Origin: Pricia antarctica
GTDB lineage: Bacteria; Bacteroidota; Bacteroidia; Flavobacteriales; Flavobacteriaceae
Assembly (NCBI GenBank): GCA_011050085.1
Contig: DRGL01000082.1
Location: 1 to 61,834, forward strand
Direction: 5' to 3'
Length of the DNA stretch: 61,834 nucleotides
The position numbers were made by a program, and so were the translations under genes. The notes beneath the pieces were generated by a model that did not search any database, had not been told where the DNA came from, and saw only the letters and a program-made list of their open reading frames with translations. Shown in pieces: positions 1 through 61,834 of the stretch. Within the stretch, counting starts at the first letter, position 1. Each line of letters starts with the position of its first letter.

Positions 1-1
1 A

Positions 2-1885
2 GCGAAGGACTTGTTGGAGGAAATTACCAAAATCGCCATACAACAACAGAGTAAGAGTGTCGAGGTCATAAAAAAGGTCGAAAATGAGCTTGAAGAACAT
101 AATATCTTCTTGATAAATGAGACTGAACTCTCCGAAAAACAGGGTGAATTTGTAAAGAAATATTTTATTCAAAAGGTTAGCCCGCAACTGATGACCATCA
201 TTTTGAACGACTTGGCAGAGTTTCCTATGTTAAAGGACACCGCTGCCTACCTCGCCATTAAAATGGTATTAAAAAGTGATGACCGCACCCGACAGACCTA
301 CGAGAAACGTGAAAAGCGCTATGCGCTAATCGAAATTCCCAAAGGTATCGACCGTTTTGTGGTACTGCCCAAGGATGGCAACAAAAGCTATATAATTATA
401 CTTGATGACGTGATACGCTATTGTCTAGACAGCGTTTTCCCGATGTTCGATTATAAGTCCATTTCAGCACATATGATTAAGATTACTCGCGATGCGGAGT
501 TGGATATCGACAATGACCTTAGTAAAAGTTTTATCGAGAAAATCTATTCTAGTGTAGAGCATCGTAAAATCAGTGATCCCGTACGTTTTGTATATGATAA
601 GGCCATTGGAAAGGATACTTTGGAATTTTTGAAAGGAAAAATGGAAGTCGAGGATACCGACAGTGTTATTCCCGGTGGAAGATATCACAACAAACGTGAT
701 TATATGGGCTTCCCTAGTTTGGGAAGGGCCGATCTTATGTATGAAAAGATTACGCCTTTACCTGTTAAGGGTTTGAGCTTGGAGGGGAGTCTTTTGGAGA
801 AGATTGCAGAAAAAGATTATTTACAGTATACGCCTTACCATACCTTTTCCTATATCATCAAATTCTTAAGGGAAGCTGCACTTGATCCAAAGGTGAAAGC
901 GATTAAAATAACGGTCTATCGGTTGGCCAATGACTCTCAAGTGGCTGCCTGTTTGTCGAATGCGGTGAAGAATGGCAAGCAAGTGACCTTGCAAATAGAA
1001 TTGAGGGCCCGTTTTGACGAACAGGCCAATATTCGGTACGCAGAGCAATTACAGGCCGAAGGGGTGAAGTTAATATTTGGAGTGCCCGGTCTAAAAGTAC
1101 ACAGTAAAATTTGCCTTATTGAGCGTGAGGAGAATGAGGAAATCAAGCGTTACGGATTTATTAGTACCGGTAATTTTAATGAATCTACGGCTAGAATTTA
1201 TACGGATTATACACTTTTTACGGCTAACGAGCCCATCTTGAAAGAGCTAAATAAAGTCTTCGATTTTTTCGAAACAACGTACAAGATAAATAAGTACAAG
1301 CATTTGGTGGTTTCGCCGCACTATACCCAAAAGTTTTTCAAGAAACTTATTACCCAAGAAATAGAAAATGCAAAAGCGGGTAAAGAAGCTTTTATAAAAA
1401 TTAAGATGAATAGTTTGACCTCTTACAAAATGGTCGACAAGCTTTACGAAGCGAGCAATGCAGGGGTAAAAATTCAATTGATTGTCAGAGGAATCTGTTG
1501 TTTGGTTCCCGGAGTAAAAGGAATGAGCGAAAATATTGAGGCCATTAGTATAGTGGATAAGTTTTTGGAGCATCCTAGAATATTCATTTTTTGCAATGGT
1601 GGTGACACGCGCGTATATATATCATCCGCTGATTTTATGACCCGTAATTTAGTGAACAGGGTAGAAGTAGGCTGTCCAATTTACGATGAGGACATTAAGA
1701 ACGAACTCTTGGATACTTTTGAAATGTCGTGGAAGGATAATGTAAAAGCTCGTATATTGAATAAATCCTGTAATAATAGCTATCGTAAGAACAACAAGCC
1801 AAAATTGCGATCGCAATTTGCGATGTATGACTATTATTTGGAAAAACTAGGCCTTGAAGCACATCCATCAAAGACCGATATCTAA
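2..1885 (+). CDS. ppk1: Polyphosphate kinase 1, 5' end outside window
   Basis: Polyphosphate kinase makes inorganic polyphosphate from ATP through a phosphohistidine intermediate. The frame is open from the first bases, and the in-frame TTG at 11 is only an apparent start; the usual family length near 690 residues implies that roughly 60 N-terminal residues lie upstream of the window. The catalytic phospholipase-D-like half is intact: the autophosphorylated histidine lies in the VHSKICLIE motif near base 1100, and the second conserved histidine region (HPRIFIFCNGG, then SSADFMTRN) lies near base 1570. The gene ends convergently with miaE. Identification is from motifs and is very likely correct. 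No regulatory region is visible. Confidence 0.95.
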   Translation, partial: AKDLLEEITKIAIQQQSKSVEVIKKVENELEEHNIFLINETELSEKQGEFVKKYFIQKVSPQLMTIILNDLAEFPMLKDTAAYLAIKMVLKSDDRTRQTYEKREKRYALIEIPKGIDRFVVLPKDGNKSYIIILDDVIRYCLDSVFPMFDYKSISAHMIKITRDAELDIDNDLSKSFIEKIYSSVEHRKISDPVRFVYDKAIGKDTLEFLKGKMEVEDTDSVIPGGRYHNKRDYMGFPSLGRADLMYEKITPLPVKGLSLEGSLLEKIAEKDYLQYTPYHTFSYIIKFLREAALDPKVKAIKITVYRLANDSQVAACLSNAVKNGKQVTLQIELRARFDEQANIRYAEQLQAEGVKLIFGVPGLKVHSKICLIEREENEEIKRYGFISTGNFNESTARIYTDYTLFTANEPILKELNKVFDFFETTYKINKYKHLVVSPHYTQKFFKKLITQEIENAKAGKEAFIKIKMNSLTSYKMVDKLYEASNAGVKIQLIVRGICCLVPGVKGMSENIEAISIVDKFLEHPRIFIFCNGGDTRVYISSADFMTRNLVNRVEVGCPIYDEDIKNELLDTFEMSWKDNVKARILNKSCNNSYRKNNKPKLRSQFAMYDYYLEKLGLEAHPSKTDI

Positions 1886-1968
1886 AAAAATAGATTTTAG
1901 ATCGGGAATGGGTAAGGTCGCGAATACTTTAATTTTAAAATTTATGGCGACTGATAACAGGTTTAGAC

Positions 1969-2580
1969 CTATCCGTGAATAGTCTCTTTGGTTCCTAAAT
2001 TTTTTATAATCGAAGCTTCATACGCTAATAAATCTTCCCATTTCTGATCAACTTCTTTACGGTCGCCATACGTTCTGGCAAACGATAGAAACATAGTGTA
2101 ATGTCCTGCCTCGCTGACCATCAGCTTGTGATAAAAATCCGCTAGTTCTTTATCCTTCAATGCTTCGGAAAGTAATCGAAAGCGTTCGCAGCTTCTTGCT
2201 TCTATCAATGCTGCATATAATAGCCTGTGTACTAATTGGGTGGTTCGGCTACCTCCCTTAGGAAAGAATTTTAGAAGTTCAACGACAAATAGGTCCTTTC
2301 TGTCTCTACCTAAGGTCTGTCCTCTACCAATAATCCTGTCGTGCACCATTTTGAAGTGCCCCATTTCTTCTCGAGCCAGGGCGGTCATTTCTTGCACCAA
2401 CGCAGAATATTCTGGGAAACTGACAATCAAAGATATTGCCGTACTTGCGGCTTTCTGCTCGCAGTAGGCATGATCAGTTAGAATTTCATCTATATTTTTT
2501 TCTACAATATTCACCCATCGCGGGTCAGTAGGTAGTTTTAGTCCTAGCATATAAATATTTTTTTCGTGTTCTATGTGCAA
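1969..2580 (-). CDS. miaE: tRNA-(ms2io6A)-hydroxylase MiaE
   Basis: A 203-residue protein of the MiaE family, a ferritin-like diiron monooxygenase that hydroxylates the isopentenyl group of the modified adenosine at tRNA position 37. The diiron ligand pattern is visible: E41, the E72-M-G-H75 motif, a glutamate in the EARSCERF helix near 127-132, and E157-A-G-H160. Length matches the family. It is divergent from the ebo operon and has a TAnnTTTG -7 box 40 bases upstream of its ATG. Some Bacteroidota annotations call this a hydroxylase of the isopentenyl adenosine in general; the exact substrate form is inferred from the family. Confidence 0.92.
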   Translation of the reverse strand: MHIEHEKNIYMLGLKLPTDPRWVNIVEKNIDEILTDHAYCEQKAASTAISLIVSFPEYSALVQEMTALAREEMGHFKMVHDRIIGRGQTLGRDRKDLFVVELLKFFPKGGSRTTQLVHRLLYAALIEARSCERFRLLSEALKDKELADFYHKLMVSEAGHYTMFLSFARTYGDRKEVDQKWEDLLAYEASIIKNLGTKETIHG

Positions 2581-2619
2581 CTTAAATCAAGGCAAGCTCG
2601 GATGCGAATCCATCATCGG

Positions 2620-2627
2620 CAAAATTA
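2620..2627 (-). promoter_or_regulatory. -7 promoter box for miaE
   Basis: On the minus strand this reads TAATTTTG, a full match to the Bacteroidota TAnnTTTG -7 element, about 40 bases before the miaE start. No convincing TTG -33 element is seen at the expected spacing, so this rests on one box. Confidence 0.45.
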
Positions 2628-2772
2628 GTTAAAAGTATAGAGAGTATTGTAATGGTGTTCCGATACAACCAGGATTTATGGCCGTTCGGCTTTGGGTATA
2701 TAAAAAAATTCTCCTTCGTGTGTTGTCAATGAATTTCAACGCCCAAAACAATAGGTTTCGTATTATAATAAT

Positions 2773-2780
2773 TAAATTTG
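2773..2780 (+). promoter_or_regulatory. Possible -7 promoter box for the ebo operon
   Basis: TAAATTTG matches TAnnTTTG and lies 72 bases before the preferred eboA start at 2852. It falls inside the N-terminal extension of the longest possible eboA frame, which supports the later start. There is no clear -33 TTG, and the region is AT rich, so chance occurrence is possible. Confidence 0.35.
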
Positions 2781-2851
2781 TTAACAGCTATCTTTTATGT
2801 TTTATCAGTTATAAACGTAAAAGCTACCATAGATTAGTAAAAAAATTGGGT

Positions 2852-3709
2852 ATGAGGTTAGCCGACACAGCAACATTGAAAAAAGTCTTGAACTCGAATA
2901 TAGAATCCTCCACAATGAAATGGATTGAGGATAGGCTGTATGGTATCGTAGAAGAAAAATCGGCAAAAAATCTTTTTATGACCTATAGTCTATTAGCTTC
3001 AAAGGTAAAAGCTAGTAAAGAGTTGATATTTAGTAATCTGAATAATGATAGATTGACAAATTATTTAAGCCTGCAGAAGGCAAATAATTTGCAGGTGGCA
3101 AGAATTTACCTTTTATCAAGAGTGTTAGAGGAGAATAACGACTACTTTCAATCAAAGGTTGCGAACCTGATTCAGGTAGCTGATTCCAGCGAGCTGGAGA
3201 CCTTTCTTAAATTTTTGATTTTACTCCCCAATCCCGAGAATTATAAACAAGCCGCCATTGAGGCTCTAAGAACGAATATTGCGACGGTTTTCGATGCGAT
3301 TAGTGCCGATAATCCGTATCCTGCAACTTACTTCACCGATCAGCAATGGAACCAAATGTATCTAAAGGCCGCATTCATGCAACAGGACTTATCACGTATT
3401 TTGGATATTGATAAGCGGGCCAATGCTGAGCTGGCCCGTATCATATCCGATTATGCCCATGAAAGATGGGCGGCATCGCGTGATGTGGATCCCTATTTCT
3501 GGAGACCAGTCGGTAATTTCCTGGGTGACAATCTCCTAAATGATATGGAGCGCTTACTTCGAAGCGACCGTATTGAGGAAAATAGGGCGGGGGCTTTGTG
3601 TTGTTTGCAATCCGATACTGCTAAAGCTGAAGCATTGCTGATGAAATATCCAGATGTAAAGGATAGTGTGGTCAACGGAAATATAACGTGGTATAATCTT
3701 GTAAATTAA
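2852..3709 (+). CDS. eboA: EboA domain-containing protein
   Basis: First gene of the ebo operon. The frame can be extended to 2678, but the first 58 residues of that version (basic, low complexity) are not expected for EboA, and a promoter-like box lies inside them. The ATG at 2852, giving 285 residues starting MRLADTATLKKV, is therefore preferred. The protein is largely alpha-helical with no signal peptide or membrane span. EboA proteins have no known catalytic activity; the operon as a whole is implicated in moving a metabolite precursor to the periplasm (scytonemin monomer in cyanobacteria). A 143-base gap separates it from eboB. Identification comes from context plus family resemblance. 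Confidence 0.8.
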   Translation: MRLADTATLKKVLNSNIESSTMKWIEDRLYGIVEEKSAKNLFMTYSLLASKVKASKELIFSNLNNDRLTNYLSLQKANNLQVARIYLLSRVLEENNDYFQSKVANLIQVADSSELETFLKFLILLPNPENYKQAAIEALRTNIATVFDAISADNPYPATYFTDQQWNQMYLKAAFMQQDLSRILDIDKRANAELARIISDYAHERWAASRDVDPYFWRPVGNFLGDNLLNDMERLLRSDRIEENRAGALCCLQSDTAKAEALLMKYPDVKDSVVNGNITWYNLVN

Positions 3710-3852
3710 TGATTCCAGTACCTGGAAAAATAATAAATCCAGTGATATTAAGAGACTTTGATTTTGTTCTTCTAAATATAAACTAGATACTGGAAGTCAG
3801 TTTTTTAAACAGTTAGTATTATATTAAAACTTTAAATAAATATCTAAATAGT

Positions 3853-4761
3853 ATGGAAGATAAGATGATGTTCATAGACCCGCACGTGCACATGACCTCA
3901 AGAACAACAGATGATTATGAGGCTATGGCTGCGGCTGGCATTGTGGCACTGATTGAACCATCATTTTGGTTAGGGCAACCACGTACCCAAGTAGGATCTT
4001 TTCAAGATTATTATAGCAGCCTTGTAGGATGGGAGCCTTTTCGTGCAAGTCAGTTTGGTATCAACCACTATTGTACTATCGGACTGAATTCAAAGGAAGC
4101 AAATAATGAGGCTTTGGCGGAACAGGTTATTGAATTGTTACCCCTATACGTACACAAACAGAATGTTGTTGCTATTGGTGAAATCGGATACGACGACCAG
4201 ACCCCGGCTGAAGACAAATATTTTAGAATGCAACTTGAAATGGCGAAAGAACTTGATATGATTGTGCAGGTTCATACGCCCCATCGCGACAAAAAAGCGG
4301 GTACGCTCAAAAGTATGGAAGTTTGCATAGAACACGGTCTTGACCCTTCACGGGTAGTTATAGACCATAATAATGAAGAGACCGTTAAAGATGTGCTCGA
4401 TAGAGGTTTTATTGCTGCCTTCACCATCTATCCCAAAACAAAAATGGGTAATGAGCGTATGGTGGCTGTCGTGGAAAAATACGGAAGTACCAATATCATA
4501 GTTGACAGCTCTGCTGATTGGGGCGTAAGTGACCCTTTAGCCGTGCCTAAAACAGCTTCTTTAATGTTGAAAAGAGGTATTTCTAAAGCGGATGTTGTAA
4601 AGACATGCTACCAAAACGCACTCGATATTTTTGGAAGCAACGGAAAGATGAAAGAATCCGATTGGTTAAATCCCAATGGCATCAATCAATCTGAATTGTT
4701 TAACGATAATAGTGTGCTTCGCGGTCAAAAACCGAGAGTTGATACTGATCAGATCCAGTAA
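3853..4761 (+). CDS. eboB: EboB, TatD-family metal-dependent hydrolase
   Basis: A 302-residue TIM-barrel hydrolase of the TatD / amidohydrolase superfamily. Metal ligands are visible in order: the HVH motif in FIDPHVHMTS near residue 10, glutamate in GEIGYDD, histidine in VQVHTPH, histidine in VIDHNNE, and aspartate in VDSSADWG. The family includes DNases and other phosphoesterases or amidases, but no substrate is established for EboB. The stop codon abuts the eboC ATG with no spacer, so the two are likely translationally coupled. Its place in an intact six-gene ebo order makes the assignment firm, while the reaction remains unknown. Confidence 0.88.
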   Translation: MEDKMMFIDPHVHMTSRTTDDYEAMAAAGIVALIEPSFWLGQPRTQVGSFQDYYSSLVGWEPFRASQFGINHYCTIGLNSKEANNEALAEQVIELLPLYVHKQNVVAIGEIGYDDQTPAEDKYFRMQLEMAKELDMIVQVHTPHRDKKAGTLKSMEVCIEHGLDPSRVVIDHNNEETVKDVLDRGFIAAFTIYPKTKMGNERMVAVVEKYGSTNIIVDSSADWGVSDPLAVPKTASLMLKRGISKADVVKTCYQNALDIFGSNGKMKESDWLNPNGINQSELFNDNSVLRGQKPRVDTDQIQ

Positions 4762-5664
4762 ATGAATCAAAAAATTCTCGGTTATGCCCGACTGGCACGG
4801 CCCGCCAATTTACCTACAGCAGCAGCAGATATATTGGCCGGAGTTGCGGTAACTGGTATATTTTCAAGTGCCAATACCGATATTTTCCTTACTGCTATCT
4901 CTGGCTCAAGTATATTTTACTTGGTTTTTTCGTCAGTTTTCCTATACGCAGGCGGAGTGATTCTAAACGATGTTTTCGACTATAAGATAGATGCTATAGA
5001 ACGTCCGGAACGCCCAATTCCAAGCGGAATCATTTCTCTAAGATCAGCTGCGACTTACGGATCTATTGTGATGTTCGTTGGCATTGCATTGGCTTTTTTA
5101 GTAAATTCCGTCTCCGGTTCTGTAGCCATCATCTTGGCCGTATCTATTCTTTTATATGACGCTATAGCCAAGAAATACGATTTCTTTGGTCCGTTAAGCA
5201 TGGGCATCTGCAGAGGAATTAATTTGATTTTGGGAATGTCGGTTTTAGGTACCTTGGGGTACTGGTGGATTGCCGTCATTCCCATAATTTATATTTTTGC
5301 GATTACGCTCATCAGTCGCGGTGAGGTTCATGGCAAAAATAAAAATCACATTGTTTTGGCAGGTGTTCTATATGCCACCGTTATCTTTGCAGTGCTAAGT
5401 TTGGCTTACCTGTATACGGATAGTATTATATTTCCGTTATTATATTTAGCACTATTTTCTTTTTTGGTCTTTCGTCCATTACGTAAGGCCCATTCGGAAA
5501 ATTCGCCAGAAAATATAAAAAAGGCTGTCATGGCCGGGGTGCTGTCACTGGTCGTACTTGATGCCTCTATAGCAGTTACGTTTTCCACTTGGTGGTACGG
5601 GTTGCTTATTTTGGCATTGCTGCCAGTTTCAAAGGCACTATCAAAATTGTTTGCCGTGACTTAA
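4762..5664 (+). CDS. eboC: EboC, UbiA-family prenyltransferase
   Basis: An integral membrane protein of 300 residues with about eight or nine hydrophobic segments. It carries the first aspartate-rich motif of UbiA prenyltransferases, N69-D70-x2-D73-x3-D77 (NDVFDYKID), which binds Mg and the prenyl diphosphate. The family transfers a prenyl chain to an aromatic or other acceptor at the membrane. The acceptor for EboC is not known. It starts immediately after the eboB stop codon and is followed after 12 bases by eboD. Of the ebo proteins it is the one most likely to place the product at the inner membrane. Confidence 0.9.
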   Translation: MNQKILGYARLARPANLPTAAADILAGVAVTGIFSSANTDIFLTAISGSSIFYLVFSSVFLYAGGVILNDVFDYKIDAIERPERPIPSGIISLRSAATYGSIVMFVGIALAFLVNSVSGSVAIILAVSILLYDAIAKKYDFFGPLSMGICRGINLILGMSVLGTLGYWWIAVIPIIYIFAITLISRGEVHGKNKNHIVLAGVLYATVIFAVLSLAYLYTDSIIFPLLYLALFSFLVFRPLRKAHSENSPENIKKAVMAGVLSLVVLDASIAVTFSTWWYGLLILALLPVSKALSKLFAVT

Positions 5665-5676
5665 AAAAAATGAAAG

Positions 5677-6840
5677 ATGTTCAGACCTATAGAACAAGAA
5701 TTCAAAGTTTCTTATCGTTATAAATTACATTCCACCGAAGGCCTTTTCGATTTAGAAAATCAGCTTTTTGTAAGCATTGTCAATGAATATAAGAAGAACA
5801 ATAGGGTAAAACTTTTGTTCGTCATAGATGATGGCGTAGCAAACGCACATATCAATTTACTGACGGATATTGCGGCCTATTGCGAAAAATATAACGAATA
5901 CCTCATTCATACCCAAAGTATTGTAGTTAAGGGAGGTGAGCGTTGTAAAAATAGTGATGATAACGTTGACGGGATTCTTAAAGCTATAAACAATAATGCA
6001 ATCTGTAGGCATTCATTCGTGGTGGTCATTGGCGGTGGTGCGGTCATAGACATGGTCGGCTATGCCTCCGCAATAGCACATAGGGGTGTGAAATTGATAC
6101 GTATTCCGACTACCGTACTATCACAGAACGATTCTGCAGTAGGCGTAAAGAACAGCATAAACGCCTTTGGCAAAAAAAATTTCCTAGGTACTTTCGCTCC
6201 CCCATATTCCATAATTAATGACAGCCAATTCTTAAGTACGCTTGAGCAGCGGGATTGGATTGCCGGTATCGCAGAAGCCCTAAAAGTCGCTCTTATTAAA
6301 GACGCGGATTTCTTCGATTACCTTGAGTTACACGCGGATAAATTAAGGGAAAGAGACCATGAGGTAATGCAATATGCTATTTACAAGTGCGCTGAAATTC
6401 ATATGCGACATATATCGCAAGGTGATGATCCATTTGAAAGTGGTTCATCCCGTCCATTGGATTTTGGTCACTGGGCGGCCCATAAGTTAGAGCATATGAC
6501 GGATTATAGCCTGCGTCATGGCGAGGCTGTAGCCAAGGGTATTGTTTTAGATATTACCTATGCATATTTAGTAGATTTAATTTCTGAAACCGAACTGCAA
6601 CGGATTATTCGCGTATTTAAGACCATTGGCTTTGATATCAGTTTTCCTATAAGCACAGATGAAGAAATGGCCCATTTGTTAAATGGAATTGAAGAATTTA
6701 GGGAACATCTTGGCGGACAGTTGACCATAACCCTAATCTCTGGAATCGGAAAAAAGCACGACGTTCATAAAATCGATATGTCATTGATGAAAAAGGCTTT
6801 ATGGAAAGTTAATGCAACCACTAATTCAAACGTACACTAG
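5677..6840 (+). CDS. eboD: EboD, sugar phosphate cyclase / dehydroquinate synthase-like
   Basis: A 387-residue protein of the dehydroquinate synthase-like sugar phosphate cyclase superfamily. The NAD-binding segment VVVIGGGAVIDMVGY and the PTTVLSQNDSAVGVKN segment are clear. The metal ligands are kept: glutamate in GIAEALKVALIKD, histidine in DFGHWAAHKLE and histidine in LRHGEAVAKG. This argues for an active cyclase using a sugar phosphate, although the cyclised product in the ebo pathway is not known. It is probably not the housekeeping aroB because it sits in the ebo operon and its substrate-loop sequence differs. Its last 29 bases overlap the start of eboE in another frame. Confidence 0.88.
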   Translation: MFRPIEQEFKVSYRYKLHSTEGLFDLENQLFVSIVNEYKKNNRVKLLFVIDDGVANAHINLLTDIAAYCEKYNEYLIHTQSIVVKGGERCKNSDDNVDGILKAINNNAICRHSFVVVIGGGAVIDMVGYASAIAHRGVKLIRIPTTVLSQNDSAVGVKNSINAFGKKNFLGTFAPPYSIINDSQFLSTLEQRDWIAGIAEALKVALIKDADFFDYLELHADKLRERDHEVMQYAIYKCAEIHMRHISQGDDPFESGSSRPLDFGHWAAHKLEHMTDYSLRHGEAVAKGIVLDITYAYLVDLISETELQRIIRVFKTIGFDISFPISTDEEMAHLLNGIEEFREHLGGQLTITLISGIGKKHDVHKIDMSLMKKALWKVNATTNSNVH

Positions 6841-8035
6841 CGTGCAAATTACTTCAGATTCTCACCTTACCTATTGTACGAATATACACCCTGGTCAGAA
6901 CTGGGTGACTACGTTCGATGCCTTAAAACAATATGTTCCCCAAATCAAAGCACGAGTTGCTGAAAAAAAATCCTTCGGATTGGGCTTACGTCTTTCCAAT
7001 AAGGCCAGTGAGGAATTGGGACTTGGTGAGAACTTGAACCAATTTAAAACGTGGCTTTCGGAAAAAGGGATTTATGTTTTTACGATGAATGGTTTTCCGT
7101 ATGGGAATTTTCATGACGAGCGGGTGAAAGACATGGTTCACGCTCCGGATTGGACTACCGATGAACGTGTTGCCTACACCAACCGCTTATTCGATCAACT
7201 GTCGGTCTTATTACCCGAGGGAATGGAAGGTGGCATATCAACCTCACCAATAAGTTATAAGTATTGGCATGATGGCAAGAAGGCAACCGAAGAAGCATTT
7301 CGTAAGGGTGCCGCAAACTTGACAGAAATTATTTTGCATCTATATACACTGGAGGCGGAGACCGGAAAATACATGCATCTGGATATTGAGCCTGAACCTG
7401 ACGGTATGCTTGAGAACACCGAGGAGGTACTCCATTTTTTTTCCGATTATCTAGTGCCTATCGCAAGGTCTATTCTCATAAATAAATTAGGGATAGATGA
7501 ACCGCAAGCCGTAAAACTTATATATCGGTTTATTACGGTTTGCTATGATATTTGTCATTTTTCGCTAGCCTTTGAAGAACCTGAGGATACATTTGCAAAA
7601 TTTTCGAAAGCTGGTATTAAGATTGGAAAAATTCAGGTAAGTGCCGCCTTAAAAATACTTTCGAATCCGGCTGGAAATGACATGATTTGGCAGGCTTTAT
7701 CACAATTTAATGAGCCGACCTATTTGCATCAGGTAACGGAGAAAAAAGGCGGAAAAGTCAGTACCTATAACGATTTACCGATTGTATTAAAAAACAAGGA
7801 ACAGTTCGAAGAATTACGGGCACATTTTCACGTTCCCATCTTTATGGAACAATTTGGTGTCTTGCATTCTACTCAAGATCACATTCTTAAAGTAGTCGAT
7901 TACCTGAAAAATAATGTAATATGCCGACATTTAGAAATTGAGACCTACACTTGGGACGTACTCCCCATAGCACTTAAAAAGGACCTTTCAGAATCGATTG
8001 TTCGAGAAATTGAATGGTTGGTAAGTAGGCTTTAA
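6812..8035 (+). CDS. eboE: EboE, xylose isomerase-like TIM barrel protein
   Basis: A 407-residue protein of the EboE family, built on the sugar isomerase / endonuclease IV-like TIM barrel. Typical features are the N-terminal LTYCTNIHPGQNW segment and the HLDIEPEPDG and CYDICHFSLAFEEP segments, which supply acidic and histidine residues at the barrel mouth. EboE is annotated in databases as a metabolite traffic protein, without a measured reaction. The start overlaps eboD by 29 bases; no better ATG precedes the conserved LTYCTN block, so this start is kept. A 34-base spacer separates it from eboF. Confidence 0.88.
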   Translation: MQPLIQTYTSVQITSDSHLTYCTNIHPGQNWVTTFDALKQYVPQIKARVAEKKSFGLGLRLSNKASEELGLGENLNQFKTWLSEKGIYVFTMNGFPYGNFHDERVKDMVHAPDWTTDERVAYTNRLFDQLSVLLPEGMEGGISTSPISYKYWHDGKKATEEAFRKGAANLTEIILHLYTLEAETGKYMHLDIEPEPDGMLENTEEVLHFFSDYLVPIARSILINKLGIDEPQAVKLIYRFITVCYDICHFSLAFEEPEDTFAKFSKAGIKIGKIQVSAALKILSNPAGNDMIWQALSQFNEPTYLHQVTEKKGGKVSTYNDLPIVLKNKEQFEELRAHFHVPIFMEQFGVLHSTQDHILKVVDYLKNNVICRHLEIETYTWDVLPIALKKDLSESIVREIEWLVSRL

Positions 8036-8069
8036 ATATTGTAAAATAAGGTCCCTTATAATCTTAAAT

Positions 8070-9446
8070 ATGAAAAAAACCGTTGTAATTAATGTTGTGG
8101 GTTTAACACAACGTCTCATCGGCGAACATACTCCTTTCATTGAATCATTTTTAAAAAAGGGGAAATCCGCATACATCCATCCCATGATGCCAGCCGTAAC
8201 CTGCGCTGCACAATCTACCTATTTAACCGGAAAATTACCTTCCGAGCATGGTATAGTAGGTAACGGATGGTACTTTAAAGAGGAATGCGAGGTTAAATTT
8301 TGGCGGCAATCCAACAAACTTGTACAAGCAGAAAAAATTTGGGAAAAATTACAAAAGGCTGACCCTAATTTCACATGTGCGAACCTCTTTTGGTGGTATA
8401 ATATGTATTCTTCTGCCGATTATGCGGTTACCCCACGACCAAATTACCTAGCGGATGGGCGCAAAATTCCCGATATTTATTCTCATCCTCCTGAATTAAG
8501 GGATACTTTGCAAACAGAATTGGGACAATTTCCTTTGTTCAATTTCTGGGGCCCTAAAACTTCCATCAAATCCAGTAAATGGATAGCAGACGCTGCAATC
8601 CGCACCGATCAGATTCACAATCCGACACTATCCTTGATATATTTGCCACACTTAGATTATAATTTGCAGCGTCACGGCATCGATTTTTCTAAAATTAGTA
8701 AAGATCTAAACGAAATTGATGGGGTGGTTAAACATTTGGTCGAACACTTTCAGAAACGAGATACGAATATCATTATTCTATCCGAATATGGAATTACGGA
8801 TGTAAAAAATCCAATACACTTAAATCGTATTTTGCGTTCCAAAAGTTTTCTTGCAATTCGCATGGAACGCGGATTGGAACTTTTAGACGCTGGTGCCAGT
8901 AGGGCCTTTGCTGTGGTGGACCATCAGATTGCGCATGTGTATCTAAACGATTTATCCGTAAAGGCTGAGGTGAAGGCCCTGCTCGAAACCGTTTCGGGTG
9001 TAGAAAAAGTACTTTCTGGTGAGGATATCAAGTCGCATGGCCTTGATCATGAACGCTGTGGAGACCTTGTGCTAGTTGCAGATGCCGATTCATGGTTCAC
9101 CTACTATTTTTGGTTAGATGACGCAAAGGCACCCGATTATGCCCGAATGGTAGATATTCATAAAAAGCCGGGATACGATCCGGTTGAGATGCTCACCGAT
9201 CCAAAAGATTATCTGATAATGGCAAAAGTAGGAGGGAAGTTATTAAAGAAGAAGTTGGGTTTCAGAACCGTGTTGGACATAATCCCCTTAGATGCCAACC
9301 TGATAAAAGGATCCCACGGACGTGTTCCCGAAGACAAAGCTGATTTTCCAATATTAATAACAAATAACACAACATCCGATTTCGAATATGAGATTGAGGC
9401 AACTGATGTTTTTGAAGTTTTAATCGGTCATATTTCGGAAAACTGA
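8070..9446 (+). CDS. eboF: EboF, nucleotide pyrophosphatase / phosphodiesterase-like
   Basis: A 458-residue member of the alkaline phosphatase / nucleotide pyrophosphatase superfamily. The likely nucleophile is T44 in PAVTCAAQSTYLTG, followed by metal-site motifs HLDYNLQRHG and the late GSHGRVPED. The usual SDHG metal motif of the superfamily is replaced by SEYG (LSEYGITDV), which may be a subfamily feature or a change in metal binding. There is no signal peptide, so a cytoplasmic location is expected. Its TGA overlaps the ATG of the next gene by one base. EboF closes the canonical ebo set; its substrate is unknown. Confidence 0.87.
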   Translation: MKKTVVINVVGLTQRLIGEHTPFIESFLKKGKSAYIHPMMPAVTCAAQSTYLTGKLPSEHGIVGNGWYFKEECEVKFWRQSNKLVQAEKIWEKLQKADPNFTCANLFWWYNMYSSADYAVTPRPNYLADGRKIPDIYSHPPELRDTLQTELGQFPLFNFWGPKTSIKSSKWIADAAIRTDQIHNPTLSLIYLPHLDYNLQRHGIDFSKISKDLNEIDGVVKHLVEHFQKRDTNIIILSEYGITDVKNPIHLNRILRSKSFLAIRMERGLELLDAGASRAFAVVDHQIAHVYLNDLSVKAEVKALLETVSGVEKVLSGEDIKSHGLDHERCGDLVLVADADSWFTYYFWLDDAKAPDYARMVDIHKKPGYDPVEMLTDPKDYLIMAKVGGKLLKKKLGFRTVLDIIPLDANLIKGSHGRVPEDKADFPILITNNTTSDFEYEIEATDVFEVLIGHISEN

Positions 9447-9805
9447 TGAATTTATTTTTTAGGCTTCTCGGATGTGTATTCGCTGTGTTGTTTTCATGGG
9501 CGGCCTATGTACAAAATAATGATCCGGATGCAACCGCATGGTACATAATTTATGGCTTTGCGGCGTTCGCGTCAATCCTGTTTGCTATTAAACGCTTACC
9601 CTTTGTTGTAGCAATCCTTTTAGGATTGGCAGCGTTAATCGGTACGTATAAACAATGGCCAACTACGTTCGAAGGCTTTACAATTGGTAAAGGTGATATT
9701 GAAAATATTGAACGTGGCCGAGAAGCCTTCGGGCTACTGATTATAGCCGTAATGATGATACTGTACGCTTTGCGGATTCGTTTTGAGAAAAAGTTCAATC
9801 TATAG
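9446..9805 (+). CDS. Transmembrane 220-family small membrane protein
   Basis: A 119-residue membrane protein with four predicted hydrophobic segments and the early NDPDA motif (YVQNNDPDATAWYIIYGFAA) typical of the transmembrane family 220. Its ATG shares one base with the eboF stop codon, the tightest coupling in the operon, so it is almost certainly cotranscribed and co-translated with ebo. The family has no assigned biochemical function. Its position suggests a membrane partner for the ebo product, but that is inference. A 175-base gap with no strong terminator separates it from convergent dnaX. Confidence 0.8.
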   Translation: MNLFFRLLGCVFAVLFSWAAYVQNNDPDATAWYIIYGFAAFASILFAIKRLPFVVAILLGLAALIGTYKQWPTTFEGFTIGKGDIENIERGREAFGLLIIAVMMILYALRIRFEKKFNL

Positions 9806-9980
9806 ATTGATAACCGATGTAGCATCCAGAATTGCAAGTAGTACTTTACCGTATAGAAATTGACACCAATTATTTACGAATCGAAATTTGTATCCTAAAA
9901 TCCCTTCTAGGACTTATAGTTGGAGAAAAAGGTTTTTGATCCGTTTAGTGTTAGAATAGGATAAGTAAATACATCACTTC

Positions 9981-12035
9981 TTAGAGGTCAAGATCGAAAG
10001 TCTGGCGTAATAAATCAATAGCCGGATTTTTCTCCCTCAATTTTTCATACTTCTCCTCAGGGGTGAAAGCGAACTTTTTGGCGGTCTCTTCATTGACAGT
10101 GATGCGAAGTGAAATGAAATGGTTGTTCAGCTGTTGTTTGAGATACACCATTAAATCGTACTGTTCCCTTTCGACTTCCTTTTTCATGGTGTCATTTGGT
10201 AGTTCGATCCAGATAGTCGTTTCATCAAACATCTTTGGCACATCGGTCGTAAGGCTAGATGCCAAAATTTTTCGTCCATCCCCATCAATTTTTTTAACAA
10301 AAACATCCCAATGCATTTGCATTTCTTTTTGGGTGAACGCTTCATTAGGCAACTGACTTTCATCTAATTCTACTCCTTTTTTTGAAAGCTCATGCTCTTT
10401 TTTAGCCTTTAAGCTGGAAATTGATAGTGCTGATACCCGTTTAGAAGAAAGATTCAACTGGATTTTTTTAACGGTGTCGGAGTTTTTGATATCCGTTTTC
10501 AAATCTGATTCTGACCGCTGAATATCTGGACTAGGAGGGGTAGAGTCTTCGGTCACATCAACCGCGTCCGGTTCGTCGGGCAATCGAATTTTATCGTCAC
10601 GTTGACTGTCCTTAACGTGAACGGCCTTATTGTTGTTTAGTTCAATAGGCGGTTCCGTTACGCTTGCGATACTATGATTTGCTTCCGGAATCCTATTTTG
10701 GACTTCAGAATCTGGCTCTTTATTTTCTTTACCTAGAGTAGTATCCGGGAGGTAGACATCTTCTTTTGCGGAAGTTGGGGAATCAACCAGTGGGTTATTA
10801 ACATCTACCTTCTCTTCTTGCTCTTTTAGGTTTGCGTTTTTATTACTTGAGTCTTCAACTTCAATTATTTTATCTGGAATGGGAGGAGCTATCTTCCTAT
10901 CTTTAAAATAGGATGCTGGAACTATAGCATCTTTATCTGAATGAGCGGATGCTACTGATTCAGAATTTTTTTTTTGCCCATCAAAGTTGATGGAAGCCAA
11001 TTTCATCAGCGTAAGTTCTACTAATAGACGTTGATTTTTGCTGGTCTTATATTTCAAGTCACAATCGTTCGCTAAGTCCAAGGCTTTCAGCAAAAAAGTA
11101 TTGGACGTCTTTTTTGATTGCTCTAAATACCGATTTTTGGCTGTATCGCTTACTTCTAATAATGTAATGGTATCTTGATGTTGGCAAACCATAAGGTCTC
11201 GAAAGTGCGACGCTAATCCACCAATAAAATGGTGACCATCAAAGCCTAATGAAAGTGTTTTATTAAATAGCAGCAGCGATTTGGGTATATCGTGTTGTAG
11301 TAAAAAATCTGTTGCGGAAAAATAAGTGTCGTAATCGAGAACATTAAGGTTTTCGGTCACCGCCTTTCTGGTTAGCTGTTTGCCTGAAAAACTAACGACC
11401 CTATCAAAAATGGAAAGTGCGTCGCGCATGGCTCCATCCGCTTTTTGTGCGATAATGTGTAATGCGTCGTCTTCAGCTTCAATACCTTGATTTTCTGCTA
11501 CATATTTGAGATATTCTACCGCATCTTTAACAGTGATACGTTTAAAATCAAATATTTGGCAACGAGAAAGTATGGTAGGAATAATTTTATGCTTTTCCGT
11601 GGTTGCCAAAATGAAGATGGCATGTTTAGGCGGCTCTTCCAAAGTTTTCAAAAAGGCGTTGAAGGCTGCTTGTGATAACATATGCACCTCGTCGATAATG
11701 TATACCTTGTACTTACCTACTTGTGGGGGAATACGAACTTGGTCCGTCAGGTTTCGGATGTCATCGACGGAGTTATTGGAGGCGGCATCAAGTTCAAAAA
11801 TGTTAAAGGCAAAGTCTTCATCCTTTTGTTCAGTACCGTCCTGATTTATTTTTTTTGCCAAGATTCGGGCGCAGGTTGTCTTGCCAACACCTCGCGGCCC
11901 GCAAAATAGTAGGGCCTGTGCCAAATGATGATTTTCAATGGCATTGTTCAGGGTATTGGTAATAGCTTCTTGACCTACAACTTCTTTAAAAGTTTGAGGT
12001 CTATATTTCCGTGCCGATACGATAAAATGTTCCAA
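9981..12035 (-). CDS. dnaX: DNA polymerase III subunit gamma/tau
   Basis: Clamp-loader ATPase of the replicative polymerase. Walker A (GPRGVGKTT), the ELDAASNNSVDDIRNL block, Walker B (IIDEVHM) and sensor 1 (LATTEKHKIIPTILSRCQ) are present. The four-cysteine zinc module found in most DnaX proteins after Walker A is missing and replaced by a short acidic linker, which I recall as usual in flavobacteria. A long acidic low-complexity linker precedes a C-terminal tau-like domain. The frame extends to a TTG at 12062, but that TTG is part of a -7 promoter box; the TTG at 12035, beginning LEHFIVSARKYRPQTF, matches the family start. That gives 684 residues. It is divergent from rnpB. Confidence 0.93.
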   Translation of the reverse strand: MEHFIVSARKYRPQTFKEVVGQEAITNTLNNAIENHHLAQALLFCGPRGVGKTTCARILAKKINQDGTEQKDEDFAFNIFELDAASNNSVDDIRNLTDQVRIPPQVGKYKVYIIDEVHMLSQAAFNAFLKTLEEPPKHAIFILATTEKHKIIPTILSRCQIFDFKRITVKDAVEYLKYVAENQGIEAEDDALHIIAQKADGAMRDALSIFDRVVSFSGKQLTRKAVTENLNVLDYDTYFSATDFLLQHDIPKSLLLFNKTLSLGFDGHHFIGGLASHFRDLMVCQHQDTITLLEVSDTAKNRYLEQSKKTSNTFLLKALDLANDCDLKYKTSKNQRLLVELTLMKLASINFDGQKKNSESVASAHSDKDAIVPASYFKDRKIAPPIPDKIIEVEDSSNKNANLKEQEEKVDVNNPLVDSPTSAKEDVYLPDTTLGKENKEPDSEVQNRIPEANHSIASVTEPPIELNNNKAVHVKDSQRDDKIRLPDEPDAVDVTEDSTPPSPDIQRSESDLKTDIKNSDTVKKIQLNLSSKRVSALSISSLKAKKEHELSKKGVELDESQLPNEAFTQKEMQMHWDVFVKKIDGDGRKILASSLTTDVPKMFDETTIWIELPNDTMKKEVEREQYDLMVYLKQQLNNHFISLRITVNEETAKKFAFTPEEKYEKLREKNPAIDLLRQTFDLDL

Positions 12036-12059
12036 TGGACTGTTGATTACTACTGCTTG

Positions 12060-12067
12060 CAAATATA
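12060..12067 (-). promoter_or_regulatory. -7 promoter box for dnaX
   Basis: The minus strand reads TATATTTG, a full TAnnTTTG match, 24 bases before the preferred dnaX start at 12035. Its last three bases form the apparent TTG start of the longer frame, so transcription from here would exclude that start. Confidence 0.55.
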
Positions 12068-12132
12068 AATATAGCTACCGTCTTATGGGTGCTTTTCACC
12101 ATGATAACATCCTTTTTTATCAACAATTGGGC

Positions 12133-12140
12133 TACCTTTG
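12133..12140 (+). promoter_or_regulatory. -7 promoter box for rnpB
   Basis: TACCTTTG matches TAnnTTTG and ends four bases before the first base of the predicted RNase P RNA P1 helix, the spacing expected between the -7 box and a transcription start. This agreement with an independent RNA 5' end makes it the best-supported promoter in the window. Confidence 0.7.
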
Positions 12141-12144
12141 CCGC

Positions 12145-12453
12145 AAAGCAGGTCACCCTATCGCGGAGACTTTAATGGTCGACGAGGAAAGTCCGGACAC
12201 CATAGTGCGGCATAGCGGGTAACGCCCGTCCGTCGAAAGATGCGGACCAGTGCAACAGAAAGAATGTACAGGTAAGGCTGTAGTGAAACCAGGTAAACTC
12301 TATGTGGTGAAACGTCATGTAAATCGGTGTTTGAGGGCTGCACGCCCAAGCCGAAGGGTAGGCGGTTAGAGCCTTTGGGCAACCAAAGGTCTAGATAAAT
12401 GATAGGGACAACACAGTTTGGTGTGGTACAGAATCCGGCTTACGGCCTGCTTT
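12145..12453 (+). ncRNA. rnpB: RNase P RNA, bacterial type A-like
   Basis: The catalytic RNA that matures tRNA 5' ends. The universal core is present: GAGGAAAGTCCGGACACC near 12182 (P4 5' side) and the ACAGAATCCGGCTTA block near 12429 (P4 3' side), plus the AACAGAAAG and conserved AGGTAA...GTGAAA regions between them. The ends form helix P1, aaagcaggtc pairing with ggcctgcttt, which sets the boundaries at about 309 nucleotides. A TAnnTTTG promoter lies directly upstream. The 3' end overlaps the stop codon of convergent rsmD by about two bases. No separate terminator is visible before the rsmD sequence. Confidence 0.95.
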
Positions 12454-12985
12454 AATTAAAAAAACTAAATGCACTTCCCCCGTACTTCCGTCTTTCTGTA
12501 AAATGCGCGATATGTGAAAAATCTATCCGGCTGGTATGTTCAATGATTAGAGTGCCTTCCGAGAGCAGTAATTCGCGCTCGAATATCAATGCTACCATTT
12601 TTTCAAAGTCTTCCTCTTCCATATCATAGAAAGGGTCTGCAAAAATGATATCCGATTTAGCGGTCGATTTCTGCAAAAAACCAAACACATCGCTTTTAAA
12701 AGTAGTGATACCCAGTGCCATTTCTTTCGAAACACTGTCAATAAACCGTATGCATCCCGCATCGCTATCGACAGCCGTGATATTTTCGGTGCCTCGTGAA
12801 GCAAATTCATAACTGATATTACCTGTTCCCGCAAAGAGATCAGTTACAGCAATATCTGCAAAATAATATCGGTTGTTCAATATATTGAAGAGTGCCTCTT
12901 TAGCCATATCAGTAGTAGGTCGTACTGGCAATTTATTGGGTGCCGTAATGCGTTTACTTTTGTATTTACCGGCTATAATACGCAT
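12452..12985 (-). CDS. rsmD: 16S rRNA (guanine966-N2)-methyltransferase RsmD
   Basis: A 177-residue SAM-dependent methyltransferase that modifies G966 of 16S rRNA. Family marks are the N-terminal MRIIAGKYKSKRI block, the VRPTTDMAKEALFNIL segment, SAM motif I at residues 49-61 (DLFAGTGNISYEF) and the catalytic motif at 117-120, here D-P-F-Y rather than the usual D-P-P-F/Y. The start ATG overlaps the DUF3822 stop by one base, so it is the third gene of a minus-strand operon. Its stop codon reaches into the 3' end of rnpB. The one-proline motif may be a lineage variant. Confidence 0.92.
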   Translation of the reverse strand: MRIIAGKYKSKRITAPNKLPVRPTTDMAKEALFNILNNRYYFADIAVTDLFAGTGNISYEFASRGTENITAVDSDAGCIRFIDSVSKEMALGITTFKSDVFGFLQKSTAKSDIIFADPFYDMEEEDFEKMVALIFERELLLSEGTLIIEHTSRIDFSHIAHFTERRKYGGSAFSFFN

Positions 12986-13839
12986 TAAAAGGCATTTAAG
13001 GTGGTGAAATCTATTGAGTACTCATCCCTATTTTCTAAAGGATGTTGCATTTGTGTAGGGGCGAAAATAGTGATATTGTTTATATATTGGAGGCAAAGTT
13101 GAAAGATGTCATCATCTTCTTCGATATCGCCGAAAAGTTTTACAATGATAGAACCAGTATCTAGTTTTAATTGTTCTAAGGTGAAAAGTAAATAGTATAG
13201 AAAATCTTCTTTAGTAACAAAACTGAAATTATTAAATAGTAAAAGTTTCTTTTGCGCGATTATGGTAATATCCATTTGTCGCTCATAAACATAGATATAA
13301 CATACCTCATTTTTTCCGCTACTTGATTGCTGAGAAAGTTGATTATAATTTTGAAGTAGCGATTCAATCAGTACAGTGCCGTGATGTTTGAATGTAAAGG
13401 CACCGAAAAGGTCGTAAACGTAATTATTAATGTTTACGAATGGCACGTATACATTTACAAGATCATTAAGGTCTAATTCATCATAGGCCATGTGATCGTT
13501 AGCTAGAATTTTGGTGTTGAATTTTAGATAGTTTGGCAACTCCTCGTCGTCGAACAGCACCATTGGTACTAGCCCGAACAAATTGTTCCGATGCACGACG
13601 ACTATCTCTGAATAACGTCCCTTTGTGATATTATGCTTCTCAAAAAGCTCCTTTAGCTTTTTTAATATAATGTAGGGAGTCAACTGCTTGGCGAAAATCA
13701 ATTTTTCGCTAGACCGCAACGAATTATCGTTACTATCGAGAATACAAAAAGAAAGTCCATTCAAGCTAACCTGAATGGACAATTTGATATGATTTTCCAC
13801 TGGTAGTCCAGTCTTATTATTGATCGCCTCTTTTATCAT
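12985..13839 (-). CDS. DUF3822 family protein
   Basis: A 284-residue protein of the DUF3822 family, found beside rsmD in flavobacteria. The visible features fit an actin-like / ASKHA-type fold with alternating hydrophobic strands (SIQVSLNGLSFCILDSNDNSL at the N-terminus, FALSVY-like strands later), but no catalytic motif is evident. It overlaps the upstream gene by 23 bases and rsmD by one base, so all three are probably translated from one message. Function is unknown; association with ribosomal RNA modification is only from neighbourhood. Confidence 0.82.
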   Translation of the reverse strand: MIKEAINNKTGLPVENHIKLSIQVSLNGLSFCILDSNDNSLRSSEKLIFAKQLTPYIILKKLKELFEKHNITKGRYSEIVVVHRNNLFGLVPMVLFDDEELPNYLKFNTKILANDHMAYDELDLNDLVNVYVPFVNINNYVYDLFGAFTFKHHGTVLIESLLQNYNQLSQQSSSGKNEVCYIYVYERQMDITIIAQKKLLLFNNFSFVTKEDFLYYLLFTLEQLKLDTGSIIVKLFGDIEEDDDIFQLCLQYINNITIFAPTQMQHPLENRDEYSIDFTTLNAF

Positions 13840-14467
13840 AGACCGGTGGCCAGTTTCCGGCGGTACTTACCTCTGATAGCGAACCTACGGTAATCCAGTT
13901 TCCGTTCACTTCATCAACCCCAATTTCTGTATTTTCTTTATCTAGTAAAGCTTTTGGCTGGTCGTAAAGAACAACCTTCTTCTCTACCTTCACCTCAAAT
14001 ACAGGGGCTCTAAAACCACTTTTGTTGAGAGTGTTGGCCTCCATTTTGAATTCTTCATCATTTTGGGCCGTCGGCACTTTCGCAAGATTTTTGTAACGAC
14101 CGTCCTCACCAAAAAGAGAATCCTTAACGGAAACCGTACCAAGAGTATCGATAAGTTTAACTTCTTTCAGCATATCGATTTGATACGTCTTGTCGTACTC
14201 CATGTAAGAGGAATCACGCTGCTGGGTTATAGTGTAGTTAGCAGTATCTATGAATTTTATTAGGCTATTGAAATCTTTAGCATACCTACGATTTACAGTT
14301 TTGTAGGCTTCCTGGGCAGAGCGAATATCTTTCATTTTAGCGATAACCTGGGAAAAACGTTCCTCTTTTACCTCATTGAAGCGAATAGGTCCGGTTATAG
14401 ATTGATAGATAAGATAGCTCAAGCCAATACAAACTACCCAAAGTACGATTTGAATTACGGTCTTCAT
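13817..14467 (-). CDS. Membrane-anchored hypothetical protein
   Basis: A 216-residue protein with one N-terminal hydrophobic segment (residues about 4-23, VIQIVLWVVCIGLSYLIYQS) and a long soluble part, probably periplasmic. After the membrane segment comes a helical stretch with a conserved-looking RSAQEAYKTVNRRYAKDFNSLIKFID block that resembles the post-helix region of type IV pilin / pseudopilin-like proteins, though the pilin leader is missing. I do not recognise a named family. It is the first gene of the operon with DUF3822 and rsmD and has a -7 box 32 bases upstream. Confidence 0.75.
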   Translation of the reverse strand: MKTVIQIVLWVVCIGLSYLIYQSITGPIRFNEVKEERFSQVIAKMKDIRSAQEAYKTVNRRYAKDFNSLIKFIDTANYTITQQRDSSYMEYDKTYQIDMLKEVKLIDTLGTVSVKDSLFGEDGRYKNLAKVPTAQNDEEFKMEANTLNKSGFRAPVFEVKVEKKVVLYDQPKALLDKENTEIGVDEVNGNWITVGSLSEVSTAGNWPPVYDKRGDQ

Positions 14468-14498
14468 TTCTTAGTGTTATTTATTATAGTGGTTCACA

Positions 14499-14506
14499 CA
14501 AATCTA
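14499..14506 (-). promoter_or_regulatory. -7 promoter box for the DUF3822-rsmD operon
   Basis: The minus strand reads TAGATTTG, matching TAnnTTTG, 32 bases before the ATG at 14467. It lies back to back with the helicase promoter in a 95-base divergent region. No clear TTG at the -33 spacing. Confidence 0.5.
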
Positions 14507-14550
14507 CAATTTTTTTTCAATCGTAAAAGTTTTTCGGTAAAAATCGTTGC

Positions 14551-14558
14551 TATCTTTG
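14551..14558 (+). promoter_or_regulatory. -7 promoter box for the RecD-like helicase
   Basis: TATCTTTG matches TAnnTTTG and ends only four bases before the ATG at 14563. A transcript starting at the usual distance would begin at or near that ATG, implying a leaderless message, or use of the second in-frame ATG at 14572. Confidence 0.55.
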
Positions 14559-14562
14559 ATCT

Positions 14563-16002
14563 ATGGCCCAAATGACCGATGCTACTTTTTTTACTGTTTT
14601 AAAAGATAAATTTCCCCATGAGCCGACGCTTATGCAATCCATTGCTTTGCAAAAGCTGGCATCCTATATACTTTCAATGGATGCGAAAAACTTATTCTTG
14701 CTCAAAGGCTTTGCGGGTACCGGAAAGACAACCCTTGTAGGTACATTGGTCAATAGCCTTTGGAGAACATCCCAAAAATCGGTATTGATGGCTCCTACAG
14801 GTCGAGCGGCCAAGGTAATGGCGAACTATGCGAACACCCAGGCATTTACCATCCATAGAAAAATCTATTTTCCTAAAAAACAGCGCGGGGGTGCGATACA
14901 TTTCGAACTGGCGCCCAATAAGCACCGCGACACTATATTTATCGTCGATGAAGCATCGATGATTCCTGATGCACCAACGGATTCAAAGCTTTTTGGCAAT
15001 GGTTCGTTACTAGACGACCTTTTAATGTTCGTATATTCCGGGCATAACTGTAAACTGATTCTCATCGGTGATACCGCCCAGTTACCACCCGTTCATTTGA
15101 ATTTAAGTCCCGCTTTAGATGCAGACAAATTACGGATGAACTACAACAAGGAGGTAATCATGTTGGAGTTGGACGAGGTAGTACGCCAAGCGGAAGATTC
15201 TGGAATTTTGGTCAACGCGACTTTACTTCGAGAGCAATTGCAAAGTGAGTTTTTCGATAGTTTTAAGTTCGACGTCGACCCTTTTAAGGATATCGTACGA
15301 CTAGTTGATGGTTATGAGATTCAGGAAGCCATCGACGCCTCTTATTCCGAAAACGGTAAGGAAGAGACCGCCTTTATCGTTCGTTCGAACAAAAGGGCGA
15401 ATTTGTACAATGAAAACATTCGCGGCAGAATATTATTTTTAGAAAACGAGCTGTCCGTTGGAGATTTTATGATGGTAGTCAAGAACAACTACTTTTGGTT
15501 GGAACCGAAGTCGGAAGCCGGATTTATTGCGAACGGCGATATAATTGAGGTGCTAGAAATTTTTGCTATCAAAAACCTTTATGGCTTTAGATTTGCCGAG
15601 GTGCTGGTCAAAATGGTTGACTATCCGAACCAAAAACCATTGGAGACTGTTTTGATCTTGGACACTATTACAGCCATTACCGCATCCCTTCCCTATGAAG
15701 ATGGTAATAGGTTGTATCAAGAAGTTATGCAGGACTATGCCGAGGAGAAATCTAAATATAAAAAATTTCAAGCCGTAAAGAACAATAAATACTTCAATGC
15801 ATTGCAGGTAAAGTTTTCGTATGCGATTACCTGCCACAAATCGCAGGGAGGACAATGGAATACAGTGTTTGTTGAACAGCCCTATTTGCCAAACGGTGTT
15901 GATAAGGAATATTTGCGTTGGCTCTACACGGCCGTGACAAGGGCCAAGAAGCAACTCTATCTTGTCGGTTTTAAGAGCGATTTTTTTGTTGGTGGGGAAT
16001 AA
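14563..16002 (+). CDS. RecD-like SF1B DNA helicase
   Basis: A 479-residue superfamily 1 helicase. Walker A is at residues 49-57 (GFAGTGKTT), motif Ia is MAPTGRAAKV near 77-86, Walker B is IFIVDEASMI with D129-E130, motif III is LIGDTAQLPP, and the C-terminal motifs are YAITCHKSQGGQW and YTAVTRAKKQLYLVGF. This is the arrangement of RecD / Dda-type 5'-3' helicases without a RecB or RecC partner nearby, so a stand-alone role in replication or repair is likely. Flavobacterial genomes usually carry one such gene annotated as AAA-family ATPase. The start is uncertain between 14563 and 14572 because of the promoter spacing. Confidence 0.88.
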   Translation: MAQMTDATFFTVLKDKFPHEPTLMQSIALQKLASYILSMDAKNLFLLKGFAGTGKTTLVGTLVNSLWRTSQKSVLMAPTGRAAKVMANYANTQAFTIHRKIYFPKKQRGGAIHFELAPNKHRDTIFIVDEASMIPDAPTDSKLFGNGSLLDDLLMFVYSGHNCKLILIGDTAQLPPVHLNLSPALDADKLRMNYNKEVIMLELDEVVRQAEDSGILVNATLLREQLQSEFFDSFKFDVDPFKDIVRLVDGYEIQEAIDASYSENGKEETAFIVRSNKRANLYNENIRGRILFLENELSVGDFMMVVKNNYFWLEPKSEAGFIANGDIIEVLEIFAIKNLYGFRFAEVLVKMVDYPNQKPLETVLILDTITAITASLPYEDGNRLYQEVMQDYAEEKSKYKKFQAVKNNKYFNALQVKFSYAITCHKSQGGQWNTVFVEQPYLPNGVDKEYLRWLYTAVTRAKKQLYLVGFKSDFFVGGE

Positions 16003-16016
16003 AGTAAATTAGCGGC

Positions 16017-16589
16017 GTGACCTCTGAAACCATCATTAGCATATTTTTAGGCATAGGCCTTTCCGCCTCGGTTGGGTTCCGGGTTTTCTTACCATTATTC
16101 GCGTTAAGTTTGGCATCCTATTTCGATGTATGGGATCTTAACGAAAGCTGGAACTGGATCGGTAATCTTACTGCAGTGATTACTTTGGGCGTAGCTACCC
16201 TAATAGAAATTTTCGCTTACTTTATTCCATGGGTAGATAATATTTTGGATAGTTTTGCCGTACCGCTAGCGGCCATTGCCGGTACGGCCGTAATGGTTTC
16301 GACCGTTGCAGGTCTAGATCCTGTAGTTACTTGGTCGCTCGCGATAATAGCCGGCGGGGGAACTGCGACTGCGATAAAGGGAGCCAGCGCGACGAGCAGA
16401 TTGGCATCTACTGCTACCACTGGAGGGTTGGCCAATCCTATACTATCATCGGTAGAGACTGGAACAGCTATGGTGGTCACGACCGCATCGATTTTTGCAC
16501 CGGTTTTTGCAGTAATTCTGGTCATAACCATTCTGTTTATTATCTTTAGGATATATAGGAAGCTTAGGCCCAGAGTACAAAAGGAGTAG
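16017..16589 (+). CDS. DUF4126 family membrane protein
   Basis: A 190-residue hydrophobic protein that starts at a GTG 14 bases after the helicase stop. It has about five membrane segments, among them ISIFLGIGLSASVGFRVFLPL, TAVITLGVATLIEIFAY and a C-terminal VFAVILVITILFIIFRIY helix followed by basic residues. The glycine- and alanine-rich middle (GTAVMVSTVAGLDPVVTWSLA) fits the DUF4126 family. No function is known. Close spacing suggests cotranscription with the helicase, which need not mean a shared role. About 190 bases without a gene follow. Confidence 0.8.
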   Translation: MTSETIISIFLGIGLSASVGFRVFLPLFALSLASYFDVWDLNESWNWIGNLTAVITLGVATLIEIFAYFIPWVDNILDSFAVPLAAIAGTAVMVSTVAGLDPVVTWSLAIIAGGGTATAIKGASATSRLASTATTGGLANPILSSVETGTAMVVTTASIFAPVFAVILVITILFIIFRIYRKLRPRVQKE

Positions 16590-16780
16590 GTGGATTGGTA
16601 ACTTCGAAGTTTAGGCCAATAAGAGTTTAAAAGTGCCATTTCGGCTTGACTGCTGCATCTGATTTTTAAGGGTGCTATATTATGTACAGTATATTGAGTG
16701 CTATGAACCGGGCCTAGCTTGGTAAACTGCTTTAAGTAAGCATATGTCAAACATGTCAATGGATAATTAATATTTCCACA

Positions 16781-17509
16781 GTGAAAAAAATTGCAATGAT
16801 ACCTGCCCGATATGCGGCATCCCGTTTCCCGGCTAAACTGATGCAAAATCTTTCGGGAAAACCCGTAATACTGCGTACGTACGAAGCTGCGGTTCGTACA
16901 GAACTTTTCGACGCTGTATACGTTGTAACCGATAGTACCGTCATTTTTGAAACAATTTCAGATGCGGGCGGTCAGGCACTAATGAGCCAAAAAGAACATG
17001 AATGTGGCAGCGACCGTATTGCCGAAGCCGTAGCAGATATGGATGTCGATATTATCGTGAATGTGCAAGGTGACGAACCGTTCACCGACCGTGAGAGTTT
17101 GGTTGCCGTGCTCGATGTTTTTGACGAGGACTCGACAATGGAAATCGATTTGGCATCGCTAATGGTCAAGATTACCGATGAAAACGAAATTGCCAACCCC
17201 AATACGGTTAAGGTTATTGTCGATAATCGAAATTTTGCTTTATATTTTTCACGTTCGCCTATTCCCTATCCCAGGAATCAAGAAATAGTACATACCTACT
17301 ATAAGCATAAAGGTATTTATGCATTTCGAAAATCTGCTTTGATGGATTTCCAGCGGTTACCTATGTTGGCGCTTGAAGCAACTGAAAAAATAGAGGCCAT
17401 TCGCTATCTGGAATATGGAAAAAGAATAAAGATGGTTGAGACCAACGTGTCAGGCATAGAAATTGATACTCCAGAAGATTTAAAGAGAGCTCAGGCAGCA
17501 TGGAGGTAG
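16781..17509 (+). CDS. kdsB: 3-deoxy-manno-octulosonate cytidylyltransferase
   Basis: CMP-Kdo synthetase, which activates Kdo with CTP for transfer to lipid A. The 242-residue protein has the nucleotide-binding [15 protein letters not shown] segment at the N-terminus, the [11 protein letters not shown] block, the metal-binding NVQGDEPF motif and the [11 protein letters not shown] segment, all diagnostic of KdsB. It begins with GTG; the next in-frame ATG (IAMIPARY) would cut into the first strand. It overlaps the HAD gene by 10 bases, starting a kdsB-HAD-kdnB run devoted to Kdo metabolism. The product acts in the cytoplasm. Confidence 0.95.
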
Positions 17510-18201
17510 ATTTTACTCATATTAAGGTAGTCGCTTTTGATGCAGATGATACACTGTGGGTCAACGAAACTTATTTCAGGGAAACGGAAGAGGCGTTCGC
17601 CGCGCTTTTGGAAGGCTATGAAACCAAGAATCAGATAGATCAGGAACTTTTTAAGACCGAGATTAAAAATTTGGATTGCTATGGCTATGGGGTGAAGGGA
17701 TTCGTTTTGTCTATGGTGGAATCCGCTTTAGAAATTTCAAACCAACAAGTTCCTCAGACAACTATTTCCGAAATATTGAAGTTGGGTAAAAAAATGTTGG
17801 ATGAGCCCGTGGAGCTTTTAGACGGGGTTATCGAGGTCTTAGGGGAGTTGAAAAATAAATATAGATTGATAGTTTTGACCAAGGGTGATTTGTTGGATCA
17901 GGAACGGAAAATCGAACGTTCCGGACTTTCCGAATTTTTCCAACATGTAGAGGTTTTAAGTGATAAGAAAGCAGAAAACTACCTACATTTGTTAAATCAT
18001 TTGCAGATAGATGTCAAAGAGTTTTTGATGATTGGTAATTCCTTGAAATCCGATGTATTGCCAATTTTGGAAATTGGAGCACAGGCGGTTCATGTGCCTT
18101 TTCACACTACATGGAAACATGAGGAGGTTTCGATGGAAGAAGATGGTCAAAATTACCTGAAAATAAGTAAATTACAAGATATATTATCCTATTTGATTTA
18201 G
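17500..18201 (+). CDS. HAD-family hydrolase
   Basis: A 233-residue haloacid dehalogenase-type phosphatase. Motif I is [12 protein letters not shown] with the nucleophile D14 and acid/base D16; motif II is in RLIVLTKGD, and motif III/IV lies in [16 protein letters not shown] helical cap sits between motifs I and II ([14 protein letters not shown] region), as in the phosphoglycolate phosphatase-like subfamily. The position between kdsB and kdnB suggests a Kdo 8-phosphate or related sugar phosphate substrate, but it is not a typical KdsC, which lacks such a cap, so this is inference only. Confidence 0.85.
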
Positions 18202-18205
18202 AAAT

Positions 18206-19336
18206 ATGCAGTTGAAAAAAGAAACCGTGACGAAACCGAAGACCATAAGGGAGGCTAAAAAGTCCTTTAAAAACTTTCCAATGGTGCCCCGTGTGGTTTT
18301 CGGCAACGGATGTTTTGATCAGTTGGGCGATATACTTTTGTCCCAAAGAAAACATTCCGATGCCCCGTTTATCTTTTTGGTAGATGATGTTTTTGAGGGC
18401 AAGGAGTTGTCGGCAAGAATTCCCCGCATATTTAATGATCAACTTATTTTTATATCCGCCGACCAAGAGCCGAGAACGTCACAGGTTGATGCTTTGGTAG
18501 AAAAAATCAAGAACGATTTTGACGAGCTACCTTCCGGTATTGTGGGTATCGGTGGCGGTACTTTGCTAGACCTATCCAAGGCCGTAGCTATTATGTTAAC
18601 GAATAACGGAAGTGCATCACAATATCAAGGTTGGGACTTAGTAAGTAAGCCGTCTATTTATCATGCCGGTATACCTACGATAAGCGGTACCGGGGCCGAA
18701 GTATCTAGAACGACCGTACTTTTAGGTCCTGAAAAAAAGTTAGGTATTAATTCAGATTTTACAACTTTCGATCAAGTACTTCTTGACCCAGACCTGACGG
18801 AAGGGGTAGATAAAAAGCAATGGTTTTATACGGGCATGGATTGTTATATTCATTGTATAGAATCCCTCAAGGGTACGTACTTAAACGCTTTTAGTCAAAG
18901 CTACGGTGAAAAGGCGCTTGAACTGTGTAAAGAAGTCTTTTTGGATGATTTATCAGCCGAGGAATCGCGTGATAAGCTAATGATGGCATCTTGGCACGGA
19001 GGTATGAGCATTGCCTATTCACAAGTAGGTGTAGCGCATGCTATGAGCTATGGTTTGGGATTTTTACTGGGTGTAAGACACGGTATCGGTAATTGTCTGG
19101 TATTTCAACATCTTGAAGAGTTCTATCCTGAAGGAGTAGCCGTTTTTAAGAAAATGCAACAGAAACATAACATAAAATTGCCCACCGGAATTTGTGCCAA
19201 TCTCGACGAAACCGAGTTCGAAACCATGATTTCCGTAGCAATGGGCATGGTGCCTTTATGGGAAAATGCGCTGGGTAAAGAATGGCGCAATATCATTACA
19301 CCAGAAAAATTGGAAGCCATCTATCGAAAGATATAG
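18206..19336 (+). CDS. kdnB: KdnB-like Kdo 8-oxidase, iron-type alcohol dehydrogenase
   Basis: A 376-residue iron-containing alcohol dehydrogenase-fold protein resembling 3-deoxy-alpha-D-manno-octulosonate 8-oxidase (KdnB), which oxidises Kdo so that the aminotransferase KdnA can form 8-amino-Kdo. The nucleotide-binding GIGGGTLLDLSKAVA and PTISGTGAEVSRTTV segments are present, and the metal ligands are D212, H216, H278 and H292 (GMDCYIH, VGVAHAMSY, GVRHGIGNC). The kdsB-HAD neighbours support a Kdo substrate. No DegT-type kdnA is visible in the window. It starts five bases after the HAD stop, so it is in the same operon. Confidence 0.8.
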   Translation: MQLKKETVTKPKTIREAKKSFKNFPMVPRVVFGNGCFDQLGDILLSQRKHSDAPFIFLVDDVFEGKELSARIPRIFNDQLIFISADQEPRTSQVDALVEKIKNDFDELPSGIVGIGGGTLLDLSKAVAIMLTNNGSASQYQGWDLVSKPSIYHAGIPTISGTGAEVSRTTVLLGPEKKLGINSDFTTFDQVLLDPDLTEGVDKKQWFYTGMDCYIHCIESLKGTYLNAFSQSYGEKALELCKEVFLDDLSAEESRDKLMMASWHGGMSIAYSQVGVAHAMSYGLGFLLGVRHGIGNCLVFQHLEEFYPEGVAVFKKMQQKHNIKLPTGICANLDETEFETMISVAMGMVPLWENALGKEWRNIITPEKLEAIYRKI

Positions 19337-19482
19337 GTGTTTATATCGATTTTTATCGTTGTACATAATGCGTAATTTTTCCCGATAATTTAATGATCAC
19401 TTCAATTGGTTTTTGTTCACGAAAGGTATTCACTCCCGTACCAACTATTTTTTTCAAATTGTCATAACTTCGCAAAGGTATA

Positions 19483-20019
19483 GTGCAGAAATTAGCCCGT
19501 TTCATCTATTTTAAGCTACTGGCCTGGACATTGGTGGGTACCTTCCCCAGCCATTTAAACAAATTTGTAATTATAGTCGTTCCGCATACTAGTTGGGTCG
19601 ACTTTTTTCTTGGGCTTTTGATTCGCAAAGTCTGGAACGAACAAATCAACTTTATTGCAAAAAAAAGTCTCTTTGATACTCCCTTCGGGTGGTTTTTTAG
19701 GTGGACCGGTGGTGCTCCGATAGATCGTAATAAAACTAGCGATACAGTGATTGCTACAGCAAAAATTTTTAGTGATAGGAAACAGTTTCGGTTGGCGCTT
19801 TCCCCGGAAGGTACCCGAAAAAAGGTCGGTCAATGGAAAACGGGTTTCTATTACATTGCCAAAACGGCGGAAGTGCCGATTGTTATGGTCGCTTTTGATT
19901 ATGGTAAGAGGGAAATTAAGGTTTCCGAACCCCATTATACTTCTAGTAACAAAGTGGCGGATTTTACAGTTTATGAAGCCTTCTTCAAAGGGGTTCAGGG
20001 CAAAGTCCCTCGAAAGTAG
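19483..20019 (+). CDS. PlsC-family 1-acyl-glycerol-3-phosphate acyltransferase
   Basis: A 178-residue acyltransferase, shorter than most PlsC proteins. The catalytic HX4D motif is present as HTSWVD near residue 35, followed by the acceptor-binding segments FRWTGGAPIDR and LSPEGTRKKVGQWKTGFYYIA. It uses a GTG start (MQKLARFIYFKLLAWTLVG). Only one hydrophobic N-terminal stretch is present. The family makes phosphatidic acid, but short versions next to Kdo genes could acylate another lipid; the sequence cannot decide. A 146-base gap with no obvious terminator separates it from kdnB. Confidence 0.82.
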   Translation: MQKLARFIYFKLLAWTLVGTFPSHLNKFVIIVVPHTSWVDFFLGLLIRKVWNEQINFIAKKSLFDTPFGWFFRWTGGAPIDRNKTSDTVIATAKIFSDRKQFRLALSPEGTRKKVGQWKTGFYYIAKTAEVPIVMVAFDYGKREIKVSEPHYTSSNKVADFTVYEAFFKGVQGKVPRK

Positions 20020-20589
20020 ATGATACGTTAGTCATCAATAGATTATTAGTCTTCTTTTTTCAATTTTAATTCTTGCCTTCAGTTCGTTTAAGAATAATCT
20101 TAAGTGAATGTAAATATTAGCCAACATTTGTTAAAGTTTTCAAAAGTAGGGGGTGCAGTTCATCGATAAAACCTTGTCTATTAGCGGGTTTAATATTTTT
20201 TGCTAGACAAAGTAACTATCATTATCCACGTTCAAGTTACCAGAGCGCCCAAATTCTTACAATAAATTCCTGCTTATCAAAATTTTGGATTCGTGTCATT
20301 TCAATTGATACGAATTCAGACCAAACTAATAGTAAGATTATGTTTCAACCCCAAACAGCTGTCTGGTGCGCCAACTTTGCCGTACCCTTATCGCTTATTT
20401 TTATAAGTTTTCGTCTGAAAGCACCTCCGCCAAGTTGTACACTAAATCGTGCATTTGAATATTCGTCTGAAAAGCAATCTTGGTTGTTTTACAACATATT
20501 AATGCCAGATATTTTGAGGCTAGTCGTACATACCTAAAAAATACATCAACACAATCCTTCCCCGCTAACTTTTTTAATACCATCTATTT
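20020..20589 (+). other. 570-base intergenic region upstream of the giant gene
   Basis: No convincing gene. Short frames such as 20340-20537 have no ribosome-binding site and no recognisable composition. A near-match to the -7 box, TAACTTTT, lies about 20 bases before the giant gene start, and the stretch may hold its promoter and regulatory sites. No tRNA or structured RNA was recognised. Confidence 0.5.
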
Positions 20590-23500
20590 ATGAGAAAAAT
20601 TACCCTCCTCTCTTTTTTTTTACTCTTCGCATCCCTAGCTTTTAGTCAAACGCCATGTTCCCCATTAAGTCCCTTGGACTGTTCGGAAGTTGTCGTTTCG
20701 TTACCGGTCGATTTCGGATTTGATGCGGGAATACCAAATACCATTCAGGACAAGAATTCTTTAGGTACTGGGTTTACTGCCGTCTTGGAACACTCTGAAT
20801 CCAGAAGGCCAGGAGACCTTCCTATTTCAGATGAAACATTAAATGGGTATGAACCTTCATTGTTAACGCTCAATGCCGGAAGTTTGGAAATTGTTTCCCA
20901 AGGTGGCATTGCTTACTTAGACCCGCCAATTAGTAGCAATAATAATAATCAAGTTAATACTTTAGGGGTCGGTATTAATGCCTTGGAGGGAGCAATAGTA
21001 ATACAAACCAAGCTGTTAAATATTGTAACAGGCGGAAGTGCAGCACAAGCGGGTATTTGGTTTGGTTTCGATGAAGACAATTTCGTAAAATTGGATGTCA
21101 ATGATTCTAATATCGAATTGCGCGTGGAAATTGATGGAGCTTCGGTTAATGGAGTCCCAGGTCAGATTCAACAGAATTTAGGAGCTTCCGGTCAAGATCT
21201 TCGTCTTGAAATGGTAGTCGACCCCAATACATTGACCGTTGAAGCGTTTTATTCTATCGGTTTGGGTGCGCGTACTTTATTAGGTAACCTCCCTATACCG
21301 AGCTCTTATTTTGAAGGCAGGGATATCAGTGCTTCTACTGAAGAAGATAATGTTTCATTTGCTGGTATATACGCTACGCATAGGAATGGAGCTCAATTTA
21401 CGGCTAGATTCGATGAGTTTAAAGTAGAAAACCTAGCTGTTGCGCCAAATCAGGCACCGGTAGTCGAAAATCAAACGTTTACGGTTTCTGAAGATATTGC
21501 TGTTGGATCTTCGGTAGGTGTTGTAGCCGCTACGGATACAGATTCTTCTGATTTGATATACACCATTACAGCTGGTAATATTGGCTCAGAATTTAGCATC
21601 GATGCTGCAACGGGGGAAATTACCACAAATTTAAATTTAGATTTTAATAGTACCCAACAATATACCTTGGCTGTCGAGGTCAGTGATGGAGAACTTGTCG
21701 ATTCCGCAGATATCGTAATTGATGTTACTGAAATATTGGAGACTTCCTCTTTTGAGGCCCATATAAATTTTCAGGACCGAGTGACGGTACCTCCATCTGG
21801 ATATCTGGCAGACTATGGAAAAGCCTTCGGAACCAATTCTTTAACGCTCGGATCTACTACGTATAATTATGGATGGAAACGGCTTTCAGACGGTACCGCT
21901 GTAGATATCTCAGATGAAGCTGCCAACAACGGGAATGGCGCCGGTCGAAACCGAATTCCAAATATTTATGGCAGTGCTACCGATCAGGAAAAATTGGAAG
22001 GTACCTTAATTCATTTTCAGGGTGATAATGTTATCAATAATACGGGCGGTCAACCCGCTTGGTTGGGTCAGCCTCGTGGTAACGAATCGATTTGGGAACT
22101 CGAAATTCCAAATGGTATTTACGCCGTGACAATAGGACTCGGAGATAAAGACAGCGGAAACCTCGATAGTAGGCATAGCGCTACGATAGAGGGCTTTACT
22201 ATTATACCTGCATACAAACCGAATCCTGGTCAAACGGTTGTTGAAACTATGGTGGTTGAGGTAAGTGATGGCGTTTTGACAATGACCGGCCTCGGCGGTT
22301 TTAACTCCAAAATTACGCATATTGACGTCATTGAAAGCGATGGAACTCCTGTTCAAGGCTCGCTTTCATTTGAACCTTCAACTGTTAGCACAATACTTGT
22401 CGCCGGTACCCAAGAATTATTTTCTAGCAACTTATCCGGCGCTGGTGCAACCACGATTGGTATTGTGATAAACGATAATATTAATGCAGATGACAAAAAT
22501 ATAACGGATGCCAATGATTGGCTGACATTACCTGCTACAGTTAGCGGTGGGGTTGTTGATTTTTCAATTGATGCGTCCGAATTGGTGGAAGGTGATATTC
22601 GAAACAATACTATTATTGCTTCGGAAAAGGGTACGCGACCGGCAAGTTTGACAGCTGATGTCTCCATTACACGAGCTCCCATTAGCAATGTAACAGCTCC
22701 CTATCGATTAAACGTAGCCGGAAGCGACTATATTAAAAACGACGATTCGTATCAGACGGATACCAACGTGTACCTTGAAGAACAATCACCCACCACGGTT
22801 TCAGCAACCTCTTATACACCCTATACTGTCCCAGGCGGCCATCAAGATTTATATTTTCCACGACGTTATGGCACAGAATTCAGTTATAATTTCCCCATAG
22901 ATAATGGTTTGTATACAGTCGCACTACATATGGTGGAGAATTTCCAGACATCCGCAAATGCAAGAATTTTTGATGTTTCATTGGAGGGAACTGTCGTTAT
23001 CGATGATATCGACTTATTCGCAGCTTACGGAAAAGGAGGTTTAGGCCTTCTTAGTTTTGATGTTGAGGTACTTGATGGTGAATTGAACATAGACTTTGTG
23101 GCCTCGGTCAACAATGCAATTGTACAGGCTATTGAAATCCTTCCTGTTATTTCAAATGACGGCACCGATATTTTAACCTTTGCCTTTAACGAACAAACCG
23201 CTCCGGCCATCATCGATAGTGAGACTAATTCAATTACAATTGAGGTAGCAAACGGTACCGTGCTAGATGTTTTGGAGCCTGTAATTACAATCTCTGATAA
23301 TGCTACCGTAAGTCCAGCCTCTGGAGTTGCGGTTGATTTTAGTGCGGGTGCGGTAACCTATACGGTTACTGCAGAAGATGGAACGACCGTGCAAGATTGG
23401 CAGGTGACGGTTACCGAGGCCGTGTTGTCCAATTCTCCTCCAACAATTACTAGTCCGGCAACTGCGGGTATCGTCGAGAATGAAATAGATGCAATAACTG

Positions 23501-26500
23501 TCACAGCAATAGATGATAATGATAGCGAGGGCCCAGGTCTTCAGTTTGCCCTGTCTGGTGTAATAGATGATGCCTTATTTGATATAGATGTTGTAACGGG
23601 TGTGGTAACTTTTAAATCGGCACCAGATTATGAAATTCCAGTCGATACCGGAGCTGATAACGTTTATGACATACAAGTAACCGTAACAGATTCAGGTGCC
23701 CTTACGGCAACACAGGAAATTGCGATTACTGTAACCAATATTTCAGAAGGTGATACGATATTGGTAATTAATGAAATCATGCGTGACCCAGCTATAGTAA
23801 CTGATGGTATGGGGGAATGGTTCGAATTATATAATCCTGGCACAGAGGATGTAAATATAGAAGGATGGCGTATTAGCGACAATGATTCCGACATCCACAT
23901 AATTGAAAACGGTGGTCCCTTACTAGTTCCGGCAGGGGAATATTTAATATTGGCGAATAATTCAAATGTGATTACCAACGGCGGATTAATTGTTGGTTAT
24001 CAATATTCCGGCTTTACTTTGGCCAACTCGGGCGATGAAATTGTATTGGTAGACGCTTCCGATTTTGAAATAGACCGGGTAGAGTATACTGATGCCAGCT
24101 TCCCCAATCAAGCTGGAGCATCGATAGCTTTGAACGAGTTTACCGATGATAATAATGTGGGAACTAATTGGACAGCCGCTACTCAGGCTTACGGTAAAGG
24201 GGATTTAGGTTCTCCTGGCGTTACCAATGATGGAAAGGCCAATGAATCACCATTAATAACAACTACCGATACCATTGAAGTAGAAGAAAATCAAACTGCT
24301 GTAATCGATGTTGATGTTACTGATGACTTAGACTCTGAAGGTTCTGGGATTACTTATGGTTTTGGCGGAGGTGTTGACGATACACTCTTTGCAATCGACT
24401 CATCTACCGGCGTTCTGACCTTTTTAACCGAACCAAATGTTGACACTCCTAATGATGACGGGGCCGATAATATATATAATATTCAGGTTGCCGCCACTGA
24501 TTCAGGAGCACTTATCAATACCCTAGATATCGCCATAACGGTAATTGATGTGCTGCCCCAACAAGATGCGTTTGAAGCCCATGTGAATTTTTCCGACAAG
24601 AATCGTGTTCCTCCGATAGAATATGCTGTTGACTATGGAAAAGAATTTGGATTTTCTTCGATAACTTCGGGCACTACAAGCTATGCATATGGATGGAAAT
24701 TATTAAATACCGGTCTACCTTTCGATGCTTCTGACGATGCCTTAAATAATGATACAGGAGTTGGAAGAAATAGAATTGGTGCTGCTTATGATACAGCTAC
24801 CGAAATAGAAAAATTGCAAGGTACCTTGGTACACTTTCAAGGCGATAATATACCAAGTTGGGGAGATGGCCAACCCAGAAAGAATGAACTTTTCTGGGAG
24901 TTGGAAATTCCCAATGGTATTTACGAAATTACTTTAGGCCTAGGGGATAAGGCTCCGGGGAACATTGATAGCCGGCATACTGCTACCTTGGAAGGCTATA
25001 CCATCATTTCAGCTTTCAACCCTATCGATCAAGAGGTCAGAACGGCATCGATGGTCGTAGAAGTAACCGATGGTGTGTTGACACTGAACGGTTTAGGTGG
25101 ATATAACTCTAAAATCACACACATCGATGTGATTGAGAGCACGGATGCGCCTGTTAGTGGAGTTTTAGTATTTACTCCGACAGTCTCGGACGCAACTTTG
25201 GCCGCGGGAACTACTGGAATTTTCTCCAGCGAGCTTTCTGGTGAAAACGCCTCCGATTTTGGTCTAGCTATTAACGACAATTTGGACGAAAGTGGCAGTA
25301 ACGATTGGTTGACGCTGCCTACTATCACAGATTTGGGCCAGCTCGATTTTGCAGCGGATGCAACTTTATTAGCGGTAGGTGAATCCAAAAACAGTACCGT
25401 AATTGCAACAGCAAAAGGATTTACGCCCGCCATCTTAGTGGCAAATCTCACCGTTTCGGAAGGTACTTTACCGTGTAATCCGCTCAGCAATCTGCCCTGT
25501 GATCAGATTGCAACAGTACTTCCCCTATCCCTCGATTTTGCGGTTGCTAATGGCAACCTTTCCGAATCGGGCATGACTATGGTCTTAGCGCCAAGCGCAA
25601 GGCTGGCTTCCGATGATGCAATTGCCGATGCTAATGTATCCGGATTTGCGCCAAGCCGTATCCAACAGAGTGCCACTGGACTTACTATTACAAGTACCAA
25701 AGGTATTTTTTACAGCCAAATGGCAAATCAAGGTAATCCGAACAGTACGGATACCAATTCTCAAATGAATGCCTTGGGCATGGGTATGATTACGCCATCA
25801 AGTGTTTTCAGCGTTTCATCCACATTAGCAAGTCCTGATTTTTCAGTAAGTGCGGGAAACAATGCCCAACAGGCGGGTATTTGGTTCGGATTGGATGAGG
25901 ACCACTACGTAAAACTAGCAGTTATAAAAACCGGTAATTCTACTGGAAAAGTACAGTTGCAAGTGGAAAATATGGACGAAAATTCGCCCGAAACCGCTTT
26001 CCTTGAATTAGATACTAATAACATCGCTACAGGTGCGGGCGATATTACCCTAAGGATGGAATTTGACCCGATAAGTAACACTGTACAAGGCTTTTATACC
26101 TTGAATGGAGGGGCAGAAGTTTTGGTAGCCAATGGCGTTGCAGATAGTTTCCAAGTACCAGCAAGTTATTTTGCCGGCACATCGTATACTAGCACGAATC
26201 CATCCGAAGTATTGAACTTCGCAGGTATTTTCACTACCCATCGTAGGTCGGATGTCGATCAGCCTATTACAGTGCTCTTCAAGAATTTCAATATTATCGA
26301 AGAAGAACAGCCTTTATCGCTTACTTTTAATGTTAGTGCCCTGAATTTTTCGGGGATCGTAGGAGAAGTCACTTCTCCGCAAACAGTAACCGTTTCCTCA
26401 AGTTCCGGAAATCCCACATATGTACTTTCCGATGATCCCGATTCATTGGAATGGTTGATTTTGCCGAATGCTACTGAATTAGGCGACATTGAATTTGGAA

Positions 26501-29500
26501 TCCAACCTGACCTTCCCGTAGGATCTTACAGCACGACGATATTTGCTAGTGATCAACCTGATTTAGGCTACGCAAATGCCGAAATGAGGGTGAACCTTGA
26601 AATTACCGAGACACCGAACGATTTTGCCGTAAACATTAACTTCTCGGATGCGGCCACCCCCGCACCGGTGGATTATGAGCTGGACTCCGGATTGCCTTTT
26701 GGTGACCGTGGTAACGGTCTTAATTACGGTTGGTTTCAAACTAACGGAACGACCTTATTGAATCTTTCCGAGAATGCCAGAAATAGGAATTACCCTGCGC
26801 TTGACATAAAGCAGCGCACATTAATTCATATGCAATATGGTGATGTAAACGGTAACAGTGGTGTTTTGACCGAAGGAATTTGGGAAATCGATGTACCAAA
26901 CGGAACCTATAATGTCTCTGTTGGAGTAGGTGATCCCGATGTCGATTCCCAGGGTACTTCTCCAATCCACCGAATAAACGCCGAAGGGGTAAACCTTATC
27001 GATAATTTCGCACCAACGGGTGCTGCTGGTAGTGCTACTAGGTTTAGTAACGGTTCACGAAACGTCAGCGTTTCAGATGGTCGTTTAACTATATCGGCGG
27101 ACGCTGCTAATGGCGGATTTAACACCAAAATAAATACCATATCGATTACGGCTGCAAATGCCGGTGTTCAAACGCCCCGAGTAGTAGCGGTGACCCCAGT
27201 AGATGGGGCTAATAATGTTTCCGTTTCGCCGACTATTTCGGCCAATGACCTTTTTCTTCCTAATGTAAATATAGATGGAAATACGGGCGTCGATAATAGC
27301 AGTATTACCAATGCGACCGTTAGACTGTTCAAGCAGGGAAGTACTTCCCAAATTGGAGCTAGTGTTAATGGAACGGGTGGAGGAGATGCCATTAACTTGG
27401 CACCGAACCTTCCTTTGGAATCAAATACCACGTACATTTTTGAAATAGATGGGGTATTGGACCTTGTGGGAGAACCATTTGAATTTTTTACATCTTCATT
27501 CACAACTGGTGATGGTAATACAGGGCCGACAACCGACCTCGATAATGTTTCTTTTAACCGATCAGGTGCGGTTGCCTCGGGTAGCAAATATTCGACTTTG
27601 ACCATCGGGCCGGATGGAAAATTATATGGACTGGTTATTTCTGGGGATATACATAGATGGACCATCAGTGCTGACGGTACCTTAGCGGACTTGGAAACAC
27701 TTTCAGCCTGGAAATCCGTCTATGGATCACGGACCTCGGTAGGGATGGTGTTTGATCCCGCCGCTACTTCAAATAATCTAATAGCTTATGTATCCCATAA
27801 TTCCGGAGGATTAAATGGTGCTCCAGACTGGGATGGAAAAATTTCACGGCTATCGGGTGCCAATCTTCAAACCGAAGAGTTAATTGTAACCGACCTACCT
27901 CGATCTACAAAAGATCATTTGACCAATAGCCTGACCTTCAAGCCGGGCGAGCCAAACGTTCTTTATTTTAATCAGGGCAGTAATAGCGCGGCCGGAAAGC
28001 CTGATAACTCTTGGGGCAATCGTGAGGAAAGTTTACTGACCGCTGCCACATTGCGTCTGGATCTGTCGCTTCTGCCATCAACGCTTCCATTGAATGTACA
28101 TACTACGAGGAACGCGACTGCAATTAACACTGTGGATGTCAATTCACCTACTTTGGACGGTCAATATAATCCGTATTACATAAATGCGCCATTAACTTTA
28201 TTTGCAACGGGCATCCGTAATGCCTACGATTTAGTATGGCATACCAACGGGCAGTTGTACGTGCCCACTAATGGTACGGCAGGTGGTAGCAACGCTCCAG
28301 CTTCCATCGATGGTACGCGCCGTCCTGATGGGTCGTTTTATGATCATTCTAATCCATTGGTATATCCTATAATACCAGCATCTAATGGGAACAACGTGCA
28401 GCGGGATTGGCTATTTAGGATAGATCCCACTACTGATATCGGGTTCTACGGACATCCAAATCCTTTCCGAGGCGAGTTCGTGCTGAACCGTGGTGATGCT
28501 GACGTAGATAATTCAGTATATGACAATATAGCGGCCGACGAGAATTATCGCGGTGCAGCTTTTGATTTCGAATACAATAAGTCGCCTAACGGAGTTATCG
28601 AATATCAAAGTGATGCCGAGAATGGAAACCTAAAGGGAGCACTTTTGGTAGTTCGTTATAGTAATAGTAGCGATATCATTGCCTTAGTCCCTGACGGTCC
28701 AAACGGTGACATATCTACTTTTAAGGAAGGAATCCCCGGATTTGGCGGATTTCAAGATCCCCTTGACCTTATAGAAGATGTAAATACGGGTAACATCTAT
28801 GTTTCCGATTATGCGAGAAGTGAGATAGTTTTGCTCAAGCCAAGTAACGAAGCGGTACCTACGGCTCGTATCGTGCTCAATCTAGAAGAAGTTACCGGTG
28901 ATGCCATTACCAACTTGGATACCTTTACCCAAGAGGTACTATTGTCTAATCTGGGCAATGCAACTTTGTCCGATATTCAAGCGCAAATTATAGGTGTTGA
29001 CGCCAACCAGTTCGCTATAGTCGGAATACCTACTAGCATAAACGCGCAGAATTCCGCTTCATTTACTATTGATTTCACCCCGACCTCTGACGGTCCGAAA
29101 TATGCTGATTTAGTACTTTCTGGTACGGGTGCGGATGCGGTTACGATTCCTCTTCGCGGTCTGGGTAAATTAGGACTTGGTGGTAATAGTGAGCCATCAT
29201 TACAGTGGATATTGGACACCCAACTCGGAGAAGGAGTCGTCGATGTCGGTGATACCAATCCCGCTACTAACTTAGTCAATCTCCCAAACGGTTCTAGCTA
29301 CAATGATATTTTAGGAGACGAGTTGGCCATCCAAAAATTCGAGAGGGCGGTCGATGCTCCCGTGACATTGGAATTGTTGAGCGTCTATGGCCCGACCTCA
29401 AGTAATCCTGTGGTGGCCTTTGGGTGGTATGGTAGTGGCAATTCTTCTACTACCAACGAGCTGTTTACGATTACGAATTCCCCTTTAAGCAATGGTCAGA

Positions 29501-32500
29501 CTTTAAATGCGCCCATCACTGGTGCTACGGAGTTTGATCCTGGCACAGAAAGTTTCGGTTTCTACAGTAGATGGCCCGCCTTTAACAATCGTCAGCTTTT
29601 CAGTGAAGATATATTGAATACTTTCTCCGATGCCATACCGCATCATGTTCGGGTATATGAATTGCCGGGCGAAGAAAATGCATACATCATTGCGACCGAG
29701 GAACATATCTCTGGATTTGATTATCAAGATATTGTGGTCATTGCCAGAAACATTCGTCCGTTTGACGATACCCCTTTGGTGGCCTGTTCTCCGATTAGTA
29801 CTTTAGATTGTAATGAACTTGAGGTAGCCCTGCCATTCGCCCTTAATTTTGATGGAACCGAAGGCGGATTGAGCGATACAGGTTTTACAATGGTCGATAA
29901 TCCATCAGCAAGGATTACCGCTGACGGACCGATTACCAATCCAAACGTTCCCGGTTACGAACCAAGCAAATTGAGTATTTCCAACGGAAATTTGATTCTT
30001 AATGCAAACAACGGTATCGCCTTTGTAACTAATGGTTCAGGAACTAACCAGAGCACCGAAGTAAATTCTCAAATAAACACTTTAGGTGTCGGAATCAATG
30101 CAGGTAATTTCCGAAATTTCGATATCTCGACATCTATTATCAACCCGTATACCGATGCGAGTAACAATTCCGAACAGGCCGGTGTCTGGTTTGGTTTGAA
30201 CGAGGATAATTTTGTCAAATTGGTAGCGACCGCAGCTTCTCAAATAGAGTTGAGATCAGAATCGGGCGGTCTTTCAGGAGATGTGGATCAAGTTATCGCA
30301 ACGGTACCAAACCTAAATAACAGCACCGTACAACTTCGCCTTAATGTCGATGTTGAAAATAACTTACTTACTGCATATTATGTCCTTAATTCAGGGGCGG
30401 AAGCGGTCCTCGGGTCTTTGCCACTTCCTCTAAGTTACGTCTCAGGTAATCTGGCATACGACAATCTTTCTTTCGCCGGAATCTTCGCTACCAAACGAAG
30501 GGAACTTACGGCCGATGTTAATTATACGTTTGAGGACTTTGCCATTACTTCCGATAACATAGTCGCTTTCGAGCCAGTTAAAATTAATTTTTCCTTACCT
30601 GAAGATGTGCCTCCATCCGGTTATTTGACCGATTCAGGTCTAGGATATGGTGACCGTGGCAATACGTATTCTTATGGCTGGCTGAATACCTCCGGTACCA
30701 GTACATTGGACCTTTCGGAACGAGCTAGGAATAGGGCTGTAGCAGGTGTTGATATACTTCAGAATACCTTAGTGCACATGCAATTTCAGAATGTTGACGC
30801 TACCGGTCAAGAAGGCATATGGGAAATTAGTGTTCCCAATGGTATTTATAATGTTCTTGTGGGCGTCGGAGATGCGAATGTAGATGGACAAGCTAATACC
30901 GAACCATTCCATACTATCAACGTTGAGGGCGTCAATGCCATAAACCGATATTCGCCAAGTGGTGTCGCTGGTTCATCTACCAGATTTACTTCGGGTATGG
31001 CCACGGCAACGGTAACTGACGGTCGATTGACCATAGATGCATTCGGAGGCTTTAACACTAAAATTACTTCCCTTGAAATTTATCAGGGAGGTGTTATAGA
31101 CCAGCCGTTCTTCGCCGATGTAAATCCTGCGGATAATGCCGTCAATGTAGCCATAAATGACTTTCAGATTACGGTAAATGTAGTCGTACCCAGTGGATAT
31201 GAGCTTGACAAAGCGAGCCTAGACGGAAACGTGAACTTATACGAGATCGTTAATGGCAATGAAGTGTTGGTACCTTCAAATTCAAACGATACAGGAGGTG
31301 GCGATGCGATTACATTAACCCCGCTCAGTTCTGTGAAGGCATTTACCAACTATCGATTTAGATTGACTAATGGAGTTGAAGCTAACCGGTTTGGCGACTT
31401 GAACGATAGAATTCCTTTCACGCCTTTTGAATCTGATTTTACGACAGGTGACGAGGCGACGCTTACCCCCCTCGATTTAACGGGAGTAGAATTTACGAAA
31501 ATTGCAGGAGGTACCGCTTTGGGCGAAGGCACGCTCAATCAGAGATTCTCAAGTTTGGTTGTGGGTCCCGACGAACGTTTATATGCCAGCACTATTGGAG
31601 ACTTTGCCTCGGATGGAAAAATTTACCGCTGGGATATGGCTGACGACGGTACCCTTGAAAATCTTGAAATACTTTCCCCAGTACTACAAGGTGCCCCACA
31701 CCCTGTCAGCGGCGCAAGAAATAACAATGACCGTTTGATTATTGGTTTTGCCTTTGATCCTGCGGCCACAGCCGATAACCTCATTGCATATATCACGCAT
31801 AGTTTTGCTTCGGAAAGTGCTGGTCCAGAATGGGACGGTGTACTTAGCCGATTAAGTGGTCCCGACTTAAGCGTAGTGGAAGATTTGATCATTCACTTGC
31901 CTCGATCTTCCAAAGACCATTTGACGAACAGTATTACTTTTGATCCACAGGGAACGATGTACATCAACCAGGGTAGTAATTCCGCTGGTGGACAGCCTGA
32001 TGGTAGTTGGGCTCTTAGACCCGAACGTCTGCTAACGGCAGCGGTTCTAAAGCTTGAATTGAACAAATTACCAACTAACTTACCGTTCAGTGCCTTTACG
32101 ACCGATGATATTGGCGTGATAAATGCCGCTTCATCGACGAGTTTTACGATGAGTGATGGCACCTATAATCCATACGCTACCAATGCGCCTCTAACTTTGT
32201 TTTCGACTGGGGTACGTAATGCCTACGACTTGGTCTGGCATAGTAACGGATGGCTATATGTTCCTACCAACGGTACGGCAGGTGGTTCAAATACGCCTGC
32301 AACTGCCGATTATAGCTTAGCTAGAAGAATTGATGGACTTAACACTGTTCCCTCAGCACCGGCAACTTTTAGTAACGAGACCCAAAAGGATTGGTTGTTC
32401 AAAACTAAAGGTGGCTCATATCATGGCCATCCGAATCCATATCGAGGAGAGTTCATCCTAAATCATGGAGGGGCGCCCTATAGCGGTGTACCCGGCCAAC

Positions 32501-35500
32501 AGGAAGCCAGTCATACAGATGTCAGAAAATATCCCGTCACTTTGGGCCCGGACCCTAATTACAGGGAACCTGCGTTTGACTTTGAATTCAACAAATCACC
32601 CAATGGTGTTATTGAATACCGAAGTGATGCCTTTGGCGGTAAACTGCAAGGTCTATTGATGGTGGTTCGTTTTAGCGGACAAGATGACTTGCTTGTTATG
32701 CAGCCAGAAGCAAATGGAAATATCGGAAATGTTAACGGCGACGTACCCGGTCTGGGAGGATTTGATGACCCGCTTGACGTGGTAGAAGATCCTAAAACTG
32801 GAAACATCTACGTTTCCGAATACGACCGTGACGGTAATGGAAGCCCTAAGTTGACCCTTTTGAGGGCAGCGGTACCGGCGACTACCGGTCCAAAAATTGC
32901 CGCAGCTCCTGTAGAGCTTATTTTCGAAACCACGGTTAACGACGATGGTAATAAAACAGATATAAAAACGGTAGAAGTGACCAATGACGGTAAAGAATTG
33001 CTTAACATTTCGAGTGCAGTCATTACTGGCTCGTTCGCTAATCAATTCGATGGAGTGCAGCCTGCGGGTGCCATTAGCATAAATCCAGGTGAGAGCCAGA
33101 TTTACACGGTCACTTATGCGCCAACACTAGACAATTCAGATTTGGGGTATCAACAAGCTAGTCTGACTATCACTAGCGATGCTATCGACAATCCGAACTT
33201 CTCGGTAGGTTTGCACGCTTTGAAAAAACGTGGTTTCGAGGGTGGAAACGAACCTGCCTTGCAAGATGTTGTCGATGCCTTGGGTATTGGTATCGATGTA
33301 GGATGGACTACGCTAGCCAATGGCACAAATGTAAATCCGCTGGGAGACGAGTCGGAGGTCGAATTGTGGATCAAAGCCAGTGAGGCACCAATTAATGTGA
33401 CTCCTGTTGGACGCTATTCCCCGGGAGAAACGCTTCCCTTTGGATGGTATACGAACGATAATGGTATCATTGAGACCAATGAAGTTGCAATTTTGTCAGG
33501 TGGCATAGAGAATGCTCAGACGCTGTTCCCTCCAATTCTTTCCGGAGAGACTTCTTTCAATCCACAAGGTGCCGTATTCGGATTCTACGTGGAATCGAAT
33601 ACCTTCAATAGATTTAGCTATACGCAAGATGAGGTAAATGCTGTTCAAGAAGCAGGTGTGACGCATAGAACGAGAATATATCCAATGGCGGATAGAGAGG
33701 GCAATCCAGTCGAAAACAGTTATTTGATTGCTTTCGAGGATGCATCCAACGGAGATTATCAAGATTATATGTTTATCATTGATAACGTAATTCCTTATGA
33801 AAGCGGACTCTTGGCCTTAGATTTTAATAAAGAAGATATAGGCTTTATCGCTTCAATTAACCAAGAAGAAATTCCTGTACAACAGATAACGCTTTCCGGA
33901 AACGGTGGTATTACTTCGGACGGAATTGACTTGGTAGCTTCCGAAGAATGGGTGGTTATTCCTGATAATTTCGAACTCGGTGTTGCATTTGATGTTAATG
34001 TAAATACATCAGGTCTGTCAATTGGTTCCTATCAGGCGACTGTAATTGCATCGGCTCCAAATTACGAAGAAGCTTTGGTGAATGTTTCACTTGACATAAC
34101 CAATGAACTCGTCTATACCTACCAATTTAATTTCCAAACGCCCGATGACATAGAAACATCGCCCGCTGGATTTATTGATGATATCGGTTCGGGTTATGGC
34201 GGACAAAGCACTATCTTGGGTGACCTTTCCTACGGCTGGGTATTACCTGGAACCTTAACGCCCGCTGAGGCAGGTGTTAACGGAAGAAATCGTGCTAGCG
34301 GTACTCAAGACGGCGTTTTACTTAAGACTTTTACTATCCTCGGACATGCTACAACAGCAACCTATCCCTTGCGGGATTGGGTAGTCAATGTGCCGAACGG
34401 CACCTACTCCGTGAACATTAGTGTGGGCGAGCGGGACTTTGCTGACAGTAACCATGTTCTGGATGTTAACGGAACAACCGTCGTCAATTTTGATCAGGAA
34501 AACAATAATCCCGAAAATCTCGTTTATTTCAACGACACTAAATTTGTTGACGTTACGGATGGCCTTTTACGTTTGTCCTTGAATCCGCAAGGTTTCAATG
34601 CCAAGGTGAATTATATTCGACTGGCACCAATAGACAATTCCCTGCTTCCACCCACTGTTCTCGCCAATTTTGAGGGGAACGAAAGCGCTCCGGATACGTA
34701 TAGGGGTACGGTCGAAATTACATTGGAGGCAACCGATAATAGCCAAAGCGGCGGTATTGCACGACTGGAATATGTATTGGACGGAAATCCCGTTGTTAGC
34801 TATTCCCAGCCAATTTCTATAAGTGGCGAAGGGGTACACAGTTTGTTCGTAACGGCTGAGGACAATAATGGAAACATTTCCGAAAAAACCTTCGACTTTA
34901 GCATTGAAACTCCTACTGGTGCAATGTTGGCCATCGAGAACATGACCAAGGTGCCCGGTACGGATAGAAGTTTTCCTTCTGACGACTACTATACCTTCCA
35001 CCGACTAGGAAATCCTGGACAGGCACTCGTTCATGATTCGAACGTCATGCGTTTGAACAATACGGGAACAGGTGACTTGATTGTTACTGATGCTATCGTA
35101 TCCGATACCAATGATTACACCTATGAGGTATTGAACAGCAACGGCATAACGGTAACCTTACCGGTTACCATTGCACCTGGAAGTTTTGCAGATCTCGATA
35201 TTACATTCATTGGAACCACAGGCAACGGCAACAATGGTATTTTCGTAGAGGATATTGAAATTGTAACCAATGCGGATAACGCACTGGAGAATACAGCGGT
35301 ATTGCATGGTGCCTATTCCCCACAACCGGAGGGAGGCGATGAAATCAATGCCCAGGAGGTTTTTGATGCCTTTGGTTTTCAATCGAGCATGTTAAGTATC
35401 GTAAATGATGAGGGCACGATTACGCCTCCGAACAATATTCGGTTCAGACCAAGTTCAAACTTTCCACTCGCAGAAAACATCGACGCTGGCTATGAAGGGG

Positions 35501-38500
35501 ATTTGATATTGTCATCGAACTTTGTTCAGGCCGATCCTTCCAAACCGGTAATCGGTATCCAACTTTCTGCCTTGCATGGTGGTCCCGGATCTAATGGAGC
35601 CAGGTTTGTACAGGTCAATGGAACTGGTACGGTCGGTGGTATGAATTTCTCCCATGATGGCGCATATTATCAGACCCTATTGCCAAAAACAGGGGCAAAT
35701 ATAAATTTTGATACTGCCAATACGATCAACGGACCTTTCCGAATAGCGATTTCCAGTTATCTGAGCAGCGGTGGTAATAATATCAGTGGTGACCGACCTG
35801 ATCTTTTGGGCTTACGTATTTACAAGGTTATTGATAATAAGGGCAATATCGTTCCGAACGAATATATCGGTTTACAAGATTTTGTTCAAGATGGATGTGG
35901 TGCTGGCTCGGCAAACTGCGACTGGAACGACAACACGTTCTACTTTATTAATATACGACCCGAAGGCGTTCCTACGGCTCAGCCCACTGAAGCCTATTTG
36001 GCCAATGTCGGTGAAGCATTAAATTTCGATATCGCCCAATATTTCGATAATGGCTATCCTGGAAATACTTTGACGATAAATGCGTCCGTAGCGAATGGAA
36101 GCTTACCTAGTTGGTTGACATACAATCCTGTTGACGGAACCCTGTCAGGTACCCCACCGATGGATGTCCCGGGAAGTATCGAAGTAGCTTTTGATGCGTT
36201 GGATGGCAACGGCCTAACCGCTTCCACCAGCTTGACCATAAATATCAATGAGCCACCGGTGGCTGTCGACGATGAGAAGACGACAACTCAAAATGTGGCC
36301 ATTCTTATCGAAGATTTGTTGGCCAATGATTCAGAACCAAATGGACAGGAGATTAACATCTTGACGGTAGATTCACCCCTAAGTGGGGAGGCGGTATTGC
36401 AAGCTGATGGTGTTTCCATTCTATATACACCTGATACCGATTATGTAGGTTCCGATAGTTTTAGCTATACCATTGAAGACGAATCCGGATTAACGGCTTC
36501 GGCTAATGTGACTATTACGATCACGGCTGAAAATCAAGCACCGGAAGCTTTAATAGTAACCAGTACGAACGAAGGTCCCGCCGCACTGTTTGTAGAATTT
36601 ACGGGTAGTGGTTCAACGGATGAGAACCTTGCTACAGTACGATACGCATGGAACTTTGGTGATGGACTGGGTACTTCTTCAGATCCGGATACTAGCTATA
36701 CGTTTAGCTCAGCAGGTATGTATACGGTCAGTCTTACTGTTACCGATGATGCGGGATTGTCTGATGTCGCTACAACTTCGATTACAGTTTCCGCTCCACC
36801 GAACACGCCGCCTTCGGCAGTAGCCATTGCGACACAGAACACATCGAATCCGTTACAATTCAGTTTTGACGGTAGCGGTTCAAATGATTCGGAAGGAGCA
36901 GTAAGCTATTCGTGGAATTTTGGTGATGGAAATTCCTCCACCCAATTAACGCCTAGCCATACCTATGGCCTTGCTGGTTCCTACGACGTGAGTTTTACGG
37001 TAACCGATGAAGGTGGTTTGACCGATGTTGTAACGCTACAAGTGGTTGCAGAGGAGCCAATTTCAAACGGCTTTGCATTAAGAATCAATGCAGGTGGTCC
37101 ACAAGTTGTTCAAAACGGTGAAACGTTTTCGGCCGACAATAATTTCGCTGGGGGTAAAATCTATGTCAATAATAGTGCTACCGTACCTGATCTATATAAA
37201 ACAGAACGTAGTGCGTCACCTCCGACCTTTGCCTACAATATACCGTTGGCAAATGGGAATTACCGAATCGTTCTCCATTTCGCCGAGATATATCACGGCG
37301 CAACTGGCGGCGGTACAGGCGGAACTAGAAGGCGTGTATTCGATGTGACACTAGAAGGCAGAATTATTATGAACGATTATGATATCAATGCCGATGTAGG
37401 GCCACAGACCCCGGTAACCAAAACTTTTGAAGTTGCGATTTCCGATGGTCAGATGAACCTTGTTTTTGATGCAGCAGGAGGAGATGGTGTCGATCAGCCT
37501 AAAGTATCCGCCATCGAAGTAATCGGTATAGAAAATCCTGTTGTCGATTGCGAGCTTCCTTTGGCTTGGACGAACGCTGATATCGGAGCTGTGGCCGCAA
37601 ATGGCGATACCTGTTTCGATAATGGTCGATTCGAGGTCAGTGCCTCTGGTGCCGATATCTGGGGCAGCGCCGATGAATTCCATTATGTATATCAGCAGCT
37701 TGAAGGAGATGGTGAAATTATCGCACAAGTTATGAGCCTCGACCAAACCAATGTTTGGGCCAAGGCTGGCGTTATGATGCGTAACGACCTGGATGCTAAT
37801 TCAGCTTCCGCATTGATGATTATCGCTCCTAATCCTACTAATATTGGTGGTCCTGCCTTTAGTTTTCAGAATAGAACGACAAAAGGGTCAACGATGGGTA
37901 CCGGTAACTTTACGGCTCCGGCGTTATTACCAGGTGGATTCCCTCATTATGTTAGGTTGGTACGTTCTGGTTCTACATTTACGGGATACATCTCAGAAAC
38001 AAATGGGAACTGGACACAGGTTGGTGTTCAAAACATTGCAATGGGGCAGAATATTTTTGTAGGCTTGGCCACGACCTCCCACAGTGATGGTAATTTGACC
38101 AATGCGGTATATGAAAATGTAAATGTGATTACGAACCAACCTCAAAACGAGGGGCCAACGGCTTCAATAGTGGCAAATCCGATTAGCGGTACTGCACCCC
38201 TGGAGGTAAGCTTCGACAGCTCCGGTTCTACCGATGATAAGAATATTGTTTCTTATCTGTGGGATTTCAAGGATGGTGCTATATCGACCGAGGAAAATCC
38301 AACCCACACGTTTGCTGCCGGTATTTACAATGTGAGCTTGACCGTATTCGATGCTGAGAACGAGGCAGATGAAGCGACTGTTAGTATAACGGTTCAGGTA
38401 CCGAATTCGGCACCGACTGCTGTAGCAAGTGCTACACCGAACAGTGATAATCCGCTGCAATTCAATTTCGACGGTAGTGGCTCAGGGGATACGCAAGGCA

Positions 38501-40989
38501 CCATTGATTATCTATGGGATTTTGGGGATGGCAATTCGTCTGACGAGGTATCACCGACCCATATGTATGCGAATGCAGGTACGTTCGACGTTACCCTTAC
38601 CGTTACCGATGAGGATAACTTGACCGATGCGACTACCTTACAAGTAGTTGCTCAAGCTCCTGTTACCCCGCAATTCACGCTACGCATAAATGCGGGCGGT
38701 CCACAAGTCGTAGAAAATGGGAAGACCTTTTCAGCCGACAGAAATTTTGTAGGAGGTAAATCCTACACCAATGTGAACGCTATTCTGCCTCCACTTTATC
38801 AAACGGAACGAAGTGCGCTACCACCAAACTTCGGATATGAAATTCCGGTTAATAATGGCAGTTACAGGGTTACGTTACATTTTGCGGAACTTTTCTGGGG
38901 CGCAAACGGAGGATCTCCAGGAGGTGTCGGCAGACGTATATTCGATGTATTTATGGAAGGTAATACTGTACTCAACGATTACGATATCATATCAGATGTT
39001 GGTAGCCAGACTGTGGTAACCAAGACTTTTGATGTAATCGTTCAAGATGGTACCTTGAGTCTAGCACTAGATGCTGCAGGTAGCGATGGTCGTAATGAAC
39101 CAAAATTATCCGCTATCGAAATCGTGAGTGTTGGTGCCACAAATGCCGCACCTACAGCAGTGGCCAATGCCAGTGCATCGAGGGGAGTGGCACCGTTTGA
39201 AGTCCAATTCAACGCTGATGGCTCAAACGATGATGATGATATCGTTTCATATCTATGGGACTTTAAGGATGGTATTACATCGAATCTTGAAAACCCACAG
39301 CATACTTTCAATACACCGGGTATCTATAATGTTAGCTTGATTGTATCAGATGCAGAAGGTGAGACCGACGAGGCGTTCATAACCATAACGGTTGACGAGC
39401 CTGTAGTCAATGATTTCGCCCTCCGTATTAATGCCGGTGGACCTAGTTTGACACATAATGGTAAAGTGTTCGCGGCAGATCGAAATTTTGTAGGCGGAAA
39501 ATCCTACACCAATAACGCGGCAGCGTTACCCACGCTTTATAAAACCGAACGCAGTGCTTTGCCGCCTAACTTTGGCTATGCAATACCTCTGGAGAACGGT
39601 AATTATGAAGTTACCCTCCATTTTGCGGAACTTTTCTGGGGAGCCCAAGGTGGAAGCCCAGGTGGAATAGGTCGACGTATTTTCGATGTGAAAATGGAAG
39701 GTACTACCATACTGGACGATTTTGATATGATTGCTCAAGCTGGCTCAGAAACGGTTATTACCAGAACCTTCGAGGTAACGATTAGTGACGGAGAACTGAA
39801 TTTGGCTCTTGATGCCGAAGGTTCCGATGGTCGAAATGAGCCGAAATTGTCAGCCATTGAAATTATAGGTTCGGGCGTAAGCGATAAAATGGATCCAATT
39901 GCCAATGCGGGAATCGATGTCGAAACTGAATTACCGAACAGTGGGTTCACGCTTCCAGGAAGCGGTAGTGATCCCGACGGAGGAGCTGTTTCATATCAGT
40001 GGATACAAGTTGATGGACCAGATACGGCCTTACTATCCAATGAGAATACCTCAGAACTAACGGCAGAAATACTTGTTGAAGGTTCGTATGTATTCCGATT
40101 GACCGTAACGGATGATGAGGGTATCACTGCCTTTGATGAGGTAAGAGTCACCGCAGTGCAAGGAAACAATAGTCAAATTTGGCTTGAAGCCGAATGCGCA
40201 ATTGTAGGTTCTGGCTGGAACATAGAGAACGATGGAGGGCAATCAGGCGGACAGTATCTGACCCCACCTACATCATTCCAATCGTCAGCCTCAAATGAAC
40301 CTAGTTCTATGGTAAGCTTTGATTTTTCAGTCACGGCCGGTACGTATAAAATATTCGGACTCGTCAAAACACCGAGCGGTACTCAAGATAGTTTCTGGGT
40401 ACGCGTCAACGGTGGACCGTGGGTTCGTTGGAACAGTATTCCACCAAGCAATAATTTTGTTTGGCACAGGATACATCTCAACGAGCAATTGAGTCAACCT
40501 CGTAATTTCGAATTTGTTGAAGGTGTCAATAGAATCGATATAGGTCACCGAGAAGGTGGGGTTGCGCTTGACAAGTTGTATGTTACCCAGACTGATGATA
40601 TTCCGACCGATTTGGGAGGTTTGTCTACCAACTGTGGCAGTACAGCGAAATCTTTTGATTCAGAAACCTTTGTGAATACGTCAAGTAGTACGACTCAAAA
40701 GATGCCAGAAGGATATGATGCACCAGTTGCCAATGAGGTAAGTATGTATCCGAATGCAGCTGATGTAAGTACACAGATTACAATGTCGAATCCTGAGGCC
40801 GAAATAAACAAACTCTACGTTTATGATGTTTCCGGACGGTTGATACGAAGTTATGAAGGATTACAACTTAAAACCAGTGCCGATGCCTATGTACTGCAAG
40901 TCTCAAATCTCAATAATGGGATATATCTCTTGAGAATGGTGGCTAGTGATGGCAGTGTATTTGACGAAAAGTTAGTAGTTCGCCATTGA
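20590..40989 (+). CDS. Giant T9SS-secreted multidomain surface protein, 6,799 residues
   Basis: A single open frame for a secreted protein. Residues 1-20 form a signal peptide ending ASLAFSQ. Modules seen by eye, residues approximate: lectin-like 21-284, 1627-1904, 3066-3322; cadherin 288-384, 951-1054, 1219-1324; malectin-like carbohydrate-binding 388-585, 1327-1517, 2013-2189, 3329-3499, 4511-4679; malectin 704-854, 5494-5646, 6031-6181, 6276-6427; lamin-tail 1056-1204; sorbosone-dehydrogenase-like propellers 2319-2754 and 3631-4092; DUF4114-like 2862-3061, 4216-4404, 4917-5126; PKD 5316-5489, 5854-6024, 6184-6269, 6434-6524; CBM6-like 6527-6684; T9SS type A signal 6716-6799 (VSMYPN, GIYLLRMV, ending EKLVVRH). 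Likely a cell-surface adhesin or glycan-binding protein; no confident catalytic site is seen. A strong terminator follows. Confidence 0.93.
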   Translation: MRKITLLSFFLLFASLAFSQTPCSPLSPLDCSEVVVSLPVDFGFDAGIPNTIQDKNSLGTGFTAVLEHSESRRPGDLPISDETLNGYEPSLLTLNAGSLEIVSQGGIAYLDPPISSNNNNQVNTLGVGINALEGAIVIQTKLLNIVTGGSAAQAGIWFGFDEDNFVKLDVNDSNIELRVEIDGASVNGVPGQIQQNLGASGQDLRLEMVVDPNTLTVEAFYSIGLGARTLLGNLPIPSSYFEGRDISASTEEDNVSFAGIYATHRNGAQFTARFDEFKVENLAVAPNQAPVVENQTFTVSEDIAVGSSVGVVAATDTDSSDLIYTITAGNIGSEFSIDAATGEITTNLNLDFNSTQQYTLAVEVSDGELVDSADIVIDVTEILETSSFEAHINFQDRVTVPPSGYLADYGKAFGTNSLTLGSTTYNYGWKRLSDGTAVDISDEAANNGNGAGRNRIPNIYGSATDQEKLEGTLIHFQGDNVINNTGGQPAWLGQPRGNESIWELEIPNGIYAVTIGLGDKDSGNLDSRHSATIEGFTIIPAYKPNPGQTVVETMVVEVSDGVLTMTGLGGFNSKITHIDVIESDGTPVQGSLSFEPSTVSTILVAGTQELFSSNLSGAGATTIGIVINDNINADDKNITDANDWLTLPATVSGGVVDFSIDASELVEGDIRNNTIIASEKGTRPASLTADVSITRAPISNVTAPYRLNVAGSDYIKNDDSYQTDTNVYLEEQSPTTVSATSYTPYTVPGGHQDLYFPRRYGTEFSYNFPIDNGLYTVALHMVENFQTSANARIFDVSLEGTVVIDDIDLFAAYGKGGLGLLSFDVEVLDGELNIDFVASVNNAIVQAIEILPVISNDGTDILTFAFNEQTAPAIIDSETNSITIEVANGTVLDVLEPVITISDNATVSPASGVAVDFSAGAVTYTVTAEDGTTVQDWQVTVTEAVLSNSPPTITSPATAGIVENEIDAITVTAIDDNDSEGPGLQFALSGVIDDALFDIDVVTGVVTFKSAPDYEIPVDTGADNVYDIQVTVTDSGALTATQEIAITVTNISEGDTILVINEIMRDPAIVTDGMGEWFELYNPGTEDVNIEGWRISDNDSDIHIIENGGPLLVPAGEYLILANNSNVITNGGLIVGYQYSGFTLANSGDEIVLVDASDFEIDRVEYTDASFPNQAGASIALNEFTDDNNVGTNWTAATQAYGKGDLGSPGVTNDGKANESPLITTTDTIEVEENQTAVIDVDVTDDLDSEGSGITYGFGGGVDDTLFAIDSSTGVLTFLTEPNVDTPNDDGADNIYNIQVAATDSGALINTLDIAITVIDVLPQQDAFEAHVNFSDKNRVPPIEYAVDYGKEFGFSSITSGTTSYAYGWKLLNTGLPFDASDDALNNDTGVGRNRIGAAYDTATEIEKLQGTLVHFQGDNIPSWGDGQPRKNELFWELEIPNGIYEITLGLGDKAPGNIDSRHTATLEGYTIISAFNPIDQEVRTASMVVEVTDGVLTLNGLGGYNSKITHIDVIESTDAPVSGVLVFTPTVSDATLAAGTTGIFSSELSGENASDFGLAINDNLDESGSNDWLTLPTITDLGQLDFAADATLLAVGESKNSTVIATAKGFTPAILVANLTVSEGTLPCNPLSNLPCDQIATVLPLSLDFAVANGNLSESGMTMVLAPSARLASDDAIADANVSGFAPSRIQQSATGLTITSTKGIFYSQMANQGNPNSTDTNSQMNALGMGMITPSSVFSVSSTLASPDFSVSAGNNAQQAGIWFGLDEDHYVKLAVIKTGNSTGKVQLQVENMDENSPETAFLELDTNNIATGAGDITLRMEFDPISNTVQGFYTLNGGAEVLVANGVADSFQVPASYFAGTSYTSTNPSEVLNFAGIFTTHRRSDVDQPITVLFKNFNIIEEEQPLSLTFNVSALNFSGIVGEVTSPQTVTVSSSSGNPTYVLSDDPDSLEWLILPNATELGDIEFGIQPDLPVGSYSTTIFASDQPDLGYANAEMRVNLEITETPNDFAVNINFSDAATPAPVDYELDSGLPFGDRGNGLNYGWFQTNGTTLLNLSENARNRNYPALDIKQRTLIHMQYGDVNGNSGVLTEGIWEIDVPNGTYNVSVGVGDPDVDSQGTSPIHRINAEGVNLIDNFAPTGAAGSATRFSNGSRNVSVSDGRLTISADAANGGFNTKINTISITAANAGVQTPRVVAVTPVDGANNVSVSPTISANDLFLPNVNIDGNTGVDNSSITNATVRLFKQGSTSQIGASVNGTGGGDAINLAPNLPLESNTTYIFEIDGVLDLVGEPFEFFTSSFTTGDGNTGPTTDLDNVSFNRSGAVASGSKYSTLTIGPDGKLYGLVISGDIHRWTISADGTLADLETLSAWKSVYGSRTSVGMVFDPAATSNNLIAYVSHNSGGLNGAPDWDGKISRLSGANLQTEELIVTDLPRSTKDHLTNSLTFKPGEPNVLYFNQGSNSAAGKPDNSWGNREESLLTAATLRLDLSLLPSTLPLNVHTTRNATAINTVDVNSPTLDGQYNPYYINAPLTLFATGIRNAYDLVWHTNGQLYVPTNGTAGGSNAPASIDGTRRPDGSFYDHSNPLVYPIIPASNGNNVQRDWLFRIDPTTDIGFYGHPNPFRGEFVLNRGDADVDNSVYDNIAADENYRGAAFDFEYNKSPNGVIEYQSDAENGNLKGALLVVRYSNSSDIIALVPDGPNGDISTFKEGIPGFGGFQDPLDLIEDVNTGNIYVSDYARSEIVLLKPSNEAVPTARIVLNLEEVTGDAITNLDTFTQEVLLSNLGNATLSDIQAQIIGVDANQFAIVGIPTSINAQNSASFTIDFTPTSDGPKYADLVLSGTGADAVTIPLRGLGKLGLGGNSEPSLQWILDTQLGEGVVDVGDTNPATNLVNLPNGSSYNDILGDELAIQKFERAVDAPVTLELLSVYGPTSSNPVVAFGWYGSGNSSTTNELFTITNSPLSNGQTLNAPITGATEFDPGTESFGFYSRWPAFNNRQLFSEDILNTFSDAIPHHVRVYELPGEENAYIIATEEHISGFDYQDIVVIARNIRPFDDTPLVACSPISTLDCNELEVALPFALNFDGTEGGLSDTGFTMVDNPSARITADGPITNPNVPGYEPSKLSISNGNLILNANNGIAFVTNGSGTNQSTEVNSQINTLGVGINAGNFRNFDISTSIINPYTDASNNSEQAGVWFGLNEDNFVKLVATAASQIELRSESGGLSGDVDQVIATVPNLNNSTVQLRLNVDVENNLLTAYYVLNSGAEAVLGSLPLPLSYVSGNLAYDNLSFAGIFATKRRELTADVNYTFEDFAITSDNIVAFEPVKINFSLPEDVPPSGYLTDSGLGYGDRGNTYSYGWLNTSGTSTLDLSERARNRAVAGVDILQNTLVHMQFQNVDATGQEGIWEISVPNGIYNVLVGVGDANVDGQANTEPFHTINVEGVNAINRYSPSGVAGSSTRFTSGMATATVTDGRLTIDAFGGFNTKITSLEIYQGGVIDQPFFADVNPADNAVNVAINDFQITVNVVVPSGYELDKASLDGNVNLYEIVNGNEVLVPSNSNDTGGGDAITLTPLSSVKAFTNYRFRLTNGVEANRFGDLNDRIPFTPFESDFTTGDEATLTPLDLTGVEFTKIAGGTALGEGTLNQRFSSLVVGPDERLYASTIGDFASDGKIYRWDMADDGTLENLEILSPVLQGAPHPVSGARNNNDRLIIGFAFDPAATADNLIAYITHSFASESAGPEWDGVLSRLSGPDLSVVEDLIIHLPRSSKDHLTNSITFDPQGTMYINQGSNSAGGQPDGSWALRPERLLTAAVLKLELNKLPTNLPFSAFTTDDIGVINAASSTSFTMSDGTYNPYATNAPLTLFSTGVRNAYDLVWHSNGWLYVPTNGTAGGSNTPATADYSLARRIDGLNTVPSAPATFSNETQKDWLFKTKGGSYHGHPNPYRGEFILNHGGAPYSGVPGQQEASHTDVRKYPVTLGPDPNYREPAFDFEFNKSPNGVIEYRSDAFGGKLQGLLMVVRFSGQDDLLVMQPEANGNIGNVNGDVPGLGGFDDPLDVVEDPKTGNIYVSEYDRDGNGSPKLTLLRAAVPATTGPKIAAAPVELIFETTVNDDGNKTDIKTVEVTNDGKELLNISSAVITGSFANQFDGVQPAGAISINPGESQIYTVTYAPTLDNSDLGYQQASLTITSDAIDNPNFSVGLHALKKRGFEGGNEPALQDVVDALGIGIDVGWTTLANGTNVNPLGDESEVELWIKASEAPINVTPVGRYSPGETLPFGWYTNDNGIIETNEVAILSGGIENAQTLFPPILSGETSFNPQGAVFGFYVESNTFNRFSYTQDEVNAVQEAGVTHRTRIYPMADREGNPVENSYLIAFEDASNGDYQDYMFIIDNVIPYESGLLALDFNKEDIGFIASINQEEIPVQQITLSGNGGITSDGIDLVASEEWVVIPDNFELGVAFDVNVNTSGLSIGSYQATVIASAPNYEEALVNVSLDITNELVYTYQFNFQTPDDIETSPAGFIDDIGSGYGGQSTILGDLSYGWVLPGTLTPAEAGVNGRNRASGTQDGVLLKTFTILGHATTATYPLRDWVVNVPNGTYSVNISVGERDFADSNHVLDVNGTTVVNFDQENNNPENLVYFNDTKFVDVTDGLLRLSLNPQGFNAKVNYIRLAPIDNSLLPPTVLANFEGNESAPDTYRGTVEITLEATDNSQSGGIARLEYVLDGNPVVSYSQPISISGEGVHSLFVTAEDNNGNISEKTFDFSIETPTGAMLAIENMTKVPGTDRSFPSDDYYTFHRLGNPGQALVHDSNVMRLNNTGTGDLIVTDAIVSDTNDYTYEVLNSNGITVTLPVTIAPGSFADLDITFIGTTGNGNNGIFVEDIEIVTNADNALENTAVLHGAYSPQPEGGDEINAQEVFDAFGFQSSMLSIVNDEGTITPPNNIRFRPSSNFPLAENIDAGYEGDLILSSNFVQADPSKPVIGIQLSALHGGPGSNGARFVQVNGTGTVGGMNFSHDGAYYQTLLPKTGANINFDTANTINGPFRIAISSYLSSGGNNISGDRPDLLGLRIYKVIDNKGNIVPNEYIGLQDFVQDGCGAGSANCDWNDNTFYFINIRPEGVPTAQPTEAYLANVGEALNFDIAQYFDNGYPGNTLTINASVANGSLPSWLTYNPVDGTLSGTPPMDVPGSIEVAFDALDGNGLTASTSLTININEPPVAVDDEKTTTQNVAILIEDLLANDSEPNGQEINILTVDSPLSGEAVLQADGVSILYTPDTDYVGSDSFSYTIEDESGLTASANVTITITAENQAPEALIVTSTNEGPAALFVEFTGSGSTDENLATVRYAWNFGDGLGTSSDPDTSYTFSSAGMYTVSLTVTDDAGLSDVATTSITVSAPPNTPPSAVAIATQNTSNPLQFSFDGSGSNDSEGAVSYSWNFGDGNSSTQLTPSHTYGLAGSYDVSFTVTDEGGLTDVVTLQVVAEEPISNGFALRINAGGPQVVQNGETFSADNNFAGGKIYVNNSATVPDLYKTERSASPPTFAYNIPLANGNYRIVLHFAEIYHGATGGGTGGTRRRVFDVTLEGRIIMNDYDINADVGPQTPVTKTFEVAISDGQMNLVFDAAGGDGVDQPKVSAIEVIGIENPVVDCELPLAWTNADIGAVAANGDTCFDNGRFEVSASGADIWGSADEFHYVYQQLEGDGEIIAQVMSLDQTNVWAKAGVMMRNDLDANSASALMIIAPNPTNIGGPAFSFQNRTTKGSTMGTGNFTAPALLPGGFPHYVRLVRSGSTFTGYISETNGNWTQVGVQNIAMGQNIFVGLATTSHSDGNLTNAVYENVNVITNQPQNEGPTASIVANPISGTAPLEVSFDSSGSTDDKNIVSYLWDFKDGAISTEENPTHTFAAGIYNVSLTVFDAENEADEATVSITVQVPNSAPTAVASATPNSDNPLQFNFDGSGSGDTQGTIDYLWDFGDGNSSDEVSPTHMYANAGTFDVTLTVTDEDNLTDATTLQVVAQAPVTPQFTLRINAGGPQVVENGKTFSADRNFVGGKSYTNVNAILPPLYQTERSALPPNFGYEIPVNNGSYRVTLHFAELFWGANGGSPGGVGRRIFDVFMEGNTVLNDYDIISDVGSQTVVTKTFDVIVQDGTLSLALDAAGSDGRNEPKLSAIEIVSVGATNAAPTAVANASASRGVAPFEVQFNADGSNDDDDIVSYLWDFKDGITSNLENPQHTFNTPGIYNVSLIVSDAEGETDEAFITITVDEPVVNDFALRINAGGPSLTHNGKVFAADRNFVGGKSYTNNAAALPTLYKTERSALPPNFGYAIPLENGNYEVTLHFAELFWGAQGGSPGGIGRRIFDVKMEGTTILDDFDMIAQAGSETVITRTFEVTISDGELNLALDAEGSDGRNEPKLSAIEIIGSGVSDKMDPIANAGIDVETELPNSGFTLPGSGSDPDGGAVSYQWIQVDGPDTALLSNENTSELTAEILVEGSYVFRLTVTDDEGITAFDEVRVTAVQGNNSQIWLEAECAIVGSGWNIENDGGQSGGQYLTPPTSFQSSASNEPSSMVSFDFSVTAGTYKIFGLVKTPSGTQDSFWVRVNGGPWVRWNSIPPSNNFVWHRIHLNEQLSQPRNFEFVEGVNRIDIGHREGGVALDKLYVTQTDDIPTDLGGLSTNCGSTAKSFDSETFVNTSSSTTQKMPEGYDAPVANEVSMYPNAADVSTQITMSNPEAEINKLYVYDVSGRLIRSYEGLQLKTSADAYVLQVSNLNNGIYLLRMVASDGSVFDEKLVVRH
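25470..33800 (+). repeat. Tandem 4-kb internal duplication in the giant gene
   Basis: Two consecutive blocks share the order lectin-like, malectin-like, Ig-like (Big_5 type), beta-propeller, ASH-like and DUF4114-like: block one about 25470-29770, block two about 29785-33800. Matching landmarks include TGIRNAYDLVWHTNG / TGVRNAYDLVWHSNG and FDFEYNKSPNGVIEY / FDFEFNKSPNGVIEY. Block one has one extra Ig-like domain after its lectin module, so one copy gained or lost it. Confidence 0.85.
37070..39870 (+). repeat. Three closely related malectin repeats with PKD spacers
   Basis: Three malectin copies at about 37070-37525, 38680-39130 and 39415-39870 share segments such as LRINAGGP, YKTERSA and RRIFDV. 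Copies two and three are nearly identical over long stretches (LHFAELFWGA, SPGG, then GSDGRNEPKLSAIEI). PKD domains separate them. Such similarity suggests recent copying or gene conversion. Confidence 0.85.
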
Positions 40990-41300
40990 ATTGATTTGTA
41001 GTATCATTCGAGAATTTTACGAATAAAAAGGGAGCAGTTACAACTGCTCCCTTTTTTTATTTCCACATCTTTTCTACTAATCTATTTCGTTATGTTCTTC
41101 ATCGATACTTTAATCTTACCACTGAAATCCATTAGTAACTTATTGGCAGTGAGTGGATAGATATTTTTTATTAAATAATTAACACATTTAAAGCAATATT
41201 TCCAAACCCTTGAGTAATAATCTCGTAAGTAATAATAAGAACACCAGTTAAATTACCATCAAAACGCACTATTAACCATTAATAAAAACTAAGAACAATT
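40990..41300 (+). other. Intergenic region between giant gene and lipoprotein
   Basis: Holds the terminator at 41026-41058 and then about 240 AT-rich bases that must contain the lipoprotein promoter. No TAnnTTTG match was found on the plus strand, and no other gene or RNA is recognised. Confidence 0.5.
41026..41058 (+). terminator. Rho-independent terminator after the giant gene
   Basis: A 10-bp stem, gggagcagtt pairing with aactgctccc around a tiny loop, is followed by seven T residues. It lies 37 bases past the giant gene stop and has A residues on the 5' side, so it could also serve the opposite strand. Confidence 0.9.
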
Positions 41301-43319
41301 ATGAAAAGCAATACTTTTAAATCAATTTTTCTCTATGGAATGTTAGGGCTTTGCTTTGCATTCCTAGCATCCTGTGATGAAGAAGAAAATTTGAATACGG
41401 CAAAAACCTTGGCAACTTGCACAGACGGAATGATGAATGGTGATGAAATCGGTATTGATTGCGGTGGCGCTTGTGGGCCTTGTGAAGAGGGTATGGAGCT
41501 TGGTCGTCGTGCCGAGTTGTATGTATCCAACAATGCAAATGGCGATATTACAAAGTTTAGTATAACGGGCGATTCAGTGATTACATATACCACAGCATCT
41601 GATGAAGCTGAGGGTATTTATTTTGATATTGAACAAGATTTGGTGGTTCAAGCTTCACGTTCCGGACTTACCTTAGATGCTTATAAAGGCCTAAGCATGC
41701 TAACTGAAGATTCCGATGCTACTTCAGATTTTAGCGGCGCTGCCGATTTAGAGAGTCCACGTGAGATTGCTGTGAGCGGTGACACTTATGTGGTTTCCGA
41801 TAACGGTTCCAATACATATTTTGTTTATACCAAGAGCGGTGACAGTTTTACCTTGACAAGCACGGTTGAAATTCCTTTTCCGGTTTGGGGTATCACCTTT
41901 AAGGGTAAAGATTTGTATGGCGTTGTAGACAACACTGGTGATTTGGCTGTTTTCAATAATTTCGAAGCCAATGCGAAAGATGGTGTTTTGATACCCTCTA
42001 AAAGAGTAACTATCGGAGGTATCGTGCGTACACATGGTTTAACGTACGATGGAACAGACGATGTAATGATAATGACGGATATAGGAGACGCTGCCAATGT
42101 AACAGACGACGGCGGTTTTCATGTAATAGCCGATTTTTCTAGAAAATTCGATGCACTGTCTGACGGTGAAGTGTTGCCTGCTAGCTTGCAGGTACGTGTT
42201 GCTGGACCTTCTACTAGTATGGGTAACCCAATCGATGTAGCGTATGATTCGGAGACTGATGCCGTGTATATCTCTGAAGTTGGAAATGGAAAAGTATTAG
42301 GTTTCACAGCAATCGGTGATGGTGGTGATTTAACCCCTACCTATACGAAGGACTTAATGTTGGCCTCCTCGATTTATTTTTCAAGTGAAGAAACGGATGG
42401 TAATATTGGAAACGAAAGTGTAGCACAGCGTACTTGGCTCTATGCTACTAACAATGCGAACGGTGATATTAATGTATATGATAGCCAAGCGGGACTGCAG
42501 AAATCTGTGACTTCTGAATCGAATGCCTCTGAAGGCATCTATTATTCTGCTCTAAACGATTTGGTGATACAAGCCTCTCGATCTAATCTTCGTCTTGAAA
42601 ATTATAGTGGTTTTTCCGGAATTCCCAACGGCGCTGTAGCAAATCCTGATTTTGCTAGCTCTGCAGGCTTAGTAAGTCCTAGGGAAATTGCAGTATCGGG
42701 CAATCGAATCGTTGTTTCTGATAATGGGGAAAACAAGTTCTATATTTACTGTTTCGATGGTTTTTCATTCAAGTTAGTTAGTACGTTGGTAACGAATTGC
42801 AATCTTTGGGGCATAACCTTTAAAGGAAACGATCTACTTGCAGTAGTTGATAAATCTAGCGACTTGGCCATATATACCGATTTTATTGAAAACAACAAGA
42901 CTGACGGTGTAGTTTCCCCTGATAAGCGAATTACGATTGAAGGTATCGTAAGAACCCATGGTATCGATTACAGTGAAGCAGCAGACGTATTGGTAATGAC
43001 TGATATAGGAGATGCCGATGACGCCAACACGGATGGTGGGTTTCAGGTAATTCAGAATTTTAACGCTTTATTGGAAGCTACACCAAACGGTAGTTCCATT
43101 GCGCAATCTCAACAGATTAGGATTTCTGGACCATCGACACGCTTAGGAAATCCTATAGATGTGGCTTACGATCACAAGACACAAACTGTCTATATTGCAG
43201 AAGTCGGAAACGGAAAGATTCTAGGTTTTAGTGACGTTTTAAATTCCAACGGAAACATAGTACCGACGGTTCATACCGATCTTACGTCCGCCTCTTCAAT
43301 TTATCTTTATAATAACTAA
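41301..43319 (+). CDS. Lipoprotein with two homologous propeller-like halves
   Basis: A 672-residue predicted lipoprotein. The signal peptide ends in a lipobox, LASC, with the acylated cysteine near residue 25, followed by DEEE, a surface-export-like acidic stretch. A cysteine-rich linker, CTDGMMNGDEIGIDCGGACGPC, follows. The rest is two homologous halves of about 290 residues that share blocks such as NNANGDI, EGIYF / EGIYY, SPREIAVSG, WGITFKG, IVRTHG, MTDIGDA and GNPIDVAYD, with features of a beta-propeller. The function is unknown. It follows the giant gene but is separated by a terminator, so it has its own promoter within the 311-base gap, where I found no clear -7 box. Confidence 0.85.
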   Translation: MKSNTFKSIFLYGMLGLCFAFLASCDEEENLNTAKTLATCTDGMMNGDEIGIDCGGACGPCEEGMELGRRAELYVSNNANGDITKFSITGDSVITYTTASDEAEGIYFDIEQDLVVQASRSGLTLDAYKGLSMLTEDSDATSDFSGAADLESPREIAVSGDTYVVSDNGSNTYFVYTKSGDSFTLTSTVEIPFPVWGITFKGKDLYGVVDNTGDLAVFNNFEANAKDGVLIPSKRVTIGGIVRTHGLTYDGTDDVMIMTDIGDAANVTDDGGFHVIADFSRKFDALSDGEVLPASLQVRVAGPSTSMGNPIDVAYDSETDAVYISEVGNGKVLGFTAIGDGGDLTPTYTKDLMLASSIYFSSEETDGNIGNESVAQRTWLYATNNANGDINVYDSQAGLQKSVTSESNASEGIYYSALNDLVIQASRSNLRLENYSGFSGIPNGAVANPDFASSAGLVSPREIAVSGNRIVVSDNGENKFYIYCFDGFSFKLVSTLVTNCNLWGITFKGNDLLAVVDKSSDLAIYTDFIENNKTDGVVSPDKRITIEGIVRTHGIDYSEAADVLVMTDIGDADDANTDGGFQVIQNFNALLEATPNGSSIAQSQQIRISGPSTRLGNPIDVAYDHKTQTVYIAEVGNGKILGFSDVLNSNGNIVPTVHTDLTSASSIYLYNN

Positions 43320-43342
43320 AAATAGTACCAGGTGACCATAAG

Positions 43343-43376
43343 GCCTGGAGCCTTTTGTAGGCTTCGGGCTTTTTTT
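43343..43376 (+). terminator. Rho-independent terminator after the lipoprotein
   Basis: gcctggagcc pairs fully (with two G-U pairs) with ggcttcgggc around a 7-base loop and is followed by seven T residues. It lies 23 bases after the lipoprotein stop. A degenerate copy of the surrounding block occurs at 47782-47832. Confidence 0.88.
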
Positions 43377-43750
43377 GAGTTTTGAAACTTCAAAAGTTTA
43401 ACATAAATGAAAATAGTTGAAAAATTAGTTTCATTTTATCGCTTCTGAATACTTAAAAAAGAACCATAAACAAAGTAGAAATTTATCAGGTCGGTTAAAA
43501 TTAATCTAAGTGATTGCTCGTTAATGTCTTTGTGGTTTTTTATGAAAGGGAGAAAAGTTCTTTAGCCAAACTAAAAGTTCTTGTCGTTTATCGTTTTTTA
43601 CGGTAATTAATCTAAAAATAGGATATTCTGGTTTATTCCTTATAAATTCAAAATTTTGGATTTCATTTTTGTGCACAAGTCCAAATTCTATTGACCTAAA
43701 ATTAAATTATTGTTGCAGAATTTAAGCGAATTGCATTTATATGAAATTAT
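43377..43750 (+). other. Intergenic region upstream of the surface conjugate cluster
   Basis: About 370 AT-rich bases with no credible gene. It probably carries the promoter of the ATP-grasp gene at 43751, but no full TAnnTTTG box with a -33 partner was found. Confidence 0.45.
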
Positions 43751-44794
43751 ATGAGTTTAAAGGATAACATGTACCGCATCAAAGTTTTTATTAAAGACAG
43801 GGATAAAAAACCGCCCTTTGTTATGGTTAGTGAATTTTTAAACCTCTGGGTATCGAAAGGAAACATTCCAATGCATTATTTTGGAAGATTTTTGTACCGA
43901 AAGCGCTACACTAATCCGAGCGATTTTATGGATATGAAGCAATATCGAGCTATCATATTTTCCAAAAGAAATAACGAAGAGGAATATGTGCATCTTTTGA
44001 GCAACAAATTCCTGTTTTCGCTACTCTGTGAAAAACACAGTTTGCCAACTCCTGCAGTGTTAAGCTACAATATGAGAGGCAATTTTTTTTATGCAAACAG
44101 CCTTAGTCGTATTACAAATTTAGATGAGTTAATTCGATTTTTTGAAAATGTTTTCAATACCACTTCAAACGAACGCCTCTTTATCAAATCCTTTTGTGGT
44201 TACGGAGGCACGGAAGTATTTCTATTACATCGTGAGAAATTAAAAGAGCAATTGAAAACCTTTGGTGATACACTCTTGACCAGCGCTTTTATACATCAAG
44301 AAAGTATAGAGCAACATGCGGAGATTAATAAAATTTACCCAAGCAGTGTCAATACCATACGTTTCGAAACCTATATCGATAATAGTGGTAAGACCAATAT
44401 TTTGGGAACCTTTATCCGCTTTGGTGCCAATGGAAGAGTAGTTGACAATGTTAGTTCCGGTGGGTTTTATGTTCCAGTACATCCCGAGACCGGAACTTTA
44501 CTGGCCACAGGCATACAATCAATGATATTCGGAGGGAATGAATTTGAAAAACACCCTGATACGAATTTTGAATTTGAGGGTTTTAAAATTCCCTTTTTTG
44601 ATGAAGCCAAAGCTCTTTGTATAAAGTTAACCAAGTATGTTCCGAACAGGCTCGCCGGATGGGATATTGCCATAACACCGACCGGTCCGATTGTAATAGA
44701 AGGAAATCACACTCCGGGTATTACAGTGGGTGAAATAGGCTACGGTGGCTACGTGAAACACCCGTTATTCACTGAAATGATTTCTAAATCGTAA
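43751..44794 (+). CDS. Sugar-transfer-associated ATP-grasp protein
   Basis: A 347-residue ATP-grasp enzyme of the sugar-transfer-associated type. Visible marks are the N-terminal KFLFSLLCEKHSLPTPAVL segment, the ATP-binding RLFIKSFCGYGGTEVF segment with its glycine-rich loop, SSVNTIRFETYID, and the C-terminal GWDIAITPTGPIVIEGNHTPG, where the E and N residues would bind Mg. These enzymes form amide or ester bonds by way of acyl phosphates and were predicted by comparative genomics to decorate surface glycans with amino acids. It has no signal peptide, so it acts in the cytoplasm. It is six bases from the CapK-like gene and thus in one operon. Confidence 0.85.
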   Translation: MSLKDNMYRIKVFIKDRDKKPPFVMVSEFLNLWVSKGNIPMHYFGRFLYRKRYTNPSDFMDMKQYRAIIFSKRNNEEEYVHLLSNKFLFSLLCEKHSLPTPAVLSYNMRGNFFYANSLSRITNLDELIRFFENVFNTTSNERLFIKSFCGYGGTEVFLLHREKLKEQLKTFGDTLLTSAFIHQESIEQHAEINKIYPSSVNTIRFETYIDNSGKTNILGTFIRFGANGRVVDNVSSGGFYVPVHPETGTLLATGIQSMIFGGNEFEKHPDTNFEFEGFKIPFFDEAKALCIKLTKYVPNRLAGWDIAITPTGPIVIEGNHTPGITVGEIGYGGYVKHPLFTEMISKS

Positions 44795-44800
44795 TACTCC

Positions 44801-46141
44801 ATGACAAGAAGTACAGAAAAATGGCGCAAGAGCTTTTTTTGGGTAATGGATACTCTGAAAGGAGGGCAGATAAAGTCGCATTACCGGGACATTCAATTTA
44901 TCCTGGAAAAATATGGCACACCAGAGTCCGATGAAAGAAGGAAAGCTCATCTTAATAATCTTCTTGAACACGCCGTTAATAACACGGAATTTTACAAGGA
45001 ATACAAAGAGTACGAAACCTTAAAGGATTTCCCGATTATAAATAAGTCGATTATTCGAGAACGTTTTAATACAATTCAATCTAAGGCATTCCGAAATAAA
45101 AAAATCCATAAAATGGCCACGAGCGGTTCTTCGGGCACCCCTTTCACCACGTTACAAAATACAAACAAAAAATTGAGGAATACGGCAGATACTATATATT
45201 TCAAACAAAAGGCAGGTTTTGAAATAGGATACCGTATGTATTATATCCGTAAATGGTTTAAAATGCATAGAAAAAATATGCTGACTACTAAGATGCGGAA
45301 TATCGTTATGGTGAACGTTACCGAATTTACCGATGACTACCTCGCCAAACTGATAACTACTCTCAGAAACGATTCTTCAACTAAAGTTTTATTAAGCTAT
45401 TCATCTGCCCTCCGTGATATATGTAAATATCTAGACCGCGTTGGTGCCGAACCTATTGATGCAAATATATCTTGTATTATTGCTATGGCGGAAGGACTTG
45501 GCACGTATACGAGGGAGGCGCTTAAAAAGCATTTCAATGCGCCTGTGCTGATGCGCTACTCCAATATGGAAAATGGAATTTTATCGCTTCAGTTAACCGA
45601 TTCCGATACACATCTACAAATCAATTGGGCCAGTTATTTCATAGAACTGCTGCATCCTGATAAAGATATACCTGTAAAAGACGGTGAATTAGGTAGGGTA
45701 GTGGTTACCGATCTCTTTAATTATTGTATGCCTTTTATACGCTACGATACTGGCGACTTGGCGCGTATGGAACCCAATTCTACTTTTAACCCTGCACCGG
45801 CGTTTTCTGAAATTAATGGTCGTAAGATGGATACGATATATGATACTCAGGGCAACGTGCAATCCACCTTTATTATTTTTCATTTAGAGGAATATTCGGA
45901 AATCAAGCAATTTCAATTTATTCAAGAAGGTCAAAAACAATATAGGCTGAAACTAAATTTGGACGGTAGTTTTAATCACGAAGACAAAATCATCACATTA
46001 TTCAAAAGTTACCTTGGTGATGATGCTGAAATACGAATCACGTATGAGAGTGAAATAGCCCAATTATCCTCTGGGAAAAGAAGGCTGATTATAAACGAAT
46101 ACTTGCCGGAAGAAATTGGTAAAGTCACCTTATCAAATTGA
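44801..46141 (+). CDS. CapK / phenylacetate-CoA ligase-like adenylate-forming enzyme, copy 1
   Basis: A 446-residue member of the PaaK / CapK branch of adenylate-forming enzymes. The phosphate-loop motif is ATSGSSGTPF near residue 107, the acceptor region is RYSNMENGILSLQ, and the catalytic aspartate motif is RYDTGDLARM. The C-terminal SSGKRRLIINEY block carries the late lysine. CapK-like proteins occur in capsule and exopolysaccharide operons, where their acyl substrate is mostly unknown; CoA or a sugar may be the acceptor. It is highly similar along its whole length to the gene at 47991, so the two are paralogs within one cluster. Confidence 0.87.
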   Translation: MTRSTEKWRKSFFWVMDTLKGGQIKSHYRDIQFILEKYGTPESDERRKAHLNNLLEHAVNNTEFYKEYKEYETLKDFPIINKSIIRERFNTIQSKAFRNKKIHKMATSGSSGTPFTTLQNTNKKLRNTADTIYFKQKAGFEIGYRMYYIRKWFKMHRKNMLTTKMRNIVMVNVTEFTDDYLAKLITTLRNDSSTKVLLSYSSALRDICKYLDRVGAEPIDANISCIIAMAEGLGTYTREALKKHFNAPVLMRYSNMENGILSLQLTDSDTHLQINWASYFIELLHPDKDIPVKDGELGRVVVTDLFNYCMPFIRYDTGDLARMEPNSTFNPAPAFSEINGRKMDTIYDTQGNVQSTFIIFHLEEYSEIKQFQFIQEGQKQYRLKLNLDGSFNHEDKIITLFKSYLGDDAEIRITYESEIAQLSSGKRRLIINEYLPEEIGKVTLSN

Positions 46142-46192
46142 AGCCAATGCTCACTAAGAGCTTTAACCGTTACTACCTTAAGTAAAATTCTT

Positions 46193-46212
46193 CTTTCTTT
46201 CTTTCTTTCTTT
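46193..46212 (+). repeat. CTTT tetranucleotide repeat, five units
   Basis: Five perfect CTTT units in the 169-base gap between the CapK copy 1 gene and the ATP-grasp gene that starts at 46311, about 100 bases before that start. It is the only such tract I saw in the window. Confidence 0.85.
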
Positions 46213-46310
46213 TTAAGGTTGAAATTAAAACCTTTTCTAAATTTTTCCGTTTATACCTATACAGTTAGCTTACTATCTGATTTTTTACGAAAACTAAAAC
46301 ACGCCGATAA

Positions 46311-47378
46311 ATGAATATTTTATTTACTTCTGCAGGTCGAAGAAATTACCTTCTAAATTATTTCAAGGAAATAATGGGTGATAAGGGGGTAATAATTGCT
46401 GTCGACAGTCAAGCTTCCGCACCAGCTCTTGCCGATGCTGATTTGTCCTTTACGGCTCCTTCGATTAGTGATACATCCTATATTGAAAAACTTAAGGAAA
46501 TTATTGATGATTACCAGGTCGATGCCGTAATTCCGTTGAACGATCTTGAGTTACCACTATTGGCCAAACACAAAATATTTTTAGAATCGGGTGGAGCAAA
46601 AATTATAGTGGCAAATGAAAATATCATTTCCATATGTTCCGATAAATGGAAGACATTCCGATTTTTCCAAAAGTTGGGCATACCTACACCCCTAACATTT
46701 TTGTCCTTAGAAGATACCTTAAATGCGCTTTCGGCAAACATACTTCACTTTCCACTCATTCTCAAGCCGCGATGGGGTAGTGGTTCATTGAATGTCGAAA
46801 TTGTTAATAATGAAAAAGAGTTAGGTTTAGCATACGAATGGTTGAAAACCAGATTGAAAACTAGTAGCCTGAATAATTTAAATCTGAGCAACAGTCATAA
46901 TACTATCCTGATACAGGAAAAAATTGAAGGTCAAGAATATGGAATGGATATTCTCAACGATTTTCAGGGAAAACATTATGATTCATTCGTCAGAAAAAAG
47001 TTAAGCATGCGCAGCGGCGAAACCGATAGGGCGATTACTGTAAAGAATAAGGCCTTTTCACATATGGGACAAATACTTGCGGAAGCCACTAGGCATATCG
47101 GTATTATGGACTGTGATTTTTTCCTCGTAGGTGAAAAAATATACTTTCTTGAAATGAACCCGCGTTTTGGCGGTGGATATCCACTTTCACATGAGGGAGG
47201 TATTCACGTGCCGCATATTTATATTGAGTGGTTAAAGGGTGGTAATAACATAGATAGATTCAACAATTACGTTGGCGATAGAACATTTTCGAAGTGTAGT
47301 AGAATCGTTGAGGTTCCCAAACCAGTTTTTGACCAAAACTCGACAAAAGTCTCCTTTCAGCGAAATCTTTCTTTATAG
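46311..47378 (+). CDS. CarB/PylC-like ATP-grasp ligase, copy 1
   Basis: A 355-residue ATP-grasp protein with an N-terminal Rossmann-like part (LFTSAGRRNYLLNYFKE, VIAVDSQ, VIPLNDLELPLL) as in carbamoyl phosphate synthase-type ligases. The ATP-binding domain has the LILKPRWGSGSLNVEIV loop, the ILIQEKIEGQEYGMDI segment and the metal site FLEMNPRFGGGYPLSHEGG. Such enzymes couple a carboxylate to an amine through an acyl phosphate. It shows strong similarity over its whole length to the gene at 50169. The C-terminus is about 12 residues longer and less conserved. Substrates are unknown; context suggests a glycan or lipid-linked acceptor. Confidence 0.87.
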   Translation: MNILFTSAGRRNYLLNYFKEIMGDKGVIIAVDSQASAPALADADLSFTAPSISDTSYIEKLKEIIDDYQVDAVIPLNDLELPLLAKHKIFLESGGAKIIVANENIISICSDKWKTFRFFQKLGIPTPLTFLSLEDTLNALSANILHFPLILKPRWGSGSLNVEIVNNEKELGLAYEWLKTRLKTSSLNNLNLSNSHNTILIQEKIEGQEYGMDILNDFQGKHYDSFVRKKLSMRSGETDRAITVKNKAFSHMGQILAEATRHIGIMDCDFFLVGEKIYFLEMNPRFGGGYPLSHEGGIHVPHIYIEWLKGGNNIDRFNNYVGDRTFSKCSRIVEVPKPVFDQNSTKVSFQRNLSL

Positions 47379-47444
47379 TTACGATAACTATTTTTCTTTT
47401 AAAATTTGTCGTGCCTTTTAAATTAGAATGTTGAATATAATAAT

Positions 47445-47534
47445 ATGCATAACCTTCGACTTTTGGTATCGATATCTATCTTGATCTTCTGGCCATCCAT
47501 TTCTATCATTGTAATTGGTAGTAAGTATGGGTAA
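47445..47534 (+). pseudogene. Possible N-terminal remnant of a sugar transferase
   Basis: A 29-codon frame encoding LRLLVSISILIFWPSISIIV, then IGSKYG and a stop. It resembles the N-terminal membrane helix of small phosphoglycosyl transferases such as the one at 49329. It sits where a transferase would be expected if the cluster arose by duplication. The short length means chance or a genuine small peptide cannot be excluded. Confidence 0.25.
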
Positions 47535-47781
47535 GTCCGAAGTAATTTTATTTCTTACACTTTTAGTCTTGATGAATTTAAAAGTACTACGCATATAAAA
47601 TCTTGATTACGAGTCTAGACCAGAATAGGCGAAAAGACCCAAACCATTTATGGTGTAGAAGCTAGGCACAGAAAGATACTAGGTTAAATGATTTTTTAAA
47701 TTTTCACGAAAATATAGTACAGACTCCTCAGGCGGATCTGATTATCTCATATTTAATTGACCATTGTAATGAGTAGAAAAG

Positions 47782-47832
47782 AGTACCAGATAATCATCAG
47801 GCCCGCGGTCTCCTGTAGACGTTAGGTTTTTT
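47782..47832 (+). terminator. Degenerate terminator-like copy
   Basis: Starts agtaccag, then has caggcc, a tcctgtag core and a run of six T residues, aligning with the block at 43324-43376 at roughly two thirds of positions. Several stem pairs are lost, leaving mainly gtct with agac, so termination here would be weaker. Confidence 0.4.
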
Positions 47833-47990
47833 GTTAGGTATTGAGTCGTAATTCTTTGAATATTGTATTACTAATGAAAACATTTCCTTGTATTTTAGCG
47901 GGCTTTTGTCAAGGTGTGTCTAGAAGAAAATTTAGCAATTTTTTAAAGGTATCTTGCGGTCTATAAATCTTGAATACCTTTCCCTTGTAT

Positions 47991-49301
47991 ATGAACAAGC
48001 TTGCCGAATACTTGCGAAATAAACTATTCTGGATGATTGATGCCCTAAAAGGCGGCCAGGTTAAGACCCATCGTAAGGATATAGCGAATATATTGGAAAA
48101 TTTCGATAGCCCTGCATCCATAGATAGGAGAGATACGCTTTTGAAAAATCTTTTAATTCATGCCTCGGAGACAACCCCTTATTATCAGAAGTACGCAAAT
48201 TCAAAAAAATTACAGGATTTTCCGGTAGTAAACAAAACAATTATTCGGGATAATTTCGAAGCGTTCCAATCTAGCCTGTACAAAGACAAACCACAATTTC
48301 AAATTTCTACAAGTGGTTCTTCCGGCACGCCTTTTAAGGCGTACTGGGATAAGAATAAAGTACTTCGAAACAGGGCAGATACCATATATTTTCAAGGAAT
48401 TACCGGTTATGAAATAGGACAACGTTTATATTATATCCGTAAATGGTTGTCCAAATATAAAGGAAGTAAACTGACCATGGCAATGCGTAATATTGAAATG
48501 GTAAACGTTTCCGATTTTTCTGACGATTATTTAGCAAACTTGATAAAAACCCTTGAAACGGATTCCTCTACCAAGATGCTTTTGAGCTATTCGTCAGCGC
48601 TGCGAGATATTTGTAATTACCTTCAAAAAATAAAAGCTGGCCCCGTTAATTCCGATATTACCTCAATTATTGCGATGGCTGATGAATTGGGAGACGATAC
48701 CAGAATAAAGCTTAATTACTATTTTAATGCACCGGTTCATTTACGCTATTCAAATCAAGAGAACGGTATATTATCCTTACAGCTATCCCAAGAAAACAAT
48801 ACTCTTCAAATCAATTGGGCCAGCTATTTTATCGAGGTTCTTCATTTGGATGAGGATATTCCTGTGGCCGAAGGGACGCTAGGTAGGGTAGTGGTCACTG
48901 ATTTATTTAACTACGGTATGCCATTTATACGGTATGATACCGGTGATTTAGCCATACTAACGAGAGAGGGTGCGTATTTTAATACTTCCTCCGTTTTCAA
49001 ATCTATCGAAGGTCGTAAGATGGATGTATTGCGGGATACCAAGGGAAATGTGATTTCCGGATTTAGTATTCATCATTTGGAAACCTATCCCGAAATCAAG
49101 CAATTCCAGTTTGTCCAACAAAGTAGCACTATGTATTGTATTAACCTCGTTGTAAGTCAGCCTGTTGGGAAGGAATTTGAAATTATCGAATATTTCAGAG
49201 ACTTTTTGGGTTCTGATGCGGAAATTAAAATCGCATATGTCGACGAAATACCAAAACTTAATTCTGGTAAACGAAAGCTTATCGTCAATACCACGACTTA
49301 G
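47991..49301 (+). CDS. CapK / phenylacetate-CoA ligase-like adenylate-forming enzyme, copy 2
   Basis: A 436-residue paralog of the gene at 44801. The frame can start at a TTG at 47970, but the ATG at 47991 (MNKLAEYLRNKLFWMIDALKGGQVK) aligns with the start of copy 1 and is preferred. It keeps STSGSSGTPF, the RYSNQENGILSLQLS segment, RYDTGDLAIL and the C-terminal NSGKRKLIVN block with its lysine. About 60 percent of residues look identical to copy 1 by eye, which suggests an old duplication. It is 27 bases from the sugar transferase gene and likely cotranscribed with it. The substrate may differ from that of copy 1. Confidence 0.87.
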   Translation: MNKLAEYLRNKLFWMIDALKGGQVKTHRKDIANILENFDSPASIDRRDTLLKNLLIHASETTPYYQKYANSKKLQDFPVVNKTIIRDNFEAFQSSLYKDKPQFQISTSGSSGTPFKAYWDKNKVLRNRADTIYFQGITGYEIGQRLYYIRKWLSKYKGSKLTMAMRNIEMVNVSDFSDDYLANLIKTLETDSSTKMLLSYSSALRDICNYLQKIKAGPVNSDITSIIAMADELGDDTRIKLNYYFNAPVHLRYSNQENGILSLQLSQENNTLQINWASYFIEVLHLDEDIPVAEGTLGRVVVTDLFNYGMPFIRYDTGDLAILTREGAYFNTSSVFKSIEGRKMDVLRDTKGNVISGFSIHHLETYPEIKQFQFVQQSSTMYCINLVVSQPVGKEFEIIEYFRDFLGSDAEIKIAYVDEIPKLNSGKRKLIVNTTT

Positions 49302-49328
49302 GAAATAACTTTTTATATTCCCCCTAAA

Positions 49329-49931
49329 ATGTATATATCATTCATAAAACCAGTATCGGATTTTTTGATATCCTTGTTGGCTGTATTAATTTTCTTGCCC
49401 ATTTTCATAGTTATTTATCTTTTGTTACGATTCGGAAGTATCAGACAGCCTTTTTTCTATCAGCCAAGACCCGGTAAGGGAGAACATATTTTCAACATCG
49501 TAAAATTTAAGACAATGACCGACGAAACGGACGATAAGGGCGAACTTTTGCCTGATGATAAGCGGCTTACTCGTATTGGGTCAATTTTGCGTAAAACCTC
49601 GTTAGACGAGATACCGCAGCTGCTCAATGTTTTGAAAGGCGATATGAGCTTGGTCGGACCAAGACCTTTACGAGTACGTTATTTACCGTTTTATACTGAA
49701 AGGGAAAAATTAAGGCATAGTATTAGACCGGGTGTAACAGGTCTTGCACAAGTTTCAGGGAGAAATGCTTTGTCTTGGGACAAAAGACTTGAAATTGACG
49801 CTTGGTACGCTGAGCATATTGGTTTCTTTCTCGATTGTAAAATTCTATTGAAAACGGTAGTCAAAATTTTTAAATCCTCAGAAACAGAATTTTCCGAGGG
49901 TCCGGACAGTCTTGATGAATACAGACGTTAA
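49329..49931 (+). CDS. Small phosphoglycosyl transferase, PglC/WcaJ-type
   Basis: A 200-residue bacterial sugar transferase that moves a phospho-sugar from a UDP-sugar to a polyprenol phosphate and so begins assembly of a surface glycan or lipid-linked conjugate. It has a single N-terminal membrane segment (residues about 8-34), then the family motifs FNIVKFKTMTDE, LRKTSLDEIPQL, KGDMSLVGPRPL and RPGVTGLAQVSGRN. It lacks the large N-terminal domain of WcaJ, so it is the small PglC-like form. The DE pair in TSLDEIP is the catalytic dyad of the family. It is the only glycosyl-transferring enzyme seen in this cluster. Confidence 0.92.
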   Translation: MYISFIKPVSDFLISLLAVLIFLPIFIVIYLLLRFGSIRQPFFYQPRPGKGEHIFNIVKFKTMTDETDDKGELLPDDKRLTRIGSILRKTSLDEIPQLLNVLKGDMSLVGPRPLRVRYLPFYTEREKLRHSIRPGVTGLAQVSGRNALSWDKRLEIDAWYAEHIGFFLDCKILLKTVVKIFKSSETEFSEGPDSLDEYRR

Positions 49932-50168
49932 ACCCTTGATATTTATTTTGACCTTGATAAGTTATAGGAATAAAAGAAGGTTTTAAAAGGCACCAATTGC
50001 AATAGAATATAGTGTAGTTTAACCCACTATGTACTAGAATTTAAAATGGAGATATCTTTCGATAATTTTTTACTTACAGGTCTACAAAAAAGCCTATGAT
50101 TGTAAAATTGGTAATATTTATAAATCCATTTTCTTTATTGAAATTTTATCCAAACGAAAAATAAATAC

Positions 50169-51200
50169 ATGAATTTATTATTTACATGTGCTGGAAGAAG
50201 GAACTACTTGATTCGCTACTTCAAGGAGATTATCGGAGGTAACGGAAAAGTTATAGCTGTAGACAGTGAAGTTACGGCACCTGCATTGGCCGAGGCTGAT
50301 ATGGCGATGACGGTGCCTTCTGTTTTTGCCACAAATTATGTTGAAACGCTTACCGAAATCATTAGGGATCATAAGATAGATTTAGTTATACCACTAAATG
50401 ATCTCGAATTACCGATTATTTCCAAAAACCGAAATAAATTGGAGGCTTTTGGAGCGAAGGTCGTCGTTTCCGATCCTGATTTGATAGACCTCTGTGCCGA
50501 CAAATGGAAGACCTTTAAATATTTAGAGCGTCTTAAAATCCCTACCGTAAAGACTTATAAAAAATTGGAAGATGCGCTAGTTGCTTTATCGGATCAAAGC
50601 CTGAATTTTCCTATTATCCTAAAACCTAGATGGGGTTTTGGCTCTGTAGGTATAGAAATAGTATCATCAGAGACTGAATTACGTTTGGCGTATCAATTGC
50701 TATCAATTAAAATAAATAAAACATTGATGTCGAGCACTGGAGTGAACTCTTCGAAAAACCCGATAATTATACAAGAGAAAATCAATGGAGAGGAATATGG
50801 TGTAGATATAATTAACGATTTCAACTCCCAATTTTATGGGGCATTCGCAAGAAAGAAGCTAGCCATGCGATCAGGGGAAACTGATAAGGCTGTTAGTGTC
50901 ATAGATAATCGACTTACCGACATGGCGGAAAAAATTGGGAAAGCAACAGGTCATATTGGTGTTATGGACTGTGATTTTTTTATAAAGGATGGTGAAATCC
51001 AGCTATTGGAGATGAATCCAAGATTTGGTGGGGGTTATCCTTTTTCACATATTGCCGGTATTAATGTTCCAGGAATTTATGTAGAGTGGATGAAAGGTAA
51101 TCGGAACGTGGAAAAGTACAATGGCTACGAAGCTAATGTACTATCATCGAAATATGACTGGATTATGAAAATTAAAAATGGTAATTCTGAAGTTGATTAA
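50169..51200 (+). CDS. CarB/PylC-like ATP-grasp ligase, copy 2
   Basis: A 343-residue paralog of the gene at 46311. It keeps the N-terminal LLFTCAGRRNYLIRYFKEI segment, LVIPLNDLELPII, the ATP-binding ILKPRWGFGSVGIEIV loop, IIIQEKINGEEYGVDIIND and the metal site LLEMNPRFGGGYPFSHIAGI. A short insert rich in serine and asparagine (TLMSSTGVNSSKN) precedes the third block, as in copy 1. The gene is separated from the sugar transferase by 237 bases of AT-rich sequence. It is the last gene before IS remnants, so a longer cluster may have been cut here. Confidence 0.87.
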   Translation: MNLLFTCAGRRNYLIRYFKEIIGGNGKVIAVDSEVTAPALAEADMAMTVPSVFATNYVETLTEIIRDHKIDLVIPLNDLELPIISKNRNKLEAFGAKVVVSDPDLIDLCADKWKTFKYLERLKIPTVKTYKKLEDALVALSDQSLNFPIILKPRWGFGSVGIEIVSSETELRLAYQLLSIKINKTLMSSTGVNSSKNPIIIQEKINGEEYGVDIINDFNSQFYGAFARKKLAMRSGETDKAVSVIDNRLTDMAEKIGKATGHIGVMDCDFFIKDGEIQLLEMNPRFGGGYPFSHIAGINVPGIYVEWMKGNRNVEKYNGYEANVLSSKYDWIMKIKNGNSEVD

Positions 51201-51509
51201 ATAAATAATCAACCTACTGACAATCCAGAAATAACTATAGTTTAGATTTTAAGGCCGGGTATTCCGGGATTAAATGTACTATTTTTTGGATTTAGTTCTT
51301 TTTGATGCATCCACATTTATTCCTCCATTGAATGATACACGTTCTGAACGTCACCATAATACTATTAAACAACTTATATATAGTAGTTTTTTTTTAAAAA
51401 ATTTCAATTAGTTCGTTATTTGTTCGATTTTGGTGCATAAATCTTTTGACTTAGACTTTTTGTAAAGTGCTTCGAAACAGCTGATTTGAGTTAAAATTAA
51501 TCATAAATT
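51201..51509 (+). other. AT-rich intergenic region before IS remnants
   Basis: About 310 bases with a run of ten T residues near 51388 and no gene, RNA or clear terminator recognised. It marks the boundary between the surface conjugate cluster and the mobile-element stretch. Confidence 0.5.
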
Positions 51510-51730
51510 ATGGAGCAAAGATTCATGAGCCTCCCTATTCGAGTTCGGCAGGCGATTCCTCGATGCTGACAGCTGCCTGTCGCACCTCGCGGAACCGAAA
51601 TGGGAGGGCTTCACCTGCCGTAAGTGCAAGGGGGCAGGCCCTACGCCAAGCAGTGTACTTCCTGCTGTTGTTTATACTTTGGGGGCATTACACTTTGGGA
51701 GCAAAGGAACAAAAAGTTTCACTTTTTAAT
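51510..51730 (+). pseudogene. IS1595-like transposase N-terminal remnant
   Basis: The ATG at 51510 opens MEQRFMSL, then the frame shifts and continues LFEFGRRFLDADSC, LSHLAEPKWEGFTCRKCKG and, after a further shift, YAKQCTSC. The CxxC pair before and after matches the zinc-ribbon at the N-terminus of IS1595-family transposases. At least two frame changes and lack of the catalytic domain show that it is dead. Confidence 0.5.
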
Positions 51731-51859
51731 ATTCCCCGGTTTTGAAAATCCCGATCGTTTGAAGATCTATTTTATAGACGGCGATATAGTTGCCCGATTC
51801 GGCACGATACGGGTACACCAGAGCGGTATGCCCTTTGATATTTCCTGTTTCTGGAATCT

Positions 51860-52090
51860 CTGGGAACTACTTGGCCGATTTGGGAAGCCTACCTTGGGTG
51901 GTCGAAAGGGCCAAGGTCGTACAGTGGTTGCAAAAGATTTTGGAGAAGTTACCCGATAAAAAACACGGGGAGCTCCATACATATTATAAACGTATGTGCA
52001 GGGAAAGACAGAACCTGTTCCTTTCTTTACGTCCCCCGGGGGTCCTGCCTGACAACAACGGGTCCGAGTGTGCCATACGCAACGTGAACC
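51860..52090 (+). pseudogene. IS66-like transposase C-terminal remnant
   Basis: One frame reads LPDKKHGELHTYYKRMCRERQ and then GVLPDNNGSECAIRNV, which matches the end of IS66-type transposases of the PPDNNGSERAIRNIK subgroup. The protein stops matching right after AIRNV, and the usual KVKQKISGQF end is missing. It is unrelated in sequence subgroup to the nearly complete IS66 at 52284. Confidence 0.6.
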
Positions 52091-52095
52091 CAGGC

Positions 52096-52236
52096 TCTGT
52101 TGGTTGTGATTGTGATTCAGAAAATGATGCTAATATTTGTGTTCAAGACGAAAAGGGAAGCAATGTTGCTTTAATTTGTTCAGACAAGAAATGGATTGTT
52201 GTAGATGATGGTCCTTGTAATCATGGGAATAGTTAA
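52096..52236 (+). pseudogene. Cysteine-rich C-terminal fragment of unknown protein
   Basis: In frame with the IS66-like remnant but different in composition: it reads SVGCDCDSENDANICVQDEKG, then NVALICSDKKWIVVDDGPC and a stop. The AT-rich sequence fits host DNA rather than the GC-rich IS. It may be the end of a disrupted host gene (four or more cysteines, perhaps a secreted protein), but no family is recognised. Confidence 0.35.
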
Positions 52237-52275
52237 TAATTTCATTAACTGAATTCTTATTAAATAAAGATTGTG

Positions 52276-52283
52276 ATATCAGT
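52276..52283 (+). repeat. 8-bp target duplication, left copy
   Basis: atatcagt; the right copy at 54227-54234 is ttatcagt. One mismatch suggests that the insertion is not brand new. Confidence 0.75.
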
Positions 52284-52305
52284 GTATCCCACCGAGCAAG
52301 TACAT
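52284..52305 (+). repeat. Left terminal inverted repeat of the IS66 element
   Basis: Begins gtatccc and contains ccgagcaa; pairs with 54205-54226 read in reverse complement, with 16 of 22 positions matching. Confidence 0.8.
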
Positions 52306-52356
52306 CTTCCCCAACTGTGGCCACCGGCATATCTTTGTAGCATACACATATAGGCT

Positions 52357-52629
52357 ATGACAAAAAATGGCAATGCATCGCGAATGCAAAAATTGGTGGA
52401 GGAATTCGGGCATTCGGGTCTGAGCCAAAGAGAATTCGCGGCGGCGCACGGAATTACCGAGAGCAAGATGCACTACTGGATTTCCAAATTGGCACGGGCC
52501 GGACGATCGGGCCTACCACCGGCCGCCCCAAAGAAGGACTTTGTCGCCATCTCGGTAACACGGGAACTTGAAGACCGCAACATCACGATCTGCCTGAAGA
52601 GCGGCATCGAGATCGAGATCCCGGTATAG
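52357..52629 (+). CDS. tnpA: IS66 TnpA, helix-turn-helix accessory protein
   Basis: A 90-residue protein of the IS66 Orf1 type. Residues about 18-45 form a helix-turn-helix (GLSQREFAAAHGITESKMHYW), and the rest is a basic and then a beta-strand tail. In IS66 elements TnpA is needed for efficient transposition together with TnpB and TnpC. The stop lies directly before an ATG at the tnpB position, so the two are coupled. It appears intact. GC-rich codon use differs from the host genes nearby. Confidence 0.85.
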   Translation: MTKNGNASRMQKLVEEFGHSGLSQREFAAAHGITESKMHYWISKLARAGRSGLPPAAPKKDFVAISVTRELEDRNITICLKSGIEIEIPV

Positions 52630-52740
52630 ATGTTCGCACTGACCACCTCCCTGCGCCTGGGATACGCCCAACCGGTCCTGCTTATCGACGGCATCGCCAT
52701 TACCAATATCTCCCGAAAAAAACGTTACGAAAAAGTGTGA
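52630..52740 (+). pseudogene. Short frame at the tnpB position
   Basis: A 36-codon frame beginning [20 protein letters not shown], where IS66 normally has a TnpB of about 115 residues. Only the first few residues resemble TnpB. The whole tnpA-to-tnpC gap is 157 bases, too short for a full TnpB, so either the gene is deleted or this subgroup lacks it. Confidence 0.5.
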
Positions 52741-52786
52741 CCCCGGGTTGTTTTTTTGTCCTGTTACCAGTATTTTTATGGTAGCG

Positions 52787-54210
52787 ATGACCTATCAAGA
52801 GCTACTTGTCGAGAACCGGGAACTCCAAAAAAAGGAGCAGGTCTCGACGGCCAGGATATCTTCCCTGGAGCACCAACTGGCACAGCTATACAAACTTATC
52901 GGCGGCTTCAAGTCCGAGAGTTTTATTACCGGGACGGCCGCAGATCAATTATCGCTGTTCTCGGAAGAGGCGGTCGAAGAGGCCGAAGCGCTTCCACAGG
53001 AGACCATTACCTATACCAGGGACAGGAAAAAGCACCGGGGGCGCAACGCGCTACCGGAACATCTGCCGGTCAGGGAGGTGGTCATCGAACCGGAGGGGAT
53101 ACCACCGGGCTCAAGAAAATCGGGGAAGAGATCAGCGAGACCCTGGAATACACCCCTGTAAGCCCTGTAAAGAGAAGGACCATCCGTCCAAAATACGCCA
53201 AGGCGGACGGCGACGGCGTCCTGATCGCACCGCCCCCGACGCGCCCGATCGACAAGGCGATCGTCGAGGCCTGCCTGCTGGCGCATATCCTAACGGCCAA
53301 ATATATCGACCATCTCCCGTTCTACCGCCAGATCCGGATGTTCAAAAGGGATTTTGGATGGGAGCCCGCCCAAAGTACCATGGGCGATTGGATGGCAGGT
53401 TGCTGCCAACTATTGGAACCGCTCTACAATGCCCTGAAACAGAAAATACTCGCTTCGGATTACATACAGGCCGATGAATCGCCGATAAAAGTACTCGATT
53501 CCGATAAAAAGGGCAGTACGCACCAAGGGTACCAATGGGTCTATCACGATCCCGTTCAAAAACTTGTGCTCTTCAATTACCGGAAGGGGCGCGGGCGGAA
53601 CGGCCCCAAGGAACTGCTTGCGGTTTATCATGGGTACCTGCAATGCGATGGCTATACGGTATACGACAAAATAGGGGCCGACCCCAAGATAACCCTTGCC
53701 GGATGTCTGGTACATGCCAGGCGCAAGTTCCATGACGCGCAGGACAGTGATAAAAAACGGGCACAAACGGCCTTGGCCCTTTTCAGGAAAATATATTTGG
53801 AGGAAAGGGACGTCAAAGAAGAGGCCCCGGACGATTTTGGAAAAATAAAGCCGTTAAGGGACGAGAAGATCAGGCCGTTATTGGCACAGATCAAAAAGTG
53901 GATCGGGACCGAACAGTTCAAGGTACTGCCCAAAAGCCTGATCGGCAAGGCGATGGCCTACTTCATCAACCAATACCCGAAGCTCGATGCCATTTTTGGC
54001 GATGGGCGTATCGAACTCGACAACGACCTAATCGAGAACGCCATCCGGCCCATGGCCATCGGCCGGAAGAACTACCTCTTCTGTGGATCGCACGGTGCGG
54101 CGCAGAACGCCGCCATGCTATATTCGTTTTTCGGTAGCTGTAAAATGCAGGACATCAACCCCAGGGAATGGCTCGATGAACTCCTGCCCGGATATCAAAC
54201 CAAAGTGTAG
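52787..54210 (+). pseudogene. tnpC: IS66 TnpC transposase, frameshifted
   Basis: The transposase of the element. The N-terminal frame (from ATG 52787, coiled coil, then the zinc-type linker [18 protein letters not shown]) breaks at the gggg run at 53095-53098. One more G would join it to the second frame, [20 protein letters not shown], which runs to the stop at 54210. Catalytic motifs are in the second part: DYIQADESPIK, CDGYTVYD and the C-terminal DNDLIENAIRPMAIGRKNYLF. Either the gene is inactivated by a 1-base loss or it uses -1 slippage on the G run. IS66 transposases usually need no frameshift, so inactivation or sequencing error is more likely. Confidence 0.85.
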
Positions 54211-54226
54211 TTGCTCGGATGCTTAC
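54205..54226 (-). repeat. Right terminal inverted repeat of the IS66 element
   Basis: On the minus strand begins gtaagcatccgagcaa. It overlaps the last codons and stop of tnpC. Confidence 0.8.
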
Positions 54227-54234
54227 TTATCAGT
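54227..54234 (+). repeat. 8-bp target duplication, right copy
   Basis: ttatcagt, matching the left copy at 7 of 8 positions. Confidence 0.75.
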
Positions 54235-54269
54235 AGTACTAAACTTGAATAAAAGAAGTTAATGCCATT

Positions 54270-55151
54270 TCACTGCTTATACTGAGAAATTCCCATTAGT
54301 AGTTCGTAAAATTTTTTTACCGCTTTCTTTTCATAAGCTTCTTTGAGAGAAATAATCATTATATTTCGCTTCATGGTTTTCCCTTCAATAGGTATACCTA
54401 CTACTTGGAAGTCATTTACGCTCGTGTCACTCAAAATAGTATGCCAATGACCTGTCTTTACAATTTCAAATAAAGTTGGAATGTCATTTATTTCCATACA
54501 AATATTGGGCTTCAGGTCTTTTTGATTGAATGAATCGACAAAAAATTGAATTGTACTATAACCACTAAAAGGTAAAGCCAATGGAAGTTGCGCAACTTCT
54601 TCAAGAAAGATACTTTTTTTGTTCACCAGCGTTGATTTTTTAGATGTTACCAATACCATATTTGAGCTTAGAAGTTTTTGGTATTTCAGATGAGAATATT
54701 TAGGGCCTTCGTGAAATGTTAAAACAAAATCAAACAGATGTGAATTAAGTTTTTCGAGCAAATCTTTCGTGGTACCAAAGACCACCTGGATTTTAATATT
54801 GGGGTATTGCACTGCAAATTCAGTCAAAGCCTTGGCAAAGATGATTCGCATGGAGTACACTACACCTATGATAAGTTTTCCAGTTGTTAGATTGTTCAAA
54901 TCCTTTAATAGTAACAATCCCTCGTTCGCTTTTTTCAAACTCTCCAAAGCATATTCACTGAACATATTGCCTGCCTCTGTGAGGAGTATTCGTTTGCCAA
55001 TTCGATTGAACAATGGCACATTTAATTCAATTTCAAGCTGTTTGATTTGCTGCGATAATGTGCTCTGGCTAATATTCAAAAATTTCGCAGCTTTGGTGAA
55101 ATTTGATAATTCCTTTGCCTTAAGAAAGTATTTAAGCTGTCTTAGTTCCAT
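54270..55151 (-). CDS. LysR-family transcriptional regulator
   Basis: A 293-residue LysR-type regulator. The N-terminal winged helix-turn-helix is clear (LKYFLKAKELSNFTKAAKFL, ISQSTLSQQIKQLE, then LFNRIGKRILLTEAG), and residues from about 90 onward form the periplasmic-binding-like effector domain (KLIIGVVYSMRIIF, NIKIQVVFGTTKDLLEKL). It is divergent from the EthD-like gene across 127 bases, the common layout for a LysR regulator and its target. The inducer is unknown. It lies directly right of the IS66 element, which inserted about 35 bases past its stop codon. Confidence 0.9.
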   Translation of the reverse strand: MELRQLKYFLKAKELSNFTKAAKFLNISQSTLSQQIKQLEIELNVPLFNRIGKRILLTEAGNMFSEYALESLKKANEGLLLLKDLNNLTTGKLIIGVVYSMRIIFAKALTEFAVQYPNIKIQVVFGTTKDLLEKLNSHLFDFVLTFHEGPKYSHLKYQKLLSSNMVLVTSKKSTLVNKKSIFLEEVAQLPLALPFSGYSTIQFFVDSFNQKDLKPNICMEINDIPTLFEIVKTGHWHTILSDTSVNDFQVVGIPIEGKTMKRNIMIISLKEAYEKKAVKKFYELLMGISQYKQ

Positions 55152-55278
55152 AGTTCTAAATCGGTTTTATCGATTGTTTTCATCTAAAAATAACGTTTTG
55201 CAAATATAGAGTTTATCCTGATATTTGATTTTCCTTCTTAAAATGAGAATGTTACATATATCTACAAAAAAATAAAAT

Positions 55279-55707
55279 ATGAAAATTAAACTTATAGTAT
55301 CATTATTACTTTTGACCATATGTTATACTGGTTTAAGTCAAGACAACTCATCTCCAATAATTAAAAATCGCAGTTCGGCAGTTGCAGAAAAAAGCTTAAT
55401 TAAAGTGTCCATTATGTACCCATTTTCAGAAAATACAGAATTTGATATGGAATATTATGAAACCAAACATATGCCTATGGTTGCAGGATATCTTGATTCA
55501 AATTTGGTAAAATATACTATTGAAAAAGGACTTGCTAGTGGTATTCCTAATACACCATTGCCATTTATCGCTATTGGTTCTTTTTATGTAAAAAACCTAA
55601 GTGAATACCAGGCATCTATTGGCCCAAATATCGATACTATAAGATCTGACTTCTCCAATTATACCGATATACGTCCAATAATTTTGGTTAGTGAGGTTGT
55701 TAGGTGA
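55279..55707 (+). CDS. EthD-family protein with signal peptide
   Basis: A 142-residue protein with an N-terminal signal peptide (LIVSLLLLTICYTGLSQ) followed by a ferredoxin-like alpha-beta EthD domain (KVSIMYPFSENTEFDMEYYETKHMPMV, PFIAIGSFYVKNLSEYQASI). EthD proteins are small dimeric barrel proteins, some linked to oxidative degradation, others to unknown substrates. The signal peptide is unusual, as most EthD proteins are cytoplasmic. It is likely controlled by the divergent LysR protein. The reaction and substrate are not established. Confidence 0.8.
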   Translation: MKIKLIVSLLLLTICYTGLSQDNSSPIIKNRSSAVAEKSLIKVSIMYPFSENTEFDMEYYETKHMPMVAGYLDSNLVKYTIEKGLASGIPNTPLPFIAIGSFYVKNLSEYQASIGPNIDTIRSDFSNYTDIRPIILVSEVVR

Positions 55708-55881
55708 TTGTACAATTTCATCAATAGTATCATTCTTAATTTTCTATTGATAAAGATATTGTCCACATAATAATTAAGAGAAGTGTGTATTATTTGGAAA
55801 GGCGATAAAACCTCATGAAATAGTTATAATTTAAGATAAAATGATAAACTTCTTCTATTTTTAAACTATTAGCTGTCAAAT

Positions 55882-56179
55882 ATGAAGAGAACAAGAAGAA
55901 AACCTGCCTGCCGGCAGGCAGGTTCAGTGCATCGTTCAAGGCCAAGGTGGCATTGAAGCGGTAAAAGAGCTGAGCAGCCTTCAAGAGCTTGCCGCGAAAT
56001 TCGAGCTCCACCCGAACCAGATATCAAGTTGGAAAAGGAAGTTTCTGGACAATGCCGACCTGGCGTTCAAATCGAAATCCGAAAAGGAAGATCCCGCTTC
56101 GGAAACCCAACCGCTCTATAACAAGATCGGCCAGCTTCAAGTAGAGAACGATTTTTTAAAGAAAGCCTTGGGCAAATGA
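55882..56179 (+). pseudogene. IS3 orfA, interrupted
   Basis: Starts MKRTRRK; removing the 20-base palindrome core restores the expected FSASFKAKVAL continuation. Next, one base is missing at the VAL/EAVKEL junction, after which the frame reads EAVKELSSLQELAAKFELHPNQ and ISSWKRKFLDNADLAF, ending in KKALGK. The stop overlaps the orfB ATG (ATGA), as normal for IS3. It is inactive because of these two disruptions. Confidence 0.8.
55901..55924 (+). repeat. 24-bp perfect palindrome inserted in IS3 orfA
   Basis: aacctgcctgcc followed exactly by its reverse complement. The 20-base core at 55903-55922 interrupts the orfA reading frame between the codons for K7 and F8 of the restored protein. The core translates on either strand to fragments such as PACRQAG and LPAGRQ. 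Confidence 0.9.
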
Positions 56180-56880
56180 GCACTACCGAGAGAAGAAAGA
56201 AGGTGGTAAATGCCATTCAAGGCCAGGTCTTATACAGCAGTACAAACTTCTTAAGATCCACCGTTCCGGCCTATATTACAGGCCCAGAAACGAGAGCCCG
56301 TACAATCTAAGGCTGATGAGGGAGATCGACGCCCATTTTTTGGAACACCCGTACTACTGCGTGGAGCGGATGACGGACTACCTGAACCTCGACCTGGGCC
56401 ATCGGGTCAACGTAAAAAGGATACGCAGGCTATATAAGCTTATGGGGCTTCAAACTGTTTACAGAAAGCCCAGGACCACTATCAAGGATCCCGAGAGCTA
56501 TAAATATCCTTATCTTTTGAAGGGGCTGGAAATCGAACGTCCCGGTCAGGTCTGGCAGACCGATATCACCTATATCCCCATGCTCAGGGGGTTAATGTAC
56601 ATGAACGCGATAATAGATGTTTATAGTAGAAAGATACTGAACTGGCGCATCTCGAACTCAATGGACAAACAGTGGTGCATCGAACTATTGGAGGACACCA
56701 TCGCCGAACATGGCGCACCGGAAATACACAACTCCGACCAGGGGTCCCAATATAGGAGCACCCAATACATAGAAGTGCTAAAAGGCCATGGGATCCAAAT
56801 ATCGATGGACGGCAAGGGAAGGGCACTGGACAACATCTATATCGAACGTTTCTGGAAGTCCATCAAATACGAAAAGGTAT
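56176..56880 (+). pseudogene. IS3 orfB transposase, frameshifted and truncated
   Basis: The ATG at 56176 opens MSTTERRKKVVNAIQGQ, then the frame changes near 56220 and continues LIQQYKLLKIHRSGLYYRP. The catalytic core is recognisable: DITYIPMLRGLMYMNAIIDVY, NSDQGSQYRSTQYIEVL, and the ERFWKSIKYEKV segment holding the DDE glutamate. The C-terminal 30 or so residues are replaced by host sequence, so the protein is dead. Confidence 0.82.
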
Positions 56881-56963
56881 TCGCTATTTATAATAAATTA
56901 CAAAAAAACACGTCTTCTCCTTAAGATTATACTTAAATACATGCAAATTTCAAAAACTTTCTA

Positions 56964-57602
56964 TTAGGAAATATTTTTAATCGAATTACAATGACACTCG
57001 GTATGGTTTAGTGTGAAATAAAGTATTTCTTTAAGAGTTACCAAGCCTATATATGGTAGCGGTAATTGAATATCATCCATTTGGGAATCATCTAATTTTT
57101 TTGAAACGGAAAGTAGTATACTTGACTGCTCCTTGAAAATTTTAATTATGCTGTTCTTATCAGCCAACCTAGCAATCTGAAATTTCTCTCGTAAGAGTTC
57201 AATTTGACTACCGGTTAATTGATAAAAATCATTTATTTTATTTTGCTCACTAGTATAGTGAAGACGAGGGTAATTTAGGCTCTCACTTTCAGTCTTTGGC
57301 ACAAACGGCGGAAATGCTTTCCACTTCCCATTAGATACCGCTTTTTCATAATCTTTTAAAAACATTATCAGGCTCCTCGATTCTCTATTGGAATGACCCC
57401 ACCTTTCTGTTATAAGTGGCAGTTGGGAAAGCGAATTATTAATCGGTACGATCGATAAGGAAAGATGTTGAATTTCTTCGGCTATTGACCATTTTTCTAA
57501 TTTTTCTTTACGGAAAAAAAAATCATTTTCCACGTTGCCTAGTATGGTTAACACTTCGGAAAATACTCCGTCCAATTTTTCAAATAATTCTTTGCTTTCC
57601 AT
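56964..57602 (-). CDS. DinB-family protein
   Basis: A 212-residue protein of the DinB / DUF1569-like four-helix family. The N-terminal WSIAEEIQHL segment and the C-terminal TLKEILYFTLNHTECHCNSI helix supply the histidine triad expected for the metal site (H in HL and H in NHTECH). Members often use bacillithiol or other thiols and are induced by stress, but no reaction is assigned here. It stands alone between the decayed IS3 and the Crp-like gene, on the minus strand, with a 43-base gap to the latter. Confidence 0.75.
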   Translation of the reverse strand: MESKELFEKLDGVFSEVLTILGNVENDFFFRKEKLEKWSIAEEIQHLSLSIVPINNSLSQLPLITERWGHSNRESRSLIMFLKDYEKAVSNGKWKAFPPFVPKTESESLNYPRLHYTSEQNKINDFYQLTGSQIELLREKFQIARLADKNSIIKIFKEQSSILLSVSKKLDDSQMDDIQLPLPYIGLVTLKEILYFTLNHTECHCNSIKNIS

Positions 57603-57645
57603 TATATTTTGTTTTAACCAAAATTAGAAATGGAGCCAACCTTTA

Positions 57646-58248
57646 TTATTGACCTATGTTAAGTTCATTCTTCCTAAATAGTTTTTTTCGCAATCTACTT
57701 AAACTTTCCGGCTCAATGCCCAAATAGGATGCTATATGATAAAGAGGTATTTTTTCAAGCACGACCGGTCTATTTCTTAAGAGGTTTAAATACCGCTCCT
57801 CCGCATTATAGAATAAAAACCCTTCTGTTCTATGTTCGGCTAAAATGAAAACTTTTTCAGCAACGATTCTACCAAATCTTTGCCAGTAAGGCGAGTTTGA
57901 GTAAGCATTTTGAAGTGATTTATTTGATATGGTTATAAGCTCGCAGTCTGAAATAGCTTGAATGTAATATTTACTTTTAGATTGATGTAGAAAACTTTGA
58001 TATGATGCAACAAAATTGTTTTCGAAGAAGAATTCAACATTAATTTCCTTTCCTTCTTGAGTTATGTAGAACATTCTCAATTCGCCTTTTTCAATAAAGG
58101 CCATTTCTTTGCATATCTGTCCCTGTTTTAAAAAATACTCTTTTGCAGGTATTTTTAAAGGTATTTTACTATTACTAAAATATAGGTCACAATCCTCAAC
58201 CGGGATTTGCAATATTTTCTCAATTTTAGCTTTTAGCTTTGGTATCAT
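57646..58248 (-). CDS. Crp/Fnr-family transcriptional regulator
   Basis: A 200-residue regulator with an N-terminal cyclic nucleotide-binding-like beta barrel (KEYFLKQGQICKEMAFIEKG, then GKEINVEFFFENNFVASYQSF) and a C-terminal winged helix-turn-helix (IPLYHIASYLGIEPESLSRLRKKL). The cNMP phosphate-binding motif of true CRP is not evident, so the effector is probably different. Such short Crp-like proteins are common in Bacteroidota and often lie next to a DinB-family or transporter gene, as here. The DinB gene is 43 bases downstream on the same strand, so joint transcription is likely. Confidence 0.85.
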   Translation of the reverse strand: MIPKLKAKIEKILQIPVEDCDLYFSNSKIPLKIPAKEYFLKQGQICKEMAFIEKGELRMFYITQEGKEINVEFFFENNFVASYQSFLHQSKSKYYIQAISDCELITISNKSLQNAYSNSPYWQRFGRIVAEKVFILAEHRTEGFLFYNAEERYLNLLRNRPVVLEKIPLYHIASYLGIEPESLSRLRKKLFRKNELNIGQ

Positions 58249-58331
58249 TTTAAAAGAAGTTCAATTTGGAAATAAAAACTGGTTTTCAGGAAATTGAAAA
58301 TGATCATTTCTAATTTAAAATTAATATACCA

Positions 58332-59192
58332 CTAAACAACAGACTTATGAGCTTTTCTAAATTCTGATGGGCTAATGCCTTTTTGAGTCTTAAAAAATTT
58401 GTTGAAATGACTATCATCATTAAATCTAAACTCACTAGAAATTTCAGATAATCTCATCTGACTATTTATTAACCTATTTTCAATTAACTTAATTTTGTAA
58501 TTGGTTGTATAATGTTGCAAGGTTTCCCTTGTATGTTTTTTAAAATATCTCCCTAAATAATTTGTAGAAATATTAAAGTGATTACCGATTTTTTCTGAAC
58601 TAATATTTTCTGGATAAAATATATTTTTGTGGATATATTGAATTATACCGATTATTTTTTCATCAGTACTATCAGTTAAAATTTCAGGTAGATTCTGAGC
58701 TATATTTCTAGCAACAATTATAATCAATGTGTTAACCAATTGTTCAATCAATTCTCTGGCATATAAGTCATTGTTTACAAATTCGCCAACTATAGCATCA
58801 ATAATCGATTTGACTAAACTTCTATCCTCTTGATACTTCAATATGCAACCAGAGAGGTGATTCGCATTACATAGTATTTGCTCTAACCTTTGTATATTAC
58901 TTACCCCAATGGGCTTAGATTCTATATAAATATTATTGAATCGTAAAAAGAAAAACTGTGTTGTGGTATAAATATTAAATGAATGGCAACTAGCTGGAGA
59001 TATTAAGAATAAATCACCTTGGCTATAATTAAATGTATTTTTATTAATAGAATGGCTTCCCGTGCCCGAGAGAATATAAACAAACTCAAAAAATGTATGC
59101 TCATGTTCACTTTTTGGGCACTCATCCAAGGTCTTCACCACAATTGAAAATGGCTCGAACAAACTCTCTTTTTCCATAACATAAATATACAA
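58332..59192 (-). CDS. AraC-family transcriptional regulator
   Basis: A 286-residue regulator with an N-terminal cupin-like sensing domain (EHTFFEFVYILSGTGSHSINKNTFNYSQGDLFLISP) and a C-terminal double helix-turn-helix (IGNHFNISTNYLGRYFKKHTR and LSEISSEFRFNDDSHFNKFFK). An alternative ATG five codons in (MEKESLFEPF) is possible. It is divergent from the amidohydrolase gene, separated by 138 bases, and is the obvious candidate regulator. The ligand is unknown. AT-rich codon use is typical for the host. Confidence 0.88.
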   Translation of the reverse strand: MYIYVMEKESLFEPFSIVVKTLDECPKSEHEHTFFEFVYILSGTGSHSINKNTFNYSQGDLFLISPASCHSFNIYTTTQFFFLRFNNIYIESKPIGVSNIQRLEQILCNANHLSGCILKYQEDRSLVKSIIDAIVGEFVNNDLYARELIEQLVNTLIIIVARNIAQNLPEILTDSTDEKIIGIIQYIHKNIFYPENISSEKIGNHFNISTNYLGRYFKKHTRETLQHYTTNYKIKLIENRLINSQMRLSEISSEFRFNDDSHFNKFFKTQKGISPSEFRKAHKSVV

Positions 59193-59330
59193 TAGAAAAG
59201 CAAAAATATACCAGTTATTATGTTGATAATAGGTATATTTTTACTAATTACAAACTAAAATATATTTTTAAAAGAACAGTATTTTTTTTAAAATGATAAT
59301 AAACGTTCAACTATAAAATTAAAGCCACTT

Positions 59331-61067
59331 ATGAAAACTCTCTTGACTATTCTATTTATTAATTGTTTCGCTTTATCAATGTTTAGCCAAACCTACATTG
59401 ATAATATTACGATAGTGGATGTGCAAAATAACAAATTAGTGCCGAACCAAACTGTTGTTCTAGAGGATGATATTATTGCTGATATTCAATCTAAAGGAAG
59501 TATAAAAATTCCTTTTGGAGGAACTGTAGTCGATGGTACCGGTAAATATTTGATCCCGGGCCTTACGGATTCACATGTTCATTTTTTCCAAAGTGGTGGT
59601 CTATATACCAGACCGGATGTATTGGATTTCCGTAACATTCATTCCTATGAAAAAGAAACAGATTGGGTCAAAGAAAATATGGAAGATTTTCTATTACGTT
59701 ATATGCAAATGGGCATTACATCCGTAGTAGACGTTGGGTCTACATACAATTTTCTTAAAATGAGAGATACATTTGCCTCTAAAAATATTTTCCCCAATAT
59801 ATATATGACAGGACCACTATTGACCCCTTATGTGCCCGAGGCATATAAAAACTTAGGAAATGACATGCCCTTTAAACTGGTTCAGAGTATAGAGGATGCA
59901 AATAAAATGGTACGGGAGCAATTGCCTTTTCGGCCAGACTTTATAAAGATTTGGTATTTGGTAGACCCAGACAATGTAGAAGATAGTGCAAGAAACTACC
60001 AGCCTATTGTTAAGGCAATTATTGAAGAGGCCCATAGAAATAATTTAAAAGTAGCCGTACATGCCATTGAGAGAATCGTAGCCCAACTCGCAGTTGAAAG
60101 TGGTGCTGATTATTTGGTGCATGGCGTAGAAGATGAAGTAGCTTCTGACGAATTTATAAATTTACTTAAGGCAAAAGACATAATACTCAGTCCAACATTA
60201 GTGGTGGTTGAAGGGTACAATGATACATTCTTACGAGCGAACAATTTTTCCTACCATGATCTGACAAATTCGAATCCAACCGCTATTGGATCTTTGAGTG
60301 ACTTAAAACACATTAAAGACACGATATATGTAAATGAGATTAAACAATGGGTTAATACTCCATCTAGTATTGCTCGAGAAGCTCGTTTCGATTCACTTCG
60401 AACGATAAACCTTAAAAGGATGTCAGATGCCGGAGTTGATATTGTTGCAGGAACGGATGCCGGAAATCCTGGTACCCAACATGCATCTTCCTTTTTAAAC
60501 GAACTTAAGGCCATGAAAAAGAGCGGTCTTACCAACTGGCAAATTCTAAAATCCGCCACTATTAATTCCGCTAAATTATTTGATAATCAAAATTCCTTAG
60601 GTAGTGTATCCATCGGAAAAAAAGCCGACTTGGTGCTTTTGAACGGTAATCCCATCGAGAATCTAGAACATCTTACCAATATAAGTTCAGTTTTCCACAA
60701 CGGTACTTTTATAGACCCTAAAATCTTAATAAAAGAAACTCCATTAAATCTGGTCAAACGACAATTGAATGCCTATAATGCCAGAAACTTAGAGGCTTTT
60801 TTAGAACCTTATGCAAACGATGTAGAATTGTATATTTTTCCTGATAAATTGGTTTCAAAGGGTAAAGAAAAAATGAGGAAAGACTACTTGGATGATTTTA
60901 AAAATCAGTCTGTACATTGTGAGGTTAAAGAAAGGATAGTTCAAGGAAACGTAATCATAGACAAAGAAAGTGTATTTGGTGTCGAGGATAAAACATTAGA
61001 GTCTACTGCTATTTATCATATAGAGAATGATAAAATTAAAAAGGTATATTTTATTTTGAATGACTGA
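59331..61067 (+). CDS. Secreted amidohydrolase fused to an NTF2-like domain
   Basis: A 578-residue protein with a signal peptide (MKTLLTILFINCFALSMFSQ). The amidohydrolase barrel has the metal motif PGLTDSHVHFF, histidine in VAVHAIERI, a later LVHGVEDEV histidine and the AGTDAGNP aspartate; KIWYLVDPDN supplies the usual lysine. The segment from about residue 470 (NLVKRQLNAYNARNLEAFLEPY) is an NTF2/SnoaL-like domain, unusual on an amidohydrolase. The enzyme likely hydrolyses a cyclic amide or peptide-like bond in the periplasm or outside. It is probably controlled by the divergent AraC protein. Substrate unknown. Confidence 0.85.
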   Translation: MKTLLTILFINCFALSMFSQTYIDNITIVDVQNNKLVPNQTVVLEDDIIADIQSKGSIKIPFGGTVVDGTGKYLIPGLTDSHVHFFQSGGLYTRPDVLDFRNIHSYEKETDWVKENMEDFLLRYMQMGITSVVDVGSTYNFLKMRDTFASKNIFPNIYMTGPLLTPYVPEAYKNLGNDMPFKLVQSIEDANKMVREQLPFRPDFIKIWYLVDPDNVEDSARNYQPIVKAIIEEAHRNNLKVAVHAIERIVAQLAVESGADYLVHGVEDEVASDEFINLLKAKDIILSPTLVVVEGYNDTFLRANNFSYHDLTNSNPTAIGSLSDLKHIKDTIYVNEIKQWVNTPSSIAREARFDSLRTINLKRMSDAGVDIVAGTDAGNPGTQHASSFLNELKAMKKSGLTNWQILKSATINSAKLFDNQNSLGSVSIGKKADLVLLNGNPIENLEHLTNISSVFHNGTFIDPKILIKETPLNLVKRQLNAYNARNLEAFLEPYANDVELYIFPDKLVSKGKEKMRKDYLDDFKNQSVHCEVKERIVQGNVIIDKESVFGVEDKTLESTAIYHIENDKIKKVYFILND

Positions 61068-61195
61068 TTATTAATTTGTTGAAAATATTAAATTGAAATA
61101 AAAATGTACCGAGAACTTATGAACACGGTTGCTTTTCAATGCTAACTACTTTAGAATTAGTTTCACTCGAACTGACGAAATATATAAATAGAAAT

Positions 61196-61672
61196 ATGAA
61201 TTTCAAATCAATTATAGCAGCAGTGGCTGTAACAACATTATTTGCTAGTAACACCGCGAATTTACAAGTAAACACGATAGATTCTGTAGCAACGCCAAAA
61301 GTGCAACATTTCAATTTTGACGAGATGGAATCAGAAACTATCGGAAAAGGGATCAAACGCAAGTGGTTTCACGGTGAAAAAGGACAAATGACTATTTTCA
61401 ATTTAGAGAAAGATGCACATATTCCTTGGCATAAACACCCAAACGAACAGATCACCTACATTATGTCTGGTAAAGTGAAAATCAAGACTATTATTGATGG
61501 TAAAGAAACATTTGTAGAAGTTGGAGCAGGAGAAGTGATTGTGTTTCCAGAGAATGTACCACATGAATTTTGGGCTTTAGAAGAAACGGTAGATTTAGAT
61601 GTGCACGTGCCTGTGCGTGAAGATTGGTTATCTAAAGAATTGCCAGATTATTTAAAGAAGAGTAAAAAGTAA
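61196..61672 (+). CDS. Periplasmic cupin-domain protein
   Basis: The frame opens at 61139, but the ATG at 61196 begins a convincing signal peptide (MNFKSIIAAVAVTTLFASNTA), so 158 residues are preferred. The cupin motifs are HKHPNEQITYIMSGKVKI and GEVIVFPENVPHEFWALE, giving the metal-binding histidines and glutamine/glutamate. Cupins of this size include dioxygenases and small-molecule binders, and the family alone does not tell. It follows the amidohydrolase after 128 bases on the same strand, and the two may be cotranscribed. Confidence 0.8.
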   Translation: MNFKSIIAAVAVTTLFASNTANLQVNTIDSVATPKVQHFNFDEMESETIGKGIKRKWFHGEKGQMTIFNLEKDAHIPWHKHPNEQITYIMSGKVKIKTIIDGKETFVEVGAGEVIVFPENVPHEFWALEETVDLDVHVPVREDWLSKELPDYLKKSKK

Positions 61673-61692
61673 TCAAAATAAAAAAAGCATAT

Positions 61693-61834
61693 TGTAAGCT
61701 TCCCCAAAAACCGAACTGTTTAAAAGTAGAATAATAATCTTAATTTTAGACAGTATGAGGAAGAGCAAATTTTCACCGACGCAGATCGCCAAGATCCTGA
61801 AGGAGTTCGACAACGGCAAGAGTGTCGACCAGAT
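61693..61834 (+). mobile_element. Left end of an IS3-family element, cut by the window
   Basis: The likely inverted-repeat end begins tgtaagcttccccaaaaac, with the TG terminus typical of IS3. Only its first 142 bases are in the window. Confidence 0.6.
61755..61834 (+). CDS. IS3-family orfA, N-terminal part
   Basis: The ATG at 61755 opens MRKSKFSPTQIAKILKEF followed by DNGKSVDQ, which matches the N-terminal helix-turn-helix of IS3 / IS911-type OrfA proteins. The gene continues past the window, so intactness cannot be judged. Confidence 0.8.
   Translation, partial: MRKSKFSPTQIAKILKEFDNGKSVDQ

Follow-up and report, generated by a model that had tools for sequence, protein, structure and literature searches.

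Giant surface proteins of bacteria are often labelled adhesins and left so. Among T9SS cargos, SprB is comparable in size to the protein described here and is distinguished by SprB repeats and a type B tail. Surface proteins as long as 3,000–8,000 residues are reported elsewhere (PMC12863079), and size alone does not make our protein exceptional. Its propellers bring in a different set of described proteins. The fungal AA12 enzyme (Coprinopsis cinerea, 6jt5; Trichoderma, 6h7t) has one propeller, its own cytochrome domain and a cellulose-binding module; PMC4133262 describes the AA12 prototype as secreted and CBM-carrying, and CcSDH as using PQQ. The sGDH/YliI-type aldose sugar dehydrogenases (PF07995) share the fold and the His/Arg-Asn positions of our propellers, though YliI, with 371 residues, is unlike the giant. 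HHIP has the same propeller fold and is described as glycosaminoglycan-binding (PMC8660895); as a human hedgehog antagonist with EGF repeats it otherwise differs. A search of titles and abstract openings, with subscription journals largely outside its scope, returned no published description of the family presented here. The giant is of a known general kind, the modular T9SS cargo, and we have not seen its duplicated quinoprotein-type core described.

The window, that is, the whole 61,834-nucleotide contig of Pricia antarctica that was analysed, contains one uninterrupted ORF at 20590..40989 (+), with 20,400 bases from an ATG start to a single stop and 6,799 encoded residues. This frame, as the original prediction had stated, was recovered by a six-frame scan, which found no other open stretch longer than 800 residues. 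As random sequence of the window's base composition would have a stop in roughly one codon of 16, a 6,799-codon frame is not a product of chance. The gene has no exact internal DNA repeats of at least 25 bases, so repeat collapse is unlikely, and the frame is also intact in a same-genus relative (G002), on a 4.27-Mb contig of a three-contig assembly whose sequencing method is not stated. The GC content of the gene is 44.7%, versus 38.8% for the rest of the window. A terminator-like hairpin with a T run (41025..41056, +) begins 36 bases 3' of the stop codon (one found, against a mean of 0.2 in shuffles), and 570 gene-free bases lie upstream; given its own hairpin and this free stretch, the gene probably stands alone. 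A Bacteroidetes-type promoter pattern was not found in those 570 bases. We rejected a shared operon with the neighboring polysaccharide genes, as the giant has its own hairpin and the Zobellia copy sits elsewhere, and also a phage origin, as viral contigs gave a single pattern match and none coding for a relative.

About 43 modules were counted, close to the roughly 45 originally proposed: 30 were found by profiles built from the giant's own modules and about 13 more by Pfam/NCBIfam matches or by eye. The lamin-tail, malectin, PKD and Ig-like modules of the original prediction were recovered at Pfam cut-offs (the last as cadherin/Ig-type), as was Big_5. The protein starts with a signal-peptide-like stretch (about residues 1–19; 20590..20646, +; by eye), and the same-genus ortholog starts similarly. 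A variable N-terminal part follows (20647..25470, +; profiles and Pfam), with ConA-like (by eye), cadherin, malectin-like, malectin and lamin-tail modules, the last at residues 1058–1167. The conserved core (about residues 1628–5132) contains two copies of a six-module unit, in the order ConA-like, malectin-like, Big_5, propeller, ASH-like and DUF4114-like. Unit 1 (residues 1628–3060; 25471..29769, +) was delimited by Pfam, self-comparison and our own profiles, and unit 2 (residues 3065–4405; 29782..33804, +), with the same module order, by the latter two; they are 27–52% identical over the self-matching pieces. Some of these names are loose: 'ConA-like' is a label given by eye, with only weak DUF1349 matches, 'DUF4114-like' rests on one match below cut-off (E 0.025), 'ASH-like' on matches below cut-off, and the core malectin-like modules were named by their likeness to the malectin modules of the same protein and a weak galactose-binding-type match. 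The core ends in a tail (residues 4508–5132; 34111..35985, +; NCBIfam and own profiles) with a third malectin-like module, an OmpL47-type and ASH-like stretch (the third ASH-like, by eye) and a third DUF4114-like module. Downstream are a PKD/malectin repeat region (residues 5316–6526; 36535..40167, +; Pfam, self-comparison and own profiles), which includes a DUF1349-like stretch near residues 5653–5850, and a CBM-like stretch (40177..40659, +), a weak GH115_C-like profile match below cut-off.

The type A T9SS sorting domain that had been predicted for the C terminus is present at 40744..40980 (+), where PF18962 (42.4 bits, cut-off 27) and TIGR04183 (38.2 bits, cut-off 23) both match; absence of such a profile hit would have spoken against the original reading. 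The genome encodes SprA (2,834 bits over the whole model), 13 type A tails, 18 type B tails and 13 PorP/SprF-like places. By sequence the giant is thus a modular T9SS type A cargo, as proposed, and its surface location is a prediction. The earlier description of it as one of the larger T9SS cargos is true, though the same genome has another T9SS-tailed frame of 6,271 residues and the ortholog frame in G002 reaches 7,106. PorU, the sortase that usually anchors such cargos, went undetected in the genome, which makes attachment by the textbook route doubtful: NF033707 gave only a partial 19-bit match (cut-off 420), PF01364 gave no match here and none in the controls either, and 36 of 60 genomes, but not this one, were matched by a PorU protein query. 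PorU was likewise undetected in three same-genus relatives (one 79% complete) and in Zobellia uliginosa. Among ten further genomes NF033707 matched fully in two and partially, below cut-off, in two more, and two loci (L095 and L096) served as positive examples. PorU is present in a genome that also carries the giant (G271), so PorU loss is not tied to the giant, and type A cargos are present in our genome although PorU is undetected. Two spreading Flavobacteriaceae strains (PMC7440613) and Sphingobacteriia (PMC7323717) are described as lacking PorU.

The original prediction also included two propellers, which were borne out by profile and structure comparison. Propeller 1 (residues 2310–2760; 27517..28869, +) was modelled by AlphaFold2 from 43 sequences with a pLDDT of 88.3 and a pTM of 0.89; a model of a 1,062-residue unit (pLDDT 45.9) was not used. 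Its best 13 matches among solved structures were fungal AA12 proteins and, from archaea or bacteria, PQQ-type or putative glucose dehydrogenases (sGDH among them), at query-length TM-scores of 0.52–0.56, rmsd of 5.5–9.3 and identities of 14–16%. The AA12 structures matched best, at 14–15% identity, and differ from the giant, which has two propellers and about 40 other modules. HHIP followed at ranks 14–25, with unrelated propellers below. When solved structures were searched with the propeller sequence, only chance- or repeat-type matches were obtained. A propeller profile aligned with a profile of four GSDH proteins (YliI of E. coli plus three encoded in the same genome) at 95.3% probability over 270 columns (hhalign). 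The Pfam GSDH match to the giant itself, at 21.4 bits, is below the cut-off of 25, and the protein is not a member of PF07995. In propeller 1, Asp2442-His2443 and Arg2543-Asn2544 align with Asn-His147 and Arg214-Asn215 of YliI (His139 and Arg239-Asn240 in the modelled stretch). Presumably these His and Arg-Asn positions act in catalysis and PQQ binding; they are invariant in all 43 aligned propellers. Propeller 2 (residues 3623–4100; 31456..32889, +), delimited by sequence comparison with propeller 1, has the same motif (Asp3776-His3777 and Arg3876-Asn3877) and likely the same fold, given an identity of about 52%. The motif would fit an enzyme and is no proof of one. According to PMC4133262, every six-bladed quinoprotein aligned there, HHIP included by the wording, retains the proposed catalytic His, and the presence of this His is for this reason weak evidence for catalysis.

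Closer relatives of the propellers were found in shorter proteins. Two single-propeller proteins of about 580 residues, from Zobellia (L073:7719-9461) and another genome (G214, L075:7693-9426), are 39–43% identical to the giant's propellers and exceed the GSDH cut-off, with a cytochrome c domain that passes its own cut-off. They adjoin glycosyltransferase-type genes inside polysaccharide clusters (gene names by eye). Unlike the giant they have EN in place of DH, carry cytochrome c, and show no T9SS tail and no CBMs; the giant in turn has no CxxCH haem motif. With regard to catalysis, the GSDH and cytochrome c matches of these kin pull one way, and their EN for DH and the missing CxxCH of the giant the other. 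Leaving aside the giant's propellers, 12 places in the genome exceed the GSDH cut-off (on C43, C69, C81 and other contigs; L111–L122), and the one at L112 is fused to a CxxCH tail. It also encodes a 2,602-residue T9SS cargo (L074:3805-11613, minus strand) with a propeller, malectin-type and PKD modules and a type A tail; this propeller is 31% identical to the giant's over part of its length, and the duplicated core is absent.

To survey orthologs, a 1,170-residue query from the core was searched against 60 genomes, our own included, and matched four: our own, G002 (80% identity, 7,106-residue frame), G004 (taken as Zobellia uliginosa DSM 2061; 77%, 6,202 residues) and G003 (44% over part, at a contig end). 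The same-genus genome G001 had no match to the core in this search. Across 249 genomes of the family (own included), 22 had some propeller match, mostly weak, and eight had two propellers in one frame, of 5,518–7,106 residues. The species collection provided 30 loci, including Zobellia, Arenibacter, Maribacter, Cyclobacterium, Algoriphagus, Algibacter, Croceitalea and metagenome bins. An unbroken frame is not universal, as the matches at three loci (L041, L049 and L059) are spread over more than one frame; the 7,424-residue frame of Arenibacter echinorum runs into unread bases and was not counted as intact, and only its earlier modules were used in the layout.

Module layouts were compared for 12 proteins of Flavobacteriaceae, Cyclobacteriaceae and Persicobacteraceae, i.e., six long proteins and the six that belong to the giant's family among the longest frames of 13 further loci; the rest of the 30 loci, many cut by contig or locus ends, are outside this sample. 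The six-module order is doubled in 11 of the 12; behind the second copy, these have one more malectin-like and one more DUF4114-like module, the third of each kind, with PKD and mostly malectin repeats beyond. The exception, Maribacter orientalis (L051), has one propeller and retains the second ASH-like/DUF4114-like pair. The mix of lamin-tail, malectin, lectin-like and sorbosone-dehydrogenase-like domains that had been called unusual is present, and this description understates the case: the giant is a conserved core with shuffled ends, and the core, fixed and duplicated, is common to several orders. In a tree of 27 rows, our genome and G002 group with Zobellia. The Leeuwenhoekiella row (L057), whose branch is very long, probably represents the other propeller copy. 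Algoriphagus is placed within the Flavobacteriaceae at a weak fork (82/94), and we therefore claim no transfer.

Conservation differs along the protein. Over the first 2,000 residues, only 1,352 could be aligned with the Zobellia protein, at 45% identity, versus 72–74% for the core. The nonsynonymous difference from G002 ranges from 0.07–0.08 (propellers) to 0.23 (N-terminal part), with the core halves at 0.11–0.15, the tail at 0.15 and the PKD/malectin part at 0.19. The propellers are thus the most constrained of the regions compared with G002, and the N-terminal part is the least conserved large part in both comparisons. Synonymous sites versus G002 are saturated everywhere (0.76–0.85; 0.83–0.85 in the propellers), so no dN/dS ratio is given.

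A plasmid search matched nine records, four of which were opened. JZB09-Plasmid3 of Persicobacter encodes a member of the giant's family in a 5,637-residue frame. Deinococcus and Rhizobium plasmid proteins have a malectin-like module, Big_5 and the propeller, together with NPCBM, or with CBM35/CBM6 and cadherin modules, and a Yoonia plasmid protein has Big_5, the propeller and CBM6/35 modules. The Yoonia propeller reaches the GSDH cut-off (27.4 versus 25). All four opened relatives, from three phyla, have the DH motif, and all except Rhizobium the Arg-Asn pattern. The malectin-like/Big_5/propeller combination, which may be a portable cassette, is shared by Bacteroidota, Deinococcus and Rhizobium (Big_5/propeller in Yoonia) and is coupled to different CBMs and apparently different export routes, namely T9SS and, beside the Rhizobium pair, a type I transporter, whose permease gene is close by. 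On either side of the Yoonia gene (L125:1-13218) lies a copy of the same Tn3 transposase gene, an arrangement like that of a mobile unit.

We consider it fairly probable (about 0.6) that the giant is a secreted, surface- or matrix-associated polysaccharide-binding scaffold that presents two AA12/sGDH-type propellers. It would be exported by Sec and then by T9SS via the type A tail; its malectin-like, ConA-like and CBM-like modules would hold it to glycans, its own or foreign, with PKD, cadherin-like and Ig-like modules as spacers, and the core would present the two six-bladed propellers, each preceded by malectin-like and Big_5 modules. In favour of this reading are the type A tail and SprA, the malectin, PKD, cadherin and LTD matches over cut-off, the core order kept in 11 of 12 proteins, the constraint on the propellers with their structural matches and invariant residues, the cytochrome-fused kin in polysaccharide clusters, and the Deinococcus, Yoonia and Rhizobium proteins, which repeat the combination of propeller and carbohydrate-binding modules. 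Against it are the EN of those kin, the missing CxxCH of the giant, the low weight of the His, the TM-scores to enzymes of only 0.52–0.56 and the module names given on matches below cut-off. That the propellers are active PQQ-dependent sugar dehydrogenases falls just short of an even chance; if non-enzymatic, they would bind glycan or protein in the manner of HHIP. The fuller proposal of a glycan scaffold and redox enzyme in one, which keeps two quinoprotein propellers in portable cassettes on extracellular polysaccharide, is tentative and well under even odds. The most constrained part of the giant is an enzyme-type fold, present twice and in a cassette that recurs in other phyla, and function is for this reason testable on a piece of about 750 residues instead of 6,799. 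Working propellers would make this a system for sugar oxidation that is held on polysaccharide and carried by a secreted giant, and inactive ones a widespread glycan- or protein-binding propeller.

Three other explanations were weighed against the scaffold that presents two propellers. The giant may be a surface-displayed sugar oxidoreductase, both propellers binding PQQ and oxidising sugars where the glycan-binding modules place them; AA12 and sGDH as top structural matches, the DH and RN motif in 43 of 43 propellers and its alignment with His147 and Arg214-Asn215 of YliI, the secreted, CBM-carrying AA12 precedent and the cytochrome c-fused kin that pass the GSDH cut-off all point this way. 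However, these cytochrome-fused kin are without the His, the giant is without CxxCH, so that a different electron acceptor would be required, the His by itself is not diagnostic by the account in PMC4133262, and the GSDH score of the giant is below cut-off, which leaves this explanation somewhat below even odds. A pure adhesin, in which the propellers are non-catalytic binding discs like HHIP, whose propeller fold binds heparin and a protein ligand, would agree with HHIP as the next structural match, with the reported part of the HHIP propeller in heparin binding (PMC8660895) and with a remainder made of binding or spacer modules, but would need another reason for the strong propeller constraint and for the DH motif in all four plasmid relatives; to this, too, we give rather less than an even chance. 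Kinship in role with SprB, as a gliding-motility adhesin, is suggested by size, the T9SS tail and a genome with SprA and an SprB-like gene. Yet the tail is type A and not type B, Pfam reports no SprB repeats in the giant, its contig has none of the 13 PorP/SprF places, and the same-genus G001 gave no match to its core. The 6,271-residue frame, a separate gene, is SprB-like by its SprB repeats, type B tail and adjoining PorP/SprF gene. The identity of the giant with SprB was rejected on its tail type, the missing repeats and this separate gene, and a role of the SprB kind is very improbable. RemA is reported as a type A gliding adhesin (PMC10202324).

The genomic site of the giant was compared among relatives. 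In the genus of the window it follows a run of CTP_transf_3, HAD, iron-type alcohol dehydrogenase and acyltransferase genes, the first of which we take to be kdsB-like. The run is kept with the giant in G002, with no acyltransferase match in the part seen, and as a whole in Maribacter orientalis, and in G003 the alcohol dehydrogenase gene is followed by the beginning of a related giant, cut off by the contig end (L109). At the equivalent place in G001 (L106/L108) are two other large modular genes: one encodes 2,668 residues and ends in a type A tail, the other encodes 3,189 residues, with kelch and malectin modules and no T9SS tail reported. In Zobellia (L107) the run is present and the giant absent in the 12 kb fetched, the giant being on another contig. 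The site behind the alcohol dehydrogenase and acyltransferase genes (20019-41301 in the window) seems to accept different giants, and is possibly an exchange site for giant surface proteins. Directly downstream, 41301-43319 encodes a protein of 672 residues that begins like a lipoprotein, has two halves resembling each other and gives an NHL-type match. A surface polysaccharide-type cluster follows at 43751-51200, with a sugar-transfer ATP-grasp protein, two PylC-like ATP-grasp proteins and a bacterial sugar transferase, and towards the window end are an IS66-type transposase (52756-54210) and an rve-type integrase protein (56316-56924).
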